Shown piece after piece: positions 1 to 64,000 of a stretch of DNA of 64,000 bases. The stretch is from positions 2,401,001 through 2,465,000 of the forward strand of contig BSQZ01000036.1 in the NCBI GenBank assembly GCA_033239005.1, read 5' to 3'. Under the pieces are notes generated by a model. The model saw nothing but the letters and a program-made list of their open reading frames with translations. It was not told the origin of the DNA and searched no databases. A program made the position numbers and the translations under genes. The DNA comes from Lamellibrachia satsuma (lineage: Eukaryota > Annelida > Polychaeta > Sabellida > Siboglinidae). The number at the start of each line of letters is the position of its first letter. Positions within the stretch are counted from its first letter, which is position 1.

Positions 1-810
1 TTTGTGACAGACATTATTTGACAAGGACTGTCATTTCACAAATATTGTTGCATAAAACTCCATCCTCAACTGATTTAGCTGATCGCAAATCCTGTTCGTT
101 GATGTCGAAATATGTAGTGTGTGAATAGTTTAAGTAGTATCTGCAGTCGATTTAATAAAAAAATGCCTATTTTTGTTAAAATCATCAAAATAATTCACTT
201 TAGTCATTAGCTTTGGTAAGGTTTAAAATAGCAGGTATCCAAAATGGTAAATACTGTGTGGGTTAATGACGATCATGGACGTGAATTCCATTCTCTCGCC
301 GATAACATAACAAAGTGACACAATTTCACCAAGGGTGAAATTTTTTAGTTTTCAGTGTTTCCATTATCAGTTCACTTAATCTTTGACCAAACATTAAGTA
401 ATTTAATAGTTTGTCTGATGATTTAAAAAAAAAATACATACAAAAGTTGTACAAATGAGCTACCATGTGGCAGTGGTTACTAGTTAGGTTTGATCTTTGC
501 ATAATAAATTTGCAATGAGAATATTGAAAAAATCAAATTGAGAAGGGACCATCACTGAATAAAGACCATTACTTTTTAAAGACAGTTGCTTAACAACTGA
601 CCATCATTTAACAGATGTTAAGACTTAACAAGGACCGTCACTGAATAAGGACAATTTGAAAAGGTTAAGAGATAAAATATCAAGGCAGTTACACGTTTTG
701 CATGAATATTATTTCTTACCAATAGAGATGTTACAAATACAAATAAATTCAGTGGTGCAATGCTCTGTAAAACAGTAGTTTAGTTAGCCAATAAAAACCG
801 GTGCACAGCC
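1..810. other. AT-rich noncoding stretch
   Basis: I see no gene here. There are scattered short echoes of the phrase found in the minisatellite to the right, such as 'accatcactgaataaagacc' near 548 and 631, which suggests a decayed left extension of that repeat. Confidence 0.5.
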
Positions 811-814
811 TGTT

Positions 815-1340
815 TGACACAGACCACCACTTAACATGGGCGGTGACATAAGATAGGCCATTACTTAACATGGGTGGTAACATAAGATAGACCATCACTT
901 AGCATGAGCAGTAACATAAGATAGACCATCGCTTAACATGGGTGGCAACATAAGATGGACCATCACTTAACATGTGCTGCAATATAAAATAGACCATTAC
1001 TTAACATGAGCGGTAACATAAGATAGAACATCACTTAACATGAGCGGTAACATAAGATAGACCATTACTTAACATGAGCGGTAACATAAGATAGACCATT
1101 ACATAACAAGTGTAGCCATTTTGTACTATCATCTGCAGTGCCCCCAAACATTTCCAGGGAAAAACGTTGAAACCAGAACACAGAAGGAGGATGGTGAAAT
1201 TGCAAAAAAAGATTGAAATGAAGAAACACCTTTACTTAACATGGGCGGTAACATAAGATTGAATATTACTTTACATGGGCCGTAACATAAGATAGACCAT
1301 TACTTAACATGGACAGTAACATAAGATAGACCCAGGGAAA
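815..1340. repeat. Minisatellite, about 36-bp unit
   Basis: Imperfect tandem copies of a unit built on 'cttaacatgagcggtaac' followed by 'ataagatagaccatta'. About ten copies lie at 815-1110. A second block follows at 1230-1335 after a purine-rich spacer, and 'cagggaaacgttga' type sequence occurs twice next to the blocks (near 1155 and 1333). This suggests the array and its spacer were duplicated together. No coding potential. Confidence 0.8.
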
Positions 1341-2830
1341 CGTTGAGAGAAACCAGAAGACAGAAAGAGGACGGTGAAATTACATAAAAAGATTGGAATA
1401 AAGAAACATCTGAGGATGAAGGTAGCGGGAAACAGACTGCGAGGAGCAGGGCACATTCAGAGACTGAGTGAGGAGAGATTGACAAAGAGAGCAGGGAAAC
1501 CAAAGTTGGTGGTAGAAGAGGAAGACCAAAGTTAAGGTGGAGAGGGAGAGGGAGAGGGTGAAGAGTCAAGAACAAGGCAGGTGTGAACAGCAAATAATGA
1601 CAGAAGATCGAGATATAAAGACAAGTAGTTGTGAGGAAAACAATTTGCGATGTGGCACCGAGAATAAGACAACATGTCCAAGACAAGAGTTTGTAACGAG
1701 AGACTTATGTGGTACGCAGCTTCCAATGTTAATGGTATTTTTGGTAGCAAGGTTGGCAAAATAAACATACCGAAATATTAATGTTAAAAATATGTAATCA
1801 AGTCTCAAAATTTTTTTATTTAACCAAAACATTTGACTTAAATTTGTTCGGACTTTTTTGACAGATAAACAGATAACGGTAAACCTATATTAACAAATAC
1901 CGTGGTTCTGTAAAACACCTGTGACGTCAGAATAGACATACCGTATTTGACCTAATAAGCGGACAGTATGCTTGAAAAAAATTGGGCTATGTAAAAATGT
2001 CAAGGAATCTGTTCTTATAAGCATACACAAACATGTTTTCTCTAGACAATAAGATGACTGTTTAGCACTATTAGTATCATTAAATTTTGGTGTCTAGTGT
2101 AGAACAACTGAAAAGTGGTGCCAACTGTTTAACACCAGATGGCGACACTTGTTCCACACTAGTCACATTACAATAATTATGGATCCTGCAGATTAAAAAG
2201 AGGGTGTATGCTAATGCACCACTAATTAAAATGGAAACAAGAAGTCGGTTACGTTACTTAGTCCTGTTGTACGACCGCCTCGTAAGACAACACAGTCTCC
2301 TCTCCCGCTGAAACAACGGTCACCTCACATCACAATTACATTAAAACTACAGTACTTTGTCTTCTTACATGACGTCATTTTTCATGACATTCGATTGCTA
2401 AGAATATTACAATAAGCCCAAACATTTATGATACAGTGGACTCTCAGTATATGGAATAAGGGATTGGCCCAAACGGTTCCATGTATAATAATGATAACAT
2501 TAAAAAAAAAACCAGAATCATTAAGCATGATATCATGAACAGAGATGATCTTGCTATGTAGAATATGTTGATATTTGGCCAAACTGTTCCATGTATAACA
2601 ATGACAATAATAAAACTTCAATAACACCTCAATCCCCATAACCTGAGCTCAGAAACACAACAAACCAGAAACGTTAAACATAATATCATGAACAGGGATG
2701 AGCAGAAGTCATCACCAGACTCTGATCAGAGCAAGAGACCGCCGAGGATTTAGGCTGGAAATGCAGTTGTTAAAAAATACACTACAAGATACATAAAACT
2801 GTGCAGTTACATAAATAAGACAACCCAGTA
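1341..2830. other. Noncoding with a purine-rich tract and a local duplication
   Basis: 1400-1620 is strongly purine-rich on the + strand (GGAGAGGGAGAGGG type), so the open frames there are low-complexity. At 2463-2530 and 2576-2705 the phrases 'ttccatgtataa' and 'atatcatgaacag' recur in the same order, a degenerate local direct duplication. No gene is supported. Confidence 0.45.
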
Positions 2831-2835
2831 TAAGG

Positions 2836-3000
2836 ACATCAGGCTCTTGAGGACATCAGGCTCTTGAGGACATCAGGCTCGTGAGGACATCAGGCATGCG
2901 AGGATGTCGGGCTCGTGAGGATGTTGGGCTTGTGAGGACATCAGGCTCATAAGGATATCGTGTTCGTAAGGACAACGGGCTCATAAGGATATCGGGTTTG
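2836..3000. repeat. 18-bp minisatellite
   Basis: About nine imperfect copies of a unit resembling 'gaggacatcaggctcgt'. The unit length is a multiple of three, so the minus frame stays open and gives an artefactual repeat ORF. Confidence 0.8.
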
Positions 3001-3269
3001 TGTCCCAGCTTTGCCCCATTCGGGTCATTCCCAACTAAATAAATATACCTTTTATGTTGGTGGATTTGGAAGTAATGAAAATGACAATATCCAAATGAAC
3101 TACACTTCGTTTTCACAACTAGTATATCAATTGTGTGTAAAGTGTGAAAGAAACTGTCGACACAGGACAGTCTTAATGAAGTGTACAAAATATGAACTGT
3201 CTACAAACTAGTCATTTAATGTTTTTATTAAAGCTTTAATACTGGTTTACGGGTGCACTATCACAAGTA

Positions 3270-3525
3270 ATGTGGTGTATGAGTGCAATGTGGTGTATGA
3301 GTGCATTGTGTGGTGCATGAGTGCACTGTGTGTTGCATGAGGGTACTGTGTGGTGCATGAGTGCAGTGTGTGGTGCATGAGTGCACTGTGTGGTGCATGA
3401 GTGCACTGTGTGTTGCATGAGTGCACTGTGTGGTGCATGAGTGCACTGTGTGATGCATGAGTGAACTGTGTGGTGCATGAGTGCACTGTGTGGTGCATAA
3501 GTGCACTGTATGGTGTACGAGTGCA
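3270..3525. repeat. 20-bp minisatellite beside a DLG exon
   Basis: About twelve copies of 'gtgcactgtgtggtgcatga' with point variants. The array ends about 10 bp from the donor of the DLG hook exon at 3535. The long minus-strand His/Thr/Cys-rich open frames here are produced by the repeat and are not proteins. Confidence 0.85.
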
Positions 3526-3534
3526 TCGCCCTAC

Positions 3535-3601
3535 CTTTGGGTCTGATCCTTTGCCAGAAAACTTGACATTTATTAGTCTCGCCCTCTCCTTCCTCTCCAC
3601 C
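3535..3601 (-). pseudogene. dlg: DLG-type MAGUK exon: start of the hook region
   Basis: This 67-nt exon on the minus strand encodes V-E-R-K-E-R-A-R-L-I-N-V-K-F-S-G-K-G, the basic hook that follows SH3 in discs-large proteins and links it to the guanylate-kinase domain. The acceptor is ttgacag and the donor is gtaggg. It joins the SH3 exon in phase: AG from that exon plus G here gives the Arg before VERK. It sits between two minisatellites, at 3270-3525 and 3615-3935. The rest of the hook and the guanylate-kinase domain are not in the window. The exon itself is undamaged; it is typed as pseudogene because of lesions in the exons before it in the transcript (higher coordinates). Confidence 0.85.
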
Positions 3602-3614
3602 CTGTCAACACAGA

Positions 3615-3935
3615 CATGTTGACATGGCACTACTGATATCCAACACAAGACATGATGACATGGCACTATTGACATCCAACACAAGACGTGATGACATGGC
3701 ACTATGGACATCTGACACATGACATGGCACTATGGACATATTACACAATACATAATGACGTGGCACCATGGACATCTGACACAATACATCATGACATGGC
3801 ACTACTGACATCTGACACAAGACATGATGACATGTCACTACGGACATCCGACACAAGACATGGCACTATGGACATTTCACACAAGATATGAATGGCCACT
3901 ATGGAAATAAAACATGATGACATGACACAACTTCT
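3615..3935. repeat. Minisatellite, roughly 35-bp unit
   Basis: Imperfect copies of 'acatgatgacatggcactat' followed by 'ggacatctgacacaa', about nine units with indels. All frames encode repetitive peptides, none gene-like. Confidence 0.8.
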
Positions 3936-4219
3936 GACACTGACACTGCAGCATGTCAAAGTTAATATTCTGACTGCTGACACAGCCAATACGCCACCAA
4001 CATAATAAAGGTAACCTTGTTGCATTAGTCTACAGTTCATTCAATATGCTTTAAAGAAATTGTGTTAGAAGGCACAATACAATAAAAGTTAGCATAACAC
4101 TAGAATGGATACAAAATTGAATCTGAATGTTATTTTTAAAATTAGTTATTTTAAAAGATATCATGTTGGTACTATATTTAGAAGTGAAAAGTCAGTTTGA
4201 GTGTTTTCATAAATTGTGT

Positions 4220-4345
4220 CATGGATGACAATGACTGAAATAAGGCACACGTTGGTGACAGTGACTGATGGCTGAAACAAGGCACACGTTGGTGACAGTA
4301 ACTGATGGCTGAAACAAGGCACACGTTGGTGACAGTGACTGATGG
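4220..4345. repeat. 44-bp direct repeat, three copies
   Basis: The phrase 'aaggcacacgttggtgacag' followed by 'tgactgatggctgaaac' occurs three times with single-base differences, directly before the SINE at 4370. Confidence 0.85.
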
Positions 4346-4367
4346 CTCAAGTCTCAAGTAGTTATAC

Positions 4368-4552
4368 TCCAAACAGCCCAATCTTGAGCTAACGCAGGAG
4401 TTTGGACCAACGGCTTTTAGTGTCTCTTCCGAAAGACACGGGCAAAGTGGGGTGAACGAAATTGCCCAAGCTTCGAAACGGCGGAGGTGGAATCGAACCA
4501 CCGTCCTCTCAATCGACAGGCGGGTGTTCTAACCATTAGACCACCGCTCCCC
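4368..4552 (-). mobile_element. tRNA-derived SINE
   Basis: Read on the minus strand the element begins GGGGAGCGGTGGTCTAATGG and continues with a tRNA-like head. The pol III A box (TGGTCTAATGGTTAGAA) and B box (GGTTCGATTCC) are both recognisable. The acceptor-stem halves do not pair well, so this is a SINE head and not a tRNA gene. The body reads on through TTTCGAAGCTTGGGCAATTT, a segment also present in the SINE copies inside the tandem array. Confidence 0.8.
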
Positions 4553-4667
4553 ACTGAAACAATGTTGGATTACAACATTCATGTTTGTTAAACAAATTAC
4601 GAATACTGTCATAGAGTCATCTATGTCAGAGACACTGACATCGACACCGACATTGACACTGACTTAC

Positions 4668-4844
4668 CTCCTCTTGCTGTGGATAATACCAAGGCCGTCA
4701 TCGTCGTCAGGTGGCACTAGTTTGCGTGCCTGCCACCACTCATCATCACTGGCATTGGTGACATGGAGAATGTCACCATACTTAAATGCCAGGCAGTGAC
4801 TGGACAGACCAGTGTCTTTACTCGGGTCGTAGTCAAACAACGCC
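4668..4844 (-). pseudogene. dlg: DLG-type MAGUK exon: SH3 domain
   Basis: The exon encodes [13 protein letters not shown], then [20 protein letters not shown] and GIIHSKRR: the SH3 core of discs-large proteins, with the ALFDYD strand and the DDEWWQAR motif intact. The acceptor is ttgttcag and the donor gtaagt. Splice phases match both neighbouring exons. The usual Pro in the final G-I-I/V-P-S-K-R-R motif is His here, a change in a normally invariant position. SH3 and guanylate kinase in this family pack together as one unit that scaffolds synaptic and junctional proteins at the membrane. The exon is open; it is typed as pseudogene only because of the lesions in PDZ2 and PDZ3. Confidence 0.9.
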
Positions 4845-5029
4845 CTGAACAACAGTAGTAATGTGTGAGGAATGTAGATCTATTTCAACAACACAGTTAC
4901 AATTACATTCAGTATGCTATATCTAATACATGGGTGCAATACTGATTATCATATTGTGTCCCATACAGATGGAACTGGTTATTTATGTCATGACGAGTTT
5001 ATCGCATGTGAAATGAGTTTTTAGTATAC

Positions 5030-5640
5030 AGCGAAATGTTTCGAAATATTTCCAACAGACTTAACACTAACAGGGAGTGAGTTCCACAGAGTCGGTGCAG
5101 CAACTGAAAAAGCACTAATCCCAACATTTGTCTTAACACTGGGAACAAAAAGTAGATTAGCATGAGATGATCGAAGCTGTCTGAGCTGTCTTGCAGGAGT
5201 GAGCAGTGAATGTAAATATGCTTGTTGCTTGAATCATAGTGCTCGATACGTAATCATACAGATCTTAAAAATGATGCGACATCAGACAGGAAGCCAATGC
5301 AATGTTTTAAGAAGTGGTAATGAGTGAGAGAAAGAAGGCGACCAGTGAAACTAGTGCCAAACAACTTTGCACACACTGAAGTTTTAAGATGTCCTTGAGA
5401 GCAATATTATGATAAAGGGAATTGCAATAGTCTATTCTACTGCTAATAATAGTAGTTGCAATAGTTTTGGTGATATCAAATGACATATATCGTCAAATAC
5501 AATGAAGGTCACGAATGTGATAAAAGCAGCAACAACAAGTTTGTGAAATATGCTGTCTAAAATCTGAATTACTATCAAAGTTGACTCCTAAATTCCGTGC
5601 TGAAGATGGCCAGTGTAAAATTTTGGCTCAACATAGATGT
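5030..5640. repeat. Interspersed repeat, class unknown
   Basis: The segment starting near 5068 ('gggagtgagttccacagagt') recurs in diverged form near 7150 ('atggagtgaattccaaagag' followed by ttggcatggcaac). On the + strand it reads through a broken conceptual peptide (SEFHRVGAATEKAL...DDRSCLSCLAG) with several stops, so it is probably an old mobile-element fragment. I cannot assign the family. Confidence 0.4.
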
Positions 5641-6800
5641 AGTGAAAAAAGTTTACCATGCTGCTTGTGTGAATAATAAGAAACTGTTTTTTATGCAAAA
5701 TAACAACACAAGTCCAGCGTAGATTGAAATAGGCCAAAGAATGACATTTAGATTTATTAATTAAGGAGCATGAAATTAGGCAAGCATACACCATCAAAAT
5801 AAGATACATCCAATAATCTCAGCAAGCATGCCGGCCCCAAAAAGGTGTTTACACAAAATTAGTAAATCATGCCCACTACCAGTACTATCTGTACCACTAC
5901 TGACTTATATACAATTCACATGGTATCGGTGGGGGTCACTCCGCCGTGAATTAACCATACATATATATGTACAAACAGAGAGGCTGGGGTACTCGATCCC
6001 CCAGCCAAACATGGTAAATGAAAAAAGTGGGCTAACCACCCAACATTCTTGAACAATTCATAATGAACATTATGGAAACACAACACCCAATTAGTCACTA
6101 GACATTAGTCAACCAATAACTACTAACCCATCAGACCGAGAGGTAGGGCCAAACAGCCACACAAATGTACTCGTAAAAGTACCCGCACTAAAAACCCTGC
6201 GTACACTACTGAAAACTTAGTGGAGGGAAAAGCGTTAATGCAGAACCTCGTGTACCAAACTATAACAGGGAAAAGCGTCAAAAAATTCAAAAACTTTGTG
6301 AACTACCTCTCTGTCTTCAGTGTTCCAGTGTATCCCTACATAATGCACCACTTGATTTATTAGAGAACACATGGTAACAACTGTTAACACAATATTAGGG
6401 AGGGAGGGTGGGATTTTTCAAACGGATCGGAATAAACCGAACAACAAAACTGATCTTGCAATAAAATCAACAAATTCAGCGATAACGAATAATCAGTAAC
6501 AATAGAAATTCGGAAATATTTGCAGTGCAAAGGTCTCACAACGACACAAGCTAACTTGGAAATCGAGAGAGGCTGGCTCTAGGTCATGTGGTTGGTGTAT
6601 CCATACGCGTGAGCGAGTAATTAGGCCAATACTCTCTCTACCACAAAAGGTCTAACCTCAAATCGCCTTCATTGCCCTGTCATCTCGCATAAAATCCTTT
6701 ATGCGCCGCTGTCACATAAATTCATATTTGCATTCAGTAATTGTGCAAATCTTAAAATTACAGACAGATGTGGTGTAGCACAAACATGACACCTGTGACA
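5641..6800. other. Intron-like noncoding DNA of the DLG locus
   Basis: This lies between the SH3 exon and the preceding exon. The short open frames are all below 75 codons and lack any recognisable motif. I see no RNA gene or further exon. Confidence 0.5.
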
Positions 6801-6818
6801 GGTGTCATGACAGTGTAC

Positions 6819-6918
6819 CTGACATAGAGTGTCCTCTTCTGTGTCATCTTCAGGCTCCTGGTACTTGTGTTCATCATTTGTTCCCGCAGGTCCTGAATCT
6901 TTGACTCAAGCTGTTGTA
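6819..6918 (-). pseudogene. dlg: DLG-type MAGUK exon: PDZ3-SH3 linker and first SH3 strand
   Basis: Encodes QQLESKIQDLREQMMN, then a short linker and MTQKRTLYV, matching the conserved KIHDLREQMM...QKRSLYVR stretch between PDZ3 and SH3 of discs-large proteins. The donor is gtacac after TATGTCAG, and the phase fits the SH3 exon exactly (AG plus G gives Arg before ALFDYD). The acceptor is less certain: gagctcagag is preferred because it is in phase with the PDZ3 exon, but an upstream ctgag or ctcag is possible. Confidence 0.82.
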
Positions 6919-7540
6919 CTCTGAGCTCAGATGCATATCAAAATGGAAAGGTTAGGCAATCTCAAAAACGGAAGACAAATGGTTACAGTTGTCAATGCTG
7001 GGGAGTTATGGAGGGAAAGGGCAGTTGTAAAGCCAAGTTGTCTACAGGTGGAGGAATATGCTAGGGAGCTACGGAAGGAAAGGGCAGTTGTAATGTCTCA
7101 AGTCTTCAGATGACACTGACATTGTATCCTGTTTCCTGCTGACCCAACACTAAGATGGAGTGAATTCCAAAGAGTTGGCATGGCAACCGAGAAATCCCAG
7201 TTTCTATGTTTATTTCATCTGGGATATTACCGGTAAATCAGAACCTCCACAATACAACTGAAGAACTCCATCCTCGATGGCAAGGGGTGGTAGTATTACT
7301 GGACTACCCCCGGGAGATCAAAACGTGGATTTGTCAGTTTATCCCACTCTAAGTGTGGATGTGTGGCTGAATCATTTGAACTTCGTTCCACTTCCTGTCT
7401 TGGTCAACGTGTTTCAGATGTGTCCGTGCCCAAAACTCCAAAGAGCATTTCCAGGAAATGCCTATTATTACCCACCTGACCAGGAACGATGAGTCCACTA
7501 CCAATTAAAGTTAAGTTCCTGAATGCGAGCCAAGTAAATA

Positions 7541-7581
7541 TAAGTTGATCTGCCAGGGGTACTGATGTAGTTAGAAGCCCC
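7541..7581. repeat. Left arm of an inverted repeat
   Basis: Pairs with the arm at 8516-8557: 'taagttgatctgcc' on this side faces the complement of 'gggcagatcaactta', and the match runs for about 41 bases with three substitutions and one indel. The two arms enclose the PDZ3 exon and the proline/glutamine linker exon. Confidence 0.75.
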
Positions 7582-7626
7582 TGGTGGTGGGGATGAAGAA
7601 CTCTGGTATGACAGTAGCGTACATAC

Positions 7627-7729
7627 GATCTGGCTGGTACTGGGCGACAATGTCCACAGCATCCCCCGCTCCCTTCACGGTGGCCGCAGCCTACTCATGG
7701 GTTGCATTCTGTAAGTCTATGTCATTTAC
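7627..7729 (-). pseudogene. dlg: DLG-type MAGUK exon: second half of PDZ3, with nonsense codon
   Basis: The reading frame is VNDIDLQNATHE-stop-AAATVKGAG, then DAVDIVAQYQPD, collinear with the PDZ3 alpha-B helix and last strand of discs-large (VN.VDL..A.HEQAA.A.K...VTI.AQY.P). The codon expected to be Gln (CAG) in H-E-Q-A-A is TAG at 7691-7693. The acceptor tttgttttcag and the in-phase donor gtatgt are intact. The matching first half of PDZ3 (carboxylate-binding GLGF loop) was not found between this exon and the linker exon. The phases of those two exons do not fit each other (2 then 0), which independently indicates a missing exon. Confidence 0.88.
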
Positions 7730-8174
7730 CTGAAAACAAACAACAATCGAATTAATCATGCTCGCTAAAGTAAAAGCTGGCAACAAGTTATAATTAAGAC
7801 AGATTAGCTAACTGGGTCCAGCGTACAAACACCAAAAACTAAATATAAACTCAAAGCAGACTAATTGAAACCAACAAATAACACAAGGTAGTGGGTGAAA
7901 GGAGATCGTCATGTATTTTTATTATGTGATATCAATTAACATACATAGTATATGTATAAAACCACACATAAAAGTACTCCATAATACTATATTAAGTCAA
8001 CAAAATAAAAAAGTACAATTTCTGCACTTACATACATTGACGTCCTGACATGTGACGCAGGTTTGAAAAGAAGAAATAAAGACTACAAGATCATCAAAAC
8101 CATGATTACTGTCACAAAAACTGATTGCCCATGATCACACGGTTACATAACACCAGCAGTCAAACATTACATAC

Positions 8175-8388
8175 AAGGACACAAACTGTGGAATTGTGTC
8201 TTCCTTTGGAGATCCTGCAACGGCCGGGTTACTTGGGCTGTGGCTGACAGTGGAGGTTCTCTGCTGCTGCTGGTGTGGCTGCTGCTGTAGCTGTGGCATC
8301 TGGTGTGGTAGGTGCAGCTGTGGTGGTGTTGACTGTTGCTGCGGTAGTAGCTGTGGTTGTGGCGGTGGCTGAATGTAGTCTGTCTGGT
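8175..8388 (-). pseudogene. dlg: DLG-type MAGUK exon: PDZ2-PDZ3 linker, Pro/Gln/His-rich
   Basis: The acceptor ccctgtccacag opens an exon reading DQTDYIQPPPQPQLLPQQQ, continuing through a Gln/Pro/His-rich tract to SHSPSNPAVAGSPKEDTIPQ and donor gtatgt. Linkers of this kind, with an SHSP..SP.. stretch, separate PDZ2 and PDZ3 in discs-large proteins. The start phase fits the PDZ2 exon at 9236 in its downstream frame. The CAG/CAA-rich DNA gives open frames on all strands that are not separate genes. Confidence 0.75.
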
Positions 8389-8515
8389 CTGTGGACAGGG
8401 AAGCAAGTGTCACATGAAGTGGCACAGACCTGCAGGGGTGCCAAGTATGTTGCACATAATGCAGTAGATCTACCACTTTTTGAGATGTGAAGACAGTAGT
8501 CATCCTTGCCACTAG

Positions 8516-8557
8516 GGGGTTCTGACTACATCAATACCCCGGGCAGATCAACTTATT
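8516..8557. repeat. Right arm of an inverted repeat
   Basis: Complement of the arm at 7541-7581. A shorter similar phrase ('ccccgggagatcaaaacg') lies near 7308 in the same orientation as this arm, so the arms are probably remnants of a dispersed family that inserted in opposite orientations. Confidence 0.75.
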
Positions 8558-8643
8558 AAATCACTGATTTTTCAGTTGCTGTGTTAAGCAATAATACTGC
8601 TCACTCAGACTGATGGAAGTCATGGTTTTCGTTTTATGCACCT

Positions 8644-8872
8644 GTGAGTTACTAAAAAAACCCATTTGTAACTACAATTAAGAATATCATGCCAGTGGTT
8701 TACTAGGATAACCTAGTTCAATACACATCTTAATTTTCATTGGCCACGTCATACTGTTACATAACCCTGTCACAAGGACCATAGTCTGGCAATATTTGCT
8801 TCCCAAATGAAAATATATTCATATACATCTATTCATATACCTGCCAATAGGATATGGCCAAGCAATTTGGAT
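8644..8872. repeat. Dispersed repeat, copy 1
   Basis: From 'gagttactaaa' through 'cctgccaataggat' this segment aligns collinearly with 10,055-10,272. Shared blocks include 'aactacaattaagaa', 'tggtttactag', 'ccaaatgaaaatatat' and 'gccaataggat'. Probably a short nonautonomous element; no terminal repeats were identified. Confidence 0.75.
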
Positions 8873-9235
8873 CCAAACTCAACTTATGTAACATATTTTA
8901 TCCTTTGGTAACATGCTTGTTTGAGACTTTGCTTTGGTTCTGTGTATGTTGGCCTCTGTTAATACATCACTTGTAGTCTAGGTTACCCCGATTTCAGAGA
9001 ACTACACTTACCAGTTGCACTGGTTAATATGTCGTTTGGAGAAATGACTGGAATCTCCCACCTTTAGAGCACATTTTGAGTAAGCCGCTGGCATGATATT
9101 CCTAATTTTAGTTGCACGTGATTAGATTTATTACCTATTGTACTGTCTTTTGTAGGAACTACAAATAAAGTACTTTACCTAGCAAGCACTGTATGACTGA
9201 AGGGACTAACATTCAATGATTCTGTGGCCACCTAC

Positions 9236-9364
9236 CAAGAGGCAGTGTATGACTTGTTGGGCTTGTGTTAAACGGCTTGGCCACTGTCAATACAACCCTC
9301 TCCAGTGTGGCCTTCAGACATTCCACGGCTTCTTTGTCACATTTGACAAGTTGATTCCGTTTAC
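9236..9364 (-). pseudogene. dlg: DLG-type MAGUK exon: second half of PDZ2, frameshifted
   Basis: After acceptor tatatttcag the exon reads VNGINLSNVT in phase with the previous exon. The homologous continuation KEAVECLKATLERVVLTVAKP is in a different frame. It corresponds to the PDZ2 stretch VN...L..VTH.EAV..LK.T...V.L.VAKP. The two frames meet around 9334-9338, where the His codon and one further base are missing relative to the family (a net change of one base modulo three). Total length (129 nt) and the phase of the next exon give the same conclusion. The donor gtaggt is intact. Confidence 0.85.
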
Positions 9365-9852
9365 CTGAAATATAACAAAAAGTTATCAGGGTAACACAGT
9401 CATCAACACTAACACATCCCAATGTTTCACCTTTGAAAAAAAACAGTGACAAATTTAACGCCTGGACATAACAAACTAGTCTTGAAATTTGTAGTTTTGT
9501 TTTACCTGTCTGGTGGCGCTACCAACCCATTTTGTCAATATGCTAGGCAACATGCTGTTTTTTGTTCATTTTACAAACAGTGAATAAAACAGTTACAATT
9601 GTTTCTCCAAAGAAGCATAAAATAACAATTCAGCTCCATCATGTTTAAAGGTAAAAAGTCTCATTGTTTTTATAGCAAAATCATATTACAAACTAAATCT
9701 ATCCTAACCTCTTAAAACACTTAAAAATCAAAGCACTTATGGATAAGAACCCTTAAAAACACCTTAGAAATGAATAGCTCATATTATGACATGCACAATG
9801 AACATTAGCGAAACACTGACAGATGGTGACACAATACGACACAGTAACTCAC

Positions 9853-9989
9853 AGCCAGCAATCTGTCTCTGGCAGCGAGGCGTCCATCCTGCTCTGCAGT
9901 GCACCTCTCAATGATCTTCATCACAAAGATGCCGTTGTCTCCAGGAATGTGTTGGTTGCCAATGCCCCCAGCGATGCTGAACCCAAGAC
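9853..9989 (-). pseudogene. dlg: DLG-type MAGUK exon: first half of PDZ2
   Basis: The acceptor gtgtgctgcag is followed by [20 protein letters not shown], then [18 protein letters not shown] and RDRLLA with donor gtgagt. The GLGF carboxylate-binding loop and the GNQHIPGDN signature identify PDZ2 of the discs-large/PSD-95 group, which binds C-terminal S/T-X-V tails of channels and receptors. The usual E-G-G-A-A is E-R-C-T-A here, which hints at relaxed constraint. No PDZ1 or L27 exon was found at higher coordinates, where the tandem array begins about 320 bp away. Confidence 0.9.
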
Positions 9990-10054
9990 CTGCAGCACAC
10001 AACTCACTCATTTAAAGGGAAACCAAAGTCATCGTTTTGGGCACACCCACCTAT

Positions 10055-10272
10055 AAGAGTTACTAATACATAACCATTGGCAACTATAATTAAGAACATC
10101 ATGGGTGGTTTACTAGGGAAACCTTGCTGAACACACAGTATATTATTTTCATGGGCCGCCGCGCCATGCTGTTAGATAAAACCTATATCATGGGTGTCAT
10201 AGTCTGACAACATTCACTCGCCAAATGAAAATATATTTGTATACACCTATTCCTATACTTGCCAATAGGATC
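10055..10272. repeat. Dispersed repeat, copy 2
   Basis: Second copy of the repeat at 8644-8872. It ends about 40 bp before the left edge of the tandem array. Confidence 0.75.
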
Positions 10273-10310
10273 AAATATATTGGACTTTACCCCGATTTTA
10301 TAGAACTGCA

Positions 10311-11335
10311 CATTAGTTTGGATGATAAGGAGTTCAACCAAGTGGATGGCTTTGTGTAACTTGGAGGAATGGTTAATGAGGATGAGCATTCAGAGGTAGA
10401 AATGCGATGCCGGATACAACAGGGAGTGAATTCTTGGGGTAAGGTAGAGGGCGTCATGTTGGACAGAAACATTTTGAAAAAGCTTAAAAGGAAAGTCCTG
10501 AGAGCTTGTGTTACACAAGCATGCCTTAATCTGTATCTGGAGACAGTGGCATTGACAGAACAACAACAGCAGCTGAAAGTTGGTTCTGATTTTGTCGAAT
10601 AACAGGAACAAAGAGGGTTGACGAAAGAAGAATGAACGACCTGAGGAAATATGTAATGCAACAAAACAGTTCAACAGGAAGATTGGTGAGAAGCAAGATG
10701 AAATGGCCAGGCCACATGGTAAGGATGGATGCAGACATACTAGTAAAGAGAGTGGAAGAGAAAGTTGAAAAAACATAAAGGATGCAAGAAAAGGGGAACG
10801 AACAGCTAAGATCGAAGGACTGCGTGAGGTGGGATATGAGAAGATCGGGGGAAGATGAAAGATGGAGAGGGAGCAGCCGATAGAAAAGTATAGAAAGATA
10901 AAACAGAAAGAGTGACTCGACAATATTTTACCTGAACCTAACCCATGAACATCAGTGAAAAAAGAGGAAAAGCACCGTTAGTTTGGTAAAAAAAAGTTTT
11001 GTTTAATAAATCCAATAATATGGTCAACATTTTCATAAGCAGTGTATAAATTGCTTATAAGAAAAAAAATTATTTCAATAGAATATTTGCTAAATATTTA
11101 CAAAATCAATCTCTCATATGTATCTCTGTTTGAGCAATATGCATTTTACCATATGGTTGTATTCATATAAACGACGTACTTTTCTTGACTACAGCATGCT
11201 GATAAAAATCCAATATCCTTTGACAAGAAGGATGTACAGTGAAAGTATAAATAAAAACATTAAACAAATCAATCTGGTTACCAAAACATAAGCCATTACT
11301 ACTCAGCGCAAATACTGATTGATTAGAACAACTGT
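10311..11335 (+). mobile_element. RT-remnant element, left-truncated copy at the array edge
   Basis: Starts abruptly in mid-element at 'cattagtttggatgataagg' and continues through the end of the decayed reverse-transcriptase frame (NEDEHSEVEMRCRIQQG, KMKWPGHMVRMDADIL) and the AT-rich 3' tail (10,930-11,335) containing AATAAA-like motifs. It corresponds to the second half of the element at 20,397-21,715, so it marks the left boundary of the 10.38-kb tandem array. Confidence 0.75.
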
Positions 11336-11492
11336 AAAAGTTAGTTTCTCAATCTAATGTGACATTCTCCCCTCCCCCACAATTCATTGTTACAGTTTTT
11401 GCAATGTCTGTTTCACTCATAATCCAATGAATTTGCAAGAGCACCATGAATGGGCTGCTTCCAAGGCGGTTTTGTCTACTTATGACACCAAC

Positions 11493-11598
11493 CTGTACCA
11501 ACACACAAAGTGGGGATAGGCAAGCACGATCCTATTGAAGTGACCTTTGATATTGTTCACTCTCGGTCCACCAAAATTGTTCCTGGCTGCCGCAGCAC
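11493..11598 (-). pseudogene. KCTD3/SHKBP1-like exon E1 (unit A)
   Basis: After acceptor cttttttgcag the 106-nt exon is open and reads GGPRVNNIKGHF then NRIVLAYPHFVCWYR before donor gttggt. It aligns with the first WD-type blade of KCTD3/SHKBP1 (DPRKV....GHHNWIVAAYAHFAVCYR). KCTD3 and SHKBP1 are BTB/WD-repeat proteins; SHKBP1 affects EGFR trafficking and KCTD3 modulates HCN channels. The BTB exons that should precede it were not identified in the array. If spliced directly to the PDZ2 exon at 9989 the frame would be lost (phase 2 into phase 1). Confidence 0.8.
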
Positions 11599-11616
11599 CT
11601 GCAAAAAGACCTAAAG

Positions 11617-11745
11617 TAAAGGCATGTTTATGTTTACACAGCACTGTATCCACTCCTTGGGATTGTTCAACGTGCTTAACAGTTCACTCCTTGGCTGACC
11701 TGTTCATTCCAACACCTTTTGTACTTATCTGGGAGTCTGACTTTG
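11617..11745 (-). mobile_element. SINE tail fragment (unit A)
   Basis: 'agtaaaggcatgtttatgtt' through 'gacctgttcattccaacacc' matches the tail region of the full SINE at 45,645-45,979, including the 'cctgttcattcca' block. It lies directly beside E1, as does a similar fragment at 60,476. Confidence 0.65.
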
Positions 11746-11841
11746 TAATGAGTTGGTTGTATTTAGTCAGTTCTGTGTCATAGCGTGCAACACCCAGAAC
11801 TGTCATGTTCCTGAGAACAAAAAGAAGAGTTGTGGTTGGAT

Positions 11842-13160
11842 ATGGGTTGTCGGAAGTTTTTAAAGTTAACATCGGTTAGAGGCAAGGAAATGACCCTTTA
11901 CTCTTTATCATGGTGGTGGCACTAATCAGGAGGAAGTTCAGCAAGAAGGATGTTCGCAGGAAGGGGATGTATGCAAAGGATCTGGCCATGATAGCAGACA
12001 AAAAACAAGAACTACAGGAAGTGTTGGAGCAATGGAAGGGGATGTTCAAGAAGCACGGACCGATAATGCGCCGGGAGAAGACAGAAGAGATGTGGGTTTG
12101 GCATCAGAGAGAGGACTTGAACATTAGTTTGGATGATAAGGAGTTCAACCAAGTGGATGGCTTTGTGTAACTTGGAGGAATGGTTAATGAGGATGAGCAT
12201 TCAGAGGTAGAAATGCGATGCCAGACACAAGAGGGAGCGAATGCTTGTGGAAAGGTAGAGGGAGTCATGTTGGACAGAAACATTTTGAAAAAGCTGAAAA
12301 GGAAAGTCCTGAGAGCTTGTGTTACACTAGCATGCCTTAATCTGTATCTGGAGACAGTGGCGTCGACAGAACAACAACAGCAGCGGAACGTTGGTTCTGG
12401 TTTAGTCGAATAACACGAACAAAGAGGGTTGACGAAAGAAAGATGAACGACCTGAGGAAATATGTGATGCAACAAAACAGTTCAACAGGAAAATTGGTGA
12501 AAAGCAACGTAAAATGGGCAGGCCACATGGTAAGCATGGATGCAGACATACTAGCAAAGAGAGTGGAAGAAAAAGGTGAAAAAACATCAAGGATGCAAGA
12601 AAAGGGGAACGAACAGCTAAGATCGAAGGACTGCGTGAGGTGGGATATGAGAAGATCGGGGGAAGATGAAAGATGGAGAGGAGGAAGATGAAAGATGGAG
12701 AGGGGGCAGCCGATAGAAAACTATGTAAAGAAAAAACAGAAAGAGTGAAACGACAATATTTTACCTGAACCTAACCCATGAACATCGGTGAAAAAAGAGG
12801 AAAAGCACCATTAGTTTGGTAAAAAAAAGTTATGTTTAATAAATCCAATAATATGGTCAACATTTTCATAAGCAGTGTATGAATTGCTTATGAGAAAAAA
12901 CATTATTTCAATAGAACATTTGCTAAATATTTACAAAATCAATCTCTCATATGTATCTTTGTTTGAGCAATATGCATTTTACCATATGGTTGTACTCATA
13001 TAAACGACGTACTTTTCTTGACTACAGCATGCTCATAAAAATCAAATATCCTTTGACAAGAAGGATGTTCAGTGAAAGTATAAATAAAAACATTAAACAA
13101 ATCAATCTGGTTACCAAAACATAAGCCATTACTACTCAGCGCAAATACTGATTTATTAGA
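11842..13160 (+). mobile_element. Decayed non-LTR RT element beta (unit A)
   Basis: The conceptual frame reads MYAKDLAMIADKKQELQEVL then KHGPIMRREKTEEMWV: the Y-A-D-D catalytic region of a non-LTR reverse transcriptase (here YAKD) and the following K-T box. After FNQVDGFV comes a TAA where F-V-Y-L-G is expected. Further on are SNVKWAGHMVSMDADILAKR and QLRSKDCVRWDMRRSGEDER, matching the typical C-terminal ..GH..RM....KR...R.RW.D.. motif. A conserved 400-bp AT-rich tail follows at 12,760-13,160. Several stops; inactive. Confidence 0.75.
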
Positions 13161-13164
13161 ACAA

Positions 13165-13612
13165 CTGTGAGCTCACTGTAAATCCAACACGCCGCTAACT
13201 TTGTCTATTGCCAGGGCGGCTTCGCGATAATCTCGCGCTAAGTTTGCAGTCAACTGTTGAAACACGTCGAAGACGACTGGGGATTGCGTCTCTACGTCGG
13301 TGATCGCGACGACGTCGGCGCCTCGAAAATAGGAGGCTTCGACAACGGCGACAATGTGGTCGTATGTTTGATGCGACAGTTCATCGACGACAGCGAACTC
13401 ATGACGACGGCGCTCGGCAGCATCAAACCGCTGCCCAAATACATATTTGTCTTGCTCGACGTCACCCAATCTTCATCCATTCGCCCACGTCTACAGCAAC
13501 TGCTCTTACAAGACTCTGCCTCCATCCAGGTCAAGTGAAGCACTGATGCACGACTCCGACGTCTCTTTGATGCGATACCAATGCTAGTTTCGTTCCAGGA
13601 CACACGTTAGAT
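13165..13612. other. GC-rich block with overlapping sense and antisense open frames (unit A)
   Basis: This is the most GC- and CpG-rich part of the unit. On + an open frame runs about 13,233-13,538 (HVEDDWGLRLYVGDRDDVGA ... KYIFVLLDVTQSSS). On - one runs 13,469-13,173 (GDVEQDKYVFGQRFDAAERR ... DVFQQLTANLARDYREA). I recognise neither. Both remain open in all four units. The + frame changes by conservative D/E, D/N and G/S replacements among the copies, so constraint cannot be decided by eye. No splice context was found. It could be a captured foreign fragment. Confidence 0.5.
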
Positions 13613-14040
13613 GATGTAAACATTATAGCAAACAATCAATCATCTTTGATATAGCATTCAACGCTCCCCATAAAAGACACCGCGTGCGACACAAGTGTTG
13701 ACTTTGTACCAGGATACACGTGTGTAACAAACACTGATACGCAGACACGCTTCCCTGCCGACGTTTAATAAAAGCCACATGCCGTGATATGAGCTGGTAT
13801 GCGCACTGAGCTATAGAGGCCTATGTTGCAACATTTGTTTTTGCGCGGTTTATTATTTTACTTTTCGTACTAGTGTTAGCAGTAAGATGCGCGCATGAGT
13901 AAGCTACAGCGTGGTGCGAACCATGGCCATATTAAATATTGCTAAACACTTGTACATGTTTGCATTAACAAACAAACGGCATATCTCCCTACCGCGCTGC
14001 CTCCTCTCCCTTCCTCGCTTCTTCTCTGACCCTTCTCCTT
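13613..14040. other. Noncoding (unit A)
   Basis: Moderately CpG-containing DNA leading into the SINE. A pyrimidine tract at 13,985-14,045 (cctcctctcccttcctcg) precedes the SINE head. No gene seen. Confidence 0.4.
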
Positions 14041-14044
14041 CTCT

Positions 14045-14340
14045 CCCATCGAATGGGGCGTGACAACGTTCCAGATAGAACGTCAGGCTCCCAGTCGTGA
14101 AAACCCTAGCTTGAACCGTCTTGCTGCCGTTTCGAAGCTTTGGCAATTTGTTTCACCTAACGTTGCCACAGCTCATTCGTTTGTATGAAATAGTATCTGG
14201 CTATATGCAGTGGTGATTATAGGTACGAATGGTCTTCGAGCAGTAACTGCAGCATGACTGAGTGCTTCCCAGAGAAGTCGAGATGGAGTTGGAATGAACA
14301 GGTGTGCTAGGGGTGAAGTGTAAAACACTTTGAACACTGA
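14045..14340 (+). mobile_element. tRNA-derived SINE, decayed (unit A)
   Basis: Aligns end to end with the complement of the SINE at 45,645-45,979: head 'ggggcgtgacaacgttcc', then 'tttcgaagctttggc', a central part with 'gctcattcgttt', and tail 'tggaatgaacaggtgtgcta'. The pol III boxes are degenerate compared with the younger copy. Confidence 0.7.
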
Positions 14341-15530
14341 ACGTACACTCACTGATGCTGATGTTGAGAAAATTGCTGTAAACAGAACGATTACGTATCC
14401 TCAATAGAACAACACGCATGTGTCGAAACAATTAGGATACCAGAATAATTGCGACATAGAAATTGCGCTTCTAAGTGAGGATTATAAAATCATTCAGGGC
14501 GTTGACAGGTGTCAAGGCGTGGTGCTGCAATAGACTATGTTATGCAAACAGGACAACGCCGTCCGAGCGCATGGACAATGCGTGTCGTAGTTCGTTGATT
14601 ACTTCCGCCAGCGCAGACAACAGACCACAATGGTTCATTCCTGTTTACCAGCCAGCATGCGGGGAGTTCTTGCATTTAGCGTGTCTTATATAGCAATCCA
14701 TGCGAAGTTGGTGATTCTTCTTCCAAAAATTGGTATACGGTGTACGGCCTACCATGACCGAAGAATGATCAATTGGAGAAATATGGAGGAGTGTGCAAGA
14801 TAGCATTTCGTGAGCTACATCCGTGTTGGAGTGCATGTTATCTGCTTCAACATACGTTGTATATCAATAGCACACGATGCCTGCCTCCTGTGGTGTTCTC
14901 TGTAAAAGCTGATCTCATCTAGATAGGTAGAAATGCATTGCGTTGACAGCCAGTCGGACGAAATTGGTGAAGAAAGAGATGATTCGAGACAGCTACTAAC
15001 AAAAGGAGCATTATAAACAGGGACTTTGTGACCTACCAGAATGCGGAAGGTTTGTATATAAACATTGTTTGGCTTTGTAGATAAATAATATCTATACTAC
15101 GGAGTACACATATTTGATATGGTTTTAATTCTGATACATATTTTATTCATTCTACAAACGATTGATCATTTCATATGGAGTTTTGATTAATGTATTGGGA
15201 CAGATTACTTATTAGTGACAACTATGTTTTTCTGCTTCTGATGCAACTCATGACTGTGTATTAGTCGCACGAAAATTTGGCTAGACTGTTGCTGGTAAGG
15301 AGACGAGACACTTTATATGCGTTTTGGCTTATTGTTGGCAAACGTAACAGTTAACGAAGTAACGGCGGTGGGAATTGCTAGATGCATATATAATAAACAG
15401 ACATACCAGTTATCACAACTGTTCGATGATACTATTGCCAATATAATAAACCTTTTCCACTTGGAGTGTGTTGTATTCCTAAGACAGGGTTTTGTAGGGT
15501 TGTTGATATCAATTACACGGCCAACGTTCT
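14341..15530. other. Unassigned sequence of the array unit
   Basis: Carries short open frames on + at 14,475-14,693 and 15,317-15,532 that recur in the other units, but no recognisable domain, clear splice structure or RNA gene was found. The second frame ends inside the antisense leader of the promoter-like cluster. Confidence 0.4.
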
Positions 15531-15535
15531 AGTAG

Positions 15536-15573
15536 ACGCCATCTTAGAGTGATCACTTCCGGCGCATGCGCAT
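15536..15573 (-). promoter_or_regulatory. Promoter-like YY1/ETS/NRF1 cluster with ATG (unit A)
   Basis: Read on the minus strand within 38 bp: an NRF1-type palindrome GCGCATGCGC (15,571-15,562), an ETS/GABP site CCGGAAGT (15,562-15,555), and AAGATGGCG (15,545-15,537), which is both a YY1-type element and an ATG in good context. This grouping is typical of metazoan housekeeping promoters. The frame opened by the ATG reads MASTRTLAV then stops, so it would need splicing early (a weak gtgtaa donor lies after TTGGCC). The KCTD3-like exon E1 lies about 4 kb away on the same strand, in the direction of transcription. Confidence 0.55.
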
Positions 15574-15599
15574 AATTTCACCACTAGATCTGCATAATT

Positions 15600-16430
15600 C
15601 AATATCAATAACATAGACTAGTAATATTATTTATGCATGTTATACACTTTGCAGCATTACAACATGAACTATGCCATATAAGAAACATTCTAATTAACTA
15701 AATTGTTTAATTAGTAGTTGTTATATCAGTTAAATGTAAAGTTAACCTGTTTCAAGAGTTCACACCACAAATTCAGCTAAATAGGTTTACCTACTATATA
15801 AACGGGTTGTCGTGTTGTCATAGGAGGTTACAAGCTCGACATATAGGGATTGTCAGTAGTTTGGCTGGAGAACTACAGGAAGGTCTGGGGGCCGACAAAT
15901 CTCTCCCCTGAGAGCTGCTCGATATGTAACCATAAGAGACCCGGTGACTGTGGATTGGTCTCTCCAGCGACCGATAGGAGGTGCAACCAAATAGCAGATA
16001 ATGCTAAGTGTCACTCACGTCATTGGACTCTTATTTTTTAAACAAAAGTACATCGATCATTACATATTCAGATTCAGGTTGTTATTCTCGATTCGCATTA
16101 GGTGGTCAATCGGCATCAGTTTTATTGTCATCGTAGCAAACGTCTGTCAATCCGTAATCAATTACATGTAAATTATTACGTTGCTGTCCTTCCTTGCATT
16201 TTAGTAAATCAATGCTTTCATTATATCACTCTACGTCACTCCCTAAACAAAAAGGCTATATAATATTAGTGTTTTATGGCACTCCAGCAAACATGCAAAT
16301 TTGTTCTCATCGAAGAACAGCCAGGCGACACTGTTAAGCAAATGTTTCCACACGTTTTGATTTTACTGTGCTTCTCTACATGCAATCTAAAGTCTGACAC
16401 ATAAGGAAACGTCTTGCAACATATTGTGCG
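15600..16430. other. Unassigned sequence of the array unit
   Basis: AT-rich. It contains a + open frame at 15,850-16,041 (VWLENYRKVWGPTNLS) present in all units, with no known domain. No gene supported. Confidence 0.4.
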
Positions 16431-16439
16431 CACGTAATC

Positions 16440-17060
16440 GATTCAAATAGACATGCAAAATTTACCCCACCAATAATAACTAACTCGGATTTACTTGCAT
16501 TTAACTTTAATGTGGTCTCTGTCATCCAATGGAAGATTTTGTGGAGACAATCCCTGAGCTAGTTTTGGAAGTGATTTGTATCTCATGTAGCCAAAATAGC
16601 ATAGGTCTGTGATTTATTAGCATACACTTGGTGATCCAAGTTGTGACGTTGGATAACTGAGCCAAGTAGAGTAGCGTAGAGAGTGAAACACCCTGAGGAA
16701 CATTACGAGAAGTAGGGAGCGTAGCTGAGAAATAATTAGCTATCTTCATTCTTTTGCATCTATCAGTTAAATATTATGAGAACCAGCTCTGTTCCAGATA
16801 TGCCACACCACATTGACACACTTTTAATAAGTTGTCCTGTGACCAATGCTATCAAATGCGGCAGATAGCTTCAGCAAGAAAATGGTCTCCTTCCATACAC
16901 TTCCTGGACCAACTACCCAGTGTGTAGATCCGCTCAAGTCTGGTCAATAACAGATTTAACACCTACACATGGTTCACTGAATGGTATTAATTCAGTCAAC
17001 ACTTGATCATTTGCTGTGTCGCCAGAACAGTCTGCATTGATTGTCCTTAAAAACTTCCAG
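16440..17060 (-). mobile_element. Decayed RT of a second non-LTR family (unit A)
   Basis: Read on minus, the pieces LLKLSAAFDSIGH, then NVPQGVSLSTLLYLAQLSNV and WMTETTLKLNASKSELVIIG occur in order across frames and stops. They match LLDLSAAFDTIDH, GVPQGSVLGPLLF and WM..N.LKLN..KTE..L.G of L2/CR1-type reverse transcriptases. The catalytic Y-A-D-D is not preserved. Opposite strand to the RT elements alpha and beta. Confidence 0.65.
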
Positions 17061-17307
17061 GAGAAACCATATGGCAATATCTTCATTATGTTGGACCGTC
17101 GACTGCAACGGTATTTTTTTTATTAATACAATAAGTTATAACATTTATATAAATTAAATTTAACAAAGGTAATAATAAATACATTTGTATGTGAGCGTTT
17201 TCACGTACAGGATACACTTTTGCCAAAATGAACTTTCCCACATAGTATTGAAATAATTAATGGTGTAATATTAATTCAGTCTAAATATATATTCCTTGCT
17301 CACTTAC

Positions 17308-17415
17308 CATATGCTTCTGGGAAAATCTCAGCTGATTGATGCACAACAACCAACTCACTTCTTCGTGGTGACGTACTACTCACGAGAGATGGAGTAAAGA
17401 GCTGACCCATTGTGT
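17308..17415 (-). pseudogene. Exon c (unit A), gene unassigned
   Basis: 108 nt, open: TMGQLFTPSLVSSTSPRRSE then LVVVHQSAEIFPEAYG, between acceptor atatcattgcag and donor gtaagt. Exon b ends in phase 0 while this exon needs one extra base, so b and c are not directly adjacent in a transcript. It lies downstream of E1-E5 on the same strand, so it may be part of the variable C-terminal tail of the KCTD3-like gene. Its end phase would also permit an in-frame join to the DLG PDZ2 exon at 9989. Confidence 0.5.
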
Positions 17416-17867
17416 CTGCAATGATATTAACAGATGTCGTCATTTCATCATCCCAAAAGCCAATAAATGAATGGGTCAAATTTTCTACAGTTTCTTTTAA
17501 TGCAGGCCATGTGAATATGTTACACATTTTTTTTACAAATATCTTGTTACACATAGGTGTAAGAAAACCTGTCTACTTAAATGCTTCCTTTTCTGTCTGA
17601 ATCAACCAATGGTTCCATTCCAAAAATATATATAATTCGACCAAACATTACATCTATATTACACATATGTTGAATACTAGTGGAATGATAGGATGAACAT
17701 TTGAAGCAGTGTGCCGACGACCATAAAAGGATCAACATTTGCAGCAGTAAAAATACCCCAAAAAGCCATATTGGTGCCCCCTGGGGCAAGACAGCTACCC
17801 ATATACCTGGGGCAGTTCGGTCTACAACTCCTTCCCGCGTGTTTTTAATGCAAGAGCAAGAGAGCTC

Positions 17868-18245
17868 TTTACACTTCTAGTAAGCTGTAATGTCCGTGAA
17901 AGACTAACCGGGTTGCGAGTGCAAAAATCATTTTACACTACAAGTCAGCTGTTATATCTGTATAGAGAGTCACTGGTATGTGAGTGCAATAATTATTTGA
18001 CACTTTGAGTCAGTTGTATGGCCTACATAAAGACTCACTGGTATGTGAGTGGAAGAATAATTTTTCAATTCGAGTCAGCTGTAATGTCGGAATAAAGACT
18101 GACTTTGCTGTGAGTACAATAATCAAGTAAGCTGTAATATCTGTGTAAAGACTGACTGGGCTGTGAGTACAACAATCACTTTACACTTCAAGTAAGCTGT
18201 AATGTCTGCGTAAAGACTGACTTGGCTGTGAGTGCAATAATCAGC
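17868..18245. repeat. 65-bp VNTR beside exon b, six copies (unit A)
   Basis: Copies of 'cttcaagtaagctgtaatgt' followed by 'ctgcgtaaagactgac' and 'tgagtgcaataatca'. Six copies here, one of them shortened; the same array has five copies in unit C and two in unit D. Confidence 0.85.
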
Positions 18246-18262
18246 ATGAGCCAAGAACTTAC

Positions 18263-18435
18263 GCTGTCGATGTTCTCATCCTTGTGTGGTTTGTCCCAGG
18301 TGACACCGACGCCGTCCTGTCGTGACGTCTTTACTGCTGGTACGTCAATTGTTGTGTAATCGAAAGGCTCTGTGTCGTCCACTGATGTAGTCATGTTGTG
18401 TACTGACTTTTGTGACTGAGGTTTGATGGTGGCAC
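18263..18435 (-). pseudogene. Exon b (unit A), gene unassigned
   Basis: 173 nt between acceptor catcattccag and donor gtaagt, open: ATIKPQSQKSVHNMTTSVDD then TEPFDYTTIDVPAVKTS and VTWDKPHKDENIDS. Hydrophilic, no known domain. Nearly identical in units C and D. Probably encodes a disordered cytosolic tail of the same gene as E1-E5, by position only. Confidence 0.5.
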
Positions 18436-18439
18436 CTGG

Positions 18440-19130
18440 AATGATGACATCAAGTCTATACAGGCAATACATATCAGTCAGTGTTGTAATTTGATCATTA
18501 TAATATTTTACAGAAATTACAAAATAACTTAATTTAGATTTTTTTTTTAACTGACAGAAAGCTGCTTGACCATTTAAAACAATTTATTTTCCAGAACAAA
18601 GAACGATGCTTTGGCAGTTCATTTAGAAGCATTTCCTTGTAATAAACGACCATTTGTCTAAAAGAATTGAGAATGGTTGTACTAGTAAGTTAATATTGAA
18701 GAATTTCCCTGACAGGCAAACAGATTTGAGAGAACGGAGAAAGGATGCACTGGCTGTTAAATGTAGTAAAATGCATATTGCCTCTCTCTCGCTGTCAGCT
18801 GTGGTTGCGACTATGACTGCTCACCTAGTTCGCATTAAGTCCTCTCTAGATTGGTCTTTCATCGGAAACTAAGTACAACTGTTTGGCGTCTATATTTTAT
18901 TTTCTGCAAGTTTCCCTTTACTATGTCTTTACTATGACTAAGTTTTTGGCGACCGCTGTCTCTAGTACCTTCTGACAGTTGTGAGTGCTGTAAAAAGCTA
19001 CTAAGCAACTAAGTACAACTGATCGGATCCACAAAAAAGGGGGTGTCCAGTTTTCCAATAAAAAAAGTTATTACGTATCTTAATATATAATCTAATTTAC
19101 TGAAATATATAATTCTATATCTCTATGGAG
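18440..19130. other. Intron-like sequence between exon b and E5 (unit A)
   Basis: No exon seen. The part at about 19,025-19,460 (around E5) recurs in diverged form at 62,510-63,040, showing that the right-hand KCTD3-like copy shares intron as well as exon sequence. Confidence 0.5.
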
Positions 19131-19132
19131 AT

Positions 19133-19247
19133 AAACTTGAATGATGCCAAGGCCACTGAGCCGGGCTGTGTGATCGTTTATGTGTGCTGGTCATGCCAAG
19201 GAATCAGGTCACGTTCCACGAATGTACATGGTTGTACTCAGAGAACA
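19133..19247 (-). pseudogene. KCTD3/SHKBP1-like exon E5 (unit A), with nonsense codon
   Basis: The acceptor gtgtttgcag gives V-F-S-E-Y-N-H-V-H-S-W-N-V-T, then TGA at 19,204-19,206, then FLGMTS. After a short insertion it continues TQPGSVALASFKFISIE. The family sequence is [20 protein letters not shown], continuing [18 protein letters not shown], so the TGA replaces Arg. An insertion flanked by ACACA(G) repeats disrupts the ST-QPG junction. The acceptor phase fits E4. No canonical donor remains at the 3' end. Confidence 0.82.
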
Positions 19248-19551
19248 CTGCAAACACAGCAGTGAGCTACAGTGATTCACTTTCAATATTTCAAGGCCCT
19301 GATACTGGTAAGCCGCGTCATATCAAACTAAAGCTGATATGATCATAATCAATGCTTCAACTTGGATTACTTGAAAAGAAAACCAAGCTTTTACTTGTAT
19401 ATTTTATAGAACTTTGGATGTCACAGTATATGTAAATGATGGCCCACTAAAAATCAAACCATAAATGTAACATGGTCATCATCATGAAACAAAGCTTTTC
19501 CAGGTATATTTGAATATTTTCCAAAGAAATATACTTGAGAATTGGACCTAC

Positions 19552-19721
19552 CAGAGACGCAATGCTTCGTTGAAAACATCACCCTGGTGATGGGATTGGT
19601 GTGTACAGAGAACGTTTTGAAGAGCTGTGGCCCTGTCCAACTGACTCTGGTTGCTGCAGAATCATTTGCGCAGCTCCCGAAATTGTCCAGTAGGCTATCT
19701 CAATACATTTCCCACTCAGGG
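19552..19721 (-). pseudogene. KCTD3/SHKBP1-like exon E4 (unit A), frameshifted
   Basis: Reads ALSGKCIEIAYWTISGAAQM, then ILQQPESVG; after a one-base shift it continues GPQLFKTFSVHTNPITRVMF and STKHCVS. This corresponds to [20 protein letters not shown]...[20 protein letters not shown] of KCTD3/SHKBP1. The acceptor gttttcag fits E3 in phase; the donor is gtaggt. Confidence 0.85.
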
Positions 19722-19914
19722 CTGAAAACAGTCGAGCAATGGACAATACCAAAACAGCCCTGCTTCAAAGGAGCAACTTGCACATTAGCGTAACAAATAT
19801 AATCAACACATCTAAATGAGACGTTAGTCATAATTGTAGTTGCTATGAATTAGTCAGAATTCATAACGTTTAGTTCTAACATTCTAGTCAAATGTAGCAA
19901 GCAGGGAGACTCAC

Positions 19915-20004
19915 CCGTTGTGGAGGCGAGATAGACACTGAGGGCTGTAACACAGTCCCTACTATGGTATCTCTCCTTCATACGCAGCGGGAACTTCTGC
20001 ATGT
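19915..20004 (-). pseudogene. KCTD3/SHKBP1-like exon E3 (unit A)
   Basis: 90 nt: (D)MQKFPLRMKE, then RYHSRDCVTALSVYLASTT, between acceptor ttacctacag and donor gtgagt. This is the family signature YYIDMQKFPLRMK...YHDP..D.ITALSVYL. About nine residues (DNDLLVTEL in vertebrates) are missing in frame between MK and YH. Confidence 0.88.
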
Positions 20005-20009
20005 CTGTA

Positions 20010-20390
20010 GGTAACACGCAGACACAACAACACTCAATCAGCTTTAGTTTTCAATGTCTGCATACACATATTCTGTGTACTATATCTAACATATCAAGAA
20101 GTTTATGTTGGTCTGTCTGTTGTGTCCTATTCCCCTTCTGCCGGACATGGAGGCTCAAATGGGGAACCGTCCATATGGGCCCCCGGGGGTGGGGATTAAA
20201 TTTTAAAAAGATTTTATTTTGTTTTCTATATCATCATAAAGATAATAAATATGGCTGCCTTTTTTCATCTCGATACCAGCATTACACCAACTACTGTCCT
20301 GTCAGTACACCAGCTTATATTAACTGTGTGGTCGTGATGAGAGTCCTTGTTGACCACCACTGTCTCCGGGCCTGGGAAGCTTTGGTGGAA
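20010..20390. other. Noncoding between E3 and RT element alpha
   Basis: No exon recognised. The expected E2 of the KCTD3-like gene (FFIGNQL...GKVGVW) is absent between E3 and E1 in this unit and was probably displaced when RT element alpha inserted. Confidence 0.45.
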
Positions 20391-20396
20391 TCTGAT

Positions 20397-21715
20397 GTGG
20401 GTTGTCGGAAGAGTTTCTAGTTAACATCGGTTAGAGGCAAGGAAGTGACCCATTATTCTTTATCATGGTGGTGGCACTAATCAGCAGGAAGATCAGCATG
20501 AAGGATGTTCTCAGGAAGGGGATGTATGCAAACGATCTGGCCATGATAGCAGACAAAAAACAAGAACTACAGGAAGTGTTGGAGGAATGGAAGAGGGTGT
20601 TCAAGAAGCACGGACCGATAATGAGCCGGGAGAAGACAGAAGAGATGTGGGTTTGACATCAGAGAGATGACTTGAACATTACTTTGGATGATAAGGAGTT
20701 CAACCAAGTGGATGGCTTTGTGTAACTTGGAGGAATGGTTAATGAGGATGAGCATTCAGAGGTAGAAATGCGATGCCGGATACAACAGGGAGCGAATGCT
20801 CGGGGAAAGGTAGAGGGAGTCATGTTGGACAGAAACATTTTGAAAAAGCTGGAAAGGAATGTCCTTAGAGCATGTGTTACACAAGCATACCTTAATCTGT
20901 ATGTGGAGTTGACAGAACAACAACAGCAGCTGCAAGGTTGGTTTTGGTTTTGTCGAATAACACGAACAAAGAGGGTTGACGAAAGAAGGATGAACGACTT
21001 GAGGAAATATGTGATGCAACAAAACAGTTCAACAGGAAGATTGGTGAGAAGCAAGGTGAAATGGGCAGGCCACATTGTAAGTATGGATACAGACATACTA
21101 GTAAAGAGAGTGGAAGAGAAAGGTGAAAAAACATCAAGGATGCAAGAAAAGGGGAATGAACAGCTAAGATCGAAGGACTGCGTGAGGTGGGATTTGAGAA
21201 GATCAGGGGAAGATGAAAGATGGAGAGGGGGAAGATGAAATATGGAGAGGGGGCAGCCGATAGAAAAGTATGGAAAGAAAAAACAGAAAGAGTGACTCGA
21301 CAATATTTTACCTGAACCTAACCCATGAACATCAGTGAAAAAAGAGGAAAAGCACCGTTAGTTTGGTAAAAAAAAGTTATGTTTAATAAATCCAATAATA
21401 TGGTCAACATTTTCATAAGCACTGTATAAATTGCTTATGAGAAAAAACATTATTTCAATAGAATATTTGCTAAATATTTACAAAATCAATCTCTCATATG
21501 TATCTCTGTTTGAGCAATATGCATTTTACCATATCGTTGTACTCATATAAACGACGTACACTTCTTGACTAAAGCATGCTCATAAAAATCAAATATTCTT
21601 TGACAAGAAGGATGTACAGTGAAAGTATAAATAAAAACATTAAACAAATCAATCTGGTTACCAAAACATAAGCCATTACTACTCAGTGCAAATACTGATT
21701 TATTAGAACAAGTGT
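20397..21715 (+). mobile_element. Decayed non-LTR RT element alpha (unit A)
   Basis: Same family as element beta, with the same internal stops (TGA after EEMWV, TAA in FV-L-G). Downstream it retains a 167-codon open stretch, 20,735-21,238: MVNEDEHSEVEMRCRIQQGA ... SKVKWAGHIVSMDTDILVKR ... CVRWDLRRSGEDERWRG. AT-rich tail at 21,300-21,715. It separates E3 from E1. Confidence 0.75.
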
Positions 21716-21872
21716 AAAAGTTAGTTTCTCAATCTAATGTGACATTCTCCCCTCCCCCACAATTCATTGTTACAGTTTTTGCAATGTCTGTTTCACTCAT
21801 AATCCAATGAATTTGCAAGAGCACCATAAATGGCCTGCTTCCAAGGCGGTTATGTCTACTTATGACACCAAC

Positions 21873-21978
21873 CTGTACCAACACACAAAGTGGGGATAGG
21901 CAAGTGCGATCCTATTGAAGTGACCTTTGATATTGTTCACTCTCGGTCCACCAAAATTGTTCCTGGCTGCCGCAGCAC
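21873..21978 (-). pseudogene. KCTD3/SHKBP1-like exon E1 (unit B)
   Basis: Same open 106-nt exon as in unit A, with both splice sites preserved. This E1 is followed on the minus strand by E3-E4-E5-b-c of unit A, the order expected for the gene. Confidence 0.8.
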
Positions 21979-21996
21979 CTGCAAAAAGACCTAAAG

Positions 21997-22125
21997 TAAA
22001 GGCATGTTTATGTTTACACAGCACTGTATCCACTCCTTGGGATTGTTCAACGTGCTTAACAGTTCACTCCTTGGCTGACCTGTTCATTCCAACACCTTTT
22101 GTACTTATCTGGGAGTCTGACTTTG
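21997..22125 (-). mobile_element. SINE tail fragment (unit B)
   Basis: Copy of the fragment at 11,617. Confidence 0.6.
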
Positions 22126-22221
22126 TAATGAGTTGGTTGTATTTAGTCAGTTCTGTGTCATGGCGTGCAACACCCAGAACTGTCATGTTCCTGAGAACAA
22201 AAAGAAGAGTTGTGGTTGGAT

Positions 22222-23540
22222 ATGGGTTGTCGGAAGTTTTTAAAGTTAACATCGGTTAGAGGCAAGGAAATGACCCTTTACTCTTTATCATGGTGGTGGC
22301 ACTAATCAGCAGGAAGTTCAGCAAGAAGGATGTTCTCAGGAAGGGGATGTATGCAAACGATCTGGCCATGATAGCAGACAAAAAACAAGAACTACAGGAA
22401 GTGTTGGAGCAATGGAAGGGGATGTTCAAGAAGCACGGACCGATAATGCGCCGGGAGAAGACAGAAGAGATGTGGGTTTGACATCAGAGAGAGGACTTGA
22501 ACATTAGTTTGGATGATAAGGAGTTCAACCAAGTGGATGGCTTTGTGTAACTTGGAGGAATGGTTAATGAGGATGAGCATTCAGAGGTAGAAATGCGATG
22601 CCGGACACAACAGGGAGCGAATGCTTGTGGAAAGGTAGAGGGAGTCATGTTGGACAGAAACATTTTGAAAAAGCTGAAAAGGAAAGTCCTGTGAGCTTGT
22701 GTTACACAAGCATGCCTTAATCTGTATCTGGAGACAGTGGCGTCGACAGAACAACAACAGCAGCTGAACGTTGGTTCTGGTTTAGTCGAATAACACGAAC
22801 AAAGAGGGTTGACGAAAGAAAGATGAACGACCTGAGGAAATATGTGATGCAACAAAACAGTTCAACAGGAAAATTGGTGAAAAGCAACGTAAAATGGGCA
22901 GGCCACATGGTAAGCATGGATGCAGACATACTAGCAAAGAGAGTGGAAGAAAAAGGTGAAAAAACATCAAGGATGCAAGAAAAGGGGAACGAACAGCTAA
23001 GATCGAAGGACTGCGTGAGGTGGGATATGAGAAGATTGGGGGAAGATGAAAGATGGAGGAGGAAGATGAAAGATGGAGAGGGGGCAGCCGATAGAAAACT
23101 ATGTAAAGAAAAAACAGAAAGAGTGAAACGACAATATTTTACCTGAACCTAACCCATGAACATCAGTGAAAAAAGAGGAAAAGCACCGTTAGTTTGGTAA
23201 AAAAAAGTTATGTTTAATAAATCCAATAATATGGTCAACATTTTCATAAGCAGTGTATGAATTGCTTATGAGAAAAAACATTATTTCAATAGAATATTTG
23301 CTAAATATTTACAAAATCAATCTCTCATATGTATCTTTGTTTGAGCAATATGCATTTTACCATATGGTTGTACTCATATAAACGACGTACTTTTCTTGAC
23401 TACAGCATGCTCATAAAAAATCAAATATCGTTTGACAAGAAGGATGTTCAGTGAAAGTATAAATAAAAACATTAAACAAATCAATCTGGTTACCAAAACA
23501 TAAGCCATTACTACTCAGCGCAAATACTGATTTGTTAGAA
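22222..23540 (+). mobile_element. Decayed RT element beta (unit B)
   Basis: MYANDLAMIADKKQELQEVL with YAND at the catalytic box. It has the shared TGA and TAA stops and an additional TGA ('gtcctgtgagcttg' near 22,690). The tail runs to about 23,540. Confidence 0.72.
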
Positions 23541-23544
23541 CAAC

Positions 23545-23991
23545 TGTGAGCTCACTGTAAATCCAACACGCCGCTAACTTTGTCTATTGCCAGGGCGGCT
23601 TCGCGATAATCTCGCGCTAAGTTTGCAGTCAACTGTTGAAACACGTCGAAGACGAGTGGGGATTGCGTCTCTACGTCGGTGATCGCGACGACGTCGGCGC
23701 CTCGAAAATAGGAGGCTTCGACAACGGCAACAATGTGGTCGTATGTTTGATGCGACAGTTCATCGAAGACAGCGAACTCATGACGACGGCGCTCGGCAGC
23801 ATCAAACCGCTGCCCAAATACATATTTGTCTTGCTCGACGTCACCCAATCTTCATCCATTCGCCCACGTCTACAGCAACTGCTCTTACAAGACTTTGCCT
23901 CCATCCAGGTCAAGTGAAGCACTGATGCACGACTCCGACGTCTCTTTGATGCGATACCAATGCTAGTTTCGTTCCAGGACACACGTTAGAT
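23545..23991. other. GC-rich block (unit B)
   Basis: Differs from the unit A block at only a handful of positions (for example gacgac/gacgag and ggcgac/ggcaac). Both overlapping frames remain open. Confidence 0.5.
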
Positions 23992-24423
23992 GATGTAAAC
24001 ATTATAGCAAACAATCAATCATCTTTGATATAGCATTCAACGCTCCCCATCAAAGACACCGCGTGCGACACAAGTGTTGACTTTGTACCAGGATACACGT
24101 GTGTAACAAACACTGATACGCAGACACGCTTCCCTGCCGACGTTTAATAAAAGCCACATGCCGTGATATGAGCTGGTATGCGCATTGAGCTATAGAGGCC
24201 TATGTTGCAACATTTGTTTTTGCGCGGTTTATTATTTTACTTTTCGTACTAGTGTTAGCAGTAAGATGCGCGCATGAGTAAGCTACAGCGTGGTGCGAAC
24301 CATGGCCATAATAAATATTGCTAAACACTTGTACATGTCTGCATTAACAAACATACGGCATATCTCCCTCCCGCGCTGCCTCATCTCCCTTACTCGCTTC
24401 TTCTCTGACCCTTCTCCTTCTCT

Positions 24424-24719
24424 CCCATCGAATGGGGCGTGACAACGTTCCAGATAGAACGTCAGGCTCCCAGTCGTGAAAACCCTAGCTTGAACCGTCT
24501 TGCTGCCGTTTCGAAGCTTTGGCAATTTGTTTCACCGAACGTTGCCACAGCTCATTCGTTTGTATGAATGAGTATCTGGCTATATGCAGTGGTGATTATA
24601 GGTACGAATGGTCTTCGAGCAGTAACTGCAGCATGACTGAGTGCTTCCCAGAGAAGTCGAGATGGAGTTGGAATGAACAGGTGTGCTAGGGGTGAAGTGT
24701 AAAACACTTTGAACACTGA
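24424..24719 (+). mobile_element. SINE copy (unit B)
   Basis: Same position and orientation as in unit A. Confidence 0.65.
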
Positions 24720-25914
24720 ACGTACACTCACTGATGCTGATGTTGAGAAAATTGCTGTAAACAGAACGATTACGTATCCTCAATAGAACAACACGCATGT
24801 GTCGAAACAATTAGGATACCAGAATAATTGCGACATAGAAATTGCGCTTCTAAGTGAGGATTACAAAATCATTCAGGGCGTTGACAGGTGTCAAGGCGTG
24901 GTGCTGCAATAGACTATGTTATGCAAACAGGACAACGCCGTCCGAGCGCATGGACAATGCGTGTCGTAGTTCGTTGATTACTTCCGCCAGCGCAGACAAC
25001 AGACCACAATGGTTCATTCCTGTTTACCAGCCAGCATGCGGGGAGTTCTTGCATTTAGCGTGTCTTATATAGCAATCCATGCGAAGTTGGTGATTCTTCT
25101 TCCAAAAATTGGTATACGGTGTACGGCCTACCATGACCGAAGAATGATCAATTGGAGAAATATGGAGGAGTGTGCAAGATAGCATTTCGTGAGCTACATC
25201 CGTGTTGGAGTGCATGTTATCTGCTTCAACATACGTTGTATATCAATAGCACACGATGCCTGCTTCCTGTGGTGTTCTCTGTAAAAGCTGATCTCATCTA
25301 GATAGGTAGAAATGCATTGCGTTGACAGCCAGTCGGACGAAATTGGTGAAGAAAGAGATGATTCGAGACAGCTACTAACAAAAGGAGCATTATAAACAGG
25401 GACTTTGTGACCTACCAGAATGCGGAAGGTTTGTGTATAAACATTGTTTGGCTTTGTAGATAAATAATATCTATACTACGGAGTACACATATTTGATATG
25501 GTTTTAATTCTGATACATATTTTATTCATTCTACAAACGATTGATCATTTCATATGGAGTTTTGATTAATGTATTGGGACAGATTACTTATTAGTGACAA
25601 CTATGTTTTTCTGCTTCTGATGCAACTCATGACTGTGTATTAGTCGCACGAAAATTTGGCTAGACTGTTGCTGGTAAGGAGACGAGACACTTTCTATGCG
25701 TTTTGGCTTATTGTTGGCTAACGTAACAGTTAACAAAGTAACGGCGGTGGGAATTGCTAGATGCATATATAATAAACAGACATACCAGTTATCACAACTG
25801 TTCGATGATACTATTGCCAATATAATAAACCTTTTCCACTTGGAGTGTGTTGTATTCCTAAGACAGGGTTTTGTAGGGTTGTTGATATCAATTACACGGC
25901 CAACGTTCTAGTAG

Positions 25915-25952
25915 ACGCCATCTTAGAGTGATCACTTCCGGCGCATGCGCAT
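25915..25952 (-). promoter_or_regulatory. Promoter-like YY1/ETS/NRF1 cluster (unit B)
   Basis: All three motifs are unchanged relative to unit A; the ATG is at 25,919-25,921. Confidence 0.5.
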
Positions 25953-26814
25953 AATTTCACCACTAGATCTGCATAATTCAATATCAATAACATAGACTAG
26001 TAATATTATTTATGCATGTTATACACTTTGCAGCATTACAACATGAACTATGCCATATAAGAAACATTCTAATTAACTAAATTGTTTAATTAGTAGTTGT
26101 TATATCAGTTAAATGTAAAGTTAACCTGTTTCAAGAGTTCACACCACAAATTCAGCTAAATAGGTTTACCTACTATATAAACGGGTTGTCGTGTTGTCAT
26201 AGGAGGTTACAAGCTCGACATATAGGGATTGTCAGTAGTTTGGCTGGAGAACTACAGGAAGGTCTGGGGGCCGACAAATCTCTCCCCTGAGAGCTGCTCG
26301 ACATGTAACCATAAGAGACCCGGTGACTGTGGATTGGTCTCTCCAGCGACCGATAGGAGGTGCAACCAAATAGCAGATAATGCTAAGTGTCACTCACGTC
26401 ATTGGACTCTTATTTTTTAAACAAAAGTACATCGATCATTACATATTCAGGTTATTATTCTCGATTCGCATTAGTTGGTCAATGGGCATCAGTTTTATTG
26501 TCATCGTAGCAAACGTCTGTCAATCCGTAATCAATTACATGTAAATTATTACGTTGATGTCCTTCCTTGCATTTTAGTAAATCAATGCTTTCATTATATC
26601 ACTCTACGTCACTCCCTAAACAAAAAGGCTATATAATATTAGTGTTTTATGGCACTCCCGCAAACATGCAAATTTGTTCTCATCGAAGAACAGCCAGGCG
26701 ACACTGTTAAGCAAATGCTTTCCACACGTTTTGATTTTACTGTGCTTCTCTACATGCAATCTAAAGTCTGACACATAAGGAAACGTCTTGCAACATATTG
26801 TGCGCACCTAATCG

Positions 26815-27404
26815 ATTCAAATAGACATGCAAAATTTACCCCACCAATAATAACTAACTCGGATTTACTTGCATTTAACTTTAATGTGGTCTCTGTCATC
26901 CAATGGAAGATTTTGTGGAGACAATCCCTGAGCTAGTTTTGGAAGTGATTTGTATCTCATGTAGCCAAAATAGCATAGGTCTGTGATTTATTAGCATACA
27001 CTTGGTGATCCAAGTTGTGACGTTGGATAACTGAGCCAAGTAGAGTAGCGTAGAGAGTGAAACACCCTGAGGAACATTACGAGAAGTAGGGAGCGTAGCT
27101 GAGAAATAATTAGCTATCTTCATTCTTTTGCATCTATCAGTTAAATATTATGAGAACCAGCTCTGTTCCAGATATGCCACACCACATTGACACACTTTTA
27201 ATAAGTTGTCCTGTGACCAATGCTATCAAATGCGGCAGATAGCTTCAGCAAGAAAATGGTCTCCTTCCATACACTTCCTGGACCCACTACCCAGTGTGTA
27301 GATCCGCTCAAGTCTGGTCAATAACAGATTTAACACCTACACATGGTTCACTGAATGGTATTAATTCAGTCAACACTTGATCATTTGCGGTGTCGCCAGA
27401 ACAG
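26815..27404 (-). mobile_element. Second RT remnant, truncated by the unit B deletion
   Basis: As in unit A, but its upstream end is cut at the deletion joint. Confidence 0.6.
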
Positions 27405-28630
27405 TCAGCAAGAAGGATGTTCTCAGGAAGGGGATGTATGCAAACGATATGGCCATGATAGCAGACAAAAAACAAGAACTACAGGAAGTGTTGGAGCAAT
27501 GGAAGGGGATGTTCAAGCAGCACGGACCGATAATGCGCCGGGAGAAGACAGAAGAGATGTGGGTTTGACATCAGAGAGAGGACTTGAACATTAGTTTGGA
27601 TGATAAGGAGTTCAACCAAGTGGATGGCTTTGTGTAACTTGGAGGAATGGTTAATGAGGATGAGCATTCAGAGGTAGAAATGCGATGCCGGACACAACAG
27701 GGAGCGAATGCTTGCGGAAAGGTAGAGGGAGTCATGTTGGACAGAAACATTTTGAAAAAGCTGAAAAGGAAAGTCCTTAGAGCATGTGTTACACAAGCAT
27801 GCCTTAATCTGTATCTGGAGACAGTGGCGTCAACAGAACAACAACAGCAGCTGAAAGTTGGTTCTGGTTTAGTCGAATAACACGAACAAAGAGGGTTGAC
27901 GAAAGAAAGATGAACGACCTGAGGAAATATGTGATGCAACAAAACAGTTCAACAGGAAAATTGGTGAAAAGCAACGTGAAATGGGCAGGCCACATGGTAA
28001 GCATGGATGCAGACATACTAGCAAAGAGAGTGGAAGAAAATGGTGAAAAAACATCAAGGATGCAAGAAAAGGGGAACGAACAGCTAAGATCGAAGGAATG
28101 CGTGAGGTGGGATATGAGAAGATCGGGGGAAGATGAAAGATGGAGAGGAGGAAGATGAAAGATGGAGAGGGCGCAGCCGATAGAAAACTATGTAAAGAAA
28201 AAACAGAAAGAGTGAAACGACAATATTTTACCTGAACCTAACCCATGAACATCAGTGAAAAAAGAGGAAAAGCACCGTTAGTTTGGTAAAAAAAAGTTAT
28301 GTTTAATAAATCCAATAATATGGTCAATATTTTCATAAGCAGTGTATAAATTGCTTATGAGAAAAAACATTATTTCAATAGAATATTTGCTAAATATTTA
28401 CAAAATCAATCTCTCATATGTATCTTTGTTTGAGCAATATGCATTTTATCATATGGTTGTACTCATATAAACGACGTACTTTTCTTGATTACAGCATGCT
28501 CATAAAAAATCAAATATCGTTTGACAAGAAGGATGTTCAGTGAAAGTATAAATAAAAACATTAAACAAATCAATCTGGTTACCAAAACATAAGCCATTAC
28601 TACTCAGCGCAAATACTGATTTGTTAGAAC
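27405..28630 (+). mobile_element. RT element beta (unit C), 5' end lost in deletion
   Basis: Begins at 'cagcaagaaggatgttctca'. It carries the shared TGA and TAA stops and ends with the usual AT-rich tail. Confidence 0.72.
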
Positions 28631-28633
28631 AAC

Positions 28634-29080
28634 TGTGAGCTCACTGTAAATCCAACACGCCGCTAACTTTGTCTATTGCCAGGGCGGCTTCGCGATAATC
28701 TCGCGCTAAGTTTGCAGTCAACTGTTGAAACACGTCGAAGACGAGTGGGGATTGCGTCTCTACGTCGATGATCGCGAGGACGTCGGCGCCTCGAAAATAG
28801 GAGGCTTCGACAACGGCAACAATGTGGTCGTATGTTTGATGCGACAGTTCATCGAAGACAGCGAACTCATGACGACGGCGCTCGGCAGCATCAAACCGCT
28901 GCCCAAATACATATTTGTCTTGCTCGACGTCACCCAATCTTCATCCATTCGCCCACGTCTACAGCAACTGCTCTTACAAGACTCTGCCTCCATCCAGGTC
29001 AAGTGAAGCACTGATCCACGACTCCGACGTCTCTTTGATGCGATACCAATGCTAGTTTCGTTCCAGGACACACGTTAGAT
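28634..29080. other. GC-rich block (unit C)
   Basis: Two private changes (gtcgatgatcgcgagg) replace Gly/Asp in the + frame and Thr/Val in the - frame; both frames stay open. Confidence 0.5.
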
Positions 29081-29512
29081 GATGTAAACATTATAGCAAA
29101 CAATCAATCATCTTTGATATAGCATTCAACGCTCCCCATCAAAGACACCGCGTGCGACACAAGTGTTGACTTTGTACAAGGATACACGTGTGTAACAAAC
29201 ACTGATACGCAGACACGCTTCCCTGCCGACGTTTAATAAAAGCCACATGCCGTGATATGAGCTGGTATGCGCATTGAGCTATAGAGGCCTATGTTGCAAC
29301 ATTTGTTTTTGCGCGGTTTATTATTTTACTTTTCGTACTAGTGTTAGCAGTAAGATGCGCGCATGAGTAAGCTACAGCGTGGTGCGAACCATGGCCATAT
29401 TAAATATTGCTAAACACTTGTACATGTCTGCATTAACAAACAAACGGCATATCTCCCTCCCGCGCTGCCTCCTCTCCCTTCCTCGCTTCTTCTCTGACCC
29501 TTCTCCTTCTCT

Positions 29513-29815
29513 CCCATCGAATGGGGCGTGACAACGTTCCAGATAGAACGTCAGGCTCCCAGTCGTGAAAACCCTAGCTTGAACCGTCTTGCTGCCGTTT
29601 CGAAGCTTTGGCAATTTGTTTCACCGAACGTTGCCACAGCTCATTCGTTTGTATGAATGAGTATCTGGCTATATGCAGTGGTGATTATACGTACGAATGG
29701 TCTTCGAGCAGTAACTGCAGCATGACTGAGTGCTTCCCAGAGAAGTCGAGATGGAGTTGGAATGAACAGGTGTGCTAGGGGTGAAGTGTAAAACACTTTG
29801 AACACTGAACGTACA
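29513..29815 (+). mobile_element. SINE copy (unit C)
   Basis: As in units A and B, but a short stretch after 'cgtaca' (ctcactgatgctg in A and B) is deleted. Confidence 0.65.
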
Positions 29816-30990
29816 ATGTTGAGAAAATTGCTGTAAACAGAACGATTACGTATCCTCAATAGAACAACACGCATGTGTCGATACAATTAGGATACCAGAA
29901 TAATTGCGACATAGAAATTGCGCTTCTAAGTGAGGATTACAAAATCATTCAGGGCGTTGACAGGTGTCAAGGCGTGGTGCTGCAATAGATTATGTTATGC
30001 AAACAGGACAACGCCGTCCGAGCGCATGGACAATGCGTGTCGTAGTTCGTTGATTACTTCCGCCAGCACAGACAACAGACCACAATGGTTCATTCCTGTT
30101 TACCAGCCAGCATGCGGGGAGTTCTTGCATTTAGCGTGTCTTATATAGCAATCCATGCGAAGTTGGTGATTCTTCTTCCAAAAATTGGTATACGGTGTAC
30201 GGCCTACCATGACCGAAGAATGATCAATTGGAGAAATATGGAGGAGTGTGCAAGATAGCATTTCGTGAGCTACATCCGTGTTGGAGTGCATGTTATCTGC
30301 TTCAACATACGTTGTATATCAATAGCACACGCTGCGTGCTTCCTGTGGTGTTCTCTGTAAAAGCTGATCTCATCTAGATAGGTAGAAATGCATTGCGTTG
30401 ACAGCCAGTCGGACGAAATTGGTGAAGAAAGAGATGATTCGAGACAGCTACTAACAAAAGGAGCATTATAAACAGGGACTTTGTGACCTACCAGAATGCG
30501 GAAGGTTTGTGTATAAACATTGTTTGGCTTTGTAGATAAATAATATCTATACTACGGAGTACACATATTTGATATGGTTTTAATTCTGATACATATTTTA
30601 TTCATTCTACAAACGATTGATCATTTCATATGGAGTTTTGATTAATGTATTGGGACAGATTACTTATTAGTGACAACTATGTTTTTCTGCTTCTGATGCA
30701 ACTCATGACTGTGTATTAGTCGCACGAAAATTTGGCTAGACTGTTGCTGGCAAGGAGACGAGACACTTTCTATGCGTTTTGGCTTATTGTTGGCTAACGT
30801 AACAGTTAACAAAGTAACGGCGGTGGGAATTGCTAGATGCATAGATAATAAACAGACATACCAGTTATCACAACTGTTCGATGATACTATTGCCAATATA
30901 ATAAACCTTTTCCACTTGGAGTGTGTTGTATTCCTAAGACAGGGTTTTGTAGGGTTGTTGATATCAATTACACGGCCAACGTTCTAGTAG

Positions 30991-31027
30991 ATGCCATCTT
31001 AGAGTGATCACTTCCGGCGCATGCGCA
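30991..31027 (-). promoter_or_regulatory. Promoter-like cluster (unit C)
   Basis: ETS and NRF1 motifs are intact. The YY1-type element has one change, AAGATGGCA instead of AAGATGGCG, which keeps the ATG at 30,995-30,997. Confidence 0.45.
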
Positions 31028-31889
31028 TAATTTCACCACTAGATCGCATAATTCAATATCAATAACATAGACTAGTAATATTATTTATGCATGTTATACA
31101 CTTTGCAGCATTACAACATGAACTATGCCATATAAGAAACATTCTAATTAACTAAATTGTTTAATTAGTAGTTGTTATATCAGTTAAATGTAAAGTTAAC
31201 CTGTTTCAAGAGTTCACACCACAAATTCAGCTAAATAGGTTTACCTACTATATAAACGGGTTGTCGTGTTGTCATAGGAGGTTACAAGCTCGACATATAG
31301 GGATTGTCAGTAGTTTGGCTGGAGAACTACAGGAAGGTCTGGGGGCCGACAAATCTCTCCCCTGAGAGCTGCTCGATATGTAACCATAAGAGACCCGGTG
31401 ACTGTGGATTGGTCTCTCCAGCGACCGATAGGAGGTGCAACCAAATAGCAGATAATGCTAAGTGTCACTCACGTCATTGGACTCTTATTTTTAAACAAAA
31501 GTACATCGATCATTACATATTCAGATTCAGGTTATTATTCTCGATTCGCATTAGTTGGTCAATCGGCATCAGTTTTATTGTCATCGTAGCAAACGTCTGT
31601 CAATCCGTAATCAATTACATGTAAATTATTACGTTGATGTCCTTCCTTGCATTTTAGTAAATCAATGCTTTCATTATATCACTCTACGTCACTCCCTAAA
31701 CAAAAAGGCTATATAATATTAGTGTTTTATGGCACTCCAGCAAACATGCAAATTTGTTCTCATCGAAGAACAGCCAGGCGACACTGTTAAGCAAATGCTT
31801 TCCACACGTTTTGATTTTACTGTGCTTCTCTACATGCAATCTAAAGTCTGACACATAAGGAAACGTCTTGCAACATATTGTGCGCACCT

Positions 31890-32520
31890 AATCGATTCAA
31901 ATAGACATGCAAAATTTACCCCACCAATAATAACTAACTCGGATTTACTTGCATTTAACTTTAATGTGGTCTCTGTCATCCAATGGAAGATTTTGTGGAG
32001 ACAATCCCTGAGCTAGTTTTGGAAGTGATTTGTATCTCATGTAGCCAAAATAGCATAGGTCTGTGATTTATTAGCATACACTTGGTGATCCAAGTTGTGA
32101 CGTTGGATAACTGAGCCAAGTAGAGTAGCGTAGAGAGTGAAACACCCTGAGGAACATTACGTGAAGTAGGGAGCGTAGCTGAGAAACAATTCGCTATCTT
32201 CATTCTTTTGCATCTATCAGTTAAATATTATGAGAACCAGCTCTGTTCCAGATATGCCACACCACATTGACACACTTTTAATAAGTTGTCCTGTGACCAA
32301 TGGTATCAAATGCGGCAGATAGCTTCAGCAAGAAAATGGTCTCCTTCCATACACTTCCTGGACCCACTACCCAGTGTGTAGATCCGCTCAAGTCTGGTCA
32401 ATAACAGATTTAACACCTACACATGGTTCACTGAATGGTATTAATTCAGTCAACACTTGATCATTTGCTGTGTCGCCAGAACAGTCTGCATTGATTGTCC
32501 TTAAACACTTCCAGGAGAAA
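31890..32520 (-). mobile_element. Second RT remnant (unit C)
   Basis: Same decayed frame pieces as in unit A (NVPQGVSLSTLLYL, WMTETTLKLNASKSE). Confidence 0.62.
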
Positions 32521-32761
32521 CCATATGGCAATATCTTCATTATGTTGGACCGTCGACTGCAACGGTATTTTTTTTAATAATACAATAAGTTATAACATTT
32601 ATATAAATTAAATTTAACAAAGGTAATAATAAATACATTTGTATGTGAGCGTTTTCACGTACAGGGTACACTTTTGCCAAAATGAACTTTCCCGCATAGT
32701 ATTGAAATAATTAATGGTGTAATATTAATTCAGTCTAAATATATATTCCTTGCTCACTTAC

Positions 32762-32869
32762 CATATGCTTCTGGGAAAATCTCAGCTGATTGATGCACAA
32801 CAACCAACTCACTTCTTCGTGGTGACGTACTACTCACGAGAGATGGAGTAAAGAGCTGACCCATTGTGT
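32762..32869 (-). pseudogene. Exon c (unit C)
   Basis: Same open exon and splice sites as at 17,308-17,415. Confidence 0.5.
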
Positions 32870-33326
32870 CTGCAATGATATTAACAGATGTCGTCATTTC
32901 ATCATCCCAAAAGCCAATAAATGAATGGGTCAAATTTTCTACAGTTTCTTTTAATGCAGGCCATGTGAATATGTTACACATTTTTTTTACAAATATCTTG
33001 TTACACATAGGTGTAAGAAAACCTGTCTACTTAAATGCTTCCTTTTCTGTCTGAATCAACCAATGGTTCCATTCCAAAAATATATATAATTCGACCAAAC
33101 ATTACATCTATATTACACATCTGTTGAATACTAGTGGAATGATAGGATGAACATTTGAAGCAGTGTGCCGACGACCATAAAAGGATCAACATTTGCAGCA
33201 GTAAAAATACCCCAAAAAGCCATATTGGTGCCCCCTGGGGCAAGACAGCTACCCATATACCTGGGGCAGTTCGGTCTACAACTCCTTCCCGCGTGTTTTT
33301 AATGCAAGAGCAAGAGAGCTCTTTAC

Positions 33327-33645
33327 ACTTCTAGTAAGCTGTAATGTCCGTGAAAGACTAACCGGGTTGCGAGTGCAAAAATCACTTTACACTACAAGTC
33401 AGCTGTTATATCTGTATAGAGACTCACTGGTATGTGAGTGCAATAATTATTTGACACTTTGAGTCAGTTGTATGGCCTATATAAAGACTCACTGGTATGT
33501 GAGTGGAAGAATAATTTTTCAATTCGAGTCAGCTGTAATGTCGGAATAAAGACTGACTGGGCTGTGAGTACAACAATCACTTTACACTTCAAGTAAGCTG
33601 TAATGTCTGCGTAAAGACTGACTTGGCTGTGAGTGCAATAATCAG
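33327..33645. repeat. 65-bp VNTR, five copies (unit C)
   Basis: Same unit as at 17,868, one copy fewer. Confidence 0.85.
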
Positions 33646-33663
33646 CATGAGCCAAGAACTTAC

Positions 33664-33836
33664 GCTGTCGATGTTCTCATCCTTGTGTGGTTTGTCCCAG
33701 GTGACACCGACGCCGTCCTGTCGTGACGTCTTTACTGCTGGTACGTCAATTGTTGTGTAATCGAAAGGCTCTGTGTCGTCCACTGATGTAGTCATGTTGT
33801 GTACTGACTTTTGTGACTGAGGTTTGATGGTGGCAC
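33664..33836 (-). pseudogene. Exon b (unit C)
   Basis: Same open 173-nt exon as at 18,263-18,435, with both splice sites intact. Confidence 0.5.
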
Positions 33837-34534
33837 CTGGAATGATGACATCAAGTCTATACAGGCAATACATATCAGTCAGTGTTGTAATTTGATCATT
33901 ATAATATTTTACAGAAATTACAAAATAACTTAATTTAGAATTTTTTTTTTTAACTGACAGAAAGCTGCTTGACCATTTAAAACAATCTATTTTCCAGAAC
34001 AAAGAACGATGCTTTGGCAGTTCATTTAGAAGCATTTCCTTGTAATAAACGACCATTTGTCTAAAAGAATTGAGAATGGTTGTACTAGTAAGTTAATATT
34101 GAAGAATTTCCCTGACAGGCAAACAGATTTGAGAGAACGGAGAAAGGATGCACTGGCTGTTAAATGTAGTAAAATGCATATTGCCTCTCTCTCGCTGTCA
34201 GCTGTGGTTGCGACTATGACTGCTCACCTAGTTCGCAATAAGTCCTCTCCAGATTGGTCTTTCATCGGAAACTAAGTACAACTGTTTGGCGTCTATATTT
34301 TATTTTCTGCAAGTTTCCCTTTACTATGTCTTTACTATGACTAAGTTTTTGGCGACCGCTGTTTCTAGTACCTTCTGACAGTTGTGAGTGCTGTAAAAAG
34401 CTACTAAGCAACTAAGTACAACTGATCGGATCCACAAAAAGGGGGTGTCCAGTTTTCCAATAAAAAAGTTATTACGTATCTTAATATATAATCTAATTTA
34501 CTGAAATATATAATTCTATATCTCTATGGAGATA

Positions 34535-34652
34535 AACTTGAATGATGCCAAGGCCACTGAGCCGGGCTGTGTGATCGTTTACTGTGTGCTGGTCATGCCA
34601 AGGAATCAGGTCACGTTCCACGAATGTACATGGTTGTACTCAGAGCACACTG
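34535..34652 (-). pseudogene. KCTD3-like exon E5 (unit C), same nonsense codon
   Basis: TGA at 34,606-34,608 in the identical position to unit A, followed by the ACACAG-flanked insertion. The insertion is slightly longer here ('acacagtaaacgatcacaca') and shows that it is a direct-repeat insertion. Confidence 0.82.
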
Positions 34653-34953
34653 CAAACACAGCAGTGAGCTACAGTGATTCACTTTCAATATTTCAAGGCC
34701 CTGATACTGGTAAGCCGCGTCATATCAAACTAAAGCTGATATGATCATAATCAATGCTTCAACTTGGATTACTTGAAAAGAAAACCAAGCTTTTACTTGT
34801 ATATTTTATAGAACTTTGGATGTCACAGTATATGTAAATGATGGCCCACTAAAAATCAACCCATAAATGTGACATGGTCATCATCATGAAACAAAGCTTT
34901 TCCAGGTATATTTGAATATTTTCCAAAGAAATATACTTGAGAATTGGACCTAC

Positions 34954-35123
34954 CAGAGACGCAATGCTTCGTTGAAAACATCACCCTGGTGATGGGATTG
35001 GTGTGTACAGAGAACGTTTTGAAGAGCTGTGGCCCTGTCCAACTGACTCTGGTTGCTGCAGAATCATTTGCGCAGCTCCCGAAATTGTCCAGTAGGCTAT
35101 CTCAATACATTTCCCACTCAGGG
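34954..35123 (-). pseudogene. KCTD3-like exon E4 (unit C), same frameshift
   Basis: Identical frame break between PESVG and GPQLF as in unit A; splice sites intact. Confidence 0.84.
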
Positions 35124-35316
35124 CTGAAAACAGTCGAGCAATGGACAATACCAAAACAGCCCTGCTTCAAAGGAGCAACTTGCACATTAGCGTAACAAAT
35201 ATAATCAACACATCTAAATGAGACGTTAGTCATAATTGTAGTTGCTATGAATTAGTCAGAATTCATAACGTTTAGTTCTAACATTCTAGTCAAATGTAGC
35301 AAGCAGGGAGACTCAC

Positions 35317-35406
35317 CCGTGTTGGGGGCGAGATAGACACTGAGGGCTGTAACACAGTCCCTACTATGGTATCTCTCCTTCATACGCAGCGGGAACTTCT
35401 GCATGT
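35317..35406 (-). pseudogene. KCTD3-like exon E3 (unit C)
   Basis: MQKFPLRMKE...ALSVYLAPNT with the same internal deletion; it differs from unit A near the donor (APNT versus ASTT). Confidence 0.86.
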
Positions 35407-35798
35407 CTGTAGGTAGCACGCAGAAACAACAACACTCAATCAGCTTTAGTTTTCAATGTCTGCATACACATATTCTGTGTACTATATCTAACATATCAAG
35501 AAGTTTATGTTGGTCTGTCTGTTGTGTCCTATTCCCCTTCTGCCGAACATGGAGGGTCAAATGGGGAACCGTCCATATGGCCCCCGGGGGTGGGGATTAA
35601 ATTTTAAAAAGATTTTATTTTGTTATCTATGTCATCATAAAGATAATAAATATGGCTGCCTTTTTTCATCTCGATACCAGCATTACACCAACTACTGTCC
35701 TGTCAGTACACCAGCTTATATTAACTGTGTGGCCGTGATGAGAGTCCTTGTTGACCACCACTGTCTCCGGGCCTGGGAAGCTTTGGTGGAATCTGATC

Positions 35799-37118
35799 TG
35801 GGTTGTCGGAAGAGTTTCCAGTTAACATCGGTTAGAGGCAAGGAAGTGACCCATTATTCTTTATCATGGTGGTGGCACTAATCAGCAGGAAGATCAGCAT
35901 GAAGGATGTTCTCAGGAAGGGGATGTATGCAAACGATCTGGCCATGATAGCAGACAAAAAACAAGAACTACAGGAAGTGTTGGAGGAATGGAAGAGGGTG
36001 TTCAAGAAGCACGGACCGATAATGAGCTGGGAGAAGACAGAAGAGATGTGGGTTTGACATCAGAGAGAGGACTTGAACATTACTTTGGATGATAAGGAGT
36101 TCAACCAAGTGGATGGCTTTGTGTAACTTGGAGGAATGGTTAATGAGGATGAGCATTCAGAGGTAGAAATGCGATGCCGGATACAACAGGGAGCGAATGC
36201 TCGGGGAAAGGTAGAGGGAGTCATGTTGGACAGAAACATTTTGAAAAAGCTGGAAAGGAATGTCCTTAGAGCATGTGTTACACAAGCATACCTTAATCTG
36301 TATGTGGAGTTGACAGAACAACAACAGCAGCTGCAAGGTTGGTTTTGGTTTTGTCGAATAACACGAACAAAGAGGGTTGACGAAAGAAGGATGAACGACT
36401 TGAGGAAATATGTGATGCAACAAAACAGTTCAACAGGAAGATTGGTGAGAAGCAAGGTGAAATGGGCAGGCCACATTGTAAGTATGGATACAGACATACT
36501 AGTAAAGAGAGTGGAAGAGAAAGGTGAAAAAACATCAAGGATGCAAGAAAAGGGGAATGAACAGCTAAGATCGAAGGACTGCGTGAGGTGGGATTTGAGA
36601 AGATCAGGGGAAGATGAAAGATGGAGAGGGGGAAGATGAAATATGGAGAGGGGGCAGCCGATAGAAAAGTATGGAAAGAAAAAACAGAAAGAGTGACTCG
36701 ACAATATTTTACCTGAACCTAACCCATGAACATCAGTGAAAAAAGAGGAAAAGCACCGTTAGTTTGGTAAAAAAAAAAGTTATGTTTAATAAATCCAATA
36801 ATATGGTCAACATTTTCATAAGCACTGTATAAATTGCTTATGAGAAAAAACATTATTTCAATAGAATATTTGCTAAATATTTACAAAATCAATCTCTCAT
36901 ATGTATCTCTGTTTGAGCAATATGCATTTTACCATATCGTTGTACTCATATAAACGACGTACTCTTCTTGACTAAAGCATGCTCATAAAAATCAAATATT
37001 CTTTGACAAGAAGGATGTACAGTGAAAGTATAAATAAAAACATTAAACAAATCAATCTGGTTACCAAAACATATGCCATTACTACTCAGCGCAAATACTG
37101 ATTTATTAGAACAACTGT
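35799..37118 (+). mobile_element. Decayed RT element alpha (unit C)
   Basis: Nearly identical to 20,397-21,715, including the 167-codon open stretch at 36,136-36,639 with WAGHIVSMDTDILVKR. Confidence 0.75.
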
Positions 37119-37275
37119 AAAAGTTAGTTTCTCAATCTAATGTGACATTCTCCCCTCCCCCACAATTCATTGTTACAGTTTTTGCAATGTCTGTTTCACT
37201 CATAATCCAATGAATTTGCAAGAGCACCATAAATGGCCTGCTTCCAAGGCGGTTATGTCTACTTATGAAACCAAC

Positions 37276-37381
37276 CTGTACCAACACACAAAGTGGGGAT
37301 AGGCAAGCCCGATCCGATAGAAGTGACCCTTGATATTGTTCACTCTCGGTCCACCAAAATTGTTCCTGGCTGCCGCAGCAC
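37276..37381 (-). pseudogene. KCTD3/SHKBP1-like exon E1 (unit D)
   Basis: Open exon as in unit A. It precedes E3-E4-E5-b-c of unit C in transcript order. Confidence 0.8.
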
Positions 37382-37399
37382 CTGTAAAAAGACCTAAAG

Positions 37400-37528
37400 T
37401 AAAGGCATGTTTATGTTTACACAGCACTGTATCCACTCATTGGGATTGTTCAACGTGCTTAACAGTTCACTCCCTGGCTGACCTGTTCATTCCAACACAT
37501 TTTGTACTTATCTGGGAGTCTGACTTTA
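37400..37528 (-). mobile_element. SINE tail fragment (unit D)
   Basis: Copy of the fragment at 11,617. Confidence 0.6.
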
Positions 37529-37619
37529 AATGAGTTGGTTGTATTTAGTCAGTTCTGTGTCATGGCGTGCAACACCCAGAACTGTCATGTTCCTGAGAAC
37601 AAAAAGAAGAGTTGTGGTT

Positions 37620-38930
37620 GGATATGGGTTATCGGAAGAGTTTAAAGTTAACATCGGTTAGAGGCAAGGAATTGACCCTTTACTCTGTATCATGGTGGTG
37701 GCACTAATCAGCAGGAAGTTCAGCAAGAAGGATGTTCTCAGGAAGGGGATGTATGCAAACGATCTGGCCATGATAGCAGACAAAAACAAGAACTAAAGGA
37801 AGTGTTGGAGCAATGGAAGGGGATGTTCAAGAAGCACGGACCGATAATGAGCCGGGAGAAGACAGAAGAGATGTGGGTTTGACATCAGAGAGATGACTTG
37901 AACATTAGTTTGGATGATAAGGAGTTCAACCAAGTGGATGGCTTTGTGTAACTTGGAGGAATGGTTAATGAGGATGAGCATTCAGAGGTAGAAATGCGAT
38001 GCCGGATACAACAGGGAGCGAATGCTTGGGGAAAGGTAGAGGGAGTCATGTTGGACAGAAACATTTTGAAAAAGCTGAAAAGGAAAGTCCTGAGAGCTGT
38101 GTGTTACAAAAGCATGCCTTAATCTGTATCTGGAGACAGTGGCGTTGACAGAACAACAGCAGCTGAAAGTTGGTTCTGGTTTTGTCGAATAACACGAACA
38201 AAGAGGGTTGACGAAAGAAGGATGAACGACCTGAGGAAGTATGTGATGCAAGAAAACAGTTCAACAGGAAGATTGGTGAGAAGCAAGATGAAATGGCCAG
38301 GCCACATGGTAAGGATGGATGCAGACATACTAGTAAAGAGAGTGGAAGAGAAAGGTGAAAAAACATCAAGGATGCAAGAAAAGGGGAACGAACAGCTAAG
38401 ATCGAAGGACTGCGTGAGGTGGGATATGAGAAGATCGGGGGAAGATGAAAGATGGAGAGGAGTAAGATGAAAGATGGAGAGGGGGCAGCCGATAGAAAAC
38501 TATGTAAAGAAAAACAGAAAGAGTGAAACGACAATATTTTACCTGAACTTAACCCATGAACATCAGTGATAAAAGAGGAAAAGCACCGTTAGTTTGGTAA
38601 AAAAAGTTATGTTTAATAAATCCAATAATATGGTCAACATTTTCATAAGCAGTGTATAAATTGCTTATGAGAAAAAACATTATTTCAATAGAATATTTGC
38701 TAAATATTTACAAAATCAATCTCTCATATGTATCTTTGTTTGAGCAATATGCATTTTACCATATGGTTGTACTCATATAAACGACGTACTTTTCTTGACT
38801 ACAGCATGCTCATAAAAAATCAAATATCCTTTGACAAGAAGGATGTTCAGTGAAAGTATAAATAAAAACATTAAACAAATCAATCTGGTTACCAAAACAT
38901 AAGCCATTACTACTCAGCGCAAATACTGAT
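37620..38930 (+). mobile_element. Decayed RT element beta (unit D)
   Basis: Additional damage compared with the other copies: a lost A in 'gacaaaaacaagaactaaag' and indels near 38,095. The shared stops are present. Confidence 0.72.
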
Positions 38931-38943
38931 TTGTTAGAACAAC

Positions 38944-39390
38944 TGTGAGCTCACTGTAAATCCAACACGCCGCTAACTTTGTCTATTGCCAGGGCGGCTT
39001 CGCGATAATCTCGCGCTAAGTTTGCAGTCAACTGTTGAAACACGTCGAAGACGAGTGGGGATTGCGTCTCTACGTCAGTGATCGCGACGACGTCGGCGCC
39101 TCGAAAATAGGAGGCTTCGACAACGGCGACAATGTGGTCGTATGTTTGATGCGACAGTTCATCGACGACAGCGAACTCATGACGACGGCGCTCGGCAGCA
39201 TCAAACCGCTGCCCAAATACATATTTGTCTTGCTCGACGTCACCCAATCTTCATCCATTCGCCCACGTCTACAGCAACTGCTCTTACAAGACTTTGCCTC
39301 CATCCAGGTCAAGTGAAGCACTGATGCACGACTCCGACGTCTCTTTGATGCGATACCAATGCTAGTTTCGTTCCAGGACACACGTTAGAT
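38944..39390. other. GC-rich block (unit D)
   Basis: Resembles unit A at most variable sites (ggcgac, cgacgac) but unit B at gacgag and gactttgcc, a mosaic pattern. Both frames are open. Confidence 0.5.
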
Positions 39391-39829
39391 GATGTAAACA
39401 TTATAGCAAACAATCAATCATCTTTGATATAGCATTCAACGCTCCCCATCAAAGACACCGCGTGCGACACAAGTGTGGACTTTGTACCAGGATACACGTG
39501 TGTAACAAACACTGATACGCAGACACGCTTCCCTGCCGACGTTTAATAAAAGCCACATGCCGTGATATGAGCTGGTATGCGCATTGAGCTATAGAGGCCT
39601 ATGTTGAAACATTTGTTTTTGCGCGGTTTATTATTTTACTTTTCGTACTAGTGTTAGCAGTAAGATGCGCGCATGAGTAAGCTACAGCGTGGTGCGAACC
39701 ATGGCCATATTAAATATTGCTAAACACTTGTACATGTCTGCATTAACAAACAAACGGCATATCTCCCTCCCGCGCTGCCTCCTCTCCCTTCCTCGCTTCT
39801 TCTCTGACCCTTCTCCTTCTCTCCCATCG

Positions 39830-40105
39830 AATGGGGCGTGACAACGTTCCAGATAGAACGTCAGGCTCCAAGTCGTGAAAACCCTAGCTTGAACCGTCTT
39901 GCTGCCGTTTCGAAGCTTTGGCAATTTGTTTCACCGAACGTTGCCACAGCTCATTCGTTTGTATGAATGAGTATCTGGCTATATGCAGTGGTGATTATAC
40001 GTACGAATGGTCTTCGAGCAGTAACTGCAGCATGACTGAGTGCTTCCCAGAGAAGCCGAGAGGGAGTTGGAATGAACAGGTGTGCTAGGGGTGTAAAACA
40101 CTTTG
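39830..40105 (+). mobile_element. SINE copy (unit D)
   Basis: Shortened in the tail; followed by a unit-specific insertion ('ttagtactattattttttgg' near 40,130). Confidence 0.62.
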
Positions 40106-41280
40106 AACACTGAACGTACACTAACTCATTAGTACTATTATTTTTTGGTGTAACCATGTTGAGAAAATTGCTGTAAACAGAACGATTACGTATCCTCAAT
40201 AGAACAACACGCATGTGTCGATACAATTAGGATACCAGAATAATTGCGACATAGAAATTGCGCTTCTAAGTGAGGATTACAAAATCATTCAGGGCGTTGA
40301 CAGGTGTCAAGGCGTGGTGCTGCAATAGATTATGTTATGCAAACAGGACAACGCCGTCCGAGCGCATGGACAATGCGTGTCGTAGTTCGTTGATTACTTC
40401 CGCCAGCACAGACAACAGACCACAATGGTTCATTCCTGTTTACCATGCGAAGTTGGTGATTCTTCTTCCAAAAATTGGTATACAGTGTACGGCCTACCAT
40501 GACCGAAGAATGATCAATTGGAGAAATATGGAGGAGTGTGCAAGATAGCATTTCGTGAGCTACATCCGTGTTGGAGTGCATGTTATCTGCTTCAACATAC
40601 GTTGTATATCAATAGCACACGCTGCGTGCTTCCGGTGGTGTTCTCTGTAAAAGCTGATCTCATCTAGATAGGTAGAAATGCATTGCGTTGACAGCCAGTC
40701 GGACGAAATTGGTGAAGAAAGAGATGATTCGAGACAGCTACTAACAAAAGGAGCATTATAAACAGGGACTTTGTGACCTACCAGAATGCGGAAGGTTTGT
40801 GTATAAACATTGTTTGGCTTTGTAGATAAATAATATCTATACTACGGAGTACACATATTTGATATGGTTTTAATTCTGATACATATTTTATTCATTCTAC
40901 AAACGATTGATCATTTCATATGGAGTTTTGATTAATGTATTGGGACAGATTACTTATTAGTGACAACTATGTTTTTCTGCTTCTGATGCAACTCATGACT
41001 GTGTATTAGTCGCACGAAAATTTGGCTAGACTGTTGCTGGCAAGGAGACGAGACACTTTCTATGCGTTTTGGCTTATTGTTGGCTAACGTAACAGTTAAC
41101 AAAGTAACGGCGGTGGGAATTGCTAGATGCATATATAATAAACAGACATACCAGTTATCACAACTGTTCGATGATACTATTGCCAATATAATAAACCTTT
41201 TCCACTTGGAGTGTGTTGTATTCCTAAGACAGGGTTTTGTAGGGTTGTTGATATCAATTACACGGCCAACGTTCTAGTAG

Positions 41281-41318
41281 ACGCCATCTTAGAGTGATCA
41301 CTTCCGGCGCATGCGCAT
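41281..41318 (-). promoter_or_regulatory. Promoter-like YY1/ETS/NRF1 cluster (unit D)
   Basis: All three motifs intact; ATG at 41,285-41,287. Confidence 0.5.
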
Positions 41319-42492
41319 AATTTTACCACTAGATCTGCATAATTCAATATCAATAACATAGACTAGTAATATTATTTATGCATGTTATACACTTTGCAGC
41401 ATTACAACATGAACTATGCCATATAAGAAACATTCTAATTAACTAAATTGTTTAATTAGTAGTTGTTATATCAGTTAAATGTAAAATTAACCTGTTTCAA
41501 GAGTTCACACCACAAATTCAGCTAAATAGGTTTACCTACTATATAAACGGGTTGTCGTGTTGTCATAGGAGGTTACAAGCTCGATATATAGGGATTGTCA
41601 GTAGTTTGGCTGGAGAACTACAGGAAGGTCTGGGGGCCGACAAATCTCTCCCCTGAGAGCTGCTCGATATGTAACCATAAGAGACCCAGTGACTGTGGAT
41701 TGGTCTCTCCAGCGACCGATAGGAGGTGCAACCAAATAGCAGATAATGCTAAGTGTCACTCACGTCATTGGACTCTTATTTTTTAAACAAAAGTACATCG
41801 ATCATTACATATTCAGATTCAGGTTATTATTCTCGATTCGCATTAGTTGGTCAATGGGCATCAGTTTTATTGTCATCGTAGCAAACGTCTGTCAATCCGT
41901 AATCAATTACATGTAAATTATTACGTTGATGTCCTTCCTTGCATTTTAGTAAATCAATGCTTTCATTATATCACTCTACGTCACTCCCTAAACAAAAAGG
42001 CTATATAATATTAGTGTTTTATGGCACTCCAGCAAACATACAAATTTGTTCTCATCGAAGAACAGCCAGGCGACACTGTTCAGCTAATGCTTTCCACACG
42101 TTTTGATTTTACTGTGCTTCTCTACATGCAATCTAAAGTCTGACACATAAGGAAACGTCTTGCAACATATTGTGCGCACCTAATCGATTCAAATAGACAT
42201 GCAAAATTTACCCCACCAATAATAACTAACCAGGATTTACTTGCATTTAACTTTAATGTGGTCTCTGTCATCCAATGGAAGATTTTGTGGAGACAATCCC
42301 TGAGCTAGTTTTGGAAGTGATTTGTATCTCATGTAGCCAAAATAGCATAGGTATGTGATTTATTAGCATACACTTGGTGATCCAAGTTGTGACGTTGGAT
42401 AACTGAGCCAAGTAGAGTAGCGTAGAGAGTGAAACACCCTGAGGAACATTTCGTGAAGTAGGGAGCATAGCTGAGAAACAATTCGCTATCTT

Positions 42493-43644
42493 ACATACAT
42501 ACATACATATCCTCTTCGGTCTTCAGGCAAAATCTGCCTATGTACCGCTCTTAGTTAGTCTTAGTGTGGCTTTGTAGTCATATTTGACTGCCTGGTTTCG
42601 CCAGTATTTGTCTAGTCGATTTTTAAGCGTATTTACTGACGGTGCAGTGACGACGGTGTCCGGAAGTGAATTCCAAATATTAATGACTCTCTGGCTAAAG
42701 AAATGCCTCCTTAATTCCCGTTTACTTCGGTCCTTGAACAACTTTAGAGAATGACCCCGTGTGCCTTCGTACAAGTCTTTGTTAAATATATCGTGCGAAA
42801 AGGTAAAAATGCCATGCAAGTATTTATACACATCAATAATATCTCCTCGTAAACGACGATAGGTCAGTGTTGGTAAATTTAATGCCTTTAATCTAGATTC
42901 GTAATCTAAATGTCTCAGTACTGGGACCATCCTACTAGCTCTTCTCTGGACAGCCTCCAGAGCATCAATATCATGCTGGTACTGTGGTGACCAAACTACC
43001 ACTCCGTATTCCAAAGTAGGACGGACTAGTCCCTTATATAAATGTAGAAAGGTTGTCCTGTCCAAGTATTGATATGTTCGTCGTATTACACCCAGTAATC
43101 TATTTGTTTTTGACACTGCCTGCTGTACCTGTTGTGTAAATTTTAACTGGTCATCAACTAGGATGCCCAGGTCTTTCTCTACATGGCTACACTCCAGAGG
43201 ATTTGCACCTGTTTCTGTTGTCAAAGTATAAGTAAATTCTGGGTGCCCATGTCCAATTCTTAGAACTTTGCATTTATCTGGGTGAAATTTTAACTGCCAC
43301 TTTTCAGCCCAGTCTTGTAATCTGTCTATGTCTTTCTGTAGGTTTATACAATCTTGCCTCGTTGAAGTTTTGTGATATATTTTTGTATCGTCTGCGAAAA
43401 TCTTCATGTCACATGTTATAACATTTGTTAAATCATTGATATATAGTATAAAAAGAATAGGTCCAAGGACACTGCCCTGTGGTACCCCACTTACTACTTC
43501 CGACCACGAAGATGCTGCTCCATTTACTAATACACAGTGTTTGCGACAGGTGAGAAATGTTTCAATCCATTTAAGAAGTTTTCCCTTTATTCCGTATCCT
43601 TTTAACTTTGCTAGCAGTCTCTGATGTGGTACTGAGTCAAAAGC
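42493..43644 (-). mobile_element. 5'-truncated CR1/Jockey-group LINE insertion
   Basis: Present only in unit D. The empty site in unit C reads 'gctatcttcattctt' without interruption; here it is split, with CTT on both sides as a short target duplication. The 3' end (minus strand) is a (GTAT)n tail of about four repeats, typical of LINEs that end in microsatellites. The 5' end is truncated inside the reverse transcriptase. Confidence 0.88.
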
Positions 43645-43650
43645 CTTCAT
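42538..43650 (-). CDS. Reverse transcriptase C-terminal part of the young LINE
   Basis: A 370-codon open frame without stops. The first Met-Lys come from flanking DNA and the element begins at AFDSVPHQRLL. Recognisable are RT motif A (KAFDSVPH, catalytic Asp), VSGVPQGSVLGPILFILYIN (motif B) and FADDTKIY (motif C, catalytic Asp-Asp). Then come the thumb/C-terminal features WAEKWQLKFHPDKCKVL, LEYGVVVWSPQ and LEAVQRRASRMV, with SLPDTVVTAPSVNTLKNRLD near the end. It would copy its RNA at a nicked target. The N-terminal endonuclease and palm start are missing, so this copy is not autonomous. The clean frame indicates a recent insertion. Confidence 0.9.
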   Translation of the reverse strand: MKAFDSVPHQRLLAKLKGYGIKGKLLKWIETFLTCRKHCVLVNGAASSWSEVVSGVPQGSVLGPILFILYINDLTNVITCDMKIFADDTKIYHKTSTRQDCINLQKDIDRLQDWAEKWQLKFHPDKCKVLRIGHGHPEFTYTLTTETGANPLECSHVEKDLGILVDDQLKFTQQVQQAVSKTNRLLGVIRRTYQYLDRTTFLHLYKGLVRPTLEYGVVVWSPQYQHDIDALEAVQRRASRMVPVLRHLDYESRLKALNLPTLTYRRLRGDIIDVYKYLHGIFTFSHDIFNKDLYEGTRGHSLKLFKDRSKRELRRHFFSQRVINIWNSLPDTVVTAPSVNTLKNRLDKYWRNQAVKYDYKATLRLTKSGT

Positions 43651-44207
43651 TCTTTTGCGTCTATCAGTTAAATATTATGATAACCAGCTCTGTTCCAGAT
43701 ATGCCACACCACATTGACACACTTTTAATAAGTTGTCCTGTGACCAATGGTATCAAATGCGGCAGATAGCTTCAGCAAGAAAATGGTCTCCTTCCATACA
43801 CTTCCTGGACCCACTACCCAGTGTGTAGATCCGCTCAAGTCTGGTCAATAACAGATTTAACACCTACACATGGTTCACTGAATGGTATTAATTCAGTCAA
43901 CACTTGATCATTTGCTGTGTCGCCAGAACAGTCTGCATTGATTGTCCTTAAACACTTCCAGGAGAAACCATATGGCAATATCTTCATTATGTTGGACCGT
44001 CGACTGCAACGGTATTTTTTTAATAATACAATAAGTTATAACATTTATATAAATTAAATTTAACAAAGGTAATAATAAATACATTTGTATCTGGGCGTTT
44101 TCACGTACAGGGTACACTTTTGCCAAAATGAACTTTCCCGCATAGTATTGAAATAATTAATGGTGTAATATTAATTCAGTCTAAATATATATTCCTTGCT
44201 CACTTAC

Positions 44208-44315
44208 CATATGCTTCTGGGAAAATCTCAGCTGATTGATGCACAACAACCAACTCACTTCTTCGTGGTGACGTACTACTCACGAGAGATGGAGTAAAGA
44301 GCTGACCCATTGTGT
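44208..44315 (-). pseudogene. Exon c (unit D)
   Basis: Open, splice sites intact; one Trp-Asp-Asp-Glu region change lies outside the exon. Confidence 0.5.
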
Positions 44316-44769
44316 CTGCAATGATATTAACAGATGTCGTCATTTCATCATCCCAAAATCCAATAAATGAATGGGTCAAATTTTCTACAGTTTCTTTTAA
44401 TGCAGGCCATGTGAATATGTTAAACATTTTTTTTACAAATATCTTGTTACACATAGGTGTAAGAAAACCTGTCTACTTAAATGCTTCCTTTTCTGTCTGA
44501 ATCAACCAATGGTTCCATTCCAAAAATATATATAATTCGACCAAACATTACATCTATATTACACATCTGTTGAATACTAGTGAAATGATAGGATGAACAT
44601 TTGAAGCAGTGTGCCGACGACCATAAAGGGATCAACATTTGCAGCAGTAAAAATACCCCAAAAAGCCATCTTGGTGCCCCTTGGGGCAAGACAGCTACCC
44701 ATATACCTGGGGCAGTTCGGTCTACAACTCCTTCCCGCGTGTTTTTAATGCAAGAGCAAGAGAGCTCTT

Positions 44770-44895
44770 TACACTTCAAGTAAGCTGTAATATATGTGTA
44801 AAGACTGACTGGGCTGTGAGTACAACAATCACTTTACACTTCAAGTAAGCTGTAATGTCTGCGTAAAGACTGACTTGGCTCTGAGTGCAATAATT
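44770..44895. repeat. 65-bp VNTR, two copies (unit D)
   Basis: Only two copies of the unit seen at 17,868 and 33,327. Confidence 0.85.
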
Positions 44896-44915
44896 AGCAT
44901 GAGTCAAAAACGTAC

Positions 44916-45088
44916 GCTGTCGATGTTCTCATCCTTGTGTGGTTTGTCCCAGGTGACACCGACGCCGTCCTGTCGTGACGTCTTTACTGCTGGTACGTCA
45001 ATTGTTGTGTAATCGAATGGCTCTGTGTCGTCCACTGATGTAGTCATGTTGTGTACTGACTTTTGTGACTGAGGTTTGATGGTGGCAC
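44916..45088 (-). pseudogene. Exon b (unit D)
   Basis: Same 173-nt exon. The donor has changed from gtaagt to gtacgt. Confidence 0.5.
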
Positions 45089-45181
45089 CTGGAATGATGA
45101 CATCAAGTATATACAGGCAATACATATCAGTCAGTGTTGTAGTTTGATCATTATAATAGTTTACAGAAATTACAAAATAAA

Positions 45182-46118
45182 TTATCTGGGAGTCTGACTT
45201 ATCTGGGAGTCTGACTTTGTAATGAGTTGGTTGTATTTAGTCAGTTCTGTGTCATGGCGTGCAACACCCATAACTGTCATGTTCCTGAGAACAAAAACAA
45301 GAGTTGTGGTTGGATATGGGTTGTCGGAAGAGTTTAAAGTTAACATCGGTTAGAGGCAAGGAAATGACCCTTTACTCTTTATCATGGTGGTGGCACTAAT
45401 CAGCAGGAAGATCAGCATGAAGGATGTTCTCAGGAAGGGGATGTATGCAAACGATCTGGCCATGATAGCAGACAAAAAACAAGAACTACAGGAAGTGTTG
45501 GAGCAATGGAAGGGGATGTTCAAGAAGCACGGACCGATAATGAGCCGGGAGAAGACAGAAGAGATGTGTGTTTGACATCAGAGAGAGGATTTGAACATTA
45601 GTTTGGATGATGAGGAGTTCAACCAAGTGGATGGCTTTGTGTAAAAAGTAAAGGTATGTTCTTATATAGCGCGGTATCCGGTCCATAGGACTGCTCAAAG
45701 CGCTTTACACTTCACACCCTGGCAGACCTGTTCATTCCAAAGCCATCTCAACTTCTTTGGGAAGTATTCAGCCACGCTGCAATTGCTGCGCGAAGGCTAT
45801 TCGTTCACATATCCACCACTGTCTGTATTGCCAGGTACTCATTTATACAGCTGAGTGAACTGTGGCAACGTGGTGTGATCAAACTTGCCAAAGGTTCGAA
45901 GCGACCGCAGTGGGATTTGAAACCGGGTTCTCTCGACTGAGAGTCCGGCCTTCTAACCGGTATGCTATCGCACCCCTTGGTAACTTGGAGAAATGGTTAA
46001 TGAGGATGAGCATTCAGAGGTAGAAATGCAATGCCGGATACAACAGGGAGCGAATGCTCGGGGAAAGGTAGAGGGAGTCATGTTGGACAGAAACATTTTG
46101 AAAAATCTGAAAAGGAAA
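45182..46118 (+). mobile_element. RT element fragment at the right end of the array
   Basis: YANDLAMIADKKQELQEVLE with the shared stops. It is interrupted by the SINE at 45,645 and ends abruptly at about 46,118 within 'aatctgaaaaggaaagt'. This is the right boundary of the array. Confidence 0.75.
45645..45979 (-). mobile_element. tRNA-derived SINE, well preserved
   Basis: Inserted into the RT remnant at the in-frame TAA, with GTAA repeated on both sides (45,641-45,644 and 45,980-45,983). On minus the head starts GGGGTGCGATAGCATACCGG with B box GGTTTCAAATCCC. The central part contains CAGCTGTATAAATGAGTACC, resembling the conserved central domain of widespread metazoan SINEs. The tail end has AGCGCTTTGAGCAGTCC and GCGCTATATAAGAACATACC. 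It is the best reference copy for the decayed copies in each unit. Confidence 0.85.
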
Positions 46119-46119
46119 G

Positions 46120-46640
46120 TATATTTTTTTACCTGGTGCCACAATACACCTATGTAAACAGACCCAAATATCACCTTTGAGTGTGGATTACTGAAAAGCC
46201 AGACAACGCAACTTGTCGAATTGCATAACATTACATAACCTACTTAGTGGAGTCCTCAGAAACAACTCACCTTCCCTGTGAAACAGTTACGCCAGCTCAC
46301 TAGGCCATATCAGATAACACCTGGGCCTGTCCAGGATTTTCTCAACTCCCAATAGATGTGTGCTCTTCACATGGACTTGAGTAAAGATGACTGTGTCTAA
46401 TTAACTGAAATAAACAAAAGTTGTCTGCTAAGTAATTATATTATAATGTGACTTGTTCTGCTTTGATATAACTTATCTGAGGGAGGCTGCACTAGTTTGA
46501 ATATGTCCCCACCCCCCCCCCAATATACTGGTCTCCTGTCACTGTCATCTGTTTTCTCAGGCATTTTAGACGTCTTTGCATTCAGATAACGGTTTTGTCA
46601 CTTTCATTAGTAATTTTACTTGGATTTACCTGGGATTTTA
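46120..46640. other. Noncoding between the array and the transposase
   Basis: Contains a poly-C run at about 46,507-46,520. One terminus of the Mutator-like element may lie here, but no inverted terminal repeat was identified by eye. Confidence 0.4.
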
Positions 46641-46642
46641 CA

Positions 46643-48753
46643 ATGGAGGAGACAACACATGATAGAAGTAGTAGTAGTAGTAGTAGAAAGAGTGAGGAGA
46701 AATGTCCACCTGCTGGTGGAATTAAGATGAAAATTGGTGGCTTCAAGACCGGCCACTGTTACCACAAACCATCAGATGCAGCAATCCAACAGGAACCCAG
46801 TGGGGTTAACAGTGGGGTTTGGTTGCCACGGCTAAGCCAGGATGACTTTGACAGAGTGGTGCAAACCACTCCTTCGGGATTGCTGGCAGTTTCAGACGCA
46901 GAGGGTCGGCCAGGCACGAGCAAAATTCTACGGCCACAGCTTGATCAATGCCCTGACCTAACAGACATCTATCTTCAAGCTGACGCACAGACATATACTC
47001 ATGCAGTTTCTGAAAAGCGTCTACTTAGTGTGGACAAAAATGCAGCAATGTGGAATGATTGCTCTAAAGAGCATGCTAGCAGAGATGACACATGTATTCT
47101 TCCACACTTCGAAGTACATGAGAAAAAATTTGGTTTGTGTTGGCAACAGTCATTGTCCTGTACAGCCTGTCACTACAAGTCACGTATGTATAAACTGTAT
47201 TCCGAAGTAAACACGGGCAGTCGTGTTCAGAAACCGTGTGCTCCAAATGTAGCCATCCATGTAGGACTACAGAAACATAAAGTTGCGACACATTCTGCCC
47301 ACAACAAACACACCTCCCCCAAGTCGAAGCGGGATGCAAAGGACATCCAACCGTGTTGCCACAATTACTTCTCAGTCCACGACTGATGACCTACAGCAGA
47401 AGAGGGAAAAAACTAGAGATAAATGTTCTGCGTGAAAAACAGCTACGGTTGTGGACAGAGTGCAAGTCAAGCAGTGGGAACCGCGATTGAATGGCAGACG
47501 GACAAGCATGAGATTCTAGGTTTTCACATGGAAAACAAGCTATGCAAACTAGGCTCATCACTTCGCAATCAAGGTCAAAATGTGTCGTGCACAGGCCATC
47601 AAGGATGTACAGCCACGATTCGTGTGGTCGATCCAATGTCAGAATATGAAATAGGCCGCCAAAAATGAGTGAGCTTTGCCCAGCAACAGTCCGGACTAAA
47701 ATTCGTTGCAACAGACGGTGATGCGAAAGCATTTTATGGGTTACAGGATGCCATGCCAACAGTCGCGGCAGAACGGCAGGCTGACACAACACATCTCGGT
47801 CAGACACAGTTCTGACATATCATGAGAGCATCTTTCTCATCCAGAATGTTCCCGGGAGAGAATGCCATGGTGAGAGCTGAACACAAGAAATTTTTTGCAG
47901 AGGATGTAAGAACACGATGCCAGAAAATCTACACTTTATGCTGGTGACATTAGAATGATAACTACTAAGATGCCAAAGATAATCCAAGCAACACTGGACT
48001 GTTATTCTGGCTCATGTCAGAACTGTCACCCACCGACATGGAATTGTCTGTCGTGGAGGCAAGCGAAACAACTGGTGGAAAAGGTCACAGCATTTGAAGG
48101 CATGTGGCCTGACACGACTCAATATGACAGATGAAGACCGAGCAACACTTAAAGGATTAATAGAAATGCGACTTGGAAATTCAGCACTCCAGATGACACG
48201 ACACAGACTTACAACTGACAAGAATGAATCCATTAACCGATCATTCAGTGCTTCATTGCCGAAGAATGTTAAATTCAGTAGAAATGCACATGGACGAGTG
48301 AGTTCAGTGATCGATCGCATAAATTATGGAGCGGGGAATTCAATGCTGCGCAAGTTGGAGAATGTACATTGTCCTATTACGAGAGGTGGACAGGTCGCTA
48401 CAGCTGTCAAGCAAATCCAGCATGAGGTGGAATACCAGAGACAATACAAACGTCGATCATCAGTGCGTCTGCATATCCGTCATACCAAGTTAAAGCGCAT
48501 GCAGAACTACTTCGATTCAAACAGAAACAGCCATCCAGAAGATCGATACCTGAAGTGTCAGCTTGATCCAAAACCATCTACTCGTAAAGGGAAGAAAAGG
48601 CCAGCTTCAGAAACGCCAGCAGCAGTAGTTAAGCTAGTGGTCACAAGGAGTCGCCGCAGAAAGACACCACTGCCAACTGCAAACAGGGAAGATCATCCTT
48701 ATTCATTGCGATCACGAAAGTCTGCTGATCACAGTTATGCCAGCAGAAAGTAG
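46643..48753 (+). pseudogene. Mutator-like transposase, frameshifted
   Basis: First segment 46,643-47,386 from ATG: MEETTHDRSSSSSSRKSEEK, then WQQSLSCTACHYKSRMYKLY (Cys-x2-Cys) and KPCAPNVAIHVGLQKH. After a frameshift near 47,320 it continues PPPSRSGMQRTSNRVAT, and then 47,470-47,668 with WQTDKHEILGFHMENKLCKL and CTGHQGCTATI. Further on come FVATDGDAKAFYGLQDAM (TDGD motif) and, at about 48,094-48,753, LTRLNMTDEDRATLKGLIEM ... KNESINRSFSASLPKN ... GAGNSMLRKLENV. The order matches the Mutator-like transposase domain proteins common in cnidarian, mollusc and lancelet genomes. At least three frame breaks and stops (47,386; 47,668; 47,812 region) make it inactive. Confidence 0.8.
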
Positions 48754-48977
48754 AGGGTAGATTATGAAACAAACAGAAAACAGAACACTTCTTACAAATG
48801 TGAACTTTCTACTTTCTCCCAGTTTCATCACTCATAGACCTGCAACCACAATACAAGAAACCACCAACAGACAATGGACCATGACTGGCACATGGTGCCA
48901 TCTTGTGAGCTATACATCAATCGACATTCGAAGACATCACTCAGCATGGGCTGACAGACACAACTGCATAAGATTGA

Positions 48978-49457
48978 CTACAGCAGACGACACTTTGAAA
49001 AAACTGAAGGATTCAACACATCTAGAAAAATGTAAGTTTTACTATTGCATTGCCATTGAAATACCTTGAATTGCAACATACACTTTGGATATGGTGCATG
49101 ACCAAAGCATACATTTTGACTAACACAATATTGCCTGTTGTTATTTATGGAATGTGGCTCCATAGAGATATGACTTGCTGTCAGACACAGACTGTTATGA
49201 CAAAGATGACTGGCATCTAAGCCAGGTTCAACATGTGTCATTTTGTGTTCAAGCATATAACTTAAACGATGCACTGTAACCGTTCTGTAGCCACACTCAA
49301 AACGGCAATTAATCACACCATAGTCACTGAATTTCCCTTTTTTGCACCCTGTCCACAACTGACACTGCCCATTGGCAGACAATACCACCTTTTCTTGTAA
49401 TTTTGCAGTGTACTTTTTACAAAAATCAACATCCATGTTTTCTGTTTCCGTTGCCAT
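48978..49457 (-). CDS. His-Me finger (zinc-loop homing-endonuclease-like) protein
   Basis: 159 codons from ATG, no stops. The core reads NGQCQLWTGCKKG, then YGVINCRFECGYRTVTVHRL, SYMLEHKMTH and DASHLCHNSLCLTASHISME with PHSINNNRQYC...CFGHAPYPKC. This is the zinc-binding-loop His-Me finger family (zf-His_Me_endon), with the conserved DxSHLCxNxxC....H...E...N..R signature and paired Cys/His zinc ligands. Family members resemble I-PpoI-type nucleases and are found next to transposons in many animals. It is convergent with the transposase and overlaps its 3' flank. The last 30 residues (after KCML) do not look like the family, so the true end may be earlier. Confidence 0.75.
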   Translation of the reverse strand: MATETENMDVDFCKKYTAKLQEKVVLSANGQCQLWTGCKKGKFSDYGVINCRFECGYRTVTVHRLSYMLEHKMTHVEPGLDASHLCHNSLCLTASHISMEPHSINNNRQYCVSQNVCFGHAPYPKCMLQFKVFQWQCNSKTYIFLDVLNPSVFSKCRLL

Positions 49458-49509
49458 GACACTCTATTTGGAGTCAGACCACAGTTGGGAATTGCATTGG
49501 TGGCCATGT

Positions 49510-49820
49510 TAACGTTTTGTCTGATTATAAGAAAACCTGACCATCAAAAATTCTGAAATAAATGTGCAGCAACTGCCATCATCTCATTGACATGCTCACC
49601 AACGTTTATCAAAATCACATGCCTCCAGCTCTTTTAAAATGCCCCCATGTGCGATGCCCGTCAATATTTACAAAAAATAGCTGTGTATTCATGCGCCCAC
49701 GATTTTGTAAGTTAAGGGAATTTGTTAGAAAAAAATTTGTTTAGTAATCAATAAACAACTATTGCTTATAGTAAGATCATGATAATATAATAAGCACACA
49801 GGTCAATGGAAATATACTTA
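49510..49820. other. Noncoding between nuclease ORF and DUF4806 exons
   Basis: No exon or motif could be supported. Short + frames are unremarkable. Confidence 0.4.
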
Positions 49821-49821
49821 C

Positions 49822-49981
49822 TTGAGACCACTTTGCACAGCAGATGGTCTCGAAAGGGTAGTTTTCCCTTTTGCCCCATAACACTGAACAAACTCATAAG
49901 GCCATGAGTCATCAGTGACCGCATAATGGCCCTGCAGGATCTAGCAAGGCTTGCACCCTCTAGTGACGAAAGAATTTGAAT
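49822..49981 (-). CDS. DUF4806 gene, exon 8 (C-terminal half of DUF4806)
   Basis: After acceptor ttattttacacag: IQILSSLEGASLARSCRAIM, then RSLMTHGLMSLFSVMGQKGK and LPFRDHLLCKVV, donor gtaagt. It corresponds to the second half of DUF4806 (..S....RRI...L....L...F...G..GK..F....L..V). Phase 0 is required from the previous exon, whose canonical donor I could not find (see 50,540). Function of the domain is unknown; it is common in proteins encoded by or derived from transposable elements. Confidence 0.65.
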
Positions 49982-50059
49982 CTGTGTAAAATAAATATAT
50001 ATTTTATATAAAATGACAACTCTATTTTAAAGGAACATAGTTTGATCATTTTTATATTA

Positions 50060-50130
50060 TAAAATTGTTTGCATGCATGCATGCACGCACGCGCGCACAC
50101 ACGTACATATGTATGTATGCACTTGCAGAA
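50060..50130. repeat. Alternating purine-pyrimidine tract
   Basis: 'gcatgcatgcatgcacgcac' then 'gcgcgcacacacgtacatat': about 50 bases of strict alternation, a sequence type able to adopt Z-DNA. Lies in the intron before exon 8. Confidence 0.7.
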
Positions 50131-50539
50131 ACTCATTATTGTCACTCACAAGCAAATTTTATTCCTAAACCAATAATAAATAGGTAATTTATTTTCTTTT
50201 GGATTATTTTAACCTTTTGCTTCCCATGTCATAATGTTGGACCAACAATCAGTTACAGTCAGAGTATCTGTAGCTATATGAAGTGAACTTGTCTTGAAGA
50301 AACACAAACATTATTGACTAAACAATTATGAAGCTGGACCATTTTGATATTCATACATTCATGAAATAATTTATATTTCACACCTTTAAGCATAATTTGA
50401 AATGTCACAATAATCCCTAGAAATAGGTTCTGTATAGAAAGCTTTCCAAATTAATTTAGACTCTAAGGTTTCTTCAAAAATACAGTAAAAAAGCAATGCC
50501 ACTTTATAATTGACTCAAACATATCTTAAACATACTAAA

Positions 50540-50724
50540 TCAATTCCTTATGTCATCATCTTCACCCAACTGTTTTTCAAAATTGCTCAGTTCATTGAGT
50601 GTGTTCAGTTTCTTGCCATTAGGCAGAATGGTGTCTAATGTCAAGTCATCATCTGGCTGTGAAGTGACGAGAGATAATTTTATCTCCTGCATTGTTTTCT
50701 CCAATTTCTCTAGCTTGACCAGAA
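50540..50724 (-). CDS. DUF4806 gene, exon 7 (coiled stretch and N-terminal half of DUF4806)
   Basis: After acceptor ctaaatttttcag, in phase with exon 6: VLVKLEKLEKTMQEIKLSL, then LTLDTILPNGKKLNTLNELS and NFEKQLGEDDDIRN, TGA at 50,540-50,542. The ILPNGKKLNTLNELSNFEKQL stretch is the DUF4806 start (..LP....L..EL..LE..L...). No GT donor occurs at the phase-0 position expected before exon 8. Either the protein ends here, or a donor within CAGTTGG|gtgaag is used (skipping about 15 residues), or the site has decayed. Confidence 0.7.
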
Positions 50725-50762
50725 CTGAAAAATTTAGACAACTATATCCGCTTGAATCGATG

Positions 50763-51065
50763 CAAGCAATTTTAGGTGGGGCTTCCCCCTGCAAGCAATC
50801 CCCAAAGGGTGAGAAAGAAGTACATTTATTTATGGGAATTGTGCCAAGGCTAAAAAGAGTGTCAAATCTTCATTTGGGGTTCCCTGATTATGGAATGACC
50901 AATGCCAGTAATTTTAGTTGGGTCCTCCCCCTGCCAGCAACCCCCAAATGGTAAGAAAAGGGGCATTTATTTAATTGAATGATGCTTATTTAATGGGGTG
51001 ACAAGGAGGATAAAAACAGTGTCAAATTTTCCCATGGGGTCCCCTGAGTAGGGAAAGACCAATGG
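50763..51065. repeat. Two-copy tandem repeat, about 150 bp
   Basis: 'attttaggtggggcttcccc' (50,769) and 'attttagttgggtcctcccc' (50,910) begin two collinear copies, each containing 'agcaa.cccccaaa.ggt' and 'gtgtcaaat...ccctga'. Intronic. Confidence 0.75.
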
Positions 51066-51114
51066 TATATTAGCACTTAAAACGGCCTACGTGTAAAGAA
51101 GCATAAAGGAGTAC

Positions 51115-51321
51115 CTTGAATGCAGAAGGAGCTCGACATCATCTGTGATCTGCCAGGACTCTCCATTTGCAGTCCATCACCCTGTGGACGTTGTTGTTTG
51201 CCGAGAACTTGCGGCAGCTTAAGTTGGGCCTGGGATGAACTGCAACTAGGTCGAAGTGGTGGCTCTGTACGCTTAGAAGATTTACCTCTGGGCAAATCAC
51301 TGCCGCTTTCAGTATCCAGTG
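51115..51321 (-). CDS. DUF4806 gene, exon 6 (basic Ser/Gln linker)
   Basis: ALDTESGSDLPRGKSSKRTE, then PPLRPSCSSSQAQLKLPQVL and RSQMMSSSFCIQ, acceptor ttcaatacag, donor gtactc. Disordered-looking. Phases fit both neighbours. Confidence 0.68.
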
Positions 51322-51726
51322 CTGTATTGAACATAAATGTTACAATTATATATTATTATCTATTAGTTTATTTGACATGAAAGTCACAGTGACATGAAAT
51401 ATTTAGGATATACATTTGGACAGAGACATCACATTCTTACAATAGTAGATATAGAGAAACCAAGCAGACAAAACTCAGACTTCTTCAATAAATAGCCATT
51501 AGACCTGTACAAGTGAATCAGATGACATTTAATGTCCACATTATGTTATAGTATTCAACAAGTGTGATAGACATGTGTACAGTAAATGCACGATACTTTT
51601 GATATTAAAATCATAGCTCGTTAATCCAGACACATACAGTGAGTATCAAAGTGTCAGGATTAACCAAGTTCCACTGTCCTTTGTTGTACATTAACTATAT
51701 TTTATGTATTTTTGTATAATTGTTAC

Positions 51727-51843
51727 CTGAGAAAATGAAAGGAGGTCGAGGGAGTGCAACTGTTTCCACAGTATCTGGAGTTTCCTCAACTTCTGAATCT
51801 GGAACTAGTTTCAGGGTTGTACAGAGTTTGTCTTGGTAGAATA
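51727..51843 (-). CDS. DUF4806 gene, exon 5 (acidic linker)
   Basis: VFYQDKLCTTLKLVPDSEVE, then ETPDTVETVALPRPPFIFS, acceptor acatatcag, donor gtaaca. In phase with exons 4 and 6. Confidence 0.62.
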
Positions 51844-52253
51844 CTGATATGTTCTTGAAGTTAAGCCTACAATCAAATTGATATTTGTCCAGAATCAGAC
51901 ACCAAAGTCTTTCATAACAACAGAATGTCCACAAATCACATTTCAAAATCATTTGTGAAAATAGAAAACATGTACACCACATTAACTTCCCATCAAATAA
52001 GGTAGAATAAGAAATGTGTTGCAAACACATGTACACACTATACTTATGAATGTTGAATAATGTATGATATAAAATTTTACAATTGATTTTATTTGAATAA
52101 AAAGTCCATGTACAAATGTTTGGATAAAAGTATTGGTCATCTTTCAAATTCTGTAACATATAGACACCTCTCATTACAGACCGCTCTACTGGGAAGATAT
52201 ACATATTGGATGATAAAAGCAAATATGAGATGGGGCATTTTAATTTTCATTAC

Positions 52254-52415
52254 CATCTTCTCCACACTCCTCACTAACTACTGCCGGTGAATCAGGAGAT
52301 TGGTAGCGTTTTGGCTTTTGGCAATGCCGCTTCCCCTGTGCTTCATCTGGCTCAACATTATATGTATCCTCTGCCTTTTTCGCATACTTGGAAGCTGTCT
52401 CATAGTCGGGGTACT
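52254..52415 (-). CDS. DUF4806 gene, exon 4
   Basis: EYPDYETASKYAKKAEDTYN, then VEPDEAQGKRHCQKPKRYQS and PDSPAVVSEECGED, acceptor gaattcag, donor gtaatg. The YDYETA.KYAKKAE helix directly after the N-terminal module is usual in DUF4806 proteins. Confidence 0.75.
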
Positions 52416-52807
52416 CTGAATTAATCAGGAAAATGTCTCAACTTACAACAAAAACAAAGGATCTCCTTGCCTAAATGGACAAATGTTTAACAATTATTGG
52501 TTGGCAGTATACAATACATTTAGAATCAATGAAGCCTGTTGTCACACACTCACAAATGGGTTGATGACAATAGCATGAGTTAATTTGTTGGTAAATTGTT
52601 GTAAAGCATGCATATACAATGTTGTCGGCCTTCTCATTTTCCATTTCTAATTAATTACAAAATAGCCAATGGTGCGTTTTTGATTCTAAAAACAATCACA
52701 TTTTGACAATTCTCTATCATGAGAACATGACTGCAACAAACCACCCCTCCTATATTCTACTTTACATATCATGAATCTAATATGTAACTATGAATAATGT
52801 GCATTAC

Positions 52808-52919
52808 CAGTTTTGCCTATGATGCGAACATTGTATGCTGTCCACTGCGCCTTGTCAGGCATTTCATTCCTCTTTATTTTCTTCTTCTGATCATTTCCAG
52901 ATGGCCAGTAGTAAATTTT
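52808..52919 (-). CDS. DUF4806 gene, exon 3 (YYWP module)
   Basis: KIYYWPSGNDQKKKIKRNEM, then PDKAQWTAYNVRIIGKT, acceptor taacttggcag, donor gtaatg. Continues the N-terminal fold of these proteins (..YWP.......W..Y.VRI...). Phase 0 in, phase 1 out, agreeing with exons 2 and 4. Confidence 0.78.
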
Positions 52920-53233
52920 CTGCCAAGTTAAACAAATATGACAAAGATAACTAACATTAAATTAAATAGTTAATGTAACAAACTGACATTATCTTTGTCT
53001 ATTTGTAGATGTATTTAAGTATACATATTGAGAGACAAAAAGTTTGGCTATTTGATATTTTGGTTGCGTTTTCTGTCACGAGTTTTCTCAAAATATAACC
53101 CAAATGTTTTTACACGAACCCTCCCCCTCTCCACTAAAACAAATTCTTACGTAGTCAACCTGGGTAATGTCTGCAAATAACCAATTAAGCCATAATTAGT
53201 ATTCCACACAAAAATTGCATTTTTATTACTTAC

Positions 53234-53330
53234 CCCATCTCCTCTTTTTTCTATCCATGATGTTGGTACGCATTCCACTTCCACAGCATCACCTTCTTTG
53301 AAAAGAACCACAGAGTATGGCATGGCTACA
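53234..53330 (-). CDS. DUF4806 gene, exon 2 (Y-V-V...V..SW module)
   Basis: VAMPYSVVLFKEGDAVEVEC, then VPTSWIEKRGDG, acceptor ttggtttcag, donor gtaagt. Matches the conserved opening (.YAVV.F.D...VEIVP.SWI) found upstream of DUF4806. The phase (one base, T) fits the end of exon 1 (AG), giving S-V-A-M-P. Confidence 0.8.
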
Positions 53331-53359
53331 CTGAAACCAAGGAGATGTGAAATCAAATC

Positions 53360-54100
53360 AAAACTGCTTGTACAGTTTTACACAGGCAAAGCTTATATTT
53401 TCTCTATGCTTTAAAATAATTGAAAAATTTAATATTAATTACACTGACATTCAACGAATTCCACAGTTTTGTCCCATACTAATACATAATCAATGACATA
53501 GCCCAAGCTTCTATCAGTTGATACATAGGTTCTAGAAAACTGATTTTGTTTTCATGTGCACCATGCATTTCTATGCCTTACAAATTACATATGAATGTTT
53601 TATTCATCTCTATATTTTAATGTTTGTAATATGTTAGCTATAACAGGTGGCTCAAATATCATGGCTATTAACATAATACAATATGATTTTTTACAAAGGA
53701 CATTAACAAAGTAAGCATGTGTGTGTGCGTGTGTACCTCAGTAGTCATGAAGGAGCTGAATAAACACAATGTCACTGCCAGAGTCCATCCTTATACATCT
53801 CTTAGTTAGGACTTTTCCTTCCACAATTTTCATTTCATAGTTTGTTCTCCACACTTTGCAGCCACCAATAGTCTGAGAATCACAGGGGTGCATAAATAAA
53901 GCCCCTGGTGTATGGTAAATCCTGCATTTGTATGTGTCTTCTTGTCTATTCTCCACACAAACCACTTCACAGTACTAGATCTGTGTGCATCATCTGGCCG
54001 TCTATGATAAATATGTCTTTGTAGAGTTGTATACTCCTCTTCATGTTGTATTTCTTCGAAGAGTCTTTTCACAATTTGGGCGGCAGCATTTCTGCCAGAC
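53360..54100. other. Intron 1 of the DUF4806 gene
   Basis: Two overlapping minus open frames (53,738-53,965 and 53,830-54,105) have no recognisable domain. Direct splicing of exon 1 to exon 2 is phase-compatible, so they are not needed. Confidence 0.45.
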
Positions 54101-54105
54101 CTCAC

Positions 54106-54621
54106 CTTTCTGATGATTCACTCTCACTGTATGATTCTACTTCCCTGTCAGTAGGGATGTCATCAGTAATAGTATCACTGTATGCATTGTCATCATAATC
54201 ATCATTAGTAACATTGTCACTATGGTGGTCATGTTCATCACTGTGGTCATGTTCAACACTGTGGTCATGTTCATCACTGTGGTCATGTTCAACACTGTGG
54301 TCATGTTCAACACTGTGGTCATGTTCATCACTGTGGTCATGTTCATCACTGTGGTCATGTTCAACACTGTGGTCATGTTCATCACTGTGGTCATGTTCAG
54401 CATTTGTGTTATGCTCAACTTGGTCATTATTGCTTTCTTGAAATTCTGTCACATCTTCTGATGTTTCATTTTCGGAAGTGTCTCCAATTAATTCACGTGT
54501 ATCTGCATCTATTTTGGACTTTATTCTCTTTTCCGACATCCATCTTCTGCAATATTCCCGTTTCCGTGCTCTTTTCATATGGGCACTCAACGCGTCTATA
54601 TCCTGCTCAAACAAATTTCCT
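54106..54621 (-). CDS. DUF4806 gene, exon 1 visible (basic helix and EHDHS repeat)
   Basis: No ATG: it opens after a possible acceptor gttatag and reads LFEQDIDALSAHMKRARKRE, then YCRRWMSEKRIKSKIDAD (basic helix), then an acidic region with about ten copies of E-H-D-H-S-D/V, and ends SYSESESSE before donor gtgagg. The repeat DNA (54,223-54,402) is an 18-bp minisatellite that stays in frame. The histidine/aspartate density could bind divalent metal; that is inference. The start codon must lie in an exon further right. Confidence 0.65.
54223..54402. repeat. Coding 18-bp minisatellite
   Basis: Alternating units 'atcactgtggtcatgttc' and 'aacactgtggtcatgttc', about ten copies, encoding HDHS-D and HDHS-V types on the minus strand. 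The two unit types alternate irregularly (D V D D V V D D V D), indicating unequal exchange. Confidence 0.85.
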
Positions 54622-54699
54622 CTATAACTAATGATGCAGAAGATAAGTCATGGCAGATGTTATATGTTGGCCAATCCCCTACTAAATGGACAGTTGATC

Positions 54700-55020
54700 A
54701 ACAGTGCTAGGTATATTACAAAAAAATTCAAAATTGTCTTATAATAATTTAAAAACTTCTATCTGATAGAGTATGTTATGCCATTTATCACCCTTTTTAA
54801 ATTTTTTAAATATCTTTATTATTTGCGAAGTTATTCCACTTTTTGGCTTCAAAAAAAGGGTCTATTTTGTACATTGGAATCGAGTCCATTTCTTGTGACC
54901 ATTATGTTTGGTGGCTGAGCTACCATTGAATGCAGGGGATCATGGCATTGTGTGAACTAATGTGACATTATGTGAACTAATGAAGATATTGAGGTGTAAT
55001 AAAAAGACCCTAAGATGTTT
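54700..55020. other. Noncoding
   Basis: AT-rich, no exon recognised. Confidence 0.4.
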
Positions 55021-55025
55021 ACCTA

Positions 55026-55375
55026 ACAATGTGTGACCTTGGCATGACCTTGCAATGACCTACTTATATTGACCTTGACCTACAATGACCTATTTATGCT
55101 TAAAATTGCCTAATTATTAATATAGTAATTATGCATGACATGTGGGATCAGGGAGGGGTGTAAGGGAGAATTAACGTAAATGTACACGTGGACCTTAATA
55201 CAAATTAATGACCTAATTGATTACATCGTGACCTTTGACCTAATTACGTGTCTTAATGGCCTATTCATTTTTAATTAAGTATGGAATGGGATCCTATAAA
55301 GTCAATGGAGGCTGTAATTGTTGAATATAATATTGACCTTAGTGACCTGATTATTTAACTTCCATTGACCTTTGA
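55026..55375. promoter_or_regulatory. Cluster of TGACCT nuclear-receptor-type half-sites
   Basis: More than ten TGACC(T) motifs in 350 bp, almost all on the + strand. They include a perfect direct repeat with one spacer, TGACCTTTGACCT (about 55,230), and a zero-spaced TTGACCTTGACCT (about 55,070). Such DR1 and DR0 arrangements are the binding sites of RXR/HNF4-type and related receptors. It may equally be a decayed minisatellite with a TGACCT-containing unit. Confidence 0.5.
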
Positions 55376-55659
55376 CTGATTTGTTGGTAAATTACATATT
55401 TCAGCCATAACGGATTTTGCATGACAGTGGTGTTCGAAAATTTACTAAGGGAAATGGTGTATATAATTACCTTTACTACAATATATGTTGATGACAATTG
55501 ATTATAATGTGACATTTGCATAATTACAGGTATTAGTGGCCTAACTATGTATAATTAAGTTTAACAATATATTCATGCATGGTGAAATAATCGCTTGGGG
55601 AAAAACACAATGTCATTGCATAAATATAACACAATTTATTATATATTGTGAGAGCTTTG

Positions 55660-56125
55660 TCATCTCCAGCTCAGCTTGGCACATCAATATTCACTGTTTC
55701 ATGAAATAATATCCTGCACTTTAACATGAAGTAATGTTTATATATTGTTCACAGTAGGCTGATAGGGAGACATGGAAAAGGACAATACCCAAAACAATGC
55801 AGCAGTACAAGAAGTAGTCAGCTTCAACCCATTATAAAAGGAACTATGAGGCGAACCACAGAGTACACTCCTGGCTCAGTACAGCAAATATTCACAGTTC
55901 ACTGTTTCATAAGTCCATGCCAGTGCATGTGTCAATGTTTGCAGGGCATTGCAGACTCAGTGCATGAATGTTCATATGTCAATGTCTCATAAATTAATGT
56001 CACGAAGCAATATATTAAAGTGGTTCACATGATACTGTCGGTTGAGTGTACACATCTTCAGAGATCAGTTTCGTAAATCCATGCATGTTTAATGTGTCAA
56101 TGTTCACTGGACACTGTAAGCTCGG
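55660..56125. repeat. Degenerate tandem repeat
   Basis: The phrases 'ttcactgtttcat', 'catgcatgt/gtgcatgtgtcaatgtt' and 'actcagtgcatgaatgttca / gctcggtgtacatgtattca' recur in order about three times with strong divergence. No gene. Confidence 0.45.
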
Positions 56126-56659
56126 TGTACATGTATTCAACATTTTCACATAGTCTTTGTCTGTCTTTTGATGTGTGTGTGTTATCCTTTTAATCTTCAA
56201 ATGTATTGTGGAATCCTAAAAAATAAAATAAAGAATATTATATTACACACACATATAATATACATATACATACATACATACACATGTTGTGCATTAAAAG
56301 TACGCGTAGAAAGAATAAAAAATATATAATATATGCACGTCGTACATCAAGTAATTGCTTAACAAAACTCTCATTTTCTTAATTTATTTCTGTTTTAAAT
56401 GTAATATAAAGGAAGGAAACCAAAAATAATAGACATCTTATTGATTGTATACATTCAAAATTATCAGCACATAATTGTAAAAGTGCAGATGGCGTGGATT
56501 TAAATGCTGAAATATCACGACGTCAGACCGTCAAAACTGTGCCAAGTCGCGCACAAACCGGAAGTTAGGAATACAGCATTTAAATTGTGAAAATATAACA
56601 TTTTAACAAGAGCAATCTTAATGATTATTAATGCCATGCAACATTGATATATCTATAAT

Positions 56660-57200
56660 TACTTGTTCCCACTAAATCTAGCCGCAGTTGGTTGCAAACA
56701 CTTCGATTGCGTGGACTTTGAATCGCGGAAAATGACTTCGCCGCGGAGCGATGTCAACAACGCAAACGCACTTTTAAACGCTAAACAGCGCGCGCATAGC
56801 TAATTTTCCGAACGACGCTGTACTCGGGCGAACAAACTCACATTCATAATACGCACATCATTATAAAGCTGAAATATTGCAGATTTCATTTATCGACATG
56901 CTAAAGTTGTTCGATGATTATTTACCATTATTTTTAACTACTATTCACAAGGCAAAAGTTAACACGAGCTTACCTCGGTCAAAGTCAATCCAGGAACGCC
57001 CGCGAAAATTCCACATGCTTCGTCAGTCTTCCATTGGTTGATATATGTATCAATTAAGATCACACGTTCATTTCCATAATGTTACGATGCAAATCTGCAT
57101 GACCATCAAAACCAGGCGGAGCCTAAGATGGCGGTCACATATTCTGGGTCAATTTCTACGTCCGAATTTTCCGCAGCGCACCTAGCGGATTGTAATATAC
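56660..57200. promoter_or_regulatory. CpG-rich promoter-like zone with a candidate first exon
   Basis: CpG density is markedly higher than around it (ccgcggagcgatg, cagcgcgcgcatagc). On minus, a good donor (GACCGAG|gtaagc) at about 56,972 could end a first exon of the DUF4806 gene. The frame before it reads MWNFRGRSWIDFDR. On + at 57,127 there is AAGATGGCGG, a YY1-type element with an ATG. The zone could therefore be a shared or bidirectional promoter. Confidence 0.4.
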
Positions 57201-57547
57201 CTAACAGTGCCCCTAGCTGGCAGATAACCCTGTTGAAACTTGGAACTTAATTAGTGTTGCTGCTAGGGGTAGTGTAGTACTACTATACCACCCCTTGCTA
57301 TAGTGATGATTACACAAAATAAGTAATGTCACTGGACACAACTGTCTCAGATCTACACAGTGTTAAGTTGGTAGATTAGCCTTATATTTGACAAGGATAA
57401 CATTAGGGAAAGTACATGTGACAGCGTGCTGCATTTTGAGATTGATCTTGACATCAAGTTTAACAATGAAAAACAATACATTTGTAATACTAATACATTC
57501 TAAGTGACTTTTGGTTATTCATCAGTTAGCTACATACCTCGTTGCAT

Positions 57548-58215
57548 CTACAGTCGAGCCTTGTTATAACGCGGTAGTCGGGGTCCACGACTTCGGACCG
57601 CGCTGTAAGCGAGGCGCGTTAGGTGTTCTCATATCTGCCACCAGGGAGCTACTAAACAACAGCGACCCCCGCCCGCTTCACCAAGCCCAAGAACGCTGTC
57701 GAAGCCCCGTGTGCTTGCACCATTATCTTATACGGCAATATGCAGTTTATGGAACTTATTAAACGAGTATACTAGCATCAACGTGTATTATTTTTAAATG
57801 TCACACCCTCTTGACTCTTGAACTGAATAAAACACACGTGCGTATTTTGTTATGGAATAGATCTACTACGATGATGATGTACTGGACCAACAGCCTACGA
57901 ATCGAAAATAATAACCTGGACCTGAGCAGCCGAAAACGTATATGATTTGACAAACGTAGTATGTAAGCTAATAAAACACAGAAAAATACAATAGGTAGAA
58001 TTAATAATTGTTTCACCTCGTCTTTCAACCGATCTCGACCGAAGCATACATTTATTACGCACCACTTAACATCGTTTCATATGCGGATGACGAATTCGTA
58101 TTTTCGTTGGTTTCGCGTCGCGAAAACGATTAAATTTACGATGTAATGTAATATTACGCGGATTCGGATATAACGCGGTCGGTCGTGGATCCCGAATTTC
58201 TGCCGCCAGGGGAAA
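57548..58215. mobile_element. Possible pogo/Tigger-like nonautonomous remnant
   Basis: 'cagtcgagccttgttataac' then 'gcggtagtcggggtccacga' resembles the CAGT..A.CCTCG.TATAACG ends of pogo-group DNA transposons. A second copy of 'atataacgcggtcggtcgtg' at 58,166 is in direct, not inverted, orientation, so boundaries are unclear. Both are followed by 'tctgccaccaggg' / 'tctgccgccaggg'. Confidence 0.4.
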
Positions 58216-58369
58216 ATGCCAACTGGGCTTGCTTAAACCTACTTAGAATTGCTTTGACAATTCTCAAGAAACATTAGGTGAACAATGTCAATGAACGAGG
58301 ATCAACGTGTTGTTTGTTTTGCGCTGCCGCCGACACCAATCGCTGTCGCTGGCTTCGCTTCGCACATTT

Positions 58370-59730
58370 TGATATTATTATAACATAAAAAAAAAATTTA
58401 TTACATTTTTGAAAAATGTTTGATGTTTTTAAAACAGTATTGTGTTTGCTGGGCTCAGCCATAAAATTAAAGCTTTTCTGATACCTTTCAAAGTGAAATG
58501 TTTTAATAAAACATTAAAATTAATTTTTTGTGATGTTATGCTCCTTTGTCAAAAATGTTTTTATGATGTTATATATATGTTTTAATAAAACATTGTTCAA
58601 AAAAGGTTTTTCAAATGTTTCCAAGATGGCACATTTTGATATTATTATAACATTAAAAAATTTTTTTATGACATTTTTATGATGTTTTTAAAACAGTATT
58701 GTGTTTGCTGGGTTTAGCCATAAAATCAAAGCATTTCTGATACCTTTCAAAGTGAAATGTTTTAATAAAACATTAAAATAACATTTTTGTGATGTTTATG
58801 TTCCTTTGTCAAAATTGTTTTTATGATGCTATATATATGTTTTAATAAAACATTGTTCAACAATGTTTTTCAAATGTTTCCAAGATGGCACATTTTTATA
58901 TTATTATAACATTTAAAAAAAAACATTTTTATGACATTTTAGAAAAAAAATTCTGATGTTTTTAAAGCAGTATAATATTTGCTGGGTTCAGCCATAAAAT
59001 CAAAGCTTTTCTGATACCTTTCAAAGTGAAATGTTTTAATAAAACATTAAAATAACATTTTTGTGATGTTTATGTTCCTTTGTCAAACATGTTTTTATGA
59101 TGTTATATATATATATGTTTTAATAAAACATTGTTCAAAAAAGTTTTTCAAATGTTTCCAAGTCGGCACATTTTGATATCATTATAACATTAAAAAAACA
59201 TTATTATTATGACATTTGAGGAAACATTTTTCTGATGTTTTTAAAACAGTATTGTGTTTGCTGGGCTCAGCCATAAAATCAAAGCTTTTCTTATACCTTT
59301 CAAAGTGAAATTTTTAATACAACATTAAAATAACATTTTTGTGATGTTTAGGTTCCTTTGTCAAACATGTTTTCATCATGTTATATATATATTTTAAAAA
59401 AACATTGTTCAAAAAGGTTTTTCAAATGTTTCCAAGATGGCACATTTTGATATCATTATAACATTAAAAAAACATTATTATGACATTTGAGGAAACATTT
59501 TTCTGATGTTTTTAAAACATTATTGTGTTTGATGGGAATGTTTTAATGATGTTTTAAAACATCATTGAAAAATGTAAAATTACGTTATCTTAAAAACATC
59601 TGTATGATGTTTCTGAAATTTTACATAACATTTTATTTACATTTACGAAATGTTATTGAAAAATGTTTTCGTTATAACATGTATATAACCTTTATCAAAT
59701 GTTATAAAAATGTTATGTGTTTGCTGGGCG
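58370..59730. repeat. AT-rich satellite, about 250-290-bp unit
   Basis: About five copies. Each contains 'gtgtttgctgggctcagcca', 'aaagtgaaatgttttaataa', the palindrome TGTTTTAATAAAACA and 'tttcaaatgtttccaagatg'. The last copy is rearranged and ends 'tgtgtttgctgggcgg'. The GTTTGCTGGG end resembles the terminus of a widespread short DNA transposon group, so the array may derive from such an element. Confidence 0.8.
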
Positions 59731-59744
59731 GTCACATCTCACCG

Positions 59745-60100
59745 GCAGCAGAATACGTTCGACCGCAGTGATGTCGAGGTTGTTGTCGGCTGGACGATAG
59801 TAAGCCAGATGTCAATAGATCGTGGAGACGGCGATGTTTCATGACGACGGCTGACGCGGACGCTCTGGTGTCACACACGGGGAAAAGACAGTTGAACGGT
59901 CAGCTGGACGTACAGTATGTCAGCCGGCAATATGTCGTGGAGACGGCTAACGTGTCGTGACGACGGCTAACGTATCGTGACGATAGCTCGTGCGGACGCA
60001 CTGGTGTCGCACGCGCGGGGAAGGCAGTTGAACAGTCGGCTGAACGCTCTGTAAGTCGGCCGTCAACATGACTTGGAGACGACGAACGTGTCGTGGACGG
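59745..60100. repeat. GC-rich minisatellite, about 130-bp unit
   Basis: 'cggacgctctggtgtcacac' and 'cggacgcactggtgtcgcac' start two long copies, each followed by 'agttgaacggtcagctggac'-type and 'gtcgtggagacggctaacg'-type phrases. A third partial copy precedes them. CpG-rich, with abrupt borders to the AT-rich satellite. Confidence 0.7.
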
Positions 60101-60362
60101 TCCCATTACGTTGATACCCCTTTTAATATAATGTACCACGCCAAAAGCGAAAACATCATGGGTACAATTATTGCATAACCTGGTCATGCCCCATGCCTAA
60201 CAATAAACTTCCAATGTGGGCTCCCACACCACACTTGGATACTATTATTGCATAACTTGTCGATGCAATTCGTCTATATACACTCTAACATTTACCTCAC
60301 CATATTCAGGAAAATAGTTCATATAATAGCAATTCGCAGAAATTCGACATTATGACACCTAC

Positions 60363-60461
60363 TTGTGTAAACACACAAAATGGGGATAGGCAACAACGAT
60401 CCGATTGAAGTGATCCTTTATACTATTTACTCTCGGTCCACCAAAAAAACTACCCCAACAC
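60363..60461 (-). pseudogene. KCTD3/SHKBP1-like exon E1, right-hand copy
   Basis: Reads GGPRVNSIKDHFNRIVVAYP then HFVCLHK, with acceptor ttttcttacag and donor gtaggt. Compared with array copies it is shorter at the 5' end (a seven-base difference), which shifts the entry phase, and W-Y-R has become L-H-K. It lies outside the array, 14 kb to the right. Confidence 0.75.
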
Positions 60462-60475
60462 CTGTAAGAAAACCT

Positions 60476-60545
60476 CAAGTAAAGGTACGTTGTTATACAG
60501 CACGCTATCCAGTCCTTGGGATTGTTCAACGTGCTTACCATCGAG
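60476..60545 (-). mobile_element. SINE tail fragment beside E1
   Basis: 'agtaaaggtacgttgttata' to 'cttgggattgttcaacgtgc' matches the fragment beside E1 in the array units, so this insertion predates the duplication of E1. Confidence 0.65.
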
Positions 60546-60549
60546 GTAC

Positions 60550-61310
60550 CGAGAGTAATGGTGATAATACAAGTCACAATACAATGGTGAGATAGGTCTG
60601 CCAATCATTAATAATCTCACGTGCCCATTAAATGATATGCGCACATAGGCTTAGGTGGTTATATTCTTGATATCGAAAAATTGTTTTTAAAATAAAAACA
60701 ATAGTAATATATTAACCTACTGCCTTGATTTGGCATGTACCAACTACAAATCAGCATAACTAAATAGATTACTGTAATTGTATTTAGTCTGAAAAATAAA
60801 ATGATACTCTGTAATAAATCATCTATCCGTATAACATGGATAGGTTATATTAATTGAAGGTGTGCAAGTGTGCAAGTGCCAGACAATGCTTACGTCATTT
60901 GACGCAGCTGTGTCTCGGGAATGTTCACAGGAGTTACGTAACGCAGGCGTCAAACACTGCGCACCTTGAAACATGCGTCCTGTTTACTTCGTACTTGATG
61001 GACAACACCCTGAGTGTCTGTGTACAAGATATTTCTATTGAAAGACTAACAGTCAGAAATCAGTTCATTTTTTTTCCAAGTTCATACAGAAGTTCAGAAC
61101 GAGTTTTCGTGAGGTGTTCATTAACAAATAAACGAAGGTTTAGACCCGAGGCTGTATTGTGATGTTTTAGGTTGATTCGAGCTGTGTATGTCCCTCCGAC
61201 GTTCGCTATTTAGTGTCAAAATCTTAGTGCGTGGTCGCCCGCCATCCGTTTTAGGGCGGCCAATTCTGTGCGCTCGCTCAATCTCTCTGAGACTGCAGGA
61301 CTGAGGTTAA
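60550..61310. other. Noncoding
   Basis: No exon recognised; the + frame at 60,854-61,162 has no motif. Confidence 0.4.
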
Positions 61311-61315
61311 CTTCA

Positions 61316-61782
61316 TATGATCATTGACAATGTCTAGGATTGCATTTTCAATTTCACCAATACCTACAGATTCGGGTATTCCTTCTATTCTCAAACTGGA
61401 TCTTCTAGAATATTGCTCGATGCTGTCGTTGGCCGATTCTAACAAGTCGACTCTACTTTCAAGTTGTTTTGATTTTCTCGTCCTTCTCTTTCACTGTTTG
61501 TTTTAGTTGCTCAGTCTGAGCTGCTAAGTAGTCTATTTTGTCAGCAATCTCTTGCGGGAACAGAGCTCGTTTCAATTGTTTTATAACATCACTGTCACTC
61601 AGAGTTGCAATAAAGGTAAGTTTTAGTAGTTCATTGTCAATACCTTCAAAGCGAGTAGCCTCTGACGAGCTTTTTTTGGCGATGCTTGGGCGGCATGATG
61701 TCTTATTGTCGTTGGTTACACGTCTGATAGGTGTGTTAAATGTGGCATGTCCAAGATGGACGTTCAATATGGCAGCACGCTG
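61316..61782 (-). mobile_element. LINE ORF1-like fragment
   Basis: The minus frame reads IDNELLKLTFIATLSDSDVI, then QEIADKIDYLAAQTEQLKQT (coiled coil). After a frameshift near 61,463 it continues LESRVDLLESANDSIEQYSR and RSSLRIEGIPESVG. The coiled coil followed by EQYSRR..LRI.GIPE is the start of the RNA-recognition fold in ORF1 proteins of non-LTR retrotransposons. The element is truncated after about 61,316. Confidence 0.75.
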
Positions 61783-61799
61783 AATCTGACAGACCCATA

Positions 61800-62500
61800 G
61801 ATTATGTGCAAATCCACCCCCATCTTAGGGTATTGTGAATGTTTATCTCACCAGATTCATCGTACGGATCGTTGGAAGTTCGATGCCATTGGATAACTTC
61901 ATTATTTTCCGTCGCATTTGTAACAAGAGAACATCGTCACACGAGAGCTCAACGAAACGCGGCCTGCTCCGTCCGACGTCATGAGTCGGACCATATATAA
62001 GTTAACGTTTCCGCCTGATTGTATCCCTACCAATATTTTCTGGACAATATCCTATCTTTAAATACATGGACTCTATTCCGGAAATACTGTTTATTAGACA
62101 AAATATATCCTGGATATTGTTCTTCTACTGCTTTATATATACAGAATGTCTGCCAATTGTCCAGTTACTGAGGTTTATTTTGACTGTCTTTGGAGACGTA
62201 CAATGAATTACAGTTAGTAATTTATTATTTAAGCAGTCACATCAGTCAAAAATGCAAATTGCTGGCCCAGTAATTTGAGTTAATAAAAAAATTAAGGTGG
62301 CTCCTCGAATTTTACTATTAAATTCATGTAGGCCCCTATCTCATGACCCTATTGTCTTATCAACTTATGCTCCTATTGCATGCCATGATTTTGTCTATCC
62401 ATTATACACTTTTGATTGGTCGATGTATGTATAATTATTATAATTTGAATTTACGGATGTAAGAATTATTAGGAGTTGTTATTTTTTCTTAAATAAAAGC
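61800..62500. other. Noncoding
   Basis: Nothing recognisable on either strand. Confidence 0.4.
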
Positions 62501-62509
62501 ATTCCTCTT

Positions 62510-63040
62510 CACATAACAGGCGGGTCCACACTAACAACAAAGAGGTGCCCAGTTTCCCAATAAAACACCAAGAATAGCAACTATAGTTATCCATATTTCC
62601 ACACAGACAGCACTTTCTAGAAAACAGCACAATGGAAGGTATATAAAAAAAATTATTACGTAACATTATATATACTAATTTACTTAAATATCTAATGCTT
62701 GTAATTCAAGATCCTCTCAATGTGACTTAACAAAGCCGTTACTGTGGATATACTGAAGGTGTGGTTCCACGTTCTCTATGGAGATGACCTTGAATGATGC
62801 CAAGGGCATCAAGCCAGGCTGTGTGCTGATCCTGCCATGGAAATTAGCTGTGTCCTAACCGTATCCATCCAGACTAATATGACTTTAGCTGTAATCATAA
62901 TCAATGCTTCAATTTGGATTAATTGAAAAGAGAATCAAGCTTTCTCTTGTATATTTTATCTTAAATTACACAACTGTGGATATAAGAGTGCATAAACGTT
63001 ATATAAAAGTGACCTGATTATCATCATTAAAAATAGCAAC
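62510..63040. repeat. Diverged paralogue of the E5 region
   Basis: Aligns with 19,025-19,460: 'ggtgcccagtttcccaataa' versus 'ggtgtccagttttccaataa', the E5 exon, and 'aatcataatcaatgcttcaa' with the following 'ttggatta.ttgaaaagaa'. Shows shared descent including intron. Confidence 0.8.
62740..62860 (-). pseudogene. KCTD3/SHKBP1-like exon E5, right-hand copy
   Basis: DTANFHGRISTQPGLMPLAS then FKVISIENVEPH, matching [20 protein letters not shown] and LSLEE. It lacks the insertion and the TGA seen in units A and C, but the NHVRTW part and acceptor are missing and a TAG precedes DTANF. It is therefore a separately decayed, older or less damaged copy. Confidence 0.75.
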
Positions 63041-63488
63041 AACACGTTTTTCAATGCCCCTACTAATATTTTCTTATTTTCTAGCATAAAAAACATGCAC
63101 ACTGTGTTTTATGTATCTGTTTTATCACGGTTATAATGCAAAGCATGTTAATTGTGATGACAAGTAAATATAAAGCTTCAGTTATTTTTAATTATTACAA
63201 CGAATATGGGTATATCAAGGACACATTAGCTATACTTTAATACTTTTTACCTTAATGCACAAATCTCAAAAACTGCTGTATTTGCAAGATATTTATGAAA
63301 TACACATCACAGTTTCATTCAAAAGATGACAATTAAAATATGATGAAACAACATCCTCATAGAAATAGCGAATTGCTGGTGCAATTTTGCTCATTTGCAT
63401 AACATTTCATTTGTCCATATACTTATACAAAACTATCTCCGCTGCGACCCCCTAGAGACCACTGATTGGCCGTCACGAGGAGCCTTAC

Positions 63489-63741
63489 CTGCCAGTTCTG
63501 TGTCGTGTCATGGCATGGCACACCCCGACCTTGCCTGCCCTGTTGAGTGCAGCCACCGTATGATTTACCTGCCAGTGCTGTGCCATGGCATGCCATACCC
63601 CGACATTGCCTGTCATATTGAATGGAGCCAATGTGAGCGAAAAATCTTCCACGGTGAGAGATTTACCTGCAAGTTCTTTCATTGTATGCCACACCCCGAC
63701 CTTGCATGTCATACTGAGTGCAGCAATCATGAGATATTTAA
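63489..63741 (-). repeat. Three extra tandem copies of the 3' part of exon E2, each with its own donor
   Basis: Downstream of E2 the segment encoding A-A-L-x-x-x-G-K-V-G-V-W-H-A-M recurs three times. Versions are ALSMTCKVGVWHTMKELA, APFNMTGNVGVWHAMAQHWQ and AALNRAGKVGVCHAMTRHRT. Each is followed by a GT donor (gtaaat, gtaaat, gtaagg) at 63,667, 63,569 and 63,489. Spacing is 75, 98 and 80 bp. No acceptor was found before copies 2-4. Confidence 0.7.
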
Positions 63742-63857
63742 CTGCCAGTTCAGTGTCATGGCGTGCCACACCCTGACCTTGCCTGTCCTACTGAGTGCTG
63801 CGAGTTGATTGCCAATGAAGAACAGGTTGTTCATGACAACATACATTTGGAACTTGC
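63742..63857 (-). pseudogene. KCTD3/SHKBP1-like exon E2
   Basis: The acceptor tcccctttgcag opens [20 protein letters not shown], continuing LSRTGKVRVWHAMTLNWQ. This corresponds to [20 protein letters not shown] and KVGVWNAVTQHWQ of KCTD3/SHKBP1, the second WD-type blade. The base after CAG is T instead of G (ttaaat), so the donor is lost here. The neighbouring repeats retain gtaaat. E2 is absent from all units of the 10-46 kb array. Confidence 0.82.
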
Positions 63858-64000
63858 CTGCAAAGGGGAGAGAACACTTTTATTCAGTGAAGTAGCACGA
63901 CGTTTTCACCTTACACTAAGCACAAATTTGAATAAAACAGTTGTTTATGGACCTGCTAAATGGATATATTTAATCCACATAAAAGTACCTCTGTCTGAAT

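What the first reader, a model, noticed from the sequence alone, without database searches (positions are those of the whole stretch)
10311..46118. A 36-kb tandem array built from a broken KCTD3/SHKBP1-like gene
Four units with a 10.38-kb period repeat the exon series E1-E3-E4-E5-b-c of one gene together with its promoter-like cluster and introns. E4 carries the same frameshift and E5 the same TGA in units A and C, so the copies were amplified after the gene had died. Amplifying an inactive locus with its promoter is unusual. It may reflect recombination between the RT elements rather than selection.
Basis: partly seen in the sequence, partly recalled or inferred. Interest (0 to 1): 0.8.

Follow-up and report, generated by a model that had tools for sequence, protein, structure and literature searches.

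The report
Genome-wide macrosatellite carrying broken gene
The repeated block in this window is one small array of a ten-kilobase-scale repeat found on at least 24 contigs of this animal genome, and its fullest units carry a broken, intron-containing piece of a KCTD3-like gene that has a better-preserved copy elsewhere.

Summary
The array is real, but it is not a local oddity. Window 10307 to about 46606 is one array of a composite macrosatellite, [(R-SP)n-R-BODY-TAIL]: R is a 1.33-kb reverse-transcriptase remnant, SP a 0.5-kb spacer, BODY 5.36 kb, TAIL 1.86 kb. In the same 735-Mb genome, searches with R, TAIL and BODY each reached the 40-copy scoring limit (1785, 609, 620 candidates), on 24 contigs together. 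The KCTD3/SHKBP1-like exons are real, on the minus strand, but sit only in TAIL, so in 2 of the window's 4 units; the proposed first exon is not supported. A single-base frameshift is in 9 of 9, and a TGA in 8 of 8, satellite copies compared, so the fragment was dead before the copies spread. A copy open over five exon blocks lies at C19. A second KCTD3-bearing family (about 85% identical to TAIL) is also tandem, mostly at 8-10-kb spacing. BODY copies on different contigs differ by 0.3-2.8% in a star-like tree. Best reading: a genomic gene fragment became part of a macrosatellite that changes by unequal exchange and spread recently between chromosomes. The spreading route and any function are unproven.

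The parts
10307..20393 (+). Unit 1: R (10307-11335, its first ~279 bp missing), SP 11336-11838, R 11839-13168, BODY 13169-18531, TAIL 18532-20393
20394..27404 (+). Unit 2: R 20394-21715, SP 21716-22218, R 22219-23547, BODY 23548-27404 (cut); no TAIL
27405..35794 (+). Unit 3: R from its base ~100 (27405-28636), BODY 28637-33932, TAIL 33933-35794
35795..45184 (+). Unit 4: R 35795-37118, SP, R 37621-38946, BODY 38947-45184 interrupted by an RT insertion; no TAIL
45197..46606 (+). Partial fifth unit: SP from ~388, R 1-332, SINE-like insertion, R 329-469, then stretch X (46121-46606); the block up to R469 recurs on C26 at 97.9% over 1226 bp, and X matches C26 and C17 at 94.6-98.4%
11839..13168 (+). 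R module: 1.33-kb reverse-transcriptase remnant (RVT_1 model 127-192, E 0.0013, 19 bits, below the Pfam cut-off of 29.6)
13169..14068 (+). CpG-rich start of BODY (GC 49%, CpG observed/expected 1.30)
17868..18243 (+). 65-bp minisatellite inside BODY (also 33321-33644 and 44767-44894)
19907..20041 (-). KCTD3-like exon aa ~329-382 in unit 1; lacks 27 bp relative to the C19 copy, as do the 2 other satellite and 4 D copies aligned
19553..19725 (-). KCTD3-like exon aa 379-436 in unit 1, with the frameshift shared by 9 of 9 satellite copies
19121..19257 (-). KCTD3-like exon aa 434-474 in unit 1, with the shared TGA and an insertion and a deletion seen only in the window units
34522..35443 (-). The same three exons in unit 3 (35443-35309, 35127-34955, 34659-34522)
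42493..43644 (-). Retroelement insertion with RT reading frame 42541-43674, in unit 4 only
45645..45979 (.). SINE-like insertion in R; the same insertion is in a C26 unit
62669..63858 (-). Separate degraded KCTD3-like copy outside the array (exon pieces 63858-63739 and 62842-62738); two stretches match the C19 gene at 82.7% and 88.5%

Best explanation
The finding is one 36-kb array of a composite macrosatellite. Its unit holds a reverse-transcriptase remnant with a spacer (SP seen 0 to 6 times between BODY modules), a 5.36-kb BODY with a CpG-rich start and no protein family found, and, in its fuller form, a TAIL built on an intron-containing fragment of a KCTD3-like gene. Shown: the module structure; the spread over at least 24 contigs; lesions common to the copies compared; a copy open over five exon blocks elsewhere; a second tandem family with the same gene fragment. 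Inferred: (i) a 1.2-1.3-kb genomic fragment of the gene was copied at the DNA level, since introns are kept, and decayed; (ii) it ended up next to R and BODY and the combination became tandem; (iii) unequal exchange at R-SP and between units changes copy number; (iv) ectopic exchange between arrays, or re-insertion of circular copies, carried units between chromosomes recently. No coding function is expected.
For: Self-comparison. Own-genome searches: R 40 scored of 1785 candidates, TAIL 40 of 609, BODY 40 of 620, all at 98-100%; together 24 contigs and 29 clusters. Fetched loci on C144, C36 end, C17, C26 and C31 show the same modules with variable R-SP number. Star-like BODY tree of 14 copies from six loci, 0.3-2.8% apart, between-contig distances as low as within-contig ones. 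Frameshift in 9 of 9 and TGA in 8 of 8 satellite copies; frameshift absent from the C19 gene and from 4 of 4 D copies. TAIL is 78-88% identical to the C19 gene in exons and introns alike (one satellite copy tabulated by segment). Variant junctions recur on other contigs: BODY joined to SP388 on C144 and C26, and the SINE-in-R block on C26 at 97.9% over 1226 bp.
Against: The spreading route is not shown: no read data, no cytology, no circular DNA. Copy numbers are first-look candidates, not counted copies. Only 5 of the 24 contigs were read beyond 200-base stubs for this family. The left-edge R differs by about 5% from the first R of units 2 and 4, which differ by 0.6% from each other, so the array is not a simple head-to-tail copying of unit 1. 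A mobile element with ill-defined ends is not excluded. The D family's KCTD3 fragments at many places could mean that the fragment moves by other means.
Confidence: 0.85

Rival explanations
1. The unit is a non-autonomous mobile element that captured a KCTD3 gene fragment (as Helitrons or Mutator-like elements do), and the tandem arrays are secondary.
For: KCTD3-bearing copies are scattered over many contigs in two related families; a Mutator-like transposase frame lies at the right edge (46496-47383, E 2e-9), and stretch X, which runs into it, recurs inside arrays on C17 and C26.
Against: No transposase above Pfam's cut-off was found in BODY or R; TAIL was not scanned, and the six-frame scan is insensitive (it missed a real PDZ exon). 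Array edges fall at different module positions in the loci read (R 279 and X in the window, SP 139 at the C36 end), so no fixed ends were seen. The five other loci read are arrays; possible single copies were not read.
Confidence: 0.2
2. A strictly local duplication of one dead KCTD3-like gene with its promoter, driven by recombination between RT elements.
For: Units 1 and 2 group together in the tree (support 0.994). Units 1 and 3 share a 14/15-bp insertion and a deletion of about 79 bp not seen in the 6 other full TAIL copies aligned; the match of 38 of 38 non-window copies is broken at that deletion site.
Against: At least 24 contigs carry the family; unit 4 does not group with units 1-3, and unit 3 is closer to the C36-end copy than to unit 2. 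Local growth explains part of this array, not its origin.
Confidence: 0.04
3. An assembly artefact (collapsed or duplicated contig ends).
For: 20 of 27 clusters with a usable distance lie within 100 kb of a contig end (14 of 21 on contigs of known length), where assemblies are weakest.
Against: The window array is 2.4 Mb inside a 6.6-Mb contig; its units differ by 0.7-1.6% in BODY and carry private insertions (RT in unit 4 only), so they are not one unit copied by the assembler. No reads were seen.
Confidence: 0.03
4. The arrays are kept by selection, for example as small-RNA sources with homology to the KCTD3-like gene, like Suppressor of Stellate in flies.
For: Tandem, gene-derived, carries RT remnants; CpG-rich start of BODY. 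Variability in BODY is uneven, 0.18-1.52% per 200 columns in the 20 windows printed before the script stopped with an error, lowest around columns 1800-2600; not tested against chance.
Against: Only about 80% identity to the gene; no expression data.
Confidence: 0.05

Closest known systems
Human macrosatellites (D4Z4, RS447, TAF11-Like, SST1; PMC3018141, passages seen)
   Same: Kilobase-scale head-to-tail units, some holding a gene-derived frame, pieces of transposable elements, or a CpG island
   Different: [quoted passage not shown] this one is on at least 24 contigs, has a nested variable subrepeat, and its gene piece is broken in every copy compared
Composite satellite monomers from 'TE graveyards' (PMC12628747, abstract part and passages seen)
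   Same: A tandem unit patched together from degraded repeat remnants
   Different: There the pieces are transposable elements; here the unit also holds exons and introns of a host gene and is about ten kilobases long
Stellate / Suppressor of Stellate of Drosophila (PMC7874207, seen in a search listing only; details recalled)
   Same: Gene-derived tandem repeats with transposon sequence
   Different: No small-RNA or expression data here; this family is on many contigs
KCTD3 / SHKBP1 genes
   Same: Exons aa ~329-486 align in order with introns kept
   Different: Fragment only, frameshifted and with a stop

Membership tests
Macrosatellite | Repeat unit of several kilobases, head to tail in one orientation | tested here: met
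Macrosatellite | Tends to sit on one or two chromosomes (PMC3018141, passage) | tested here: not met
   24 contigs among the scored hits; contigs are not chromosomes, but several are over 5 Mb; the source words this as a tendency, not a rule
Macrosatellite | Copy number differs between individuals | not testable with these tools
   one assembly only
Composite satellite from TE remnants | Unit contains stretches like different transposable elements | tested here: met
   weak RT remnant in R; 202-bp repeat in SP also outside the array; piece of BODY 75% like the SINE-like insertion at 45692-45976
KCTD3/SHKBP1 | Exon homology in the right order, introns placed between | tested here: met
   KCTD3 query recalled, checked against named KCTD3 proteins
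KCTD3/SHKBP1 | BTB domain and open reading frame | tested here: not met
   best in-array match to aa 1-328 is E=0.14, or 0.022 under laxer settings, both in the repeat called 'E1' and outside the BTB part; frameshift and TGA
Processed (retro)pseudogene | Introns absent | tested here: not met
   introns kept and alignable to the C19 gene
Transposon with captured gene (Helitron, Mutator-like) | Fixed termini and target-site duplication | tested here: inconclusive
Transposon with captured gene (Helitron, Mutator-like) | Encoded transposase or Rep/helicase in the unit | tested here: inconclusive
   none above cut-off in BODY and R, TAIL not scanned, scan insensitive; only needed for an autonomous element
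Suppressor-of-Stellate-like piRNA locus | Gonadal small RNAs from the array acting on the gene | not testable with these tools
   no RNA data

The most novel reading that the evidence does not exclude
A fragment of a broken host gene has become a structural satellite of this species' chromosomes: the two related KCTD3-bearing families may make up centromeric, subtelomeric or other heterochromatic blocks on most chromosomes, so that a gene piece with exons and introns serves as bulk chromosome DNA.
Probability: 0.2. Interest if true: 0.75.

Novelty: new variant of a known kind. Interest (0 to 1): 0.5.

Why it matters
It shows how an ordinary gene fragment can be turned into genome-wide tandem DNA. 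A parent-like gene, a related family (D) and the satellite are all in one assembly, so the steps (copying, decay, tandemisation, spread) can be ordered by shared lesions. It also warns annotators: of 79 KCTD3 matches listed in this genome, 74 are neither the C19 gene nor the BTB match on C5, and those looked at are repeat, not gene family.

Tried and rejected
Pfam over six frames of window 23500-33500 (BODY and R; TAIL not included) gave nothing above its cut-offs (weak: Flp_N E 0.15, DASH_Spc34 E 0.0017, RVT_1 E 0.047); the same kind of scan missed a real PDZ exon, so negatives there are weak. Rfam at gathering thresholds and ARAGORN found no RNA gene in the window, which argues against an RNA-gene array. 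No runs of four or more TTAGGG- or TTAGG-type repeats were found in the regions searched, so a subtelomeric position is neither shown nor excluded. The protein search with the broken exons found nothing (529 candidates, none at E<=0.01), probably because of length limits and lesions. A PDB search with one BODY frame found nothing. The idea that 'E1' is an exon was dropped (E=0.14, 0.022; dispersed repeat). Papers: KCTD3 + SHKBP1 + pseudogene, 0 papers; the other searches gave comparisons but no report of this repeat in the listings and passages seen. Not answered: the 5' exons (aa 1-318) of the C19 gene, the DLG parent, and genome-wide copies of the right-edge stretch 45900-46500.
Full report
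What is in the window. Self-BLAST shows a tandem array from 10307 to about 46120. The long unit-to-unit matches are 96-99% identical by BLAST, except unit 1 v unit 4 at 95.7%. It resolves into four modules: R (1.33 kb), SP (503 bp), BODY (5.36 kb, 13169-18531) and TAIL (1.86 kb, 18532-20393). Unit 1 is R-SP-R-BODY-TAIL with the first R cut; unit 2 ends in mid-BODY at 27404; unit 3 starts about 99 bp inside R at 27405 and has BODY and TAIL; unit 4 is R-SP-R-BODY with a 1.15-kb RT insertion (42493-43644); a partial fifth unit follows. The same R point recurs at spacings of 10.38, 5.09 and 10.32 kb. BODY distances without gaps (first 3.5 kb) are 0.78% (units 1-2), 0.67% (2-3), 0.86% (3-4) and 1.59% (1-4). 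The left-edge R is about 5% from the first R of units 2 and 4, which are 0.6% apart.

The gene piece. tblastn with recalled human KCTD3 and SHKBP1 finds three exon blocks on the minus strand in TAIL of unit 1 (20041-19907, 19725-19553, 19257-19121) and unit 3 (35443-35309, 35127-34955, 34659-34522). The recalled KCTD3 is sound: its best listed database hits are named mammalian KCTD3 proteins at 96% identity (1582 proteins at E<=1e-20 among the 7993 candidates scored, best 120 listed). Units 2 and 4 have no TAIL and no such exons. The proposed 'E1' scored E=0.14, or 0.022 with laxer settings, and lies in a 202-bp repeat also at 60350-60540.

Not local. The assembly that holds the window was searchable (735 Mb, 279 contigs; window = C36:2401001-2465000). 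R gave 40 scored copies of 1785 candidates, TAIL 40 of 609, BODY 40 of 620; 40 is the scoring limit, so these are lower bounds, and candidates are not counted copies. Together they lie on 24 contigs in 29 clusters. Distances to contig ends: 20 of 27 clusters are within 100 kb of an end; 2 clusters on contigs of unknown length were dropped, while 6 on such contigs were counted because they are near the start. On contigs of known length it is 14 of 21. About 7.6% would be expected by length. Arrays therefore often lie where the assembly stops, as satellites do; this does not tell centromere from chromosome end.

Structure elsewhere. I read 50 kb of C144, 39 kb of the C36 end, 40 kb of C17, 30 kb of C26 and 10 kb of C31. 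All five carry the modules. The 80 kb read beside the window on C36 (50 kb right, 30 kb left) holds no full module, only two short BODY-like pieces at about 70%. SP occurs 0 to 6 times between BODY modules. A second unit type joins BODY directly to SP388 without TAIL, in the window, on C144 and on C26. The window's last block, with a SINE-like insertion inside R, recurs on C26 at 97.9% over 1226 bp, and the stretch after it (46121-46606) also recurs on C26 (94.7-98.4%) and C17 (94.6-95.6%). So the repeat ends near 46606 here, and rearranged variants, not only whole units, have spread.

Age and relations. A tree of 14 BODY copies from six loci is star-like, with distances of 0.3-2.8%; window unit 3 is nearer to the C36-end copy (0.4%) than to unit 2 (0.7%), and unit 4 does not group with units 1-3, though most inner branches have low support. 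For TAIL, the eight full copies differ by 1.0-2.2%, within and between contigs alike; a ninth, internally rearranged copy on C17 was 7.3-8.5% off, probably because of its rearrangement. Spread between contigs is about as recent as growth within them.

Dead before spread. The single-base frameshift in the exon for aa 379-436 is in 9 of 9 satellite copies and absent from the C19 gene and 4 of 4 D copies. The TGA is in 8 of 8 satellite copies that still have the exon; the ninth lacks the exon. One of the D copies (C2) also has a TGA at that place, so that change may have happened twice. Units 1 and 3 alone have a further 14/15-bp insertion and a deletion of about 79 bp (against 6 other full copies), and 38 of 38 non-window copies have a match broken at the deletion site: these two units share a local ancestor.

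Parent and second family. A copy open over five exon blocks, aa 341-566, lies at C19:8347861-8350633; the one TGA that one search reports there falls where the match runs past the exon end (my reading). Its 5' part could not be searched, so 'intact' is likely but not shown. One search scored 76 of 1022 candidates and listed 79 matches: 4 in the C19 gene, 1 BTB match on C5, and 74 others, mostly the exon for aa 379-442, at 43-70% identity, many with stops and many open. Four of these loci were read (L046-L049; family D): 91-97% like each other, 77-82% like the gene and 84-90% like TAIL, in introns as well as exons. The 4 D and 3 satellite copies aligned lack the same 27 bp relative to the gene, so they probably descend from one damaged fragment. 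D is also tandem: neighbours 8.4-10 kb apart on C6, C47, C13, C189, C82, C7 and C33, with 13-14 kb as well on C13 (40 of 760 candidates scored). On C65 a D fragment is followed by one slightly nearer the satellite type (91.2% v 88.6-89.7%).

How it most likely works. Shown: structure, spread, shared lesions, a better-preserved copy. Inferred: DNA-level copying of a gene piece (introns kept, so not via mRNA); decay; linkage to R and BODY; unequal exchange through R-SP and whole units for local copy number; inter-array exchange or circular intermediates for spread. The junctions at 27404/27405 and 45184/45197 share about 2 and 3-5 bases by eye and look like end joining rather than R-to-R exchange. 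No gene function is needed. The CpG-rich start of BODY recalls the CpG island of the human SST1 macrosatellite (PMC3018141, passages seen) and could drive transcription; untested.

Known relatives. By unit size and arrangement it is a macrosatellite; unlike the human ones described in PMC3018141 it is not confined to one or two places. By composition it resembles composite satellites from transposon graveyards (PMC12628747, passages seen), with a host-gene piece added. It holds a fragment of a KCTD3/SHKBP1-family gene and is not itself such a gene. I file it as a new variant of a known kind.

Noticed in passing
window 4667-9993, minus strand, and C36:2400103-2400951 (L021): Exons like DLG/PSD-95 (PDZ2, half of PDZ3 with an in-frame stop, SH3, and guanylate-kinase pieces, one with a stop): apparently a DLG pseudogene whose last recognised exon ends about 300 bp from the array. 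No PDZ1 exon was found in the window with a recalled DLG4 query.
   Followed up: partly
window 46496-47383 +: Mutator-like transposase frame (PF20700, E 2e-9) starting in the stretch X that recurs inside satellite arrays on C17 and C26.
   Followed up: partly
window 48981-49463 -: His-Me homing-endonuclease zinc-binding region (PF05551, E 1.4e-8) near the Mutator-like frame.
   Followed up: no
window 62669-63858 -: Separate KCTD3-like pseudogene copy, closer to the C19 gene than the satellite is; the exon part for aa ~297-317 lies by a 77-bp tandem repeat (63655-63798).
   Followed up: partly
C6, C47, C13, C189, C82, C7, C33: Second KCTD3-bearing tandem family (D), spacing mostly 8.4-10 kb; many listed copies keep a 92-aa frame open over the exon, which may only reflect age.
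   Followed up: partly
C51:3756861-3887503: Satellite copies lie in two clusters of opposite strand, as if an array were inverted about its middle.
   Followed up: no
window 54225-54399: 18-bp tandem repeat inside an open frame encoding an EHDHSDEHDHSV-type repeat on the minus strand.
   Followed up: no
window 58362-59536: 274-bp tandem repeat, 4.3 copies.
   Followed up: no
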